Shown: positions 1 to 64,000 of the stretch, piece by piece
Position numbering within the stretch: position 1 is the first letter of the stretch
How the letters are laid out: each line of letters begins with the position of its first letter
DNA from: Ulota crispa
Taxonomy: Eukaryota > Streptophyta > Bryopsida > Orthotrichales > Orthotrichaceae
Direction of reading: 5' to 3'
DNA length: 64,000 bases
Assembly: GCA_963920765.1 (NCBI GenBank)
Contig: OY987248.1
Span: 15,596,539-15,660,538, forward strand
Position numbers and translations under genes: made by a program
The notes under the pieces: model-generated
What the model saw: the letters and a program-made list of their open reading frames with translations, nothing else
The model's database searches: none
What the model was told of the DNA's origin: nothing

Positions 1-377
1 CAATTTTAAGCCCCAAAACTTAACATAAAAACTAGTACAATCTTCATTCTTTTACAAGTGTGTGCATACACATCTAATCTTGTTGCTTGCAAAATTTGAG
101 ATGAATAAGGGGTTTTTAGAATTTTTTAAAAATTATCAAATAGCAACTACCTACCAAAAAATGAGATTGTCATCACATGTTGTTAGATCAAATGTTATAA
201 TCTCCCTTTTCCCACGTTCAATTGTTCTCAAAATTTGCAAGCCATTTTCTAAGTAGGTGTTCCACCATTTTTAATGGTCACTTTTCATGAATCATGTGAT
301 TGATTGAGATAAAACATCAATGTTCTAAGTCTCCCAAAAACCTGATTTTGGTGAAAATGGCATGGGTGCTTAGGGAT
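1..377 (-). mobile_element. Family I element (TTAA type), partial, cut by window edge
   Basis: Positions about 1-300 are a diverged reverse-complement copy of the I element at 23091-23856. Shared stretches include the region around GTTATAATCTCCC and the AGTAGGTGTTCCACCATTTT tract. The right end reads CATGGGTGCTTAGGGAT followed by TA at 378-379, mirroring the I terminus ACCCTTGAGTGCCCATG. The other end lies outside the window. No coding capacity. Confidence 0.75.
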
Positions 378-459
378 TAAGGTGTCTTGAACCAACAAGG
401 TAATGTTTGATACCTCACACTTACAATCATCCATGGTGTGAAGGAGTGGATACCATGTA

Positions 460-775
460 AGGTATGTACACCCATAAGCACCATTGTCCCCAAAATCGTC
501 ACCTCTAAAATCTTGAAAAATCTGTGGAAGTGAATAGATACAATGACAAGGATGTAGGGCATGTGAACATGAAATCTTAATAGTGTTTATGGGTACAATG
601 GCGGTTTGCTCTTTAAAAAATTCACAACTTATTCTCACATTATCCAAATAGGACATTCAAAAGTGCAAACTCATTATTTTTTTTGTTCCTAATCGGATCC
701 TATAATTTACTAGCTGTTTATTGATACTCATCATGTTCAAAACCCTTAGTTTGGCTTGTGGGTAGAAGCGAAGTC
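460..775. mobile_element. Family E miniature element, copy 1 (decayed right end)
   Basis: It opens AGGTATGTACACCCATAAGC after TA and shares most of its interior with copies at 2032 and 51598: AGTTTGCTCTTTAAAAATTC, CAACTTATTCTCAC, GATCCTATAATTT and TGTTCAAAACCCTTAG. The right inverted repeat is degraded. It is non-coding. Its left flank TACCATG also precedes copy 2, so the two may have been duplicated together. Confidence 0.8.
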
Positions 776-1196
776 AACCAAAGTCTAAGAGGAGTCCAAC
801 AAAACCATCTCTTCATTTTTGCAGATTTCATTAGTTCCACGCTTAGATTGAGGTCAGTCTTACCTCCCTACTCAAACCAGGATGTAATTGATTTATTTGG
901 CATTCCTTGTAGAGGTCGCCTTGAAGTCATCCACTGACCACAGTCACCATTGTTGATTAACCCCGAAAGGACAATGCAGCTCACTGTGACCAGTACAATA
1001 CAGGATATTTTTCTTGTATTTGGAGTGCAGCCACACTATTATTATATTTGAGATCAACAAAGAAGTTAGAATATAGACAATGTTGTTCTCGTACGGTAGT
1101 CAAGATTTCAAATTAAAACTTTTTGTTGGTAGTAAATGCCAGTTATACAATAGTATACATAGTATGTATTATAATAGCTCAATCCTTTACGGGTTA
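776..1196. other. AT-rich spacer, nothing recognised
   Basis: No gene or clear repeat was recognised. At the right edge, CCTTTACGGGT directly before the TTAA of element N looks like the end of another TTAA-type element whose left end I could not place. Confidence 0.4.
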
Positions 1197-1962
1197 ACCA
1201 TTTAAGGCCGGGAGTGCCAATTTTGGTTGTTTGAAGCCGTTTCTTTTCAATAACTTTTGAACAATGACGTGATTGCAATTGACATGGGAACAAAGTTGGA
1301 GGGCATGGGATTTCTGATCAAGCATACCTAAGTACGTTGTTATTGGATTTATATTGAATCCAAAAGCTTGGATTGAAGTGAGTCAAGCTTAGGATCGTGA
1401 GTAAAAACTGTACAAAAATCCCCTCACTATGTGATGCATGATATTTTTGTCCAAACTCAAATTCAATTGAATTAATTTTCATATGCTTGGTATGAAGGTC
1501 ACCTACCACATTGCACTTTCTCAAATTCACATTTGGGCTCTAAAAGGACACAGACTTGACCTCACAACACTGTATATGATTTTGGAAATAATGACGCCCT
1601 CAACTTGGCATGGATGTGTTATAATCTTTTTGATTATTTGGGTTGCACTCGCAAGATTTGACCAAGTAATAGATTCAATAGTATGTATTCCATCTATACG
1701 GGTAGATCTCAATAAGATCCGAGCATTTATTAAGCAAACATGGAAAAAGGATGCTACCTAGTGATCGCAAATACAATTTTCACTTTTACCTTAAGTGGCT
1801 AAAAACACTACTAAAAAGTAAAAATTTACTAATTTAACATTGTAAAGTTTCAAAAAAAATTAGCTATATGATTTTTTGGTAGCAATCTTGCTGATTTAGC
1901 CAATTTGAGGATTGCAGTGCAGAAAGCAATCCTAAGCCAGGGGCGCCCACAGCCCTAAGGGT
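1197..1962. mobile_element. Family N element, TTAA-flanked
   Basis: Left end ACCATTTAAGGCCGGGAGTG and right end GCGCCCACAGCCCTAAGGGT form imperfect inverted repeats. TTAA spans each junction (1194-1197 and 1962-1965). Length is 766 bp. Interior frames of up to 92 codons match nothing known. The match between ends is weaker than in families A or D. Confidence 0.55.
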
Positions 1963-2031
1963 TAAGCATATTGTACTTACGACAAGGCTCACATTATAAC
2001 GTAACACAAATTAAAGTTCATACCATGTATA

Positions 2032-2307
2032 AGGTAGGAGCACCCATAAGCGACGCTGTCCCCATAACAGTTAGATGTACTGCCAAGGGACAACATGTGA
2101 ACATGAAAACTTATAAGTGGTTATGGGTACAATGGTAGTTTGCTCTTTAAAAATTCACAACTTATTCTCACAATGTCCAAATAATACATTTGAAAGTGCA
2201 AACTCAATATTTTTCTATTCTTAATAGGATCCTATAATTTGCTACCTGATTACAAATATGCAGCATGTTCAAAGCCCTTAGATTGACGCTTATGGATGCT
2301 CCTACTT
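2032..2307. mobile_element. Family E miniature element, copy 2
   Basis: Inverted ends AGGTAGGAGCACCCATAAGC and GCTTATGGATGCTCCTACTT are flanked by TA on both sides (2030-2031 and 2308-2309). Length is 276 bp. The interior is homologous to the copies at 460 and 51598. Non-coding. Confidence 0.88.
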
Positions 2308-2533
2308 TAATTTTAAAAAGCTTCGCTGAGAAGTTCTTTGTGCTTAGCAATAACATTGTTACAAATAAACCCTAATCCACTAATTCGCAGAAGATAATAC
2401 TTACTAAAGCCGGACAATGAAAACGAATTTTGGAGCGGCTACTAAAGGGACAGAATACAGGAATTTTGGTGAAGCTGCAAAACTGACACGAGACGTGTAG
2501 CAACCAATGAAATTATTTTGGATTCTCGTGTAG

Positions 2534-2717
2534 CAAGAAAGCAACATGACTTCATTCGTGCGCCGAGTCAGAATATCAATTATCCATGCAGAAGAAAAAG
2601 ACCTATAGTGCATGACACTTATAACCAAGAAAGCAACATGACTTCATTCGTGCGCCGAGTCAGAATATCAATTATCCATGCAGAAGAAAAGGACCTATAG
2701 TGCATGACACTTATAAC
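2534..2717. repeat. Two tandem copies of a 92-bp unit
   Basis: Copies at 2534-2625 and 2626-2717 are almost identical (both carry AAAGCAACATGACTTCATTC and GTGCATGACACTTATAACC). The second copy overlaps the left arm of the adjacent foldback, so the duplication includes part of that element's end. Confidence 0.93.
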
Positions 2718-2961
2718 CAACAACGGCCAATTGTTAGCCTAAGGCTTTGTCAAAAAAAAAGTCATCAAAAAATCGAGTCCACCAAGATGAAGCTTAAACC
2801 CTAAGCTTCATGTTGGTGGACTCGATTTTTAGATAACTTTTTTCGATTTTTAGATAACTTTTTTCTGACGAAGCCTTAGGCTAACCACTTAAATTGACCA
2901 TTGTTGGTTATAAAACCACTTAAATTGACCATTGTTGGTTATAAGTGTCATGCACCGTAGG
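2694..2961. mobile_element. Foldback miniature element
   Basis: The left arm from CCTATAGTGCATGACACTTA inward pairs with the right arm ending TAAGTGTCATGCACCGTAGG. The pairing continues through GCCTAAGGCTT / AAGCCTTAGGC and ATCGAGTCCACCA / TGGTGGACTCGAT to a centre near 2810. The right arm has two internal duplications: an AACCACTTAAATTGACCATT unit and a GATTTTTAGATAAC unit. Non-coding; its RNA would form a long hairpin. Confidence 0.88.
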
Positions 2962-4230
2962 AATGTAAGGAAAAGTCACCTTCACGCAAAACCAAGGCAA
3001 AAGACAGATCAAGTGGCACACAGTTTCCGCAAAAAAGGGGGATAATCTAGGGAAGAATCAAGTTCAAGATTACTGGTGGTAAGATATGAGACACGAAACT
3101 ATACAGAGAAAAGAGTAAAGTACCACAGAGCTTCAGGGCATTTCAGGACGCTGACGCAGTCGTATCACCTGGCTTGGCAACAATTATATATTAGTGACAT
3201 CAGCAGGAAGACCAGCCACAGCCAATTAGTCAATTACCAGCTCCGGCACTGAGCGACTGACTCAAGTCACTCAACCATCGCTTTAAAGGGAGAAGCCCAC
3301 CAAACAATGACCCTCACAACCTTCCTGTGCAGTTCATAACCACTCAAACCAGATCTCCAATCTACGCAACTTACAAGGTCAGAGTACAACCCAGGAAAAT
3401 GCTCAAAAAATACGACCAACAGTAAGAAAATTCAAACACAAAAATCAAACTGGTCAATACCGTAATACGAGAGAACGAAAGTTCTGGAAGTAGCAGGAGA
3501 AATTACGAGACATTAACAAAATCTAGCTTTCAGAAGAACCGTATGACGGACATTAGACAAATAGGAGACAAATATCGAAGAAGCAATCAAGTAATAAGAG
3601 AATTTGGACAAACAAACGAGAAAGGTACTGAACAGAAATAGTCCTCAGCTATGTAATATACCGAACTACTGACAGCTGACAGGAACATACAGAAATCAAA
3701 ATCCCCCATTCGAAATCCCAACAAAGAGATCCAATGACCGCTTGTAACAGAACAGGCTTAGCATAGAGCGCGCGCACATCTGCATACCGGCCTCTCCACC
3801 TATGCAATGAAAGCGTAGAAGACTGCAGGAGGAGTTCTGGAGAGTGATCGAAGTAACCACAAAAATCTCCTTCAGGCAAAGGACTATTACTGCCGACACG
3901 ACCGTTGACCTGATACAAAGCGGTGACGCCACACCACACAATCCTCATCACTACCTTTCACATACTGCAAGCCGGTAGCTATTTCCACCAAACCAACAGT
4001 CCGGATAATTTAGGGCAACTATCATCCTCCCTATAAGCAAATGCTTTCCCTCAAACTGACAGTGTGCTAAGGTATTGCTCTAAAGCCGTCAGACCCCTCC
4101 GTTCCATCAAATTCTATGTCTTGATGAGCCAGTTAGGCACAAAAGCAAGAGAGTCGACGAAGTCAATTGAAGTTTCACGAGAGGGTTCCCACCAGCAGGC
4201 CTATAAGCTACTTGGCAGCTCCGGGAAAGA
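2962..4230 (-). other. 3' flank and probable 3' UTR of the MLK gene
   Basis: This stretch lies directly downstream of the kinase stop codon. Base composition is balanced and closer to the gene than to the AT-rich spacer on its left. The transcript probably runs into it, but I could not place a polyadenylation signal with confidence. A 100-codon frame at 3649-3951 resembles nothing I recognise and is probably chance. The left edge is set by the foldback repeat that ends at 2961. Confidence 0.45.
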
Positions 4231-7200
4231 TTATGAAACAGTACGCCCGTAACTGACTGCAGCGATGTAGAGATTCTTCGACCACTTCTCCTGTATAACA
4301 AATTGAGAAAAAGTTAGCAAAAAATAACAAACAACATCTTGAACCTACCTACGAGCATTTCAAAACTATCAGGTGATAAGAAAGCCACCTTCACATGTGT
4401 ACTGGGGAATGCAGATGTACGCAAAGTTTCCTGGGTTTCATCAGCTGGTTTCCTACGCGGCACACTCAAAACAAAAGCAGCCTGGTCCCATGTCGCAGCA
4501 GTTGAGGTAATGCGGTATCCACTGTCCCATCGCCGATGAATGCCTTCGCTGGGGTATAAGAAATCAAGCTCCACCACCTATAAAGAACAAGGTCATCACC
4601 CGGAAACAAAGAGTTGTAGTTTTAAGCATATTCATTCAAGTCAAAAGTGGAAAGGAAAAGTTAAATTTAAGTCAATACCTGCTCTGAAAACCCTGCATTT
4701 CGTGACATAACCACACCCCAACGGCTACCAGCTGTTGCCATAGACGTAACATAAAACCCTTCTCGCCATTTCTTGTTGATCCACTTGAAGGGGAAAGAGT
4801 CGCTAACTTTGTAAGACTGCTGAGTATACGACGTACCTGAAAGTGAAAACCCTATCAGACTAATCGCAAAAAGGTAAACAAAGCAAATCTCCAAATACGC
4901 TAGAAAAACAACAAGCTGGACGAAAGAACAATAGAATGTAGCTAAAAATACTACTCGAGCCTTCAGTTTACAATCAATTACCTTTGGACATGACAACCAA
5001 AGAGCTCCCATTATTTGCACCAGCAATGGCGCTGATGTAGAAATTCTTCTCCCACTGCTCCATGATCCACTCCTGCAAGATCTCAGAAGTGATCAGCATC
5101 CATAATTCACAGAAGAGTGAAGGAAATGGCAATCCCGACAATCTATGGCTGACAGTTTGCTCAGTGATTCAGGAGACCAACAAAACATTTACCTTGTGAA
5201 GGAAAACATGAAACAGTTCATAGACTTGCGCACTAAATCCAGTCCCTGCATCCATGATAAGTGCCCACAGGTTTGTACAAGAAGCCACGCTGCTTATATA
5301 CAGGCCATCCTCGTTGCCCTTCTCCACATGCTGGCTGAGTCGAGAGTCCGCCACATTGTAATGATACCTGTCATTAAAAATATTAGTTCAAAGATAAAAA
5401 CCAGACACCTAGATTTGGAACGTGTGAAAATTGGAACATGAAGAAATGGAGGACAACCTCAAAATTTAATCAACGTAACTCAGATATTAGAGCAACATCA
5501 ACTATTTGAGAGCATTACTACATCAGTCAGCCGAATCACAAAGACAAACCTCTGTTTCATAGGTCGCCGAGCGTTATAGACAGTGATCCATTGAGTTGCA
5601 GGCATTCCCAAACGAATCTTTTTCTTCGGTTGGTCATCCTCATCCTCTTCGATACTGATTCGTCCCCTCTTCTGGCCGACCTGTATTGAACACTGGAGTC
5701 CCAATACGTCATCAATAGAATGCAGAGGACCTATATAATTACAAAAGAAATCAGCACAGGCACTTAAACTAAAATTAGGTCAAAATACTAACCTTCTGGG
5801 CACCGTCCGTGTTGATAGGTCTGACGGCGGGATTGGTACCTAAGATAGAATCAAAAAGCACAACGAGTTTGCCATAGTTTGGCTCTTCGTCAAACTTCAT
5901 ATTGACAACCATTTCCAGGAACTGCTTGAAAGGAGGTGGGCAGAAACAGCAAAGCATCTCAGGTGAAGTTGCCATTTTCTTCTTGCACACAAGAAATCCT
6001 TTGTTGTCACCCTACAAGTTCCACAGAATATCAGCACCGTCACAACGCACAACACGATTGTAAGAGATGTTACCAAACAAAGAGTTATCTACAGACAGTC
6101 AAATAGGTGTACCATCTGCATAGACCGCTACCTGATAACCTTGCCAAGGCAGACGACCCCGAAGGAGAAACACCAGCGTATAGGCAAGGGACTCCAAGTC
6201 ATCCCTCCTGCTGCCAGTCCTTCCCAAGTGTGCATGTACACTAGCATAGCGAACTGTACCGCTGTCCAAAGAAACCATACCCCAGGATCAGTACATAACT
6301 CTGATAAACACTATAACCAACACACATAAAAAGGATCCAGGCAAAAGCTACCAAATTAGATAAGGTAAGAGCTTCACCGAAACACATCAGGCCTCTGGTC
6401 ATATTCAACATGCTGGCCAGTAGTGCCATCCCTCCATCGAGTAGCTACACAAAACACGTCGTGAAACTGTCAGAGCCTGAAATGATGATTAGCCCAATCA
6501 AAACTAGAATTTACGAAGTCCAGAAGTTAAGAAGAACGCTATAAAGACCGAGAGAAGAGAACGCGATTATGCATGACGACAGAAGAACAAGTACGAATGA
6601 TGTAGTTAAAATGAAGGCAAAATTAAGCTCACCAAGCCCAAGATCTACAAGAAAAAGCTTCTTCTCATCCGGAGTGTTTGGCTGGCCCAAAAGGAAATTT
6701 TCAGGCTTAACATCCCCATGTACATACCTGGAAAAGGCATACATCTGTAAAAACCAAGAGAAAAGAAAAGAAGAAAGTACTGCAAACAGGATAGATAAAG
6801 CAAGAAGAAATGTCACAAAACAAGCTAAAAAACAAAGGAACGGCCTCTGCAGTTCGGTAGGAACCTCACCCTCTAGAATGCATCTTCTCCAGGATTGAGA
6901 TGGACTCAACGGCAATGCAGGCCACCATCTCAGTGGACATACTGCACAAAAATCCACGCTATCCAATATCAGACATACAGGAAGGCAGTAGGTGTTTCGT
7001 TGGAAATTACAGTAATATAACACAATGAGTATCAAGGCATTCAAATGCTTACGCTTGGCCAGATGAGTTCCATACATCCCACAGACTAGGTCCAAGCATA
7101 TCCATGACCTACATAAGAAAAGAATAAACGTTAGATACAAGATTTAGCACAATGCACGGAATGAAGAGAACGACAAACGAAGGATTAGAAGCAACGAAAT

Positions 7201-8674
7201 GAGAATTAAAGATGAAAATAATACGACGATTGATTAGGGTACATTACACACCATAACGTAGTAGTCCCCTTGACGGCCCTTGAAATGGACCCGAGGCACA
7301 CCATGACTGCCCCCCAGAGTACTGCAAAATAACCACATCGAATACACATCAGAAAGAATCTCCATAGCCAAGTACGTCCAGATAATATAATGTAAAAGGA
7401 ATTCGAGACACTGCCAAAAGATAGATCAAGCTAGCACAACATCCAGATTACAAACATTTTGGGTAAAACACACATACTTGTAAACCTGCCACTCGTAAGG
7501 AGGCCCATAATTGCATCCTTTGCTGCTACGATGCTCAAACTTTAATGCGACCTATAAGCACACAACTCATCACATTGTTTAACGCATAGAAAAAACGACC
7601 ATTCAAGTGAGAAAGATAATTCACACATTGAAAGACATCTTCAAAACCTGCGGAATGGGCGAACAGGAACAGCAAGCAAAAGGTACCTCTATAGCCTGTG
7701 GCCCAGTCCGCTCAGAACCACCACTCATACGACGACCAACATAAACTTGCCCGAAGCCACCTTTGCCGAGTTTCCTCTCAATCTTGTAAACTGGCGACCC
7801 GCCAACTTGGACCTGCACACAATTGAAACAAATTGAACATCAAAAATGGAAAATACAAATGCGATCGAGTGAACGAGAACGTAAACGAAGGTCGCTTGAA
7901 GCGGATAATCATGTCGAAACCCTTGCAGAACATGCAAAAGCATCAAATCCGATACGCACTACGGTGACTTCACTCATAAGCATCAAGCATTACGCATCAA
8001 AATGGCAGGCCAAAAAGAACGATGTCAATTACTCTCTCTGGCAGAGGCGCCGCGCTGCCATCGTCATCTCCCACTCCAGGGAGCTTCTCGGCACTCCTTC
8101 CAGCGCTTTCTTCCTCCATCTCCCTAATTTCCTCGCCGCCTTCCTCCTGCGGCTTCTCCTCGCCTAGATCTAGATCCTCCTCGACGTTGTCCTCCGAGGT
8201 GCAAGGATCTTGCAACGGTTCCGGGTCGGAAGAATGAGATCTAGAAGGCACCTGCTTGCCCCGAACCAACGCGGCTACTTTGGCTTTTGGCGCAGCAGCA
8301 GGAGAGGCTCCAGCGGGCTGTCGCTGCTGCTGCACAATAGGTTTCGCGTTCCTCGTCGCCTTCCGTCCCCCGGCGCCTTTTCCTCGGCCGGCAACCCTAG
8401 TTGTCACAACCGCTGCCTCCTTCGCGACCGCAGCGCGAGTCCTCACACCACGATTTCCCACGGGCGCCGCAGCAGCAGCCACGTCGTCAGCCGCCACACC
8501 AGCAGCACCACCAGCACTTCCACCACCACCACCACCGCCCGCCGTCACACGTCTCGTTCGCCTTGTCGCCGGCACCGTCGTCGGCTTCGTCTCAGCGCAT
8601 GCAGCAGGCGCAGCTACTGCCGGCACCAGAGGTGGAGAGCGGGGTTGGCGCGCTCCACTACGCAGCTCTGGCAT
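4231..8674 (-). CDS. MLK: MUT9-like / EL1-like casein kinase I family protein kinase, 16 exons, complete
   Basis: Plant-specific Ser/Thr kinase of the CK1 clade (Arabidopsis MLK1-4, also called PPK or AEL; rice EL1/HD16; Chlamydomonas Mut9p). Known family members are nuclear and phosphorylate histones, cryptochrome and PIF proteins, and ABA receptors. Exons on the minus strand: 8674-8033, 7812-7687, 7551-7478, 7321-7252, 7108-7053, 6941-6870, 6727-6633, 6444-6378, 6261-6132, 6011-5793, 5680-5550, 5367-5193, 5072-4982, 4836-4679, 4577-4389, 4290-4231. All introns are GT-AG and phases are consistent, giving 784 aa. The start is the ATG of MPELRSGAR, the conserved N-terminus. Residues 1-200 are low-complexity (Ala/Gly/Arg-rich, then acidic). 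The kinase domain begins near 223: glycine loop [13 protein letters not shown] (228-240), Lys260, catalytic HGDVKPEN with Asp352, and DLG with Asp375 (DLG replaces DFG, as is usual here). A basic motif QPKKKIRL (534-541) may be a nuclear signal. The conserved C-terminal half follows and ends SYGRTVS. The protein is longer than Arabidopsis relatives because of the N-terminal region. Confidence 0.97.
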
Positions 8675-9600
8675 CCTTCACCCATGCACTCCACCAACCT
8701 CTGTTTTCCCTCCCTGCTCCCGATCATTATCTTTCCTTCCTCTTTTCACCACCACAAACAAACAAACAACAACAACATCAACAACACACCGCTCCCTCGC
8801 ACCAAACCCTCGCTCCTCCAGATCTATCCCTCTCGGACGCTATCTACAACCAAAATGGAGCTCCAACGTCGTCTCGCCCTCACATAACTTCCGCGTCGCC
8901 TCGGAGAAAAAAAGCGCAGCGGCGAAGCTTAACGTCTGTCTCTCGGTACGTGCGATGCTGCCGTGGTTGTTGCCAAAGAAAAGGCAGCTTAGGAACGGCA
9001 GGGAAAAAGGGCAGGGCAAGGCCAGGGGCTCAGTTTGCTGCTGCTCCTGCGGCCTACCCTCATCACCACCACCACAACAACACACTCAAGCCCCCCCCCT
9101 CCACCCCCAAAAATCCCGAAACTCCCTGTGTGAAACCGAGCCTTTTCACGCCCGGCCCGGACCCGGCCCTCACACCCGCCCCGGTCGATCGCTTCCGCAG
9201 CCTGGTTTCGACCCGCAACCCGCTCCCCCAACAGCCACTCGCTCTGCGTTCCCACGCGCCGGGAACTATTGAGAACGAACCGAGATGCGATTTGAACGGT
9301 GTTGAGAACCGGCGCGAAGTGGCGACAGTGGCCCTGACAGACTGGGCATCGGGCCCGGGTGGGGTAAACCGCGCTATAGGGTGGGAGAGGGGGGGTCTGA
9401 CACGCGGTTGTACGCGCCGTTTGCAGGATGGGAAGGTTGTCATGAGGGCTGCATGTGTGCATCAGTGCATGGGTGGGAGTGGGACGGCTTATGTGGGTGG
9501 CCAACTTGAGGCTCATGGCACGCAGCTTCAGCCTCAGCCACATCGGATCTACTCCCACCCCCATTGATTCCTGCCCCTCTCGCCCCCTTTATTATTGGCC
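8675..9600 (-). promoter_or_regulatory. GC-rich 5' leader/promoter region of the MLK gene
   Basis: This is the sequence upstream of the kinase ATG. It is sharply richer in G+C than the spacer and holds low-complexity tracts: a CAA/ACAA-rich run near 8750-8790 and C-runs near 9090-9110 on the plus strand. Long reading frames cross it on both strands, but none resembles a known protein, as expected for GC-rich DNA with few stop codons. A transcription start cannot be placed from sequence. Composition falls back to AT-rich near 9600, which I take as the outer edge of the gene. Confidence 0.6.
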
Positions 9601-9743
9601 CTTGCTAGCTTGGCCTCCAATGGTCCTTGTCCTCCCTATGGGCCAGTTTTACACCCAGTCCCACTACATTTTCAAAGTCCTCATTGGTCTTGAGGTTGAA
9701 ATGTGGGACTCTTCCCTCCACAAGTCTAAATCCTCCCAAGAAC

Positions 9744-9929
9744 TACTATAAGGAAATCATGGTCAAATCTACAAAAAGTTGACCAAGATTGTGACCTAGT
9801 CTACAATGCTATAAATTAGGTCACAATCTTTGTCAAATTTTTGTAAATTTGACCATGGTTTCCTTATTGTAAATTAGGTCTCAATCTTTGTCAAATTTTT
9901 GTATATTTGATCATGGTTTCCTTATAGTG
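9744..9929. mobile_element. CACTA-like miniature hairpin element
   Basis: The left end is TACTATAAGGAAATCATGGT (one change from CACTA). The right end is ATCATGGTTTCCTTATAGTG, with a perfect TAGTG. A 3-bp duplication AAC flanks both ends (9741-9743, 9930-9932), as for CACTA transposons. The right arm is present twice in tandem, meeting near 9868. Length is 186 bp, non-coding. Confidence 0.78.
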
Positions 9930-10032
9930 AACATTTACATACCAATGCTTATGAGAGTTTCCCTAAACACATTTACATATCAATATTTAGGGGAGTTTCC
10001 TTAAAACCACTTACATATCATTACTTGTGGGG
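9930..10032. repeat. Three tandem units of about 40 bp
   Basis: Units start ACATTTACATACCAATGC, ACATTTACATATCAATAT and CACTTACATATCATTACT. The first two run into GAGTTTCC. A similar piece (ACCAATACGTATGGGAGTTT) reappears just right of the large palindrome near 11013, which suggests the palindrome was inserted into this array. Confidence 0.75.
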
Positions 10033-11003
10033 AAGAGGAATTGGCATCTAGTCCAAGCTTTTTCATATTTTTTGGAGCTTTATGGACTAAGTTATGAAGT
10101 TATGAAGTGGAAAGGCCATAGGGCTCTAAAACCACCCACCTCCTCAAATGTACGTGCACTGTACATTACTAAAAGGCTATGAATAAGAACATGTACATGC
10201 AAAGTTCATTTGGGGAGGTGAGCTGTTTTAATGCCCTCATGGAGTTTGCGCCTCTTACCTTATTGTCCACCTTCAAGGGCTCAACTAATGTCATCCATGC
10301 GTGCGCAAAACTTTGTTGTGTTATAGTGATTATAGCTGCTAAAAAAATCAATGAAAACATTACTTTGCAGTTTGCACCTACATTCAAATGCAATAAGAAT
10401 CTACACAAAAAACATACTTTGTATAGGGATTTTAAAGAAAGTGTAAGTTTCCAAATTACTAGGGGTATGATTTGCAACAAATCTAAAGGTCTTGACACTA
10501 TAAGAAAACCATGGTCAAATCTACAAAAAGGTGACAAAGATTGTGACCTAATATACAGTTTGCAAATTAAATCCCTAATAATTTTGAAACTTACACTTTC
10601 TTTAAAATCCCTATACAAAGTATGTTTTTTGTGTAGATTCTTATTGCATTTGAATGTAGGTGCAAACTGCAAAGTAATGTTTTCATTGATTTTTTAGCAG
10701 CTATAATCACTATAACACAACAAAGTTTTGCGCACGCATGGATGACATTAGTTGAGCCCTTGAAGGTGGACGATAAGGTAGGAGGCGCAAACTCCATGAG
10801 GGCATTAAAACAGCTCACCTCCCCAAATGAACTTTGCATGTACATGTTCTTATTCATAACCTTTTAGTAATGTACAGTGCACGTACATTTGAGGAGGTGG
10901 GTGGTTTTAGAGCCCTATGGCCTTTCCACTTCATAACTTCATAACTTAGTCCATAAAGCTCCAAAAAATATGAAAAAGCTTGGACTAGATGCCAATTCCT
11001 CTT
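10033..11003. mobile_element. Large palindrome with arms of about 445 bp
   Basis: Left arm 10033-10477 is the near-perfect reverse complement of right arm 10560-11003. Examples are AAGAGGAATTGGCATCTAGT at the outer left against the mirrored outer right, and ATCAATGAAAACATTACTTT against AAAGTAATGTTTTCATTGAT in the interior. The spacer of about 82 bp contains a half copy of the CACTA-like miniature (CACTATAAGAAAACCATGGT at 10496). The opposing frames of up to 172 codons on both strands are mirror images, not separate genes. A transcript would form a long double-stranded RNA. Confidence 0.92.
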
Positions 11004-13654
11004 GACTTTCTACCAATACGTATGGGAGTTTTGGACTCATGAAAGTGAAAAGGAAAATCTAATTTGTAGGGGTCGTCTTAGTTTGTCCCATTTCTCCCTC
11101 CTCAAATCCCAATTCAAATCTATATCATGACATTGTTTGGTTGAAAAAATTCAAAGATTGACAACAAAAAGCATAATGAACATTTGATGAAAGGAACATT
11201 GTTGAAGCTTAGCTTTGCAACTACATTCTTGTTTCTTGTTGAATCCTACACTTGAAACAAACACTAGAAGAAAAACAAGAATAAATGCTTGATTCACAAC
11301 ACGTGCAAATGTCTTAAACAATTGTGATTGAATCATTTCAAAATCATTAGATAGTTGTTTAGAACATTTACATCTGTTATGACATTATTTTTTGTAGTGA
11401 AACTCCCTCTTGTACTTCTAAAAATTGTTGTTATATAGACATGTATAAGTAAACCAAGATATAAAACTTACTACTTAAAGCAAAGCTACAAGTTCCAGTT
11501 TTCAATATTCCAACTATTATGCTTTCTAAAAACATATAACTCCCTAATATTTAACTGGCCCTTGGAAATTCATTTTCGTAGCAGCTTTTTTTGCATCCTA
11601 CGTCATTCATCTTAAAGTTTGAATGCATTTGTGTGGACGCGAAGCCCAAATTGTGGCCTTCAATTGAAGCAGGTGCTTTGGAATGATCACCACAGGTGGC
11701 ATTCATGTACTGGTAGATTCTCTGTTTATTTTTCTGTTTTTTATTTTTTAAATTCACTGGCTTTGAGGTTGGTGAATAGGTGGTATAGTAACTGACTTCC
11801 TCCTGTACTGGATGGATGAGTCTATGAAATAGTAACATGTCTTTTCCGCTGGCTCTGCTTGAGTACCCATTTATTGAAGAAAAAGTCTCACAATTACATG
11901 GAAATTGGTTTGACGTGGGTACCACCACTTTCTAATAGTTGGCTGTGCCCTCAATCCCCAAGAGTGTGCAGCAGGTGTCCATAACGTGGATAATGAATGG
12001 TTTTAAATGCTTATTGGGATCATCCAAGTCTCATTACAGAACTATTTTTGTTTGTTTCAACCTATGTGACTGGTTTGATCATTGGATGCTGCTTGATATT
12101 TGTGCATGGCTTTGGATTAGTTCATGGTGAGGTAGAAAATATAAACAAATCTTGCATGAATGAAACTCTTAGTTGTGGAATCTTCTCAAACCTAAATTTA
12201 TTTTTCCTTCATATCTACGCACTTCACCTCCTTGCACTTTTGGAGGTTAAAATATCATGAATAGTGTATTTGATGCTTTTTAACCACCTTGTTAGGATAG
12301 CCAATTTTAGGGATGATTATAGCTTTAAGAGAAAGTTGTCATTTGTAAACTTATCAATTAGGGTTTAGATCAACAATTGGACATCTACCTAAATCTTAGT
12401 CCAAATTACAATATGACCAACACCAAGAGAAGAAGTTCTCATATTTTATACCCATTATGAAGCATATGTGATTCCCAGTTGACATATTTTTGTGTGTTGC
12501 TTGAAAATTGAATGATTGAGTATGGTCGAGTAAAGGCTACTTCATGTTTTGCATTGCGGCCTCCAGATCAATCAATAGCCATGTACCCCCTCATTACAAT
12601 GAATATCTAGTCTTTTATCAAATGCACTAGTGTATGTGAGGATTTACAATGAAATACCAAGCCTATCAATCAATGATATAAATAACATTAAAAGTGCTAC
12701 TAGTTGTTACAATACCAAAAATTTGTTGACAAAAAGGTGAAATTATGGAGATCTTTTCATAAATGTCCTAATGAAATGTATTTATCTAGTTTCTAAAAAA
12801 AACCAATTGAAGCTAAATTGTCATATATTTTGATTCCATCTTCAAAGTTAAAATGCCTCAACATGGAAAATCTTGAAATAAATAACAATGTAGGTTTTTA
12901 TTTATTTAATTTTTAAACCACTTATGGTACATGTTGTTTTTGGGTTTGTTTTGAAGTAGGTTATATAAAATATAGTTGAAGGATTGCTTGAATTTAAAAA
13001 GAGGTGAAAATCTCACACACAAAAAAGTAGTTATAATGAATTTCATTTTTTGTGATGTCTTTGACAACACCAAATGATGATGAATTGATATTTTGCATTA
13101 AAAAATTGTCATTGCTATTTCTAATCATAGATTTTCATGAATTCAAATTGTAGTCTTTGTTTCCAATCAACCATGCTGATACAATTTGACATTGATTTAC
13201 ACAATTTTTTGTTGTCTATTAAATGTAAAAATTTAGTTCCCTACTCTCTACAAAATGCATCATTCTAACACACAATTATACAAGATTTTTTGATCTTGGA
13301 AGTGAATCTCTTCATGTTTACAATATTCAATCAAATAATTTTTTTTCTTTTTATATCAATATATTTTAAATGAATGAAAATATTTTTTAGCTAGAGGAAT
13401 AGTAATTTGTAAACAAAATTCACAACATTTTCATAGTTGAATCTTTGTCAAAACATTTGCTATGCATTTATTGGTAGTACCCATTCTAGCTTAAAAACCA
13501 CCAGAGTAAATACGGTTGTATTTGATCAATTATCAACTTTGTACAGCCAAACCAAATCACATTTCTACAAATCACATTTCTACCATGGTGAAGATCACTT
13601 TTTTTTCCTACTTCAAAATGGATTGATGGACTTCTAAAATAAATTAGTGCCTTA
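11004..13654. other. AT-rich spacer without recognised gene
   Basis: No coding region is supported; the longest frame (125 codons, 11551-11928 minus) has no motif I know. Composition is slightly less AT-rich at 11600-12300. No inverted repeats with target duplications were seen. Confidence 0.5.
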
Positions 13655-14591
13655 ATCCCTAAAGGCCCAAGTGTCCCCTCGGGGACAAATGGACCTCAGG
13701 CATGTACCTGTGACTAAACCAATTTTTATAATTTTTCTGAAACTTTTCAAGATTGTGGGGAATTCAAAGATGTACGTGCATATCTAATTTTTTTTTTATT
13801 TTGACATTTATTGAAGAAGTTATGCATGAATTTTTGAACAACAGGGAAGTGTAGGCAGTCCGGGCATCCCAAAAAACTTCTTAAAAAATTTCATGTTTCA
13901 AAATTAAAAATCTGAAATTGATTCTTTAGATTTTTACAAATGTGGGAAGCTTTGAATCATTCAATTCTGATTTATGAGTGAGAAGTTTTGGTTTTCAGGT
14001 AGGTATGGGATTCCCAAACCTCCACTGTTTTTGCCCCTTGTAAAATTTGGTCCTTGAGTTTTTTTTTGACTATTTTTTTTCCAAGTTGTAGTAGATTAAG
14101 ATTCCTTGGTTTTCACCATTTGGATCAAAGTGATTCAAATCTCTAAATTTTACATAAATCCTCCAATTTTACCTAGTGTATATGCAAATTTCATGGCCTT
14201 ATGGCATTGCAAGATTTTACAAAGTATGATTAACACCTCCAATTCATTTGAAAATTCTCCCACACTTACCTACCTTAGTCTTTTACATGGGAAAAGTAAA
14301 CTTCATCTTTGCGTTGAGAAATTTTTTTGATATAAGAGAGGTCGAAGGCTTCTAAATGTTTTGGGCAGCAAGGAAAAAAACTTTTTTTCTGACTTCAGAT
14401 GTGAATATCTTACTCATTTACATTTAAAATGAGCTGATTTTTTTTTCCACTAGTACTAGCCATAGTCTAGGGCAAGATCCTATGGTTGAATTTTCCAAAA
14501 AAACATGTTTTCCTACCTTTCTACTCATTCCTCCAAAAATGGCAATTTTGAGTGACTTTCACATAAAAAAAGGGCTTGGGCCTTTAGGGGT
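13655..14591 (+). mobile_element. Family A element, copy 1, TTAA-flanked
   Basis: Ends ATCCCTAAAGGCCCAAG and CTTGGGCCTTTAGGGGT, 937 bp. TTAA spans the left junction (13652-13655) and the right junction (14591-14594). Near the left end the sequence GTGTCCCCTCGGGGAC forms a local palindrome shared by other copies. An uninterrupted TTAA at 14230-14233 is the position where copy A5 carries element D4. No frame of note. Confidence 0.87.
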
Positions 14592-14593
14592 TA

Positions 14594-16370
14594 AATCTCA
14601 CTAGTTGGTTTTGTTTACTTAAATTTTTTTAATATCAATGCTAAATCCATAAACAAATATAGTAACGCCCTACTTAAATCTCCTTTAGTCTTCCACAAAA
14701 ACCAAGCAAACCACTCACACAACTGTTTTGAAACATTGCTTTTGTTGATCATCCTTCACCTCAAATTGGATTCTTTTCCTCTTTAGTAAAACAACAAGTG
14801 CAAAAGGGTCACATGTCAAACTTGAGGTCTTAGCATGATTTTGAAATATATTGCAAAAAACACCTCGTTTCTAAAACTACATACCAAAAAACTCATTTAA
14901 AAAAACATGTATAAAATGAGTAGATGGGTGATTGAGATAATTCCACTTAAATCTAAGAGAAATTAAATATTGTTTGAAAAAGAATCTATCATTCACCTAA
15001 AACATATAGTGAGTATGATAGCACAAAATGATATTACATCCAATAAATTGAATTATCAATCATTTTAATTACATTCACTCACATTTATTAGAATGAAACA
15101 TTAGTATCATTTGGTTGCAATACTAGTCCCAAGTTACGTTCAATACATTAAACTAGTCACAATATTGGTTACACAATACAATAAAACATGTTTCATTTAC
15201 AAACATTAAAATAATAGAATTGTACATATAATATAGGTCATACCATATGAAGATAGTAATTTTAACACAGCTAGCCACATAACAACAAGTTACTCCACAT
15301 AGTGGAACACTAATATGTGTGCCCAAGGTGAATAGTGAGCACTTGCCTTTGAGACACAATATAGGCAAATTTTTGTTGAATTAAATGTATTGAAGGGTCT
15401 AGCTATGACAACATCCAAGTTTGGTCAACTTGATATTTTTTGCAATGGAGTCCATGCATCAATTCCTAAGCATGTTATGTGCAAAACAAACTTTTCAAAA
15501 GTCATAAATGTATGCAAAATAAATGTACAAAGTTTTTAAAGAGGGAATTTAAAAACTCCATTTGCATAAAATATTTCACAAGCCTTTCAAAGAGGCAAAA
15601 TTTTAATCTCAAAACATGTATCATGTACGAGTTATACAAACTAGTCAAAATCTATTAGCTAAATCAAAATCTATGAGCTAAGACAATTACCATAAACAAC
15701 AGGAGTATACATGGTTGAAAATGTACTACAAAGAAAACCTTATGTGTTGCTCTCAAGGAAATATTCATTATAGTTTTATTGGCATGTTTGACTATCATTT
15801 AGAATGATGCAATCATTTTACTCCTACCTTGAGACTCATTCTTCAATGACACCTTCAAGAACATGCTTATATTGTGCACCTATTCTTACCTTGTTCAAAT
15901 TTGTCACACATTGTCAGTCCAAATTTGCAAGGCCAAAAAAATAATTGATAAGTTCACAAAAGAGTTGGATGACACCATTCATCAAAAAGTCACCAAAAAC
16001 ACATTAGACATTTTTACAATGCTGCAACTCTAAAGTGTTCTACCCCACCTTATAACATTAGTGCAATTGAAGTACTTTTAAAGTGATTCTTTATCTTGTA
16101 TGTACAAAACATTGCAACCCTTTCAACAAACTTTTTGTGCATAATAATTCATTTGTTCATTGCAAAAAGCGTATTACCCTGAACATATTCGTCAAATCTT
16201 ATAGCAACTTGGTTTGGAAGCACATTCAAGTGCACACGTTGAAGGTAATGTTCACTTTTGTCTTTTACATAATATCCCAATAATTCAGTGTAAAGTGCAA
16301 ATCAAAAACTTTGGAAGGTTTTGGTGGTAATATGGTGTTCAAATTAAATCACTTTGAGCGCTCCTCCTTT
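14594..16370. other. AT-rich spacer with diffuse word repeats
   Basis: No gene. At about 15050-15240 words such as CTAGTCACAATATTGGTTAC and ACATTAGTATCATT recur in diverged form and resemble the block at 18470-19400. Confidence 0.4.
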
Positions 16371-16372
16371 TA

Positions 16373-16730
16373 ACTCTTAAAGACGGATGGATCATCCTGA
16401 CTTGCTCTGTATGTAGCATTTTACAATGTTTTGCAGTTGGGCATCAGTAATATTGTTTCAAAAAGTTGGAAAAGTCAATTGTACATGGTGCCCTCATGAA
16501 AATTGCAAAAAGGGCAGCTTGGGAGCTAGCACCGTGTTTCTAAATCTGATCATAATTTGGGTTATAAAAAGAAATGAATGCATCTCAAGAGGTAGTATTT
16601 TGTCTTCCATGATGGACCATGTGTTTATGGTCACTTTTAAAAAAATCAAATGAAAAATGACTTTTTCTGAATCGCACAATATTTTTTCAGAGCCTGAGGA
16701 CATTTTTTGTCCTCTTCGACGTTTAGGAGT
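16373..16730 (-). mobile_element. Family B element, copy 1, TTAA-flanked
   Basis: Ends ACTCTTAAAGACGGATGG and CGTTTAGGAGT, with TTAA at both junctions. The interior matches the reverse complement of B2 (32581-32930), for example GTGCCCTCATGAAAATTGCA and ATTTGGGTTA. Length is 358 bp. The small frames inside are not conserved. Confidence 0.84.
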
Positions 16731-16732
16731 TA

Positions 16733-19700
16733 AGATCCGTTTGATTGATTTAACCCAATACTCATGCAATTATTATTCACGTATAAAATATCAATTGCAT
16801 GTGCAATTGTAGGGAACCCCCATCTTTTAATCAACAAAAGTTAAAAACACATTTTCCTCAACTATTGCTTTTGTCTTTTGCAAGAGCTTAATAGAAATGT
16901 CAAATCTCCTAAAAAAATGCCTTTCACATGAATGTTCTTAGGTTGAGCATTATTTCTTTTTTCTAGAGTTTCAATTTTGCTACTAAGTTTTTGAGGTGCA
17001 AATAATTTTTGCAATACAAATCTTTTTTGATATCATGAGATTTTTTGGTTAAAGGGGCTTTGTTTGCATCAAAGTTTCTACAACTAAGGATTTTTAGCAT
17101 TGCGGATGTTTTTTTGACTAACAACAAATTAATGTAGTGCATGCAACTAATGAAATGGATATGTTTGCAACATGATGTCTTACTACCACAAAAAAGAGCA
17201 ATATAGGAAGTTGCACCTCTATGGCATTGGATTGTCCAAACCAAAAAACTATATGCATCAGCCTTCAGCAACTCAAACTTTGAAGTTAAATTAATTCAAA
17301 ACTTTAATTAATACACCAAATTTAATTCTTGACAAGACCTCTTAAAATCAAGCCTTCTAAACAATCACCTTGAGTAAAATGTCATTCCTAACAATTCATA
17401 GTAAGACGTCTTGTAGTTTAGTAACTCCATTTACTGCAACTCAAACCAAAGCTTTAATCCAAGTTGATTAAAGCTAACTAGGAAAAAAACAATTTAATTG
17501 AAGCAAGTAGTATTTTCCACCTTAAATGGAAAAATGTGATTATTGTGATCTTATCTCAATAGAACTTTAATATTGTTTCAAATTCATGACATGTAAAGGT
17601 ATGTTTGTTATATAAATGTTTTAGATACAATATGGCAATGAAATGACAAGAGTATTCCATTAAAAAAATTCACTTAATGATTTTTGTAGTTGTATTTCAA
17701 GGCTCAATGTGGTAGCATGCTCTGCAGGGTGCAACGATGTATAGATTGTAGATTTGCAATGCATTTAAGCAAATTATAGAGTCCAAGCAAAAAATATCTC
17801 CTTTTCAACTAATTTTTGGAATAGTGAGCATTCAAACTTGACAAAATCACACACCCAAATGGGAAGAAAGGGTAATATTGCATTCAATGTGGTGTCTTTG
17901 TGTAAATATTGTAAATCTTGCAGTGTATTCAAGCATATTGCAAATAAATACAAAAGTCTTATTACATTATTAATTATACAAGGGGCATTTGAAATTACTA
18001 GAACTACATAGAAAAATTTAGGCAAAGATGATTAAAGTTTAAGAAACACAAAAATCATTCAAAAAACACTAAACTTTATAAAGTAATAAACTAGACAACA
18101 AAAAGGTGGGATGGTTTGAAATGAAATAAATCTGCATTTATAGTCATTACGAGAGTCGTTAGCTTGCTCCATCACTAATAGAAAATGGCAACATAGGCAT
18201 TGAAATTTCCAATTATTTTCTAGGGATGTTCAAGCCTCAAAATGAATTTATTGCAATCCAATAATCATAATAAAATGACACACAATGAAGTGATGAGGTG
18301 ATTGTTGTAGTAGCAACAAAATTAACATTTAGATGATGATGATTGCTACTAAGCAACCATATTCAACCTAATATGTGAATTTTAATGGTTTTTATCTATG
18401 TTTGGTCTTCTCTTTGGCTTTCTCTTTGGCTTAATTCCAGTTCAAGCATGCCATTTGGACATCTTTTAGTGGATAATCACAACACAAGTCACAATACTAA
18501 GCACATCATAGAATGAAATATGTGTCTTGCATACAATGTCGTGGAACATTAGGCACAACACTAAAATATTGATTATAATATATGAGAATATCCAGTCATA
18601 TCATAGAGTAACGTTTCATTCTTAAATTGAATGGAGTAGAATATTAAGTACAATACTTGAACATCAGAGACAATATTACAGTATCAAGTTGAATGACAAA
18701 GTAGAATACCAAACTTGCATTTGATGAAGTAAAATATTAGATTGGATGTTGAAACATCAATCACAATTATTGTATATCAAAGTACTAAATCACATTATAA
18801 AGTCATCTCATGTCAAATACAATGAAATATCAAAATCTTGAAATACTGTTGTAATATTGGAGTGTCAAATTTTAGAGTAGAAAACTAATTTCACATTTAG
18901 CATAGAATATTAAATCACATTAATTTATTTTTAGTCACATTATTAAATGCAATGTATTAGTCTCGGGTGTAGTTCAAATTTTGTTACAATAATAGAGGAG
19001 CGGCTACATTACCAGAAATATCAATAGCTATATTGGTCACACAATATAGAGGAATTTTAATCATGATAATTATTGCATTGTACTCGAATAATGTAATCTA
19101 GGACAAAACAATGGATTTTTATTTAAGACCTCTTTCCACATAGTTAGCATTGCACATTAGTGACATGACATGGTAGAACATTAGTTACAACGTTATGATT
19201 TTTACAAATCAAATCATATTATACATTAAGATATTGACCTAATTACTAATCATTTTCCACAATAGTAGTCACATTCAATGCAACATGGACATTGATTTCA
19301 ATCACTTTGACATTATAGAAGATTAGTCACAATTTGTCCATTTAGTTTAAAGGAATAGTGGACACATTCAATATACTATATATTGCTCACATGCAAGGAA
19401 TTTATACATGAAAGATATTATTGAGTGGAAAATGTCAATTAGTCTAGTGTTTTGTGACTAAAGTCACTTTTAAAGTGAAAAGAACTTCTAACTACATTGA
19501 ATATTGCGTTTAGGTTGCCCTTGACTAATTTATTAACATTCTACACTACATAAATAGAGTCCTGGACAGAAAGTTGTAGTCCTTTATTTATAAAATACTC
19601 ACGCAATCAATACTTTACCAAATCTAAATCTAACTACATATTTGAAAGCTTAAAAAAAAATAGCAAGTTCTATAAAAGTTTGACACAAATGTAATTAAGA

Positions 19701-20428
19701 GAAGTATTAGAAAAAAAACAATCGAAAAAAAAGCCAGTTATGATTTAAATGCTTTTAAAATCACTACAAGTTTGTCAACCATTAGTCACCAATATATTCT
19801 CAATCTATTCTCAATGTTCAACAGGCTTGCGGTTTATGAGATACTTTCAAGTTCTAAAAGGTGGTTAGAAACCACAAAGATGTCTATTATGTTGATAAAA
19901 GTTGATAAATATGGCATACTCATTTGTGCAAAATTGCATTTGACATGGATTAAAAGTATAAAATAAGAATAATCTACTTTTTAGATTCTAAAACATTTTG
20001 TCCCCCTCAGCTAGCTTTTCAAATATGTAATCACTTTTGAATTTGATGAAGAATTAAATGTGTGAGAGGGGTTTTAAAAAGGACTACAACTTAATGTCCA
20101 AGACTCTATTTAGTGGTGATACAATAATCTTCATCAAAAATATTGCAATAAACAAATTTTACAAACGTTTGACCATAGCAACTAAACTTAGGGAAAAAAA
20201 TAGTGACATCCAAGTCATACCAATGTGAAATCCAAGTATTTAGAGAGTCGCATGCACCTCCAAATGGCCAAGTGATAATTCATGAGGTGACTTGCCAAGG
20301 TAAGGCAACCTAATTGTCAAGGTGACCTAAATGCAATATTCAGTGTAGATAAGACCAAGGTAATGCACTTCAATTTTAACAACATAAATTATTGAAGATA
20401 AATTATAAATGCACTTGTGATCAAATAT
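16733..20428. repeat. AT-rich spacer with a diffuse, decayed word array
   Basis: No gene is supported. From about 18470 to 19400 many diverged short phrases recur (ATTAGTCACAAT, GAACATTAG, AATATTAAATCACATTA). They give the look of an old tandem array in which the period is no longer clear. The rest shows nothing. Confidence 0.4.
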
Positions 20429-20739
20429 AGGGAATTTCTTGGATATCCCTATAGTTTGTCATATTTTCATAGATACCTATGCTTTTTCAAATATTTCACA
20501 AACATTGTTAGGATAAAAATTTTAGGCTTTTGTTTTGTTGTGCATGTCACTTCCTTCTCCCTTTGTGCACATACTACTTCATTCTCGTTATGCATGCCCA
20601 CAAGGGAAGAAGGGAAGTGACATGCACAATAAAACAAACATTTAACAATTTTGGTCCAAGGGTATTTGTGAAATTCTAAAAAAGCATGGGTATCTATGAA
20701 AATATGGCAAACTTCAGGGGTACCCATGAAAATTTCCCT
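20429..20739. mobile_element. Foldback element H, copy 1
   Basis: Terminal GGGAATTTCTTGGATATCCC pairs with the right end GGGTACCCATGAAAATTTCCC in reverse complement. The arms continue through CATATTTTCATAGATACC. The 9-bp flanks TCAAATATA and TTGAATATA agree at seven positions. Related to copies at 37688 and 59346. Non-coding. Confidence 0.84.
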
Positions 20740-23088
20740 TGAATATAAAGGTCTAATGTCAAATAATCACATTTTGTCATTATATTTGTATAATTGGATT
20801 TTTCATTGCACTATTCTATGTTTGTTAGTAAGTATTGAAACCTAAATTTTAATTCAATTTGAATATGGATTTAGGATTAGCACTTCTGTAAAGAAAACAA
20901 TTTTTCACTTTCTAATGTAAGCTTTGAGTTTTATGACTTATCCTCATTTGAAGTTGTTTTTGAAAGGTTAAATATTGCATTGAATGGTTTTGGTGTTGTC
21001 GTAAAATAGCTTTAGAAAACTATGCTTCACAATTATCAAAATGAACTCAATGACAAGTGGATGGATATGAAAAGCAAGTTTTGTTTGTACACGACATCTT
21101 CCATTCACTCATCATTCAAGATCTATATAAAGTTTTTTTTCTTCTTAAATTAGAGAGTCAATGTCCACAGTGCTGGATGACAAAAGGATGGTTTGAAAAC
21201 AACACTGCACTCTATTGAAACATATTGGATGGGATTTATTTTCTTTATCAGAAACCATTGAATCATAATTTGAATTGATCTTATTAGTTTGGAATGGTTG
21301 GTGATTTCACATGAAAAATGACTTTTGTATACTACTCAAAGAATCTTATAAAAAAATTCATGCCTCAAAAACATATGAACACTATGCCACAAACCTATAA
21401 AAAAAATGGCCATGAAACACTACAAATTATTTGCTTATATGTTTTTTACTTTTAATTTTTAAAATTAATCCTTAATTTCCAGTAAAATTTGGATTTGGCT
21501 TGCAATCGCCTTATGACAATCACTTAAAAACCAATGTTTGATTAGGATATGAAAATTTTATTCTTGATGAGATCATATGAGAGACCTCACTTTGGAGCTT
21601 GATACTATGTTTCTAATAATTACAAAAAGTGTATAAAAACAATAGAGATCTCGTTTGACTTCTAACCCTCTTTTTTTAAAGAAAAAAGCCAATCGGGGTC
21701 GATGATAGCCATTGACTCAAACAAAAAAAAGTTATACAAAACCGATTGCTATTTATGGAGAGGCACATTACAAAATATGACTATTCTAGTAACAACAAAG
21801 ATAAGAAACGTAAAAACCTATATTGGTTAAAAAATTTAAATTTGTCAAACTACACAATCTAATGCAGAAATTCAATCTTGTTCATTTAAAAAAAATCATA
21901 TTTTCACTATAAATTCTTTAAACTAAAAAAAACATCGACTTACAATTACCTTAGTAAAACAAATTATGTAAGTAATGATTGATTTACTCAGTTTAATCTT
22001 TGTCCAAGTATACAGTAATTTTGCCTCTGAGTACAATGTACTAATGCAATTGTAACTTTGATGAATTTATGCTTGTAATGCGTAGGGACCTAGCACCAAT
22101 ATTGAGTCAGTACAGTTTATACTTTAAAATTTCACGAATTTGTTTGAATTTTGTTCAAAAACTGCATAGTTTTATGCGTTGAAGTACAATTTTAACAACA
22201 AAGTTTCAAAACATGATAGTTGTATGAAATAAAGCATTATCGAGTATTTGTTCAAATTATCAAAAACATCATATTTGTTAAATTGGAAAAAGAGTACATT
22301 TTGGGTCTTTCAATTTAGCATATTACAAAAGAAAAAAACATACAATTTTTTGTACAATATTGTAGTCCCAATGATTGCCTACAAGAATTTCAAATAACTT
22401 TCAACTTTGAGCTATAGCTATGCCTACGTTTATCGTATGGAAAATCAATGTGGAGTACAAAGTGGTACCTCTATTTTTCCCAATTTAACGAATATGGTGT
22501 TCAAAGTAACATAGTCAAATTCTTTCAAGGTTACTATTTGTATAAGTAGTATAATTTACGCAAATTAAAGTATTTCCAGATGAATGAACGAATGCAAACA
22601 ATATTTTTATGGCATATTTTATTTCAACAACCACAACAACATCTACATCAACTTGTCCTTCAAATAATTGGTATTTTTTTAATATAAATGAGTGACTATA
22701 CATATATATATATACAATTTTTTTTTTTTTGTCTAAAATCAAATAAGTTTAAGTACTGTACAGTAAACACAAAATTTATCTCAAACCCATTTTATGGGCT
22801 TTGCGACCTACCAAACTCATGTTACCTATTATTATATCACCTTTATATAGAAGATCTATGGTTTATTCAACAAATAGAAAACAATACTGCAAAATCAAAT
22901 CCAACAAAATACAACAAATAAATAAAATGAGATGAAATCAATGCAATACAAAATTACTTGTTTCTTGAAAGTCTCAAATCCAAAGCAAATTAACATCTCT
23001 TAAAAAATGTCAAGATCTTGAAGAAGCTTCAAATCTAATGACATTGATAGTAGCTTCACATTAAGAGAATAGGTAGTTTTGGAGCCTT
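20740..23088. other. AT-rich spacer, no gene
   Basis: There is a short TA run near 22699-22714 followed by a T-run. No inverted-repeat element or coding region is supported. Confidence 0.4.
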
Positions 23089-23090
23089 TA

Positions 23091-23856
23091 ACCCTTGAGT
23101 GCCCATGCCATTTTTGCCAAAATTAGGGTTTTCGGAGACCGGCAACTTTGATGCATTGTATCTTAGTCAACTGGATGATCCACAAAAAGTGACCATTGAA
23201 AATAGTGGAACACCTACTTAGAAAAAGGTTTGCAAATTTTGGGAACAACTGATCGTGGGAAATGGGAGATTATAACATTTGATCAAACAACATGTGATGA
23301 CAAAATCTCATTTCTTGGTAGGTAATTGCTATTTGATGATTTTTACAAAATTCTATAAGCCCTTGATTCATCTTAAAATTTGTGAGCAGCAAGACTAGAT
23401 GTGAATGCACACACTTGTAAATTACCAAAAATTTCACTTCTTTTTATGTCAAGTTTTAGGGCTTCAAATGGCTATTGCACGGAAAACAATGACTAGTACA
23501 ATCGGTGACGGTTACCATAATAAGGATCTAGAACATGCTTGAACCCTTGCCAACAACTTTTTTGCTACCACAAAGCTTACACAAGGAAGCTTGCTAGGGA
23601 TATTGACCGGTTGCAACCTGTAAAATACTACTTGCCACCACGCCCATATTACATCGTACAATGTTTCACCAAATCAAATCTCTTGCAGCGCTTGTACAAC
23701 AATTTGGCTTTCCTCACCATTACTCCATTGACATGGACAACTTGAATGCTTTCATAATTGTACTTTGTAGCAAGACCAAAAAATTACATCCAGTGCCTCA
23801 AAACAAGGCTTTAAATCACGGGAGGCAATATATGGGGCACTCAGGCGCTCATGGGT
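23091..23856 (+). mobile_element. Family I element, TTAA-flanked
   Basis: Left end ACCCTTGAGTGCCCATGCC; right end GGGGCACTCAGGCGCTCAT then GGGT. TTAA spans both junctions. Length is 766 bp. A diverged inverted copy of its left part begins the window. The right TTAA is shared with the next element, A7. Confidence 0.8.
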
Positions 23857-23858
23857 TA

Positions 23859-25614
23859 ACACCTAAAGGACCTAGTGGCTATTCAACAACCACTTGAGAA
23901 CTTGGGTAGGGTCATATGGAGTTAATTTTTATTGGATGCTCTCAAAATTGTTACACTAGGTGCAAATATGTATCCCCAAGTGGAAATTTAATTGTTTCTC
24001 TAATCGTATGCCCGGTTCAAAATCTATATTGCCCAAATGAAATTGGGCAGCGTAGGCAACTTGGGGCATCTTTGGAGAATCTTTTGCTAAAAATCTCATC
24101 AACTTTTCAAATTTGGGAAGTATGTAACTAAAAAAACATGGTATACAATTGTCAAAAAATTATCTTTGAGCTCTCAAATCGCATTTTAAGAGGAGCCAAA
24201 ATTTGTCAATTATGTTTGGGCAATTTCTAGACAAATTTATTTTCTTCTAACTTTAGGCCCCATTATCTTTTAGTTTATAAATCCAAAGCTCTTGAAACTT
24301 TTTTTCACATATTCCATATGTCTGTCTCTAACTTTTATTGTTCAGATTTCAAATGAAAGACTTCCTTATTGCACAAGAAATCATGAAAGAACGAATAATA
24401 TATTGCCAATTCACTAAACCTCCTTGCATTGCAAGGTGATTCGGAATAAGCTAGTTTCTATATTGTTTCTAAAAAATTTCTTGAGTGAACCTAACATCAT
24501 ATACTTGTGAATAGTCCAAAAGCTCATTTTTGTGTAGACCAAAAACCTTACTCTAGGAAGGCTCAAAGTGGATGAGGCTATTTTGTGAGCGTAAAATGGT
24601 AAGCTTGTGTTTTGATTTAGTGAGCAAGAATCAATTTTAATCTCAAAATCAATGTCAAACTTGAAAGAAGTAACTTTTGTAAAAGATGAAAGTTTAAAAT
24701 GCACAATTATAGGGCTTAATGTACAGTACCTAGAACAAAACACACGTACTTTTTATTTCACACTAACATCTCTCCACTCACCTATCATTCTTTGTGATTA
24801 TAAATTTTTCCTATTTTACTCATACATTGTGACTAAGTTTGTACCTTTGAACATGATGTTATGATTAATTGGTGAAAATTTAGTTAAAAATAAAAATATC
24901 TACTTTACAAAATTTGGACATATCACAGGTCACATTAAGTTCTTTGTAGATCAAATTTTTGTTACCTAAGGGGGTTTGTTTAACATGGAAGATGTGTGTA
25001 TGGATGTTTCCTACATACTCATGCAATTAAATCTAAACAAATCATCACTAATGTTTTTCAATCAATTATCATGTAAAACCATGAATCTATTACAAAATAA
25101 TTCACCAAAAATGGGATTTAGGGTTTTTGGAACTAAAATTTGGTATGCTTATTTGGGATTGCATAAGAATTACAAAACTATGATGCAAAATAAGAAAATG
25201 CCAATCATAAGTTATATTATGCTAGTTCATTAACAAGCAAAACACGTGGTGCATATGTTTTTTTTCTGGATACTGTACATGGTTATAGGTGAAAGTGAAT
25301 ATTTTGACAAAAAATGTAGGCTCACGGCTCCCCGCTAACAAAATAGCATTCCCCGGCTCAAAGTCTGCTAACCTTGTTTTGCAGGAATAAAAAAAAGTTT
25401 TTATTCCTACTTCAAATGTTATAATTGTACAATCCGTGTGGTCAAATGGGCTGAATTTTTTTGCACACATTAACTTATCTATTTTACACACTTTTGTGTG
25501 GTTGAAATTGAGAAAAAAGGTTTTTTGTTTTTTTTTTTCAATTTTGGGCAATGCATTAAAATTTGGAAGTTTTTGAGATTTTTTCTCAAAAAACACCCTT
25601 GGTCCTTTAGGGCT
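23859..25614. mobile_element. Family A-type element A7, TTAA-flanked, abutting I and G1
   Basis: Ends ACACCTAAAGGACCTAG and CTTGGTCCTTTAGGGCT. It is separated from I by a single TA (inside one TTAA) and from G1 by a single TA at 25615-25616. At 1756 bp it is longer than other A copies, and I could not tell whether another insertion explains this. No transposase frame is present. Confidence 0.72.
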
Positions 25615-25616
25615 TA

Positions 25617-26928
25617 AGGTGGAAGCACCCATTTCCAACAACATTGCATACGCAACTAGCACGGTGTGCTATTTCCACCATGAGCAAAAGTAGGTGCTTT
25701 GGAATGCCTTTTATGTTCTTTTCAAAGTTGGGGCCATTTAAGTCATGCCACATGTCCCAAAGTGAGGTAGAAGGTAATTAACTCAAAGTTGTTTGGCTAT
25801 TGGTGGAGTTGCATACACTTTAGCCCCTAAAGGACCAAGCCATTTTTTTTGTGAAAAATCAGAAAATTGCCACTTTTGGGGAAGCAGAAAAAAAGTATCT
25901 TACAAGAATTCAACTGTAAGATCTTATAGTAGACTACAAGAGGTACATGTGGAAAAAATTTCAACTCAATCTACACAAAAATGAGTGAGATATTTACATC
26001 TGAATTGCAGAAAAAACATTTTTTTTTGCTGCTACCTAGAAATTTCAAAAGGCTTTGACCACTCTTAGATCAAAAAAATTACTCTACACAAAGTTGAGGT
26101 TTATTTTTCTCATGTAGGAGACCAAGTTAGGTATGTGTGGGAGAATTTTCAAATCAATTGGAACTATACAACACATGGGAAAAAATAGTAAGTAAAAAGA
26201 AGTAGGGAATGAGTCAAAACACTAAATTGTTAAGAATTTCATTATTAAAATGAAAAATACAAATCCCAATGGTTACAATGTTGTGATAAACAATCTACAT
26301 CCTTTGGTTTTGTTTTTTTTCCAAAATATTGAAAATTGAGTAAAATAAAGAACTTCAAAGTTTAATTTGGAGTAGAGAATCTAGAACTACCCGCAAACAA
26401 AATCTCCTCATAACTTTCATCTCATCTATCAAAATTGAATGATTCAAAGCTCCCCACGTCTATATAAGTCTAAAGAACCTATTTCATATTTTTATTTGAA
26501 TAAAATGAAAATTTTAAAGAAGTTTTTGGCTGCCCAGGGAGTAGCTTTTTCTAGATTTTCATGCATAACTTCTTCAATAAATGTCAAAATGAAGAAAAAA
26601 TTACATCTTCACGTAGATTTTTGAATTCCTCACCTTCAATAAAAGATTCAAAAAGTCACGCAAATTAGTTTAGCCATAGGTACATGCCCAAAATCCCAAT
26701 TGTCCTCCGAGGGGACAATGGTCCTTTAGGGGCTAGACATTGGCCATGGCCATGGAAATTTTTTGACTCCCAAAATTTGCACCCATTTCAATTTTGCAAA
26801 TAAAAGTAATAAAAATTTGCAATCCCCATATTCCTTATTTTCCTACATGGGAAAAGTATTTGTTGCCTCAAACTCTTTGTAGTTTGTTGCAAAATCACTT
26901 AAGTTATCGGATTTGGGTGCTTCCACCT
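25617..26928. mobile_element. Family G element, copy 1, interrupted by A2
   Basis: Ends AGGTGGAAGCACCCATTTCC and GGGTGCTTCCACCT, flanked by TA (25615-25616 and 26929-26930). Interior stretches (GTGTGCTATTTCCA, CTTTGGAATGC) match G2 at 35232. The A2 element at 25823-26733 is inserted inside it. Confidence 0.8.
25823..26733 (-). mobile_element. Family A element, copy 2, nested in G1; flanks TTAG/CTAG
   Basis: Ends GCCCCTAAAGGACCAAGCC and ATGGTCCTTTAGGGGC, 911 bp, inverted relative to A1 (its GTCCTCCGAGGGGACAA lies at the right). This is the one copy whose flanks read TTAG and CTAG rather than TTAA. Confidence 0.83.
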
Positions 26929-27539
26929 TAGCAATTTCCAATCTTATTTTCTCGTTACTTGATTTTCTAAAAATAGATCCAAAGTCTATACACTTGGAGT
27001 CAAGGCCAAATCTTCAAAACATGTTTGAACATTGCACTAGACAAATCCCTTGTGTTTTTTTATATGGATTTTTTGGACATCCTCTAGCTTTCACGTTAAC
27101 AATGGCATCAAGTATAACATTACAATGTTAATTTTAACATCAATTGTAACATAAAAAGATCAGACGTCCGAAAAAAGATGTAAAAAAAAACATAGGTTTC
27201 TTCTAGTGATTGAAAGTTCATGACTAGACATGGCTATTTCTCTAAAAAAATGGATCCTTAAAAAACAAGAGGCCAAATTCTAGGCTAGTGGCCACTTTTG
27301 GATTTTATTAAGTTTAGTTAGACTATTTGAATAACCATTCTTCTTTTGAGATAGTCAACACCATGCGATGAAATAAAAATATCAACAAACTCTAATTGAT
27401 TTATTTTTTATTACCTTTTTTCTTGTAATTTTCAAGGTTTGCACTAATAGTCTCAAATTTTTGGTTTTGAGTCTTTTATTAGTACACCAAATTAGTTATT
27501 GTGATACGCCCCTCTACAACACTCTACAGGGGTGTAACA

Positions 27540-27835
27540 AATACCTGTCCATTACAATATTGTTTCTAAAAATCACAATATTCAACATTGCATATTGACC
27601 TCATGAAAATTGCAGGAAAGGCAGCATGGGACCTAACACCATGTTTTTGAATCTTCTCACAATTTGGATTACCAAAAATAAGAACGTATTTAGCAATTTT
27701 TTTTTCTATCTTTCATGGTAGACCATGTCTTTATAATCACTTCTAAAACATGATTCAAAAAACACCTTTTTTTCCATCTTACAAAGTGTTTTTTATTCTC
27801 TATCGAACAAAAAAATGTCCACCTCGAGGTTTATG
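27540..27835. mobile_element. Decayed family B copy (B3)
   Basis: The interior matches B1: CCTCATGAAAATTGCAGGAA, CACCATGTTTTTGAATC, CATGGTAGACCATGTCTTTA. The ends are not recognisable. Boundaries are approximate. Confidence 0.6.
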
Positions 27836-30116
27836 CTGAATGCAAAGGAATTGATCCCCGTTCTATTCATATAACAAGTGCTTTGTGCCATTTTGAGGTC
27901 ACTTTAATAGAAATTTTGGTTGAAATGACCCCAAATTTTACATAGCCTTAACTCCTAATGCAAAGTGATGCAAAGTGACTCTAAAGAGGCATTGCAAATC
28001 CAATTGGTGAAGGTACCCTGGCTACCATATAAATACATAAATATGAGGGATGCAAGTGATATAGTTGAAATAGAGTACCAGATTCAAAACATCGAAACAT
28101 GATGAAGATCAGAAAAAATTCTGATTCAAATGGCGAGTCCAGCAAGTCAGGCTCAGGCCCACCATTTGTAAGGGGATGTCCTAAATTAGTGGCGGCCAGC
28201 TACAACTCAGGGTGTACAATTGGACCCGTCCTTAATTAGAAATCCTCATAAACTCCTTACAGCACCCCTTTACTCAGCTTTGGACAAATTTATATTGACC
28301 CGCCTTTGTGGTCAGCTATTTTTTTCAGGGAAATTTGAAAACTACCGTTAAATTTTGCCGTATATTGAAAAACACCTTTGCAGTTTTTCAAATTGCAAAA
28401 ATACTGATGTAGGGTTCCACGGTATTGTGGTGCAACTACAGTGTGGTTGGGAAAAAGTATACAATCATCCCCTCGTCACCCATACATGATACAAAAAAAC
28501 ATCAAAATGTCTCCACTAGGTTCACCACTAGACAAGCAGCTCAGTGCTAAATAATTAAACCAATAGCTTAATACATTTGCATGTTTGTATAATTAAATAT
28601 ATGTTTTTGCAATTGAAAGATTTACCTTTGATGAACAAAGTGTTTGCAAAATTAGGTGTGGAAGCATTGCCTTGTAATTAGTAGGTGCTATGTAGAACTT
28701 CTACAAGGTAACTTTGCAATCTTGAAAATTGCAAGGGTATTTTTTTAAGAACATCTAAGTGTAGGAGAATTTTTAAAACTTTCCCTTTTTTTATTACGTT
28801 TTCCTTTTCTTATCATTTTTTGTTTTGTCTTTGGGGAGGTCCCAAAAAAATGGTTAAGAACTTCATTGAATTTTTCTTGAAGGAAGAAACACGTCAATTT
28901 TGCAGGAAGAAACATGGCAACTGTATTACAAGGTCTATCTCTTAACAGAGTCATCAAAGGTGGAAGACATCTAGGTCCACACGTCTTGGATAGTTGAACC
29001 ATTCACCTAGATGTTTCTTTTACAACAATCTTTCAAATTGCACTTTAACTCTTAAACTTCCATACCCTTGCAAGGCATTTTCTAGACATTCAACCTCATT
29101 CTCATACTTGATGAGTCAAAGTGTTCCTTTGTTTTGTTTCTTTAAAATAAAAACCATTGATGTTGTATGAGATTTGTTGCTGATTCTATAACCATAAACA
29201 TCACAAAAAAGACCCTTGATTGTTGGACAAAGAATACTCTGTAAACTAACAAGCCACTTAGTCGTTTTGAGGATTGACCTTCTTTAGCAAATCTTAATAA
29301 TTTCAATGTTCTTGATGTATCTGCAATACAAATATTTGGCTCTTTTTCTACAACAATTTATTGTTTTGATAGCTATAATATTTCTTTTTAGGAGAGTTTC
29401 AACAAAAAAAGTTGTTCAAGTCTGGCTGATGAATTACGTAAATGTTGCTTGAACAAAAAAAATTGCATTTAGGTTGTCTTACACTTGTGAGCCCTAAAGA
29501 AGGTGAATGACGCCAGACGGAGCATAATTGAACATTGCATAGTGGAGTTACTTTGCGTAACCTCACTCTTGTCGACATGTTTTCATTTTTGAGAAAGTAC
29601 AAGCAGTAGTATATTTTCAAGTAAATTTTACACAAGCCAAAAACCTCATGCATGGACAATCTCACATTTGCACCATTGATGACTCAAGCTTTACCCTCAT
29701 TTTGAGTGGCTTAAACTTCAGGCTCTTACCCTACACATTGTTTTGAGGTGAATCCCCTCTAACCTTGTATCTAACCTTGTATGGTAGATCCAGAGTTCTC
29801 TTGAAATGTGGCGATATTAAGGCCAAAAAAGAGTGGCTGGGACTGGTGGAGTGACAGTAGAGATCACCATCCTTCACTCTAATAAGTTAACAAATGGACT
29901 TGTTCCAATAAACACTCAAGCTTGGCTCCAGCTCAGCTCAGCAAATACATGTGGCCACCGGCCTTCCTTGTCAGATTCTCCTACTTGGAAAAGGAGCAAT
30001 AGGAAATTGGAAACTTGAAACCCACTTAGGAGGATGTTCCAAAAGTTAAAAAAAAAAACTTATCTTTCTTTATTACTCGGTCCACATGGGTTAGTTGGTA
30101 CCCTCTTTGAAAGGGT
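27836..30116. other. Spacer without recognised gene
   Basis: Composition is uneven, with a less AT-rich part near 28130-28460 and 29680-30000. No frame shows a known domain. CCCTCTTTGAAAGGGT just left of K at 30119 looks like a decayed TTAA-element end. Confidence 0.4.
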
Positions 30117-30118
30117 TA

Positions 30119-30326
30119 AGGTGGGAGCACCCAATATCAATAGTGTATATATTTGATGGCGTCACTCGTTACATATAGTGGTCATTATAGAATTTAAATC
30201 TAGGTAGTTTATTGATGTTAATAAAAATAATGAGCTATTTATGGAGTATCTAGATTTAAGTTCTAGAATGATCATCCTGTGTAAGAGTGACGAAATTAGG
30301 TACACTATTGGTACTTGGTCCTCCTT
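30119..30326. mobile_element. Short hairpin element K (E/G-type end)
   Basis: Opens AGGTGGGAGCACCCAATATC after TA. The arms pair through AATAGTGTA / TACACTATT, CGTCACTC and AATTTAAATCTAG with diverged partners around 30250-30310. The right end is degraded. About 208 bp, non-coding. Confidence 0.65.
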
Positions 30327-30401
30327 CATTAATCCATCATCATGGCATGGGACATAACTATTTTGTGTTTCATCTTTCATTAGAAGAAAAGTCATGTCTT
30401 A

Positions 30402-31245
30402 ACCCCTAAAATTCCTTTGTGTTTACATGCTCAAATGGCTTGAAAATGGCCTCTCTAGATAAAAGGATTAGTGGATCAAATTTTTGAAACTTTTGCATTG
30501 ATTAAACCGTAAGATCTATTTTGTTGCTTACTTATGTACACCCCCTCAAACATTCAAGCTTTCTAAGGGCATATTTCATTAGGTAATAACACTCAAAGTT
30601 GGATAATGTTTTTTTATGAAGCCTCTCTAAAGTGTCATATTTTTTTTGGTCATCCAAACAATATTCCACTTTATGAATTTCTTGTAGAGCATGAAGTTAG
30701 CTATATGCCTCACAAATTTCATGATCATCCAATGCTTAAAACATAGTGGAAAAATTGAAAGTGGGAACAACTTAGTTGAAATTGTCATAACACTAAGAAA
30801 ACTTCACTAGAGATATTCTTAGAGCAATAAATCTCAACTACAAAATCCATACAATGTAAACCTAAAATATCATGTAGAGTACTCACCAAAGTATTTTTTT
30901 AAATAAAAAATAAAATAGAAGTTATTGCATAATTAAGGAAAATTGATTGCAAGTTTTGCCCATTGACCAAGCCATTGTACAGTGTTTTTGAACACTTTGT
31001 GGGCAACACCCTTCCTAATCTCTTTGTTTCTAATTTAAATAGATGCCTGTGTTGAAACCTAAATCACATATGGTACCATATCTCACTCAAAATTGATTGA
31101 ATTTGAATTTATTTGGGAGGAATGCAAGCTTTTTTATATGAGCACATACATCCTTATTTTCATAGTCTTATCTGAAGTATTTACACGGAAAATGCTTGCC
31201 ACCTATCCAAAAACCCCAAAGTGGGCTCCTTGGTCCTTTAGAGGT
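30402..31245. mobile_element. TTAA-flanked element A6
   Basis: Left end ACCCCTAAAATTCC, right end CCTTGGTCCTTTAGAGGT, with TTAA at both junctions. Length is 844 bp. Assigned to this group by its ends; interior similarity to family A is not clear. Confidence 0.65.
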
Positions 31246-32029
31246 TAAACAAGTGGTTCACAACATTTGCAAAATGTTCACAATGCTATATAAGCTTAAT
31301 AACTATCAAATAACTCAATGATAATTATTGTGAACATTTGTAATTGTTCTAAAATAGTTGTTTAGGACATAATTTTCTTCTAGTGTCTTCACTAGAAAAT
31401 GGGGCGTAAACAATTTTATTGTGTTGATTATAACGTTTTGATTTGTACATTTTTATCAAAGCTATGTTGTTTAGAACATTTTGTGTTGGTCAAGACGTCT
31501 TGAACAGAGTTGTGTTTACTACTCCCTTTGTCCCATTATAAAGCTCCAAAAAACTTCTCCATGAGGGATTAATTGTATTTTTAGTCATTATACTATTGAC
31601 AAATGCATTCTAGAATCAATACACCACCTACCAAATATTTGCAAAGTCTCAAGATTTTATGTTGCCGTTTAGACACCCAAATTCCATGCAAAAAGTACCA
31701 TATTTGGGCATAGTTTGTGAAGGCTGCCGCCTCCTCATTATTGTAGTCTTTATACTAATGATACATGCATTCTAGAATCAATATATCCTCTACCAAATGT
31801 GTGCAAACTCTCCAGCTTTGATTTTGCCATTTGGGCACCCAAATCCCATGCAAAAGGTACCATATTTGTACATGTTGCTAGCTCCTCATTATTGATGATT
31901 TAAAAATTAGTAGCAACAATGGTACCTCATATGGGCAAGGCCAAGCTTGTTAGGAGAGGAATGCTCTTCAATTGCTTAACTTGCCCCCATGAGACCATTG
32001 GACATGACAAACCCTTTCTCAATAATTTA

Positions 32030-33301
32030 ACCCCTAAAGGACCAACTATCCGTTCGGCAGACAAATGGGATTTTGGGCATGTACCTATGGCCAAACTACT
32101 TTGCATGATTTTTTGAAACTTTTATTAAAGATGGGGAATTCAAAGATTTGCGTGGGCATCTAATTTTTATTCCAATTGATGTCATGGAGCAAAAGTTATG
32201 CCCAAATAAGCACAAATTTGGGGACTCCAGGCAGCAAAAAAATTTCTTATTAAAACTTGAAAAACGATTAATTTTTTTTCTCATAGATTATATCTTTGTC
32301 TACATTTGAAGCTTTGATTCATTCCATTTGGACTAGTTATGAGAAAGTTATGGACAATCTTGTTTTTTGGGCAACTTAAGCATCTTCTTGAAAAAATAAC
32401 TTATAAACTTCATTTTTGAATGCAATTTTAACAGTTTTTCAAAAAAAATGTTGGAGAGGGTGAAGTTTGCTTTCTAGAATCTCACCGTTGCGATCATTGC
32501 ATTTCAATTCCATTGCAGGGTTATTAACAATTTAAGTTTTTGTTCAATCTCATATGTTCTTTTGCCTAATGTTTTTTTTAACCCCTAAATGTCGGCACGA
32601 ACAAAAAACGTCCTTTGCCTCCGTAAAAAGACTATGTATCCCACAAAAAGACTAATTTTGATCTGATTTTTTTTTGAAAGTGATCATAAATGAGTAGTGC
32701 ATCATGGAAGCCAAAAATTACCTCTTGAGATACATTCATTTTGTTTTGTAACCCAAATTGTGATACATGATGTTAGCTCCAGAGCTGCCCTTCTTGCAAT
32801 TTTCATGAGGGCACCATGCACTGTTGACTTTTCCAACTTTTTGAAGCAATACTACTAGTGCCCATGTGCAAAACACTATAGAATGCTACAAGCAAGGCAA
32901 GCCACGGTGATCCATCCGTCCTTTGAGGGTTAAAGAATGAAAATCAATTTTTTTTGTTATTTTATTTTTTCCCAAGATCACCAATTCAACTTCCCACCAT
33001 GCAAAAATAGAATTCCAAACTCTCTGGTGCAAAAATTTGAAGTTAAAAAAGTTCAAAGTTAAATAATCTACTCATGCAATTTGCAAAAAAAGCTGTTTTT
33101 TACTTTTTAAATGCAAATATCTTCCAACCTATACGGTCAAAGTTCTTGAGTTTTGTATGACACATTCTTATAGTAGTTTAGTACAAGATCTTACGGTTAG
33201 ATATGCAAAAAGACCAGTTTTCAAACTTTTTTACTCTTTGCCATAGAGGTGGCAGGTTTGCGTGTCTTTTGATAAAATAAAAGCCATGATCCTTTAGGGG
33301 T
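32030..33301 (+). mobile_element. Family A element, copy 3, nested in S1 and carrying B2
   Basis: Ends ACCCCTAAAGGACCAAC and ATCCTTTAGGGGT with TTAA at both junctions. The left part matches A1 (GACAAATGG, GCATGTACCTATG, GGGGAATTCAAAGAT). Length is 1272 bp including the 350-bp B2. Confidence 0.83.
32581..32930 (+). mobile_element. Family B element, copy 2, nested in A3
   Basis: Ends ACCCCTAAATGTCGGCACG and CATCCGTCCTTTGAGGGT with TTAA at both junctions. Length is 350 bp. The interior is an inverted match to B1 (GCAATTTTCATGAGGGCACC). Confidence 0.85.
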
Positions 33302-33378
33302 TAAATTAACAAAAAGGAACGTTTAGTGGGACAAGAACTATGTCTAATTTGAAGCTTTATATTGGGACAGAGGGAGTA

Positions 33379-35231
33379 GTAGTGTATTGCTGTTGTTCTT
33401 ATTTTACACTAAAACCTTCTTAAAAATTATGGGGATTCGATTAAATGTCCTCTCATGCTGCTGGCCACTTTTGACATCTTCTTTGCATGCCGGTTTTAAG
33501 ATCAAAATTCCTCTTCTCTCCCAAGAGGAAGTGAAGCCAAAAAAGAGAGCATTCTCATTAGTCAAACAAAATTTCAAACTCCATATTTGTTATAATGAGA
33601 GAATGGGGATCTCTCAACATGAACATGTTGATCTCAACCAAAATTACCAATTTTCATTAAAATGAGAGTTTTTAGTTTGAATCAAGTTGAATTCACATAA
33701 AATCTTTCAATTTTAGGTCAAATTTGAAAGGTTTTATGTCAATTTAGCTCAAATAATTAACCTAAAATCTTTTGTTGAATTGACCTAAAAACTTTTCAAT
33801 TTCATGTTGTATTTCCTTTAAATTACCTCTCATTTAACTAAAGATCTCATTACAACAAATATGGTTTTTTTAGGAAGCTTTCATATATAACAAGGTTCCA
33901 AGTCCAAAAATTTTGAACCATATTTTTTTTTTGCCAAGATAGACCGATTTGCACCCTAGAAAATGTGCAAGTAAGGAAAAATTGGCTAATATTGGAAGGA
34001 ATGAATGATGTGTACGTTCATCCAACAAGTTTACTAACATGAGCTATTTTCATCCAAAAGCTAGCAATCTATATGTTTGCTCAAAAATAAATCTGGCAAT
34101 CTCATCCACTTTTTGAGCCTAACTTTTTAGTGCAGTGGTAGTCACAAGGATTTTAAGGTAAAATTTAGGCAAAAATTTGCCAAAAAAAACATTAATTTGA
34201 ACCTCAATTTGTGATACTAGAACAAAATACATTGTTTTAAGTGAAAATCAATAATTAAAAATATCATATAAAAGAAACAAGCATGGTTTATTTTGCAACG
34301 AAATTGAGATTCTACTCTTGACTTTGTTTTCGTCTTGGTGGGTTTTGTTTTAGTGGGTTTTGTTTTAGATCCAAGCTTTGCATTGAACTTGCTTATAATC
34401 CAAAGTTACCTTTAAAGACACTCAAGTTACACTTGTTGCCAAGCCAAAAATGACCATATTTTAAGCAGCCTAATAGTGAAGTTTGGACCATTATAAGCTC
34501 ATAATCAATGAGAATTTTCTAAAGTTTACGTTTATTTTTCAATTAATTTGCTCGGTCCCCTAAGCACAAGAAGTTATTTTCCTCAAGAAAACTTCCTCCA
34601 AAGAAAATCTAACATCTTCCTAGTCTTCTTACAACTAGTTATATTGAATGGCAATCCACACTATACTCATGTCCGAGTTTAACATTAGATCTCAACTCTT
34701 ATCAGGTTGTGAAGGGACAAAAACAAACACCAAATCAAAATGCTTGAATGTAGATACAGTGATGCTTGGATAAGGTCAATGCCTTGGGCAAGAAAAAACA
34801 TTGATTGTACTCAAGTATTGACCATAAATAAAATCTCTCGTTGAGCCTAAAACACACAAAAAATGAGCATGACACTATCAACATGTTTCTCTTACAAAGG
34901 TTGACCTTATTCAAGGATCACTCTCTTACTTTTGCAAAAACTTTCCACTCTCTTAACATCCAGAATATTCAAAAAACTATCTTTTGTGACATTTATAGTG
35001 ATTTGGATCTTGAAATATAGTGCAAAGCTTCAAGTCCCAATATCCTTTCCTTCAATCCAATATCCGTTTGAGGATTCAATAGAATTTGGAACATGGTGTG
35101 AAGCTATCTATGAGTGTCACTTTCCATCCCCTCCACCAATTGCATTTAAAAAAAAAAACAATGCCACTTGGGACATAAGTTGGCTCCTGCTCCCTAACAA
35201 TGACCACACCCAATCAATCATGATAAAGGTA
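33379..35231. other. AT-rich spacer
   Basis: No gene. At about 34010-34190 a segment (GGCAATCTCATCCA, ATTTTCATCCAAAAG) is homologous to part of M2 at 44300-44490, so it is a repeat fragment. At 33690-33830 the phrase around AAAATCTTTCAATTTTAGGT recurs in both orientations. Confidence 0.45.
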
Positions 35232-35629
35232 AGGTAGACCACCTATTCCCAATCAAGGATCCAAACCCAACCAGTCTAAGGTGTGCTATTTCCAACGCCT
35301 ATTTTAAAACCTTGGAATGCATATTTTTTTCCCTTTCCAAGCTAAGACAAATGAGGTCATGACATGCATCCCAAAAGAAAGTAGGAAGTAGTGAGCGAGA
35401 AGTGTTTTGGTTATGATTGGGATTAGGAGAGTCTAGTGATTGTGTATGGGTTCAAAACACTTTATGCACTTCAAAATTTGTATATAATTTAGTTTCGCGT
35501 GAAAATTTTTGAAAAAATTTGTACCGCAATATTTAGCATGAAGCCACCAAAGAAAAATTTGTGCCTCAATGTTGCTCTAATGTGTTGTCTTACATGAGTT
35601 TAAATGATTGGGAATGGGTGGTTCTACCT
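35232..35629. mobile_element. Family G element, copy 2
   Basis: Ends AGGTAGACCACCTATTCCC and GGGAATGGGTGGTTCTACCT, flanked by TA (35230-35231, 35630-35631). Interior homologous to G1. Length is 398 bp. Confidence 0.82.
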
Positions 35630-35631
35630 TA

Positions 35632-36427
35632 GCCTCCATTTGCATGACAAGCTTCGAGTGATGCCACGGCCATACATGCCAAAGCAGCTGGTTTTGAACA
35701 AAGGATGAAGTAAACTGTATATTTGGAGTATTAGAAGGCAACCACAATGCTCAAGGCTCCATGCATTGTTCTACTAAAGATATCATTTCCACCATTCAAG
35801 GGCATCAATTTGAAAATAGTTGTTTGTGAAAACTAGAAATTGTTGGTTTCAAATTGACTAGAAAAATGATTGTAAATTTTTTGAGAGATCTATTAGTACT
35901 TAAATAAAATCACAAGGACTTCTATAATATCACACATCCACACATCCACTCTATGTGATATTATTACAATAGATGTAATTTGAATACATACTAAAATTGT
36001 TATTTTACATCCTATTACAAACTAATAAAATTCTAATGATGAATGCATAGTGTAGCAAGTGCCAACAGCTAGTTAGTACTTTAAAAAAGTACATGCCGTC
36101 ACTTGTCTTTTACAAATTTTGTTTCAAAACGCCGATTTGTCTTTGGTGTGGCTCGGCCTTGAGCACCAACGCAACAATTACAAAAGTACACAAGAAAGCG
36201 AGACCCATTCATGCAAAGTTCTAGAAGGACAAATACTTTGAATACCGAATTCACCTTGGCTCTGCTGCGAGTTTGGTTGACTGTAACTTATATTCAAGGC
36301 TTTCTACCTGTGGCCCATACTAGCAGCAACAAGAGGAAATTCCAGTCTTCCTTGAATTTCATGAATTTTATTAGTAAATTTGACCAGTTTCAAGCCTTCT
36401 CTAGATGTGTTTCTTGGTTTCACACTA
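35632..36427. other. Spacer without recognised gene
   Basis: No coding region or element ends are supported. The 74-codon frame at 36211-36435 has no known domain. Confidence 0.35.
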
Positions 36428-36429
36428 TA

Positions 36430-36826
36430 AGGTAGACATACCAATGCATGACCATTTAAGGGTTTGGGTACCTCAAGGTCTAGGAAAATTCAGGAAAAAA
36501 TTCGTAGGGTTGGCCTTACAACCTTACAACAAGCTATCATGGAGAGTAATTTTTGTGGAAAAATGCATTTTAGATTATTTTATACTAATGGGCAAAGTTG
36601 TAGCTCATAGGGTCCTATTAGCAACTTTAGATTAACCTTGAAAGTGCTTGGATGTGTTCTTATAACGGCACTTGATGGTCTCAATCACAACCCTCTCAAA
36701 CCAATTTTGCAATTGATATGTGGTAAGATTTGCTTGTGTTGGTGGCATTCACTGCTCTAGTGTGTGGATAACACCCAAATGTAGAGTGCAAAAATGGGGC
36801 CCGGTTAGGAATGGATTGTCATACCT
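36430..36826. mobile_element. Family M element, copy 1
   Basis: Ends AGGTAGACATACCAATGC and GGAATGGATTGTCATACCT, flanked by TA (36428-36429 and 36827-36828). The interior matches M2 (CAAGCTATCATGGAG, GCTTGGATGTGTTC, AACCCTCTCAAAC). Length is 397 bp. Frames are not conserved between copies. Confidence 0.78.
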
Positions 36827-36828
36827 TA

Positions 36829-37678
36829 TCCCACATCTCATTCGTGCAAGTTTCATCTCAGTGCAAGATCCTAACTTTCCTTGGTTGTTATGGGCAAAAA
36901 TGAATACTAGTGAAAGTCATTATTTTATAGAAAAATAATAGCGGGGCTTGGGTTGAAAATTGGGTTTAACAAACATGGTCAACCCAAATCTTGAATAGAG
37001 TTCCACATTCTTGGCACTAGTTTTTTTTTCAAAAAGTGTTGCCATGTATGTAAAATAGAATGATCTAGGGTATTAGACCTACAATGGGATGTATAGTGAA
37101 TTACCAAGTTCCAACATTGAGCTTTCAAATAATAGGATATTAAGAGGTTGTTCATACTATGATCCATGTCCCACCAAAATATGAGAGTTTGATTGTTGTA
37201 AAGCCCAAAGTGAGGACTCAATGCTTCACACGATGTTCCAAGCTTCAGATTTGTATTGATTGTATTTTGGTTATAATGGCAACACTTATTGAAAGTCTTG
37301 GCACCAAAGAAGATGGGACTTCACTCAAGGTTTTACTTGACTACTTTGATGGAAGTTTTTGGAAAAGGTTTGAAGGGGGTCATGTCCCTTGACTCGCCAT
37401 AGGTGGTTTCATTAGTAAAAGAAGTTGGTGAATAAGGATGGAGTTGTGTAGAAAAACATATATCCTCTATGGTTACAAAAAAATGAGGAGACCATTCCTC
37501 ATCAAATTGCTTTATCTAACTCTATGAGAATATCTTTGTTTTTAATTACCTTGTGGATTGTTTGCTAAACTGCAATGCTTGCATGTAGGGTTGTTGTTCA
37601 TCTTGCAGCTAGGATTCCTTCACTATTAAATGGTGTGTATGAGTACTGTTTGCCACATCTTTGAGCCCATATGAACCA
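36829..37678. other. Spacer without recognised gene
   Basis: No gene or defined element seen. Slightly less AT-rich than the surroundings. Confidence 0.35.
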
Positions 37679-37687
37679 TAGAATAAA

Positions 37688-38017
37688 GGGAAAATTTGAT
37701 GGATACCCCTCAGGTTTGCAATATTTGTGCATATTTCCCTATTTTTTCAGAAATTGCACAAATATTCTTGACACCTCAAAGGTGCATCTTAAGGTAGTTT
37801 TGGAAATGTTTCTTTCAAATCTTTTGTTCCATCTTTATGTGTTCTAATTTGCATGAAACATAGAAAGACACAATAATGGAACAAAAGATTTGAAAGAAAC
37901 ATTTCCAAAACTACCTTGAAATGCACCTTTGAGATGTCAAAAATATTTGTGCAATTTCTGAAAAACTAAGGACATATGCACAAACATTGCAAACAAAGGT
38001 ATCCGTTAAATTTTCCC
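37688..38017. mobile_element. Foldback element H, copy 2, with perfect 9-bp target duplication
   Basis: TAGAATAAA occurs at 37679-37687 and 38018-38026, immediately outside GGGAAAATTTGATGG and its mirrored end AAATTTTCCC. Arms of about 140 bp pair through GAAATTGCACAAATATT, GGTAGTTTTGGAAATG and CTTTTGTTCCAT around a short centre. Length is 330 bp, non-coding. The 9-bp duplication points to Mutator-like mobilisation. Confidence 0.88.
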
Positions 38018-38026
38018 TAGAATAAA

Positions 38027-40394
38027 TGTGCATATTAAGTCCCAGGTTTACCACTTTTCACTACCCAAGTTTTAACCCAAGTTCCACCAATATTCACGTC
38101 TTTCTTGAGTTCTAAATTTTAGATTTGATAATTCAACTAAGTTGGGATCTCACTATGAGAGATGAGACGTGGGTCGTAGGGTGAACCGCCCCTTTGGATC
38201 AGATTAGATTGCAGTCTGTGTATTGTTGATATTCTCCTCATTTAAACTCCCTGGTGGCCTTGCAAAGATGCAGGCGATAATAACTTGTGGTGGGGGGTTG
38301 CCAGTAAAAGATCTTTTTTTCAATTGGGTTTCTGGGGGGTTTTTACCTTACCAGGATCTTCAGTTTGATATTTTTTCAGGTGGGGAGGGCGAGCCCAGTG
38401 GATGATGAGCGTGGCTGATCATGAGGATTTGGGTGGATACCCAATCTGATTCATGGGGGCATGTACTGCGGTTGTATTTGGTAAACAGGTGCGTACTGTA
38501 AGGGCCACTTTGCTACACTAGGAGTCAAGGCCATGTAAAACTTGGGGCTTAAATAGGATAGGGGTGTCGAACCTCTGATTTCAGCATATTTATCCTGAAA
38601 TTCACACAGAGTTATCCGGTGGTTGCTTGTGCAGCAGTCCACAAAGTTGTCACTCTCACATATCTTCAAAAATTAATTAAAGATTGTGGTTGTTTCTATG
38701 CATACTTCCTTCCCTTCTTTCTATTCCATCATTTTGTTCCCTAACATACATGTGATCGTGTCTCACCCGTCACAACGCAAAATTCTCATTAAGAAAGTCG
38801 TAGAGGCAATTCCTTACGCACTTGTCAACAAGCATTTGTCAGACTAGGTCACCTTGCTCGAAGAGAGGAATCCCTAGAAGATCACCTCATTACTTTCTAT
38901 AAGAAGAGCCATAACTTGTTTAAGCTATGCAACACCTTCCGAGGTGCATGATTGACTTATTGGTGATAACTTACAAAAGTTGTTGAGTTATGGGGTGAAG
39001 TCACCCAAAGTTATTGGATGAAAAAACCAAGGTTTGACACCCCCAATGGCTTCAAAAACAATCCCAAGCACCCAATATGATATGAGTGTAATGGGGATTA
39101 ATTTTCTTGTGTGAAAAGGTTTTGAGGCCAAAAAGTCAAGGGCATTAGTGCAAACTTTGCAAATTTAGAAGAAAAGGAAATTTTTATATATAAATGAAGT
39201 AGAACAGTTGATGTTTTTATTCCATTCTAGAGTGTTGACTATGTGAAAAGAACATTTTTTACTCAAAAAAGACACGCTTTAATCAAATCTAACAATGCCT
39301 CCATAGCCAAGAATTGGTTGCCCATTTTTGGAAGACACAATCTTGTTTTTCTTGTGATGAATGGAAAATCACCATTAGAAGTGGCACAAGCTGACCTAGC
39401 CTTGACTTGTAGTGGATAGTTGCCCTAGGTAGGTAGGGGGGTTACCTTGCTAGAAAGGATTTTCCACATGGATTTCTTCATAACATTTTTCACCAGATTT
39501 GATTCCTCCCCAGCAGTAGAGGAATATGCCTCCCTTTATACTTGGGGGAGGTTTTAGTTATAAATTCTGAAAGTTGATTGGTTCTCTGCCAGAGCTTGCG
39601 AATGGCATTTGCTGGGGATCCTCATATTGGGGGAGCAAAAGGGAACCCCTAATGAACCCTAATGATAGTCAACAATGTTATGTTATTGTGAGAGGAGCTG
39701 ACTAATCATGTGGTGCCATATGGAGCAGAGGAAGGCAAATTCAAGCACTTGTTACAAGTTGAGGCTATTTTGGAACACAATAAAGCAGAAGACGTTGTTT
39801 CTCATTGTTGGATTTTTTAAATGAGTTCCCAAGACTTCCATAAAAGGATTTGGGACAAAAAAAAATTGAAAGTTATTTCAATACTCATAAGAGAAGAATG
39901 ATATGACACGCATCTCCGACTCCAAGAATTGGATCCACCCAGAGTGGAACGCCACTTTGTTGCATTGTATGTCAAACATAATTGACGAACTAATATTTTT
40001 ATGTTTAAAAAAAATTTAAGATAACCAACACTCCAAGCTAAAAATGAAATCTCATTCGCTCGGATGACGCTATTTTGTGTTATGTGAGCATAAAATGGTG
40101 AGACATGAGCAGCAATTCATAATTTTGTGAGTAAGAGCCCAATTCTTAACTCAAAACTAATGAAGAAACTATAAAAATAATAAGTTTTACTAGAGATAGT
40201 AGTTTAAAATGCATAATTATAGGGCAATGTCTACATAGTTATAGGTGAAATTTATTACTTTGACAAAAAAGTCTTTCCTTGCTCACAAATCCTTGTTCAC
40301 GTAATAGCATTCCCCTCATTGGTTCTAATAGGTCTCTTCCTCCCTTCCCACTCTTCTCCTCTTCTTCTCTCATATTATTTCCTTTTTCTTGTCT
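38027..40394. other. Spacer, partly G-rich, no gene recognised
   Basis: 38150-38480 is unusually G-rich for this spacer (runs in GGTGGGGGGTTG and TCTGGGGGGT). Short segments at 38740-38960 and 39400-39700 have balanced composition and may be very old coding or transposon remnants, but I see no motif. Confidence 0.35.
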
Positions 40395-40396
40395 TA

Positions 40397-41294
40397 ACCT
40401 CTAAAGGACTATTTGTCCCTTTGGGGGACAAATGGAATTTTGGGTAGGGACATGCTACTACAATTCAAACCAAATTCTATAAGTTTCTCTCCAATGGCAG
40501 AGCTTTGCAAGAGTTATGTGGGAGAATAATTTTTACTAAATTTCAATTTACGGTTTAGAAGTTATAAGGGTAAACATGTGAATTTTAGTTGGAGGGGCAG
40601 CTTGGGCATGCCATTTTTTGTTGACTTCTCCCAAGGGGAACCAATGAAGGAATGACCCTTCATTGAAATCTATCCAGAGCAATAGTGTATTAAATAAATA
40701 CATTATTGTATTTGATGAATGCATCAACCTTTGAATTGCAATAGCTACTAGAGATTTGGTTTTTTTTTCCAAAATACTTTCTTGAATTTGTCGATGAAGC
40801 TAAACTCTTCCAAGTCATTGCTTGGATTTTTCTTTTCTTTGATATATCTTTAGAAAACTTGGTTGGCAAAAAATCTTAATGAAGTGTGAATTTCAAGCAC
40901 ATGTTTGCAATACACGGCCAAAGAGGGTCTGTTCCATGTCTTAGTTGATCACAAAACCTTGGAGAGATATGCCTGACATGATTTAGAGCATGTTAGACAA
41001 ATTTCTTCAGCACCTATAGTGCAAAAATTGTTCACCACATGTGGTCAAAGGTACCTAAAATTTTTGGGACAGGGATAAAAAATAATTCATGTACTACCTT
41101 CAGATGATCACATTTTTCAATCCATACAATCAAACTTCACAAAGTTTTCATGGTATGTTCTTGAATGAGTCTACTACAACATCCTAAGGTTAGATTTTCT
41201 TTTTCTTTTTAAAAGATTTATTTTGGGATCAAATAACTAGAGATGACAATTTTGAGTGTTTTTTGAGAAAAAATGTGCTTGGTCTTCTAGGGGT
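40397..41294 (+). mobile_element. Family A element, copy 4, TTAA-flanked
   Basis: Ends ACCTCTAAAGGACTATTTG and GCTTGGTCTTCTAGGGGT with TTAA at both junctions. It shares the local palindrome GTCCCTTTGGGGGAC with A1. Length is 898 bp. Confidence 0.8.
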
Positions 41295-41803
41295 TAATTC
41301 AAAACATTTAGTATCAAATTTTCTTTCTTTTATTGATAGCTCTTATAAAATTGTGTATTTCCATTTTGAGATGGAAACCACTTTTGAAATTCATGGTTAA
41401 AATAGTAATTAAAGTGAGGTGATGCAACGGTTTCATAACACCTTTAGTTAATTCATCTTTTTTAGCCATTTAATATAGATTTTGAATAGTATGCTAGTAG
41501 AAAAAGAGGAAAGGAGAGATAACGGCACCCAAGGTGAGGGTGAAAAGTTTATTTTATTTTATTTTTTAGATCTTCTTTTGTAAGTTTGAAATTCTTGTTT
41601 GTTATAAAGTATTGAGTGTCAAGCACTGGGTGTTTACCCATCACGTAGAATTTGAAATTTAAGGGAAAGGGAGGGAGCGGAAATGGCACTAAACTTTGAG
41701 GAGGAAGGGAAGGAGAGAAAATGGTAGGGAATGGAAGGGCAAAAAGTCACATGAAAATAAATTCATTAGACAAAGCAAGTGCAAAGTACACACATAGATA
41801 GGG

Positions 41804-41887
41804 AATTGTTAAAGTCACATCTATAATTGTTAATGTCACACCTATAATTGTTAATGTCACATTTAAAATTGTTAATTTCACACTTTA
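41804..41887. repeat. Four short tandem units (about 21-22 bp)
   Basis: The phrase AATTGTTAATGTCACACCTA, with small changes, occurs four times in a row. Confidence 0.85.
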
Positions 41888-42827
41888 AGGTGTGCTTTGA
41901 GCATGAAATGTGAAAATTCAATGCTAGTTTTTTATTTATTTGGGATTAAAAGATTTGTTTCACCTCTAGTATTCTAAGGCTATATTCAAAAAACTTGGAG
42001 GTGCTTATATATGAAATTACAAATATAGGACTTTTGAAAAATATAAAGCAAACATACATTAAAAAACAACAATGACACAACAAAAATTTAACAAAAATGT
42101 GTATTTGTTATTCTTTCTTTCAAGGAGGTGGTAATGACGTGATTGAATGAATATTGGACAATTTGAATAAAAAAATAACATTATATTCTCAAATTGCATG
42201 CTCATAAAGTGTGGCATTAGCAATTCCCTATACATATATACACATAATCAATCAAAACACAAAGAATTACAAGCAATAGTCAATTCAAACTCACTATTAA
42301 TCACCTAACTTCATTACACATCCATACACAATTACAAATTGGAATACATAAAAAAACTCTTCAATTCAATACACACATCCCAGGCAAACATATCACCAAC
42401 TTCACATAGACAATTGTAATTTCAATGAACGCAATAAACAAAAATCCACTTTGGTTAGACTAGCATCTCGATATATTTCCAATTCAAGCTTTAGGCCTTC
42501 AAGCATATGCAACTCCAATCATCAACTTGAACTCCAACGTAAGAACTATTAGCTTGAACAAAAAAAAATTATTTCTAAATACCAAACGTATTCAACTATT
42601 TACAAACATAACTTTAATTTGGTCACTTGTACCTATCTAACTGAAATTTTGAAGGCTCTCTACAACAATTAACCTAATTGAAAAGAAACAAGTCTAAAAT
42701 GGTAATTGTTATGTACCTTTTGGACCTTTACAAAGTTAATTTTGAATTATTAAAGTGACCGTCCTCTAAGCATTTACTCGTTTTTTTTTTTTGGAAAATT
42801 GGCAAAATCATCCACAACTTGTGTTTG
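41888..42827. other. AT-rich spacer
   Basis: No gene or element recognised. Confidence 0.35.
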
Positions 42828-43473
42828 ACCCCCCAAGGCCCATGCACTTTCCCAAATATCTCAGAATCTGTTCTTGGATGAACAAAATGTCAACATTTTG
42901 ATAAGTTGCATTAATTTAAAAAAAAATTGTAATTGTACAAATTCAAACTAGATATGTTAGAGATCACACAAGAAAAGAAAACACAATAATGTCACTTATG
43001 GATTGAAAGATTATAACATTTGATCAAGAAGGTGTTAAGACTGTGAAAGTGATTTGAAGTTTTCAATCCTCTTTTCACATCTCAAATTTAAAATTGAGGA
43101 TACCAAAAAAATATGAGTATGTAAAGTGCAACATGTGTAACCCTAATCAATTTCCAGCTTCTTAAAATCTACTCTACAACTTTTTAAATTAAATTTCTAA
43201 TGAGATTGTTCCTCCAAGTTTTAGTGCACTTGAAGCTCATTTCCAAGAGCTCTCAACACTAGAAAGTGAAGATTTGCAATGGATACCCTTGCACAAAATC
43301 TTAAATAGAAAAATCATAATTAATCATTTTCAAAAACAAATTTTTGATACTAAAACAAGACTTCAACAAGAACTTCAAAAAAAAATTTATTGTAATTAAT
43401 CATGAAGAAAATTTAGGCATCCCAAATTATGAATAAGGAGGGACAGTTTTGACCCCCTTGGGCCTTGAGGGGT
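42828..43473 (-). mobile_element. Family D element, copy 1
   Basis: Ends ACCCCCCAAGGCCCATG and TTGGGCCTTGAGGGGT; the right junction is TTAA and the left is changed to TTGA. Length is 646 bp, inverted relative to D2, D4 and D5. Shared interior: ATGGATTGAAAGATTATAAC and CCAAAAAAATATGAG. Confidence 0.83.
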
Positions 43474-43475
43474 TA

Positions 43476-44178
43476 ACATCTTGATGTATGATGGGTCCTT
43501 GATCAAGAAAATAACAAAGAATGTGATCTCTTGGAGTTGTCCTTTTCCATTCATATAAACACCGGTGCCTTATTTTATACATGACATAACATTTAGTAGC
43601 CTGAAGAGAGGCTGCCTTTCCCTCTCTTCATGTATCATCCACAAACTATATCCTAACACAACAAAAAAATAAAAATAAAATATAAAATATAAAATATTAA
43701 AAATATTAAAAAAGAATTAAATTTTTTAATTTTTTTTGACATGGCTAACCCCACATCGACACATGTTGGAGGGAGGGTAGGCCTGATGAGTGCTATTGAA
43801 TGTTATGGATGTTGTAAAGGGTTTGTAAATAAGTTTGAAGATGAATTGCATAGAAAATTTGGATGTTTTAATGATGAGCTTTGACCATTTAGTAAACGGC
43901 AAGCTGATTGACTTCCAAAGCTCTTTTGTTCGAAGGCTATATTTTAACACTCAACAACTTTGCCAAAACCACATTAAATACATGAGGTTGTTATCCAGTA
44001 AGATGGCATTGGCACAATTTTGCAATATTATTTTGTTGCAAAAGAACAGATTCCATGCTCTTTAGTTTATAATGACTTTTGATGAATTGAAAACAGTCAG
44101 TAATGACTTTTTGTGAATTGAAAAGAGTCTGTATTAAAATCAAGGTTGTAAAGTATTGAAATTGTGAATGCTATCAAT
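43476..44178. other. Spacer without recognised gene
   Basis: Very A-rich at 43660-43730. The overlapping frames near 43730-44065 have no known domain. Confidence 0.35.
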
Positions 44179-44180
44179 TA

Positions 44181-44880
44181 AGGTCCCCATATCAATACCC
44201 GACCGTTTAAGGGTTTGGGGCAGCCTTTAAAATTGGTTTTTTCATTGGTAGCGCTACATGCACCTGTCAGTGCAAGAAGGTAATGAAATATTGGGTAGAA
44301 ATGGACAGAGTCATCGAAGTGCATATTCATTGATCAAATCTACTAATATTAGTAATTTTCATCTAAAAATTGGCGAACCTAGTACTTGCTTGGGGAGGAT
44401 TTTGGCAATTTCATCCATTTTTTCACCCAGGTTTTTCAGTATTATGGTAGCTAGACACAAATCAAGGTAAGATTTTGGCGAAAATTTGCACACATTTGAA
44501 AGGTTGGTTCGGGGTACCTCAAAGACTTGGAAAAATTAGGAAAACTATCTGTAGGGTTAGCCTTTCAACAAGCTATCATGGAGCATAATTTTTGTGAAAA
44601 TAATGTTGTAGAATACTTTATATTAAAGGGCAAAGTTACAACTTATAGGGTCTCTAAAAGCAACTCTAGACTAACTTTGAAATTGCTTGGATGTGTTCCT
44701 ATAATAGCACTTGAAAGTCCCAATTCTAACCCTCTCAAACGAGTTTTGCAATTGACATGTGGCAAGAATTGCTTTTGCAAATAGAGTTCACTGCTTCACT
44801 ATGGATTCAACAATGTATGATGAAACCCTCAAATTTAGAATGCGGAATTGGGAGCCACTCAGAAATGGGGGTGTCTACCT
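44181..44880. mobile_element. Family M element, copy 2, longer form
   Basis: Ends AGGTCCCCATATCAATACCC and GAAATGGGGGTGTCTACCT, flanked by TA. The right half is homologous to M1. About 290 bp more (near 44222-44515) is absent from M1 and matches the spacer segment at 34010-34190. Confidence 0.7.
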
Positions 44881-44974
44881 TAACATATGAAAGATGCAAA
44901 GAAGCTTCTTCAAAACAAGTGAATGCTATTCTGTAAGTAGGAATTTATGAGTCATGAGCCATGAGCCTAGATTT

Positions 44975-45046
44975 TTTTATATTAGAGTACTAGATTTTAC
45001 TTATAATCGTTTATATTAGAGTACTAGATTTTACTTATAATTGTGT
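44975..45046. repeat. Short direct duplication
   Basis: TATTAGAGTACTAGATTTTA followed by CTTATAAT occurs twice in succession. Confidence 0.85.
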
Positions 45047-45423
45047 ACCCACGGCCCTATGTTGTGCATTTAAAACTTTCATCTCCTAGCCATTTCATGC
45101 TCACAAAATAGCATCTTCCCTTCAGAACATTAGGACATTAGGATAGACATAGAAAATAATAGATGCAAAGAAGCTCCTCTTATGAAAACTTTTATAAATC
45201 GGAACTAAGGGCCGCTTTACACTAGGAGCGAAGGCCATGAGAATTTTGGGGCGATTTTAACCAAAATTTAAGCCCAAGGGCCTTGAGAACAACCCCAAGC
45301 ACTCATTATAATATAATTTTAAAAGTGGCTAACTGTCCTACGTGTAAAGGTTTTGAGGCTAAAAAGTTGAGACCACTTGAACAAAATTTTAAAGTTTCAA
45401 GAGAAAAGGGATATTAATCCTTA

Positions 45424-46077
45424 ACCTTGAAATGATCTTGAGGATAGAATGTGTCTTTGATCAATTTTTGAAGTTAAATAAAACCTTATCAAATTATTAT
45501 TTTTAGTAGTTTATATTTTTGAAAGATTATTTTTAAAGTTTAGTTTTAGCTTCAACAATGTGATTTTGCAAACAATTCATTACGATTTTTCTATTCAAGA
45601 TTTAGTGCACGGGTATCCATTGCAATCTTGACTCTATAGTATGTAGTGTTGAGGGCTCTTGGGAATGAGCCTCAAATACACTAGATCTTTGAGAAAAAAT
45701 CACATTAGAAATTCATTTAACAAAATGCAGAGGAGATTTTGAGAAGTCATAAATTGATTGGGGCTATGCATGTTAGGCCCTTTAACCTCATATTTTTTTG
45801 GTGACCAAAATTTTAAATTTGACATGTAAAAAGAAGATTGAAAGACTCCACATCACTTTCAATAGTTTTAACACCTTCTTGACCAAACATTATAATCTTT
45901 CAATCCATAAGAGATGGTGTTGTGTTTTCTTTTCTAATGTAATCTTTAACATGTCTAGTTTGATTTTATACAGTTACAATTCAAAAAGAACTGATACAAC
46001 TTATCAAAATGTTGGTTTTTTGTTCAAATTAGAGCAAATTCCTAGAAGCTTAGGAATTTTAAGGGTTGTTTAGGGGT
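45424..46077 (+). mobile_element. Family D element, copy 2, TTAA-flanked
   Basis: Left end ACCTTGAAATGATC (decayed), right end TGTTTAGGGGT; TTAA at both junctions. Length is 654 bp. Interior shared with the other D copies: GAGCCTCAAATACACTAGA, AACCTCATATTTTTTTGGTG. Confidence 0.82.
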
Positions 46078-46079
46078 TA

Positions 46080-46925
46080 AATGACCATAGGGCATAGTAT
46101 GGACGCTGCCATGTAATTGACATTTGTTACCAATAAGAAGTTTAAGTTTGGGATTGCAAGTCGCTCACTAGAACCACTTTGATTTATTCTCCAACTTCTT
46201 TGTTGATCTCAAATGTAGTAAATGTGTGAATCTATTCCAAATACAAGATAAACACCTCATATTCTACTAATTGGAGTGGCACGCTGAGACGTTCAAGGGT
46301 TTAGAGAGATACAGGAGAGAAAATGATAATTCTACTCCATCCTACAATGTTGAGTATCTCAAAAGAATGTTTTTTTATTCAAATAATCATATTTTGATAA
46401 AATTTGACAATGGCCTCAAGGCAAAGAATTGGCTTCACATTTTTAAAAATCCCAATTTCTAAAGTTGAGGCCGTTTCAAATCTTGTTGTTTAAACATTAA
46501 AATATGTTTTAAAAATTTAACCTTAACTCTTCGCACCTGAAGGCTATTTTTATAATATTAGCCAATTGGATGCCAGCATTAGGGGGTAGGAGTGTTAGAG
46601 GCTGAAAATTAGCCTTGACTTGTAGTATAAAGTGACCGTAAACTCAAAAACTAGCTCTGAAATAGATGTTGTTAAAACAGCTTCCAAAATAGAATTTGCT
46701 TTTGGGGAAAAACTTCACTTTATGAACGCAATTTACAGGAAAATTTAACAAATAGGAGCAATTCTTAGAACATCCAACCTTGTACATTCGTACCGGCATT
46801 GCTTATCTCTGTACAAATACTTCAACGCATACACCAAATCACACATATCAAACTACCTAGTTCAGTAAACAAGCTTCTTGATTAAATTAGTGAATTCTCG
46901 AGCTTTTGATAAAATCCAATTGTGT
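46080..46925. other. Spacer without recognised gene
   Basis: No gene or defined element seen. Confidence 0.35.
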
Positions 46926-46927
46926 TA

Positions 46928-47573
46928 ACCCCAAAGTGACATTGCATTTGCAAGGCTTCTAGGATTTTTTTCTAATTTGAACTAAAAGCCAATATTTTGA
47001 TAAGTTGTATCAGTTCTTTTTTTATTGTAACCGTATAAAATCAAATCAAACAGATTAGAAATCACATTAGAAAAGAAAACACAACAATATCTCTCATGGA
47101 TTGAAAGATTATAATGTTTAATCATGAGTGTGTTAAAACAGTGAAAGTGATTTGAAGTCATTTAATCTTTTTTTCACATGTCAAATCAAAAACGATGGTC
47201 ACCAAAAAAATATGAGGTTAAAGAGCCTGACATGTATAACCCCAATCAATTTATGACTTCTCAAAATCTACTTTACAAATTTTTAAAATGAATTTCTAAT
47301 GTGACTTTTCTCAAGAATCTAGTGTATTTGAGGCTCATTCCCAAGAGCCCTCTACATTACATAAAGTCAAGATTGCAATGAGCACCCATGCACAAAATTT
47401 TGAATAGGAAAATCATAATTAATCATTTGAAAAATCAGATTGTTGAAGCTAAAACTAAACTTTAGAAAGAATTTTAAAAAATACAATATACTAAAAATAG
47501 TAATTTGGTCAAGTTTCATTTAACCTCAAAAATTGGTCAAGGACAGTTTCTATCCCCAATGATGCTTTGGGGT
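46928..47573 (-). mobile_element. Family D element, copy 3, TTAA-flanked
   Basis: Ends ACCCCAAAGTGACATTGC and CAATGATGCTTTGGGGT; TTAA at both junctions. Length is 646 bp, inverted relative to D2. Confidence 0.85.
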
Positions 47574-47575
47574 TA

Positions 47576-48133
47576 ATTATGTATGGCTTTTTCAACTTTT
47601 TAAAATTTTCATGAAAATAAAGGCGCCAAATATTATTCTTAGAAACCATCATCAAAATCTAACAAGAAAATAATTACAAACCTAATTTAAGTTAGCTTAA
47701 AGGTACACAATTTCAAGATAATAATAAACAGTAACTATCCAGTTTGTAATAAGTTCATTTTGATATACAAATATCCAGACAAATATATGAAGTTATCTTG
47801 GCATACAACTGCTAAGTTTCCAACTAAATTAAATTTCAACATCCAGCTGTTTTGTATTAAATGAATCTTACAAGAAATATGGAATTTAGACCCTTGAATG
47901 ATTTACTTGGAGTACAGTATAATGTCTGCCTGTAAGAAACCATATGTGAATTTTAGTGTGAATTTTAGGGTAGTTGAATTCTTTACGTATTCAACAATTG
48001 CCATCAACACTTTTCTAAAAATTTATCACCAAACAAAATATCATTTTGAAATAATATGATTATGCATAAACATTTCTATAAACTCCAAGGAGTCAAAGTT
48101 TTGAGTTTGAATTTTAGTTTGATAGCCTAGTCT
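47576..48133. other. AT-rich spacer
   Basis: No gene or defined element seen. Confidence 0.35.
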
Positions 48134-48234
48134 CAACCCCTAAAGGCCCAAGCCCCCCTTTTTTTGGGTGTGAAAGTCACTAAAAACTGACCAAGTTATG
48201 GGAGGGAGAATTTTCAAATGAATTGGAGGTGTTA

Positions 48235-49142
48235 ACCCCTAAATGCCCAAGGCACTCAATTTGGGTGTTTACAAAACTTTGAGGATGAAAAAATCTTATT
48301 AAATCATTATTTTTAAGATTTGTTTATTTATTATTTATTTTAATTTTTATTCAAGTTTGTTTTGTAGTCTATTTTCAACATCAAAATCTTGATTTTCAAA
48401 ATGAATGTTGAAGATTTTTCTACTCAAGATTTTGTACAAGGGTGTCCACTGCAATCTTGGGTTTTCTAGTGTTGGGAAATCTTGAAAATGAGCCTCAAAT
48501 ACACTAGAGCTTGGAGAAAAATCCGCATTAGAAATTTGTTTAAAAGAAGTAAAGGATCAGATTTTGAAAGTATTAAATTGATTAAAGTTAAACATGTAAT
48601 GACCTTAACCCCTAAGCACCTAGCGCAAGTTCACTCAAATCTAGACCCTTGGAACTCATTCCAATCTAACCATCACCTCAAAGAGATCCACAAAAATTGA
48701 CCGTACCAATTGGTAGTGAACATAGGCCCGGAGTTCCAAGAAAAAGGACACGTCCTTTCACCGTACCATTGAAAAGATTATAATGGTCAAACAACAAAAA
48801 ATTTCAAAACCAAGAGGCCATGTTTTGGCACCTAGGGCGCTCAAGGATTAAACCTCATATTTTTTTGGTGACCAACTTTTTAGATATGACATGTGAAATG
48901 AGGATTGGAAGACTTCAAGTCACTTTTGCAGTTTTAACACCCTCATCTTCAAACATTATAATCTTTCAAACTATATGTGATATTGATATGTTTTCTTTTT
49001 CCATCTAATCTTTAACAAGTTTTGTTTAGATTTGTATGGTTACAATTAACAAAAACTTGATGAAATTTATGAGAAGGTTGATTGATTTTTCAATTTCATG
49101 AAAATCTCAAGAAGCTTAGAAAGGCCTTAGGCATTTAGGGGT
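48235..49142 (+). mobile_element. Family D element, copy 4, nested in A5 and carrying J
   Basis: Ends ACCCCTAAATGCCCAAGGCA and CCTTAGGCATTTAGGGGT with TTAA at both junctions. A1 shows the same site unoccupied with a single TTAA. Length is 908 bp including J. Confidence 0.9.
48608..48848. mobile_element. Element J, nested in D4
   Basis: Ends ACCCCTAAGCACCTAGCGC and GGCACCTAGGGCGCTCAAGG then AT; TTAA at both junctions. Length is 241 bp. In D5 the corresponding site (near 51211-51220) is unoccupied. Internal words (TTATAATGGTCAAACAAC, GGTCAAAC) suggest relation to family I. Confidence 0.8.
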
Positions 49143-49732
49143 TAATCATACTTTGTAAAATCTTGCAATGCCATAAGGCCATGAAATTTGCATATACACT
49201 AGGTAAAATTGGAGGATTTATGTAAAATTTAGAGATTTGAATCACTTTGATCCAAATGGTGGAAACCAAGGAATCTTAATCTACTACAACTTGGAAAAAA
49301 AAAGTCAAATAACAAATAAACAAAGAGCTCAAAAAAGTAAAGCACCAAATTTTACAATGGACATAAGGAATGGAGGTTTGCGGGAGTCTCATAGCTACGA
49401 GCAAACTAAAACTTCTCACATGTCAATCAAAATTGATTGATTCAAAGCTTCACACATATATATGAATCTAAAAATCCAATTTCAGATTTTAATTTTAAAA
49501 ATGCCAGTTTTAAAGAAATTTTTAGGCTTCCTGGCCTCCCTCTTTTTTCAGAAATTCATGCAAAGCTTCTTCAATAAATGTTGGAATGAAGAAAAAATTA
49601 AATGCCCATGCAAATCTTTAAATTCCTCATCTTTCATAAGGTCTTAAAAAATCACATAAAGTAGTTGAGCTGTAACTACATGCCCAAAATCCCACTTGGC
49701 CCCCCAGGGGCCACTTGGGCCTTTAGGAGTTA

Positions 49733-50860
49733 AGTAAGATAAATATAACTTCTAAAAACAATATACTATTATCATATTGCTCTCATTCATTTTGTAAATT
49801 AGGATGTGGAAACTATAAATAACACAATCTTAATGTAGACTTTGTTAATTTCACCAATGAACCAAAAGTTTCAATCCTATGGGACTTTAGAAGCAAATTC
49901 TTAGCATAGAGTATGAGTACAATAATCTTGAGAATTCTATTCCAAATGGTCTTTGTTGCTCATGTGCCATTTCCTTTGACTTAACCTTCCCATTGTATTG
50001 TATTGATCGTACCCATGTACGTAGTGTATAGAATTTTTTCAATTTGGAGTAGTTAATGAAAATCTTCCTCAAAAGGCAAATTGAACCAAAGTTGTGTCAA
50101 CATGTCCTTCACAAATTTGTCAAATGCAATACCCACAAAGTGACAACAAAGCATTCATGGCAAAATCGTTGTTTGTAATTAACGTATGTTAGTATTTTTT
50201 GCTTACTAAAAATTGTCTTGCTCAAAGTATAAGATTTCCAAAGTAGTGCTTAAGTTACCTATATTACAAATGAAATACAACCTCATTACATCCATACAAA
50301 ATATTAGTTTCAATCAAAAATTTAAACCCATTAGTTCGAATTCTTTTGTATAAAATTTGCCATACATTTGACTTACTTTAGCAAGGCATTAAGACTAGGA
50401 CTTTCCCTTGGAGGAGTCAATTAATTGTTATATTCAATAATTGTTATTCAAAAAGCAAGCCCAACTTAGCAGGTTGCCAACCACATCATCAAACACCATT
50501 TTCTACGTTTTGTGAAACCCTCTACTAACTTTCTTGAAAACCTTTTTGTACGTTCTCTAAGATCTTATGGAAACATCTGAAATTGGATACCGATTGAATG
50601 TTTAGAACCTCTTTTTGTTGGATCTCTTTTTATTGAAATTCTATTCTCATTTTCTCTCTTATTCTCATTCTGGAATCACACGTCTTCTTACCAATGTAGA
50701 CACTCACATTTGAATGCTTTATTTAACCCCTAAAGTATGTTAAATTCGGACAGGGTATTTGAGTAGCACATGAATTTCATTGGAGTTGTAAATTTTAAGC
50801 CAAGTCATACATATACAACTGGTCAACAAGGATTTCTTGGGAATTTTTGACATTTGTCAT
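49733..50860. other. AT-rich spacer
   Basis: No gene or defined element seen. Confidence 0.35.
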
Positions 50861-50862
50861 TA

Positions 50863-51509
50863 ACCCCTAAATGTCCAAGGCACCCAATTTGGGTGTTTGC
50901 AAAACTTTGAAGACATATTAAATCTTATCAAATCACTATTTTTGATATTTTTCATTTGAACACAAGTTTGTTTTGAAGTCTATTTTCAACATCAAAAATC
51001 TGATTTTGAAAATGAATGTTCATGGTTTTTCTATTCAAGATTTTGTACAAGGTTTTCCACTGCAATCTTGAGTTTTTTAGTGTTGGAAGATCTTGAAAAT
51101 GAGCCTCAAATACACTAGAGCTTGGAGAAAAATCCGCATTAGAAATCCATCTAAAAAAATACAAGATTAGATTTTGAAAGCCGTAAATTGGTTGAGGTTA
51201 AACATGTAATGACCTAAAACCTCATATTTGTTTGATGACCAACTTTTTAGATTTGACATGTGAAATGAGGATTAGAAAACTTCAAGTCACTTTTGCAGTT
51301 TTAAAGCCCTCATGTTCAAACATTATAATCTTTCAAACTATAAGGGATATTGTTGTGCTTTCTTTTTCCATGTAATCTCTAACATGTCAAGTTTATATTT
51401 GTACGGTTACAATTTTAAAAAACTTGATGAGATTTATGAAAAGGTTGGTTGATTGTTCACTTTCTTGCAAATGCCAAGAAGTTCGGAAAGGTCTTGGGCA
51501 TTTAGGGGT
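50863..51509 (+). mobile_element. Family D element, copy 5, complete and uninterrupted
   Basis: Ends ACCCCTAAATGTCCAAGGCA and TTGGGCATTTAGGGGT with TTAA at both junctions. Length is 647 bp. Closest relative is D4. The best reference copy of this family in the window. Confidence 0.9.
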
Positions 51510-51597
51510 TAAAAGCTTCTCAAGTTCTAAATGGTACTCATATGAATATAGCCAACACTGTTGGTGGGCAGCATCCTTTAGGGGTTAATTGACTATA

Positions 51598-51903
51598 AGG
51601 TAGGAGCACCCATAAGCGTTAGTGTCCCCATAACCTTCACCTCTAAAATCTTGGAAAATCTATGGAAATGAATAGATGTGATTTCAAGAATGTACGACAT
51701 GTGAACATGAAAACTCAATGTTGGTTATGAGTGCATGGCAGTTTGCTCTTTAAAAATTCACAGCTTATTCTCACAATATCCAAATAATACATTTGAAAGT
51801 GCAAACTCATTATTGTTCTATAGGATCCTATAATTTGCTAGATGTTTATTAATAATTATTATGTTCAAAACCCTTAGTTTGACACTTATGGGTGCTCCTA
51901 CCT
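51598..51903. mobile_element. Family E miniature element, copy 3, best preserved
   Basis: Ends AGGTAGGAGCACCCATAAGC and GCTTATGGGTGCTCCTACCT-like (ACACTTATGGGTGCTCCTAC), flanked by TA at 51596-51597 and 51904-51905. Length is 306 bp, non-coding. Confidence 0.9.
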
Positions 51904-51905
51904 TA

Positions 51906-52909
51906 CATACGAGAAGATTTTGTCTTGAGACAAGACACCTTGAACAAGTTTGAGGTACCTTCCTCAAAAAGGAAGCCAATGACCAATGCTACATGGACAT
52001 AGCTGCTGCTTCCTTTTAGTGGACTTCTACTGGGGTTTCTCCCTTGGACTTTAAAGTTTACTTTCAGAAGGAACCAGAAGAACACTGAACTTGAATGGGA
52101 AGGAACATGACACAGGTAATAATGAGGATAGCTCACGGCAGGCTTTCCCAAAGAAGAAGCAGTCCAGGAAGCAGGTTACCTTTCCAGTCAAGCCATGAAT
52201 CCCAAGCTGGGAAGTGGGTACTCCAAAACAGAAGAGATGTTGACGGCCAACGGTGGGCACAACATTATTGTGGCCTGACAAGCCATTCTACATAATCATT
52301 TCGGCAGCTTCAGGATATCCAGATCTAACACAATCCGTTTTTAAGCTCATCTTTGAGTAATTTTCCAACAACAAGCCAAAAGTGCAGCAAAGGCTTATTT
52401 CTAGAAAAGCCACATCTCATGGCCCAACGCCAAGAAGTGCCATCCTGATGTTACAGCACATCAGGTACACGTGCAAAGTGCTGCTGCACGGCAAGTCACC
52501 GTGACCAATAAAGCCGTGACCATGACATGCAACAGACCCAAGTAACCAGCTTCAATGAGATCCACAAACTACCATGCCAAAGTAATCCACTCATATATAC
52601 ATCATCACCTATTCACCTTCACAACAATCATGCAGCAAAACAAACAAAAAAAAACACCAATATTTTCTTTCAAGTAACTATGTCGAAGTTTGAAAAAAAA
52701 CAAGGTAAAGATGCGGTAACATTACATGGAGACTAGTCCCTTGGAGGGCAAGGGTTGCCACATCTCATGAGCACCCTTCCAATTTACCAGGTATTCTCCC
52801 CTGTCAGGATATGGCATGTTCTACAAGGGACATAGAACCAAGTCAGTAGCTTTTTTCAAACTATACATTCTATACGAATATATTGCTGTTTCGGAAAGAG
52901 GAGAGAGTA
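51906..52909 (-). other. 3' flank and probable 3' UTR of the IBR5-like gene
   Basis: Balanced-composition DNA lies between the phosphatase stop and the end of repeat E3. Position 52722-52820 on the minus strand can be read as a short open segment behind an acceptor-like TAG, but the C-terminus encoded just upstream already matches the family end, so I treat this as untranslated. I could not place a polyadenylation site. Confidence 0.4.
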
Positions 52910-55156
52910 TCAAGAGCTATCCATGCTGTGATCCATTGCAGCTCTGGGTTCATGTCTGACTGCACCAAACACAAAATTAGAATTCGGGATGGCCGGGGTT
53001 CCAATGGAACCAAACAACGGTGCCTGGCCCAAAGAGTTGGGCATAGGATGTGCGAATGTTGGAACTAGGGTCTCGGGTGCAGGGACTGAGTACCCAATAC
53101 CAAAAGTGACGCCACCAGCAGTGCTGATTATAGGTGTGCTGGGCACATTGTTTCCAAATACTTCGCCCTCAAATTGCTGCAGTTGTTGCGCAACCGCTAC
53201 ACAACAAAAACCAGTAGCCTACGATCAGTATTGATACTTTCTAGAGCCTCCTGCTCTTTGTGTCTATATCATAGGTTTTCCACATAAAAGTAACATTCAC
53301 AACAATAATGCCTAAAGTGGGCGGCGAGGACTGCAAATTGACTTCAAGACCTAATCAGCTAAATCTCATGCACCAATTAAGCCATCCTCTACGATCCTCA
53401 TAATTCTGTAGCCTGATACCATATTGAGTCCAGATTGTAAGATTGTGCTGCGTGCAGGGTACAAAGAAAATGCAAGCCACACACCCGGAATCAATGCCTA
53501 AACTGCAACGTACAAGTCAAAAGGAAAATCCCCTCTGATCAGATTCAAAACAACAAAGGGAATCAGAAAAAAAGACTTTGATGAATAAAAACCGTACCTT
53601 GAGTAACGTTTATAGACGGTCTTCGATCTTTTACCCACTGATAGGATTGAGGTAGTCTCCATTGCTTGTGTTTCATCAGATAAGCGATAACCACAGCAGG
53701 AGATCTGTGGAGAGTAATTCTGCAGTTAAGTATGTACGTTGGAGCCCGAGTCATACTCATACTCTAGTGTAATATCCATTTAGATCCTTCTACAACTTCC
53801 AGTTTATCAAAAACAAAGTACTGAAGCATAAAAGCACAAAGAGTCACACACCTGCTTTGACCTGACATACAATGCACCAGCACCCGAGCTTTGTCCAGTC
53901 TCGCTTGTTCTATTAAGATCATAATTGCACAAAAAAATTGTAAGATAATTGCATGGTATTGCACACTGCACCACAGAAGCACTTTCACAAACATCCTCTA
54001 CTTCGGCAGTTCATCTGAGCCAAATTAGGGTTCTGAAGCGTACCAATAAACTCTAAACATTCTGTGAATGGTAGAGTCTTGTCTTCTTTGAGCGAGTGAT
54101 ACGTAAACGAGTTCTTGTACAGGTTCTGGCATGTTGGGACAGTCTGCAAAATCAACAGGTTGCACAATATCAAATAGGCATTTCCGTAGACCCGGTGCAT
54201 GTACACGAGGGTTAGACGAAACCTAATACGGCAAGAACGATGCAGTGCGTAAAGCACTGTAGAATTATCAGATTCATATACCTAGGAGATGTAATTTAGG
54301 GCAGAGAGGTGCTAGTGCATGTTCTAAGGAGAGAATGTACCAGTGGTGCACATTCAGAGGTGGTGTCCTCTAAGCAGCACTCATCCCTCTAATATCTGTA
54401 TGATGAAATTATAAACATCCTAGCCCTAAAAACCAGTTGAAACACAAGTGTATAAGGACTTTTGAAACCATTCCACATACAGTACCATGTAGCATCGTTA
54501 TATACGATAAATTAATGGATGTTAAAGACATGAATACCAAAGGAAATCGATGGGCTTTGACAGACCCCGAGTGTCAAGACGACGATCTTAGTCGTGCAAG
54601 ACGAAGCAAACTATCATTAAATACTTAAATTGAAACGAAGGCACTGCAAAAACAAAAATAACGACCATCGCCCGCGATGTGGAGAGGGTTCACTTTCTAA
54701 TCACAAGCAGTGGACCAATCGCTGCACCTACAATTACAGCTTCATAGCAACAAGAACAGACAGGTGCTGCATTTTCACTCTATTGTAGATATTTCCCTTG
54801 ACTCTTCACACTTGAAACATGCACAATTTCCACGTACGCAAATTCAAGCGCAACAAATGCTGGAATGGCACACTTTTATTGATTTTATAGAGTTGAAGGA
54901 GAAAGGGAACAAGAGCACGTACATTGAGGATCCGAGTGATGTTTTGCGCCTTGAGGAGCTCCGCACGCGATGCATTGTCATAGCTACCAAGATACAAGAA
55001 CTGTGGCAAGATCTCCGTGGAAAACGCACTTTGCTGCGGACCTTTCTCCGTCGCCTCTTGCAAACGGTGGCCACAGACACCACAGACCTCGCCGTCTTCG
55101 AACTTGTGGTAATGCCCGCAAACGAAGCACGGATTCTCCCTCTCACGTTTCCGCAT
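52910..55156 (-). CDS. IBR5: IBR5-like dual-specificity protein phosphatase, 5 exons, complete
   Basis: Dual-specificity (Tyr and Ser/Thr) phosphatase. Arabidopsis IBR5 modulates auxin and ABA responses and can act on MPK12. Exons on the minus strand: 55156-54923, 54143-54044, 53909-53852, 53704-53598, 53196-52910. All introns are GT-AG and phases fit, giving 261 aa against about 257 in Arabidopsis. The ATG at 55156 gives MRKRERENPC, the conserved IBR5 start. A Cys/His-rich N-terminal motif, with CxxC pairs at about residues 10-13 and 25-28, is followed by ILPQFLYLGSYDNASR. The catalytic HCMSGQSR (124-131) fits HCX5R, with Cys125 and Arg131; exons 3 and 4 join inside the codon for this Arg. 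The C-terminal tail is Pro/Ser/Gly-rich and ends in MDSS, like the MDGS end of the Arabidopsis protein, which supports this stop. No key residue is missing, so the gene looks functional. Confidence 0.97.
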
Positions 55157-56030
55157 CGTAGGAAACTCCAAATTGCAAGCTCGTCCTATCCCTAGGTCAC
55201 AACTTTTCTCTCTCTCTCTCTCTCCTCTTAAATCAGCTAAACATAACTCCCTCTCGTTAGCACAATTTCATATCCTTCATAAGACTTTCGATCGTAATAC
55301 TTTTGCTCTCACTTCCAGCCTAACCTGTTGTAGCTCCCGATATTCACAAACACGCATGTAAAATCAGCCGCGCCAATCGCCACACGATCCGGAACAACTC
55401 AACGACACGAACAGAAATCCCTAAACTATTCAAATAACCTAACACGTTGGAAAATCGGGATTTCTTATACACAACAAAATTGAAGAAGAGAACAAAAAAC
55501 TTGCAACCAAAACGGAAAAGCCAAAATTTCGGCCACAGGTCCGAGAAAACAAAACCGCGAAATCTCGAGAGAACTCCGACAAAAAGCCCTAAATGCTCGC
55601 CATGTTCCGGCGAACGAGAATCTCGACGCGGAAGAGAACAAATCCGAATTGCTATGAACAGAGAGAATCAGGAAACCCTAACAGCACGCACCATACGAGG
55701 AAGCAAATGCCGGCCTGGCGGAGCAGCAGAAGCAAACCACGCACGCTCCCCGTTTGTTTGAAAATGGCGGAGCCCATCCGACGGACGAGGGCCGTCTACA
55801 TCTGCATCGGACGGTGCACAAATGCTCGGAGGACGAACGAATGAAGTGTGGATGAATGAGGTCGTTACAGGTTGGTATCGGAGGGTGGTTGCTGTTCACA
55901 CAGGGACACTCTTGGATGCGGTTTCCGTTCCCGATGATGAGAACGTGCGAGTTCTCCTTCATGCTTCCCATGCAATCAATGTAATCATTACTTAAATATC
56001 TGTTCGATATCTTTTTCACCAATGAGCGGA
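55157..56030 (-). promoter_or_regulatory. 5' leader and promoter region of the IBR5-like gene
   Basis: Upstream of the phosphatase start the sequence is GC-richer than the spacer to its right. It contains a CT dinucleotide run at about 55207-55226 (GA on the transcribed sense), a common feature of plant 5' leaders. Further up, around 55590-55800, it is purine/pyrimidine biased with many CpG. Small frames occur on both strands, none recognisable. The change to AT-rich DNA near 56030 marks the probable outer limit. No TATA box is claimed. Confidence 0.5.
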
Positions 56031-56334
56031 CGTCATCAGTTGCGGTATTGAGTGTCCTTCCCTATGAAATTCCAATTTTCACTCAAGAATTGATTTTTAA
56101 GTTTTGAATTTTGAATCTAAATTCTTTAATACTGGAATGAAAAATATCGACTTTACCGGTATTCTGCAGGGGGCTGGAAGTACTGTACCCTAAAATATAA
56201 GAGGTAAATTAATTTCGAAATGTAGCAAACAAGTCAAGAAGGAAGGAGGAAGTCAACATTCATACATTTGTGTAAAGAAGGAGAAGGAAACAAGATTGGC
56301 AAGTGATTGCACAAAGACTTTTGGGTCTTAGATT
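56031..56334. other. Spacer upstream of the IBR5-like gene
   Basis: Nothing recognised. Confidence 0.35.
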
Positions 56335-56715
56335 CAAAAATATTAAAAAAAAAGAGGAAATATTTCAAAATAATTATAAATAGGGGCGTAATTTCAAAAT
56401 AATTTATAAATTTTGGTCATTTTTTGGTTTGGACATTGATTGATTTAGGTACGTCACATTAAATGCTAGTTAACTTTCAAAAAATTTAAAGGCTTCTCCT
56501 AATCAAGTCTAAATAAAGAAATTTTAGTAAAGGGGATGGCAACTTTTGGAGAGAATTCAAAAAAAATTGGATGTTAGCTAACATTTTATGCAATGTATCT
56601 AAATCAACCAATGTCCAAACCAAAAAAAACTACAAAAATTTACAAACTATTTTGAAATCGCACCCCTATTTGTAATTATTTTGAAAATGTGCCCCTTTCT
56701 TTAATATTTTTCATT
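56335..56715. repeat. Inverted repeat (hairpin), arms about 115-150 bp
   Basis: AAATAGGGGCG, TTTGGTTTGGACATTGATTG and GCTAGTTAAC on the left pair with GTTAGCTAAC, AATCAACCAATGTCCAAACC and CACCCCTATTT on the right. The outer limits are diffuse and no target duplication could be fixed. Non-coding. Confidence 0.82.
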
Positions 56716-57001
56716 TTCATGCCCCGATTTGTAATTTCCCCTAAAAAATAAAGTTCTTTACCTTTATTGGTTTAGGTACCCATTGTACCAACTGTGGTCA
56801 ACTAGAAGGACATAGTGTAAACCATTTTATGCACATACCCTTCTCCTTTGTTGGTCTTTTGATAAAAAGCCTCAATTTAAATCACTTTATGCATGTACCT
56901 CTTTCTTTCATGGGGGCCTCTACTAAGAGGACAAATGGGTCACTAGAAGTTACGCCATAACACTCTCTCACCCAATCAAAATGAGGGGCTCCAAAGGATT
57001 T

Positions 57002-57643
57002 CTCGGGGAGATCACTCCTTGTGATTTTATTGTATACACATGAGTTAAGAGGGTATTTGATGTAGGCTTATTTATCTAAAATATGGTATTTAAAATGAGT
57101 GTATTATTATATAAAAAGCTACGCAAATCCTATTTCTAATATCCTATGCTTTTTTTAAATTTTTTTCATTTGGTTTTTAAATGGGGCTATTTTATGTATA
57201 AATTTTGGTTGTTCAATTTTAGCTTATCTCCATTATTCATTAAAAAAAATCTTGCTTTCTATTACATATACACACATGATATTCACCATGAAACCAATAA
57301 CAAGCATATGAATTAAAGGGCTATTGTCCAAGTGGAATTTTTTATTAAAAAGTTTGTCGTATTTCTCAATTCTATTGCATGTATTTAAAATAATTTAGCA
57401 TGGAGAGCAAAAAACAACACTAAATTTCTTTACAACCTCTATTTGTGAAGGCTAATTTATTAATAAAAAGTCCTATTACCTATTGTATTTACATACCCTA
57501 TTTTATATATATTAAAATATTTAGTATTTCATGAACCCTATAGTAGCTCTACATAGTATATAAATGTTTTGTCCTTTGAATTAAATGGACCCTATCTTTT
57601 AACTCACGTGGTTCCTAAACCATAAGCTAGTAATCTCCCCGAG
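57002..57643. mobile_element. hAT-like element with 8-bp target duplication
   Basis: AAGGATTT occurs at 56994-57001 and again at 57644-57651, directly outside the inverted ends CTCGGGGAGATCACT and AGTAATCTCCCCGAG. A second shared motif, ATGAGTTAAGAGGG, is mirrored near 57595. Length is 642 bp. The interior is AT-rich with no transposase frame. Confidence 0.82.
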
Positions 57644-57651
57644 AAGGATTT

Positions 57652-59345
57652 ATTCTTTTATATATATAGATTTAGTTCTCTTTTATATTTGGCTTTAGAT
57701 TATTGGCCAAACCAATAGAATTACCTAATTTCTCAAATTTGACCATCCATTGGGTCATTAGTTGAATCATAAGATTTTTGTTGTAAGTTGACCCAAATGG
57801 TCTTGTTGATGGTATGGTCATTAATGTGACAAATGTTTGGAACCAAAGATTAAGGTCAATCCATAACTGACATAATTGAAATGAGCACAATATAGTATTC
57901 AATTCAAGAACATTGACCCAATTTGTTTATTTAGAATGAGAACACCAATAGGACCTTAAGGGTTTTATATTAGGACTCCATCTCAACTTTGGCCCAATTG
58001 ATGACCCACTAGATTATATATTGAATTAGTTCCCAATTTGGTTGAGGTCCTAATGTATAATGGTCCTTAGTGTTGTTTTGAACTACCTTCTCTTTTGTGA
58101 TCCTATCTTACAAATTTTATTTTGACCTGTAATTCAAAATAAATCTTAAAAATTGGACTTGTACATTAACTTACCAAAAATATATTCAAACAATTATCAT
58201 AGTGAGGTCATCATGTTTCAAATACATTTCAACAAATTTCACTTCAAATTATCAACAGTTTGTTGCAATGAAGTTCATAAAAAAAATTGAAAGTTCAAGT
58301 TTCAAATATTTTATTACTATACTTGTGACAGTATTGTAAGATATAATCATATGAACACAACTTATATTTAAAGTTCTACATTGGTTTTTCTCACATCAAC
58401 TCTAAAACATTACCCCATGTCACACTTTGTATACGGGAGAATAGTTTAGACTCAACAAAAGGTAGTGGAGAAGGGAGTTAGTAGAAAAATCAGAATCTAT
58501 ATTTGCATAATGATCCTAAAAGTTAATCTTGAGAATTTTGTGAGTGAAATTTTGGTATGATTGTTGCTATTGATGTATTACGTTATTACCTTAATGTGGC
58601 CTTCATTAGAACTGTTTTGCTCTAAGAGCAAAGTCCATGATGGAGTCCCAATCCTAGTCCAACCTCTCATTGCTACAATTTTTAAAATAAATCCAAGGCT
58701 TTAACACTAAGAGCCTAAATCATAAAGGCTTTAACGGTAGGAGCCTGAATTTTGAAGATTTTAATGAAGTTGCAGTTTTGATTCTATGTGATAGCAATGG
58801 CATTCAACCATTGATCCACTTTTGGGAATTCCTTTTTGTTGATAACCTCCAAAATCCTTCATAAGCTAGGGTGTTGCCCAAGATTAGTCTTTTCTTAAGT
58901 ATGGCCGTGGTGTTTTTTTGGGAATTGTCAGCCTTTTGTTGTCCACATTCTACTAGACAATTAATGAAGGATCTAACCCACATTGGTTCAAATTTGTTAG
59001 AATTGGCTAGAGTCAGATCCATTTTGCCCAAAAAAAAAATGCTTTGTTGTGACCGATATGATTTACATGTATCAAAAAATAAATAAGATCCCCATAAATA
59101 AGTGAAAAAAAAACCCTGAAAAATAATGAAAAATCACACAAACCAAGAAAACCAAAACATTCAAATAATTTGTAATTAACGAAGTGCTAGAGTACCAAAA
59201 ACTGTCAAAAAATGATTAAAAGGAAAAGGGAAAGAAAATAAACCGAACGAACCCATGGGCAGTAGTGCACCATAGAAAAAAGATTCTTGGAAAGTTATAT
59301 TAGTGATTTGACTATCTATGAAATATACGCATATAATAAATTTAT
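57652..59345. other. AT-rich spacer, no gene
   Basis: No coding region or element with target duplication recognised. Confidence 0.4.
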
Positions 59346-59645
59346 GGGAAAATTTCACTGGTATTCCTGAAGTTTGCAATATTTTCATAGATACCCATAT
59401 TTTTTCAGAAATCACACAAACATTCCTGAACCATGATTTTTAGGCATTTGTTTGTTGTGCTTGTATTTTCTTCTTGACCAATATTAAAGAAGGGAATGTA
59501 ATGAAACAAAAAAGAAACAACTTGTGCACAAGGAAGAAGGGAAGTGGCATGCTCAACAAAATAAATGTTTGAAATTTTTGGTCCAAATGCATTTGTGTAA
59601 TTTTTGAAAAATCTTTGCAAACTTTGGGGTATCCATCAGGGTTCT
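59346..59645. mobile_element. Foldback element H, copy 3 (decayed right end)
   Basis: Opens GGGAAAATTTCACTGGTATT and shares AATATTTTCATAGATACCCA and AGAAGGGAAGTGGCATGC with H1. The right end (GGGGTATCCATCAGGG) has lost its tip and no 9-bp duplication remains. Confidence 0.78.
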
Positions 59646-60479
59646 TTTTTTGGTTTTGGATTAGCATCTTCTTTGTAGATATGGTCACATGATTTTTTTT
59701 GAATGCAAAATTAGGCTCCAAGTGTTTACACTTTGAGCTTGTTGATTGTAACCAAATTTTTCTAAAGTAAAAAAACTATTGTTGCAATAATGAATTTTTT
59801 GAAAATGTGGGTTAGGAAACTCAAAAATTTATAACAAAAGAGACATCATCTCAAAGAAACTTATGGGCAGCTTGATCTCCAAATAATATGGCTCCACATG
59901 GCATGAAAGTCAAACATATTGTTTTCTACCTAAGTTTGTAGTTGACTAGTTACAAACAACAACATATTATTTTTTCTAATGCATGACAGGCATTTAGATT
60001 TGGAACATTGAGCGACATTTGACAACAAGATGTTATTTCTTCTTCATTTTCTTGTATAGGGGGAAGCTGCAATTATTTTTTTGTATCATTTTAGCTTTCA
60101 AAGCCTTCAAAAGAAAACCCTATCTAAAATATATAATTAAAAATTCTTAATCTAGTTTTTTTCCATATACATACAAAGAGAAAATTTAAATGAAATAGAC
60201 ACTTTTTAATCACTTTTTTTAAATATAAAACTAATCCTTCTAACACTAATATAAAAATAACTTGATATTACAAAAAGAGGAAAAAAAGAAGAGAAAGGAA
60301 GATAAAATTAGTCTTTTTATATTAAAAAAATCCAATTTCCAAAACAACTAATTCCAAAGAAACATATCATCTTTTCTATGCTCCCTCAAAAACTATAATT
60401 TGTTACCACATTTTATTAATATTTAAATTGAGAAAAGGTACTTTTTTGTTATCCAAGTAGTATTCCCTACAATCATCAC
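59646..60479. other. AT-rich spacer upstream of the LUL promoter region
   Basis: No gene or element recognised; A/T-run rich at 60170-60320. Confidence 0.4.
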
Positions 60480-61269
60480 TCAAGTTTCTCGAAGACTCGA
60501 TTCTCGTCCATGACTCGCCGAAACCTCAACATCTTCGTCCACGTCTCCCAGCCTCCGTCCGTCCGTCCCACTCCGAACGAGCATCTCTCATTCCCGTCGT
60601 ACACAACCACCCAGATGAATGCAGATGAACGGATCTGGATGAACTAATGCAAGCCCCTCTGTTTCGACACCTCACTGCCCACAGCATCCTTCACTCGGTT
60701 CCATGCTCACGCGCTCGCCAAGGTCCCCCGGCCTGCCTTTCTTCGACCACTCGCCGCTACTTCGCAACCGATATTTCTGGCCACCAACGCACACCGCAAC
60801 CTGCCATCACACTTGCACGGCACGCTGAATTCCCTTCAGTTTTTGAAATCAACTCTCGGCGTGCCTTATGGAGGAAGTTGTCGGGGTTTGAAGCTCTTTA
60901 GTTTAGAATACTGCACGCGGAGTTGAAAAGATCGCACCAAAACAGCGTCGGTTTATGTGGCGATGATTTTACTTCGAAGTGATTCAGAAACGTGAGTAGA
61001 ATTGAGGCGAGGAGAGTCGGATCGGAGCTTGTTAGGGTTACGCCAAATGGAGAGTGGTCGGCGTGGACGGCGTTCTGGTTTTGTCAGATACTGCTATTGT
61101 TAGTGTGAAAGAAGCGCGGGAGAAAATATTGAAAGATTGAGAAAGAGAGAGAAAGAGAGCGAGAGAGAGAGAATGGTAGGAATTGGTCAAGGATTGATTT
61201 GAATTTCGGTGTTTAGAGGAGAAATTTTGGAAGAATTTTGTGATTTGAGTGTGTTTTGGGAGGAGCTTC
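60480..61269 (+). promoter_or_regulatory. Promoter and 5' leader of the LUL gene
   Basis: GC rises abruptly near 60480 and stays high to the start codon. A GA-rich tract at about 61137-61173 sits roughly 100 bases before the ATG and is typical of plant leaders. An 84-codon frame with a true ATG at 60647-60901 lies in this region. It could be an upstream ORF if transcription starts that early, but it matches no family I know. No core promoter element is claimed. Confidence 0.55.
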
Positions 61270-63037
61270 ATGGGGAACTTGTCGAGCAGTCGGCGCAATA
61301 GCCGTATCTCGCAGAACCCTGGACCTGCAGGAGGGCCGCCGCCTCCGCCGAGGATTGTGCCGGTTCCGCCAGGGTACCCCGGGGGTCACGCGGCGCCAAC
61401 GCCACCACCAGCCCCGGCGAATTATCCTCCTCATGTACCGTACTATCCTTACCCTCCCTACAACAATGGCATGGGAGGTCCGATTCCGGCACCACAGTAT
61501 TTACAGCATAATATCATTCAAAGCAACGGGCAGTACATGATGAATCTGCCGCCAGCGCAAATGTACAGGACTCCTCCGTATGCTCCTCCGCCTCCGCCTC
61601 CACGCGCATTGGAAGTCGCGGAGCACCAGAAAGCTAACACAATTCAGAACGACGTGAATTTGAAGAAGGCTACTCTGCGGTTGGAGAAAGATGACGAGAA
61701 TCCGGGGTACTACCTCGTGGCTTTCTCGTTTGATGCCACTGTTGCTGGAAGGTCAGTGGCTTTCTTCCTTTTTAATTGCTTGCTTGCTCTGGCGTCTCAG
61801 AAAACAATACACTCGCTTAACTCTTCGTCTCTCTGGCTTCGAAATCCGAGGTTTCTTCGGCCCTAATTTTGATCAGTCTATCCAGTTTAGGGTTTCGCTC
61901 GCAAATATCTTCCTTTACAGCATCTGGTCTCACAATTCACAGAACAATCTGAAACAGTGTTAAGCTTTCCCCCCTTCCACTATAACACTGAAAGGCAAAT
62001 AGCTCATTAAAGAAACTAGCAATATCAATAGTCATGTGGTTGCAATACTGCTCTAACTTCAGATTCACAACGTCTTCAACTTTATAAAGCAATTCAACAT
62101 ACAACTGAAAGTGCATTATTGTCAGAACTCTATGTACACTGATTCAGTAGATTGTATGGATTTTTCTACGATGATTGTTACTAACTTCAGATTCACAACG
62201 TCTTCAAACTCATGAAGCTACTCAACATATAACTGAAAGTGCATTATTGTTAGAACTTTATGTACACTGATTCAGTAGACTGTATGGATTTCTCTACGAT
62301 GATTGTTACTAACTCTAGAATCACAACGTCTTCAACTCACAAAGAAACTCAACACACAACTGGAAGTGTAATAACGTCAGAACTTTATGTACACTGATTC
62401 ATTAGATTGTATGGATTTCTTTACGGTGATTGTTACTGAATATCTTTTTCTGTAAAGTACCTGGTCTTTTGGTAGTTCTGAGGTTCAAGACTGACCATTG
62501 TTTTTCATGTGCAGCATATGCGTATTCTTCCTTGCGAAGGAAGGTGCGAACTGCAGCTTAACACCAGCAAAGCCGCATATCTACACACCATTGAGAACTC
62601 AGTTCGAGAAAGGGCTGGGGCAGAAGTTCAAGCAAGCGCCAGGGACAGGGGTGATGCTGGCGTTGTTTGAGGATGAGGAGTTAACGAAAGGAGGTGAAGA
62701 CAACGTGTTTCCTTTGGTGATCCGGATGGAGACGGTGCCTAAGTCACCTCCATCGGAGGAGTCCCGAGACGCCGAGGCTCTTGGAGCTGCTCTGCCGGAA
62801 TGGGTGCACTCTCAGATCACACAGGCAGTCATTGAGAGGAAAGACGATGAGACGTACCAAGTGCGCGTGGTGAAGCAGATCATCTGGGTCGGGGGTGTTC
62901 GATATGAGCTCCAGGAAATCTATGGAATCGAGAACAGTGGAGGTGGTGGTAACTTTGACGGCACCGATGCTGGCAAAGAATGCGTTGTGTGTATGTCAGA
63001 ACCCCGGGATACTACTGTTCTGCCTTGCCGACACATG
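61270..63037 (+). CDS. LOG2-like (LUL) RING-type E3 ubiquitin ligase, 5' part; gene continues past the window
   Basis: Plant LUL/LOG2 family E3 ligase, related to animal Mahogunin. Arabidopsis LOG2 acts with GDU1 in amino-acid export. Exon 1 is 61270-61751 and exon 2 is 62515-63037; the GT-AG intron splits a Ser codon. These give 335 residues. The start ATG gives MGNLSSSRRN, a classic N-myristoylation signal with Gly2 that fits membrane attachment. Residues 15-115 are Pro/Tyr/Gly-rich. The DAR2 domain follows (about 125-300; FSFDATVAGSICVFFLAKEG spans the splice). The first half of the C3HC4 RING is present: Cys317, Cys320, Cys332 and His334, in ECVVCMSEPRDTTVLPCRHM. The donor after this Met leads to an exon with the remaining RING cysteines, which I do not find before 64000. 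A 185-bp duplication copies the exon 2 end and its splice donor. Confidence 0.95.
62053..62434. repeat. Three tandem copies of a 128-bp unit in LUL intron 1
   Basis: Copies begin at 62053, 62181 and 62309, each opening with CTAACTTCAGATTCACAACG or a close variant. Each also carries GTACACTGATTCAGTAGA and a final GATGATTGTTACT. Copies differ by scattered substitutions, and the third is the most divergent. The array fills about half of the intron. No protein or RNA gene is visible in the unit. Confidence 0.93.
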
Positions 63038-63380
63038 GTAAGACTCTCCAATTCAACAAACCCATCATCATGTCATTAATTCTTAAAATAGCTGCTAGGA
63101 GGGAGAATGCAGATTTGGAGCCCTTGAAAGAACTATAAAGAACTCAGACAGAAAATCTTAATCTTCAATTCTGAAGTTTTTCATTTCCTCCAACTGCAAC
63201 ATGTCTGCCTTGCCTACACATGGTAAGACTCTGCAATTCAACAAAAAATGCGTCATCATGTCATTAACAACTTAGAGTGCATGGTAGTAGGGAGAATGTA
63301 GATTTGGAGCCCCTTGAAAGAACTGTAATGAACCTAAACAGAAGATCTTAATCGTTTTTCATTTTCTCCAACTGCAACAT
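63019..63380. repeat. Tandem duplication (185-bp unit) covering the exon 2 end and splice donor of LUL
   Basis: Copy 1 is 63019-63203 and copy 2 is 63204-63380. Both open with TCTGCCTTGCC and carry ACACATGGTAAGACT, the end of exon 2 plus its donor. Both continue through AATTCAACAAA, TCATCATGTCATTAA, AGATTTGGAGCCC and CTCCAACTGCAACAT. Copy 2 reads Leu instead of Arg before the His-Met at the duplicated exon end. The second donor is a potential decoy; reading through to it from exon 2 meets a stop at 63077-63079. Confidence 0.92.
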
Positions 63381-63471
63381 TAACTGATTCACAACCTTGC
63401 ACAATAATCATTATGCATCTGGTGTTTAGGCATGTAGCATTGCTGAATCGAACACAAAAGCTACTTTTATA

Positions 63472-63728
63472 CTTGCTCTGTCTTACAATAAGTGGCCCAT
63501 TGGAACCTCGTGTTTTTTTATTTGAATTTCAGTGATCTCTTTGTAGAAACCCTTATTCATAAGGGTCTGAACTTTAAATCACCACAACGAATGATGAACT
63601 TTGTATTTGTTCGTTGCAATCTACTTGAAAATCGGGCTCAGCAAGCCTTCTTACAACCTCCTCAATTCTAATGAAGAAGTCACGAGTTTTGAATTTGCAA
63701 TGGGCCACTTAATGTGAGATAGAGGAAG
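63472..63728. mobile_element. Stowaway-like miniature element in a LUL intron
   Basis: Terminal inverted repeats of about 30 bp: left CTTGCTCTGTCTTACAATAA then GTGGCCCATTG, mirrored at the right end by CAATGGGCCACTT and GAGATAGAGGAAG. TA dinucleotides flank both ends (63470-63471 and 63729-63730). The 257-bp length, TA duplication and CT-rich tip fit Stowaway/mariner-type miniature elements. It has no coding capacity. Confidence 0.82.
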
Positions 63729-63730
63729 TA

Positions 63731-64000
63731 TATTGCGGTGGCGCTGTTAGGGGTTAATACTAGTTTCCTTAACTACACTCTACTTCTTCCGTGTTTTAGG
63801 GTATATTCTCTTTGTCTATTCGGTTCTCTTTTGTCACACGTTCTGGCATTAAGAGGAGCTACTTTTTTGAGGGTTTATTCTCACATATTTTTCACTCTGG
63901 CCTCGTTTGGTTGTGAGTTTGTACCTTTCGGATGAGTTGTTCCGCCCTTCTATCTTTCTTTGCCGCCAGTTAGGAGTTTATGATGACTTCAGAGTTTCCG
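63731..64000 (+). other. Continuing LUL intron at the window edge
   Basis: No RING-completing exon (expected Cys-rich segment after CRHM) is seen up to the last base. The 65-codon frame at 63738-63935 is not a match to this family. Confidence 0.5.

Follow-up and report, generated by a model that had tools for sequence, protein, structure and literature searches.

The short TTAA-flanked elements in the window (the whole 64,000-nucleotide stretch of Ulota crispa DNA analysed here) are most likely non-autonomous (MITE-like) piggyBac elements, inserted at TTAA by the piggyBac-type transposase of full-length relatives, with a probability of roughly 0.9. The conclusion is drawn from the TTAA tips, a paralogous empty site, genomic matches to the piggyBac transposase profile PF13843, an end of element A1 shared with transposase copies and a complete transposase-bearing element at locus L051. 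The initial annotation had already proposed piggyBac, and that reading is supported by the TTAA target, the PF13843 copies and the end that A1 shares with four of them.

The window elements were re-mapped with a tip scan using CCCCTAAAGGNCCAAG that did not demand TTAA. TTAA preceded 14 of the 17 window sites with up to two mismatches, with TTAG, CTAG and TCAA preceding one each of the remaining three, and 16 of the 23 sites with up to three mismatches. The density of TTAA in the window is 0.0077 per base (0.8%), and the reversed CCCCTAAAGGNCCAAG gave no window sites. The table of elements comprises 16; row 45600–46080, with an arbitrary left end, was left out. These elements are given below, together with two further D copies (45421–46080 and 46925–47576) that stand outside the 16; the strand is stated where one was assigned.

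957–1197, TTAA element, 241 bp, tips CCCCGAAAGGACAATG / CCCGTAAAGGATTGAG
13652–14594, + strand, A1, 943 bp, tips TCCCTAAAGGCCCAAG / CCCCTAAAGGCCCAAG
16370–16733, TTAA element, 364 bp, 77% like 32578–32933
23088–23859, TTAA element, 772 bp, tips CCCTTGAGTGCCC / CCCATGAGCGCC
23856–25617, TTAA element, 1762 bp, ends matching a copy of about 970 bp at L062:5149–6115 (80–82%)
25820–26736, - strand, A2, 917 bp, ends TTAG/CTAG
30399–31248, 850-bp span with TTAA tips CCCCTAAAATTCC / CCTCTAAAGGACC, pairing uncertain
32027–33304, TTAA element, 1278 bp, within a Stowaway-type element
32578–32933, TTAA element, 356 bp, nested in 32027–33304
40394–41297, + strand, TTAA element, 904 bp
42825–43476, D-type copy, 652 bp, TTGA/TTAA
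45421–46080, D-type copy, 660 bp, both ends TTAA
46925–47576, D-type copy, 652 bp, both ends TTAA, inverted relative to 45421–46080
48133–49733, - strand, A-type copy, TCAA/TTAA, interrupted by D copy 48232–49145
48232–49145, D-type copy nested in A copy 48133–49733
48605–48851, TTAA element, 247 bp, nested in D copy 48232–49145
50723–51588, span of 866 bp delimited by TTAA tips and containing a D copy, pairing uncertain
50860–51512, D-type copy, 653 bp, tips CCCCTAAATGTCCAAG / CCCCTAAATGCCCAAG

The pairings 30399/31248 and 50723/51588 join the nearest matching tips and are less sure than the others. The right TTAA of 23088–23859 is common to the adjoining element 23856–25617. A candidate at 10228–10808 was rejected, its inverted repeat continuing beyond the TTAA. 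The TTAA elements amount to 17% of the window.

Exact TTAA is present at both ends of 13 of the 16 tabulated elements, and together with the tip scan this agrees with the TTAA flanks first described for the window. The three exceptions are A2, whose TTAG/CTAG ends the initial annotation had also noted, and the copies at 42825–43476 and 48133–49733, which keep TTAA on one side. Tips starting with CCC are found inside the TTAA, some of them decayed to TCCC, CTCC or CACC. The table is no independent test of TTAA because TTAA ends were partly used to build it. Independent of it are two genomic counts, in which TTAA stands directly before 6596 of 7893 exact CCCCTAAAGGNCCAA tips genome-wide and at 18 of 24 non-query tips at loci L001–L020, where a few ends are counted twice through overlapping loci. 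A partner end lay within 1.5 kb at 12 of these 20 loci, with TTAA in 11 and TTAT in one.

The initial annotation had offered a mariner element with a TTAA bias as the alternative, that is, Tc1/mariner-type MITEs with a TA duplication, a tip starting with A (TA-ACCCC) and a preference for TTAA. TA-target MITEs are common in plants, and the host genome holds 134 matches to DDE_3, mostly weak, as well as 886 Stowaway-type tips; furthermore, a TTAA empty site by itself cannot separate TA from TTAA. This explanation is nevertheless disfavoured because the outer T is conserved in 6596 of 6911 TAA-tips genome-wide (95.4%), so that TTAA rather than TA alone is conserved across the genome, whereas the adjoining TA elements vary outside TA. 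With the A1 end also lying after a piggyBac transposase in four copies, the mariner reading is considered very improbable. The contrasting TA elements of the initial annotation are present beside the TTAA set, with AGGTRGGAGCACCC tips near 51594–51910 and a Stowaway-type element at 31520–33378 that encloses the TTAA element 32027–33304; the mariner-type DDE_3 matches may serve these neighbours. Stowaway-type MITEs (Tc1/mariner) resemble the TTAA set in being short inverted-repeat elements of the same window, but differ in their TA target and in their tips, CTCCCTYYGTCCCA, which bear no relation to CCCCTAAAGG. Tourist-type MITEs (PIF/Harbinger) are likewise short, AT-rich and gene-near, but their target, in an excerpt of one review (PMC10004981), is the 3-bp TTA/TAA, compared with four bases on both sides here.

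The nested D copy 48232–49145 has a paralogous empty site within A1 at 14164–14261, where a single TTAA is present and 98 of 98 bases are identical. Across the empty-site rows, exactly TTAA was found in only 1 of 31, the others being off by one or more bases, and at L020 the site reads TCAA in 8 of 14 rows; such deviating rows may be what older paralogs show. The window segment 44590–44880 was set aside as an empty site for the copy on C10 of the element at L051, since by eye only its left flank matches.

A search of the same genome with PF13843 (DDE_Tnp_1_7), as the initial annotation had suggested, returned 120 matches with a best E-value of 1.3e-73. The reading frame at L056 matched the solved structures of piggyBac (6x67, E = 4.1e-20) and piggyBat (9c0f, E = 5.8e-17). 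Among 30 copies examined, aspartate occupies the positions of D268, D346 and D447 in 27, 22 and 26 copies respectively, and all three in 20; most of the 30 contain stops. The 30 domains have a median identity of about 35% and comprise several diverged lineages; the tree and the identity comparison took locus L048 on the wrong strand, while the residue counts use the corrected strand. A Cys/His-rich tail is visible in the copy at L053. The transposase-bearing element at L051 is complete, spanning 5.03 kb with TTAA and CCC tips, and has two copies of about 90% identity with identical ends. A scan of viral contigs for relatives of the transposase confirmed none of 75 pattern matches. Given that piggyBac is best known from animals, the copies could in principle represent animal contamination of the assembly. 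However, the transposase matches are spread over contigs C1 to C11, ten of which measure 15.8–41.4 Mb, and C1 also carries a piece of plastid psaA, which makes contamination the most far-fetched of the explanations weighed here.

The short elements are connected to these transposase copies most directly through A1. Four transposase copies have its last 430–540 bp as their 3' end, in register and terminating at TTAA. These four copies form a single clade (100/97) with a constant spacing of 1632–1766 bases between the transposase domain and TTAA, and the other half of A1 is absent from them. A transposase copy bearing A-type ends on both sides was not found, and neither were the left ends of the A-type copies, which were sought in L057–L060. 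Within 1.5 kb of the 30 transposase domains no A-type tip with TTAA and up to four mismatches was present, the right ends in the A-type copies being located 1.6–1.8 kb past the domain. For 40394–41297, the right 598 bp resemble (71%) the right end of the sister transposase copy L053; global identities between this element and A1 were discarded because the reverse complement scores as high. In the D and 48605–48851 families, matches to transposase copies span 20–27 tip bases only, that of the 48605–48851 tip to L052 covering 27.

The use of TTAA is not unique to piggyBac, being found also in Sola3 and Kolobok. The short elements might therefore belong to such a superfamily with the piggyBac copies as unrelated neighbours, and the link of the A family to the transposase does rest on one end only. 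The constant spacing in the four copies that lack the other half of A1, their grouping in one clade, and the CCC tips, also carried by the complete L051 element, speak against this possibility, which is regarded as very unlikely, if marginally less so than the mariner reading.

In the favoured piggyBac interpretation, a DDD transposase encoded by full-length relatives elsewhere in the genome would excise the short elements and paste them into TTAA sites, mobilising the shortened copies in trans. The tip variants CCCCTAAAGG, CCCCTAAATG, CCCCTAAGCACC and CCCYTGAGCGCC would each be paired with their own transposase lineage. Excision of known piggyBac elements restores TTAA without a footprint and, by analogy, excision here would be expected to leave TTAA intact.

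With the Trichoplusia ni piggyBac (PDB 6X67), piggyBat (9C0F) and the non-autonomous relatives of both, the elements share the TTAA target, the CCC tips and a DDE_Tnp_1_7 transposase with three aspartates; one element here is complete. The differences are the host, here a moss-like land plant with several diverged lineages, and the state of the copies, most of those examined having stops, alongside shortened copies with thousands of ends. By its plastid genes the host agrees best with mosses.

In the available portion of a review from 2022 on the transposable elements of land plants, six TIR superfamilies are given and piggyBac is not among them (PMC9033089). In excerpts of other papers, however, piggyBac-like elements are said to occur in plants (PMC8086355, PMC10813416), PiggyBac is included among the seven MITE superfamilies that one review counts in angiosperms (PMC10004981), and 1230 PiggyBac hits are recorded in a table of fern repeats (PMC6890710); these accounts lessen the surprise. 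Word searches of open-licence papers gave no report of a moss piggyBac transposase among the matches listed. In PMC5505980 piggyBac is an insect tool untried in that moss, and PMC10619864 was rejected, its 'piggybac' being 'piggybacking'. An abundance of piggyBac in a plant lineage would add a superfamily to the land-plant TIR list, and raise the questions of its route of arrival and the reason for its success. It would also supply material for native footprint-free plant vectors; a 2023 review, in the part available, states that all plant DNA transposons found leave footprints (PMC10905368).

More tentatively, and with rather less than even probability, several native piggyBac lineages may have radiated in this moss genome and shaped it, leaving shortened derivatives with well over ten thousand ends and occupying perhaps at least a tenth of it, as a land-plant cut-and-paste class expected to be footprint-free. 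The distance of a subterminal palindrome at base 25 might then be fixed in each lineage while its sequence changes, as if recognition by the cysteine-rich domain (CRD) switches and the geometry stays. Within the region considered (bases 17–33), several ends have palindromes centred at base 25, the position of the CRD site in piggyBac; the likeness is no more than suggestive, since in a stricter test the signal ties with other centres.

An initial annotation held that the inverted-repeat elements of the window are bounded by TTAA and carry CCCCTAAA-like tips, and a scan blind to TTAA bears this out. Allowing two mismatches at most and not requiring TTAA, a search of both strands for the 16-base tip CCCCTAAAGGNCCAAG located 17 sites, of which 14 adjoin TTAA and the other three TTAG, CTAG or TCAA, which differ from TTAA by one or two bases. 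No site was obtained with the reversed tip, and TTAA starts at 0.77% of window positions. Sixteen elements were tabulated, with two further D copies read off the sequence. The 12 outermost elements cover 11,146 bases, or 17% of the window, a local value rather than a genome estimate that includes other inserted repeats and two uncertain pairings and omits the two extra D copies. Because copies of family A are 76–78% identical over their main aligned stretches and those of family D 74–87%, the window copies are, judged by divergence, not young. Two long near-perfect hairpins do not count as TTAA elements: 10228–10808, a candidate that was rejected, is 89% self-complementary and extends past its TTAA, and 37714–37994 has 130-nt arms (91%) and a 21-nt loop.

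The assembly (274.8 Mb, 157 contigs) contains 7893 instances of the 15-base tip CCCCTAAAGGNCCAA, which follow TTAA in 6596 cases, TAA with another outer base in 315 and something else in 982. The outer base is thus T in 95.4% of the 6911 tips preceded by TAA. A mariner-type element with a TTAA bias had been proposed as the alternative; selection of TA only would place T there in about one third of cases given base composition, so the count argues against it and TTAA, not TA alone, is conserved in the genome-wide flanks. In loci L001–L020, some of which overlap, a search that ignored TTAA located 24 more tips, 18 of them next to TTAA. For the D-type tip TTAACCCCTAAATGNCCAAG there are 3055 occurrences; among the matches listed, 20 pairs face each other at less than 1 kb, 18 of which span 637–664 bp.

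A piggyBac transposase gene, sought in the same genome, is present. Searching the assembly with the piggyBac transposase profile PF13843 gave at least 120 matches on contigs C1 to C11 (best E 1.3e-73), a count in which some copies are split over two rows; 14 control genomes, prokaryotes as far as named, gave none. The open frame of copy L056, which has N at the D447 position, matched the solved piggyBac 6x67 (E 4.1e-20) and piggyBat 9c0f (E 5.8e-17). Among the 30 best copies (L021–L050), aspartate is retained at D268 in 27, at D346 in 22, at D447 in 26 and at all three in 20; lost aspartates are mostly N. These domains contain 117 stops (64 TAG, 37 TGA and 16 TAA), and only L031 is stop-free. 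Stops rich in TAG and TGA together with D to N losses are as expected if methylated copies had decayed by C-to-T changes. The transposase copy L054 (G000:C2:34594948-34595949) has a domain without stops and all three aspartates, and no TTAA-CCC-type tip was found in 7.5 kb; it could be a piggyBac-derived host gene. Just downstream of the transposase frame of L053 lies a long short-period repeat array (L053:4572-5171).

One transposase-bearing element could be delimited in full:

L051:463-5489, 5027 bp, complete transposase-bearing element, TTAA-CCCCTCATCGCC...GGCAATGAAGGG-TTAA

Its ends form a 14-base inverted repeat with two mismatches, and the transposase domain lies inside. A copy on C10, 90.5% identical over 4.0 kb (620 bases in between left out), has the same right TTAA in different flanking DNA, and on the left starts at the same base, with TTCA.

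That the short elements are non-autonomous piggyBac elements, as first suggested, is supported, for one end of family A, by four transposase copies that end in the right half of A1. A1 positions 14053–14594, 14079–14594 and 14059–14594 align with L057, L058 and L060, respectively, at 75–76% as far as TTAA; in L059 alignment stops at 14503, followed by a TTAA tip where one is expected. In the four copies TTAA stands 1705, 1632, 1756 and 1766 bases downstream of the domain. The left half of A1 gave no match to these four loci beyond low-scoring alignments, so the shared ends do not come from complete A elements that landed beside the transposases. In a tree of the 30 copies, which includes one misread row (L048), the four form one clade (support 100/97). 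The sister row L023 is copy L053, whose right end matches window 40394–41297 (598 bases, 71%). Chance neighbours do occur, since A-type copies are abundant and the L055 transposase is also adjoined by one, facing away; at L057–L060 the uniform spacing, the orientation and the grouping in one clade speak against coincidence. Left ends of these four copies were sought and not found. Family D matched transposase copy L063 over 20–21 tip bases, and the element at 48605–48851 matched L052 over 27.

Empty sites were sought by joining 155 candidate end pairs over one TTAA and comparing them with fetched sequence only; the junction was spanned in 31 rows for three pairs. The D copy at 48232–49145 lies within an A copy, and the corresponding place in A1 is a single TTAA (98/98 bases identical), while other, more diverged paralogs read other than TTAA. 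For the 247-bp element at 48605–48851, itself inside that D copy, TTAA was read in none of five rows, the closest being TAAA at 51153–51284 (87% identical). A 1485-bp span in L020, seemingly two adjoining elements, lies inside an A copy; of its 14 rows, eight had TCAA and not one had TTAA. The one clean empty site is therefore TTAA, and the others show four junction bases without matching the exact target. An empty TTAA is insufficient alone; TA duplication is excluded by the outer-T count. Nesting is three deep (48605 in 48232 in 48133), and at 23856–23859 a single TTAA is common to two elements whose tip types differ, as would result if one had landed at the edge of the other; earlier copies thus served as targets.

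Full-length piggyBac copies would have supplied transposases recognising the ends of each lineage, and these would have moved their own elements and shortened copies into TTAA, with trans-mobilisation and footprint-free excision presumed by analogy with the known piggyBac family. Unusual here is the setting rather than the family or the mechanism, both of which are known. The six TIR superfamilies listed in a land-plant review do not include piggyBac (PMC9033089), plants are mentioned for piggyBac briefly or in tables elsewhere (PMC10004981, PMC6890710, PMC10813416, PMC8086355), and word searches of open-licence literature turned up no description of a moss piggyBac transposase.

The cysteine-rich domain of piggyBac is described as binding a palindrome at bases 17–33 of the left end (PMC7351741). 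Several moss families carry palindromes that differ in sequence and have their centre at base 25 or close to it. Inverted repeats scoring at least 6 in bases 13–45 were found in 15 of 48 A/D-type ends, against 4.6% of mononucleotide shuffles and 2/48 in the next segment. Centre 25 topped 120 centres across 109 ends and remained highest when 75 clusters contributed one end each, with centre 52.5 nearly equal; none of 500 shuffles reached centre 25. When 48 clusters from a stricter selection were compared over a longer range, centre 25 tied with 82, with 78.5 close, and 6 of 400 shuffles reached it. The signal is suggestive.

The window also holds TA-flanked elements:

31520–33378, Stowaway-type element, tips CTCCCTTTGTCCCATTATAAAGC / CTCCCTCTGTCCCAATATAAAGC, TA-flanked
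458–763, second MITE-like kind, tips AGGTRGGAGCACCC, TA-flanked
2028–2309, the same kind
51590–51910, the same kind

The Stowaway-type tip pattern occurs 886 times genome-wide, and the AGGTRGGAGCACCC-tipped elements are 81–90% alike in matched stretches. Both psaA and psaB lie on contig C157, where the psaB protein scored 1714 bits against 8htu, 1711.8 against 6l35, 1710 against 7ksq, 1675.8 against 9lut and 1632.3 against 7wfd, the last from Arabidopsis. The top-ranked chains for a psaA piece on chromosome C1 were 6l35 and 8htu, of which 6L35 is given as Physcomitrella patens (PMC7884438). The host is thus probably a moss or something closely related to mosses. A Pfam search of four window pieces gave a single RING match, just under the cut-off. 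By eye, we take the window genes to be plant-like (IBR5-, casein-kinase- and RING-like).
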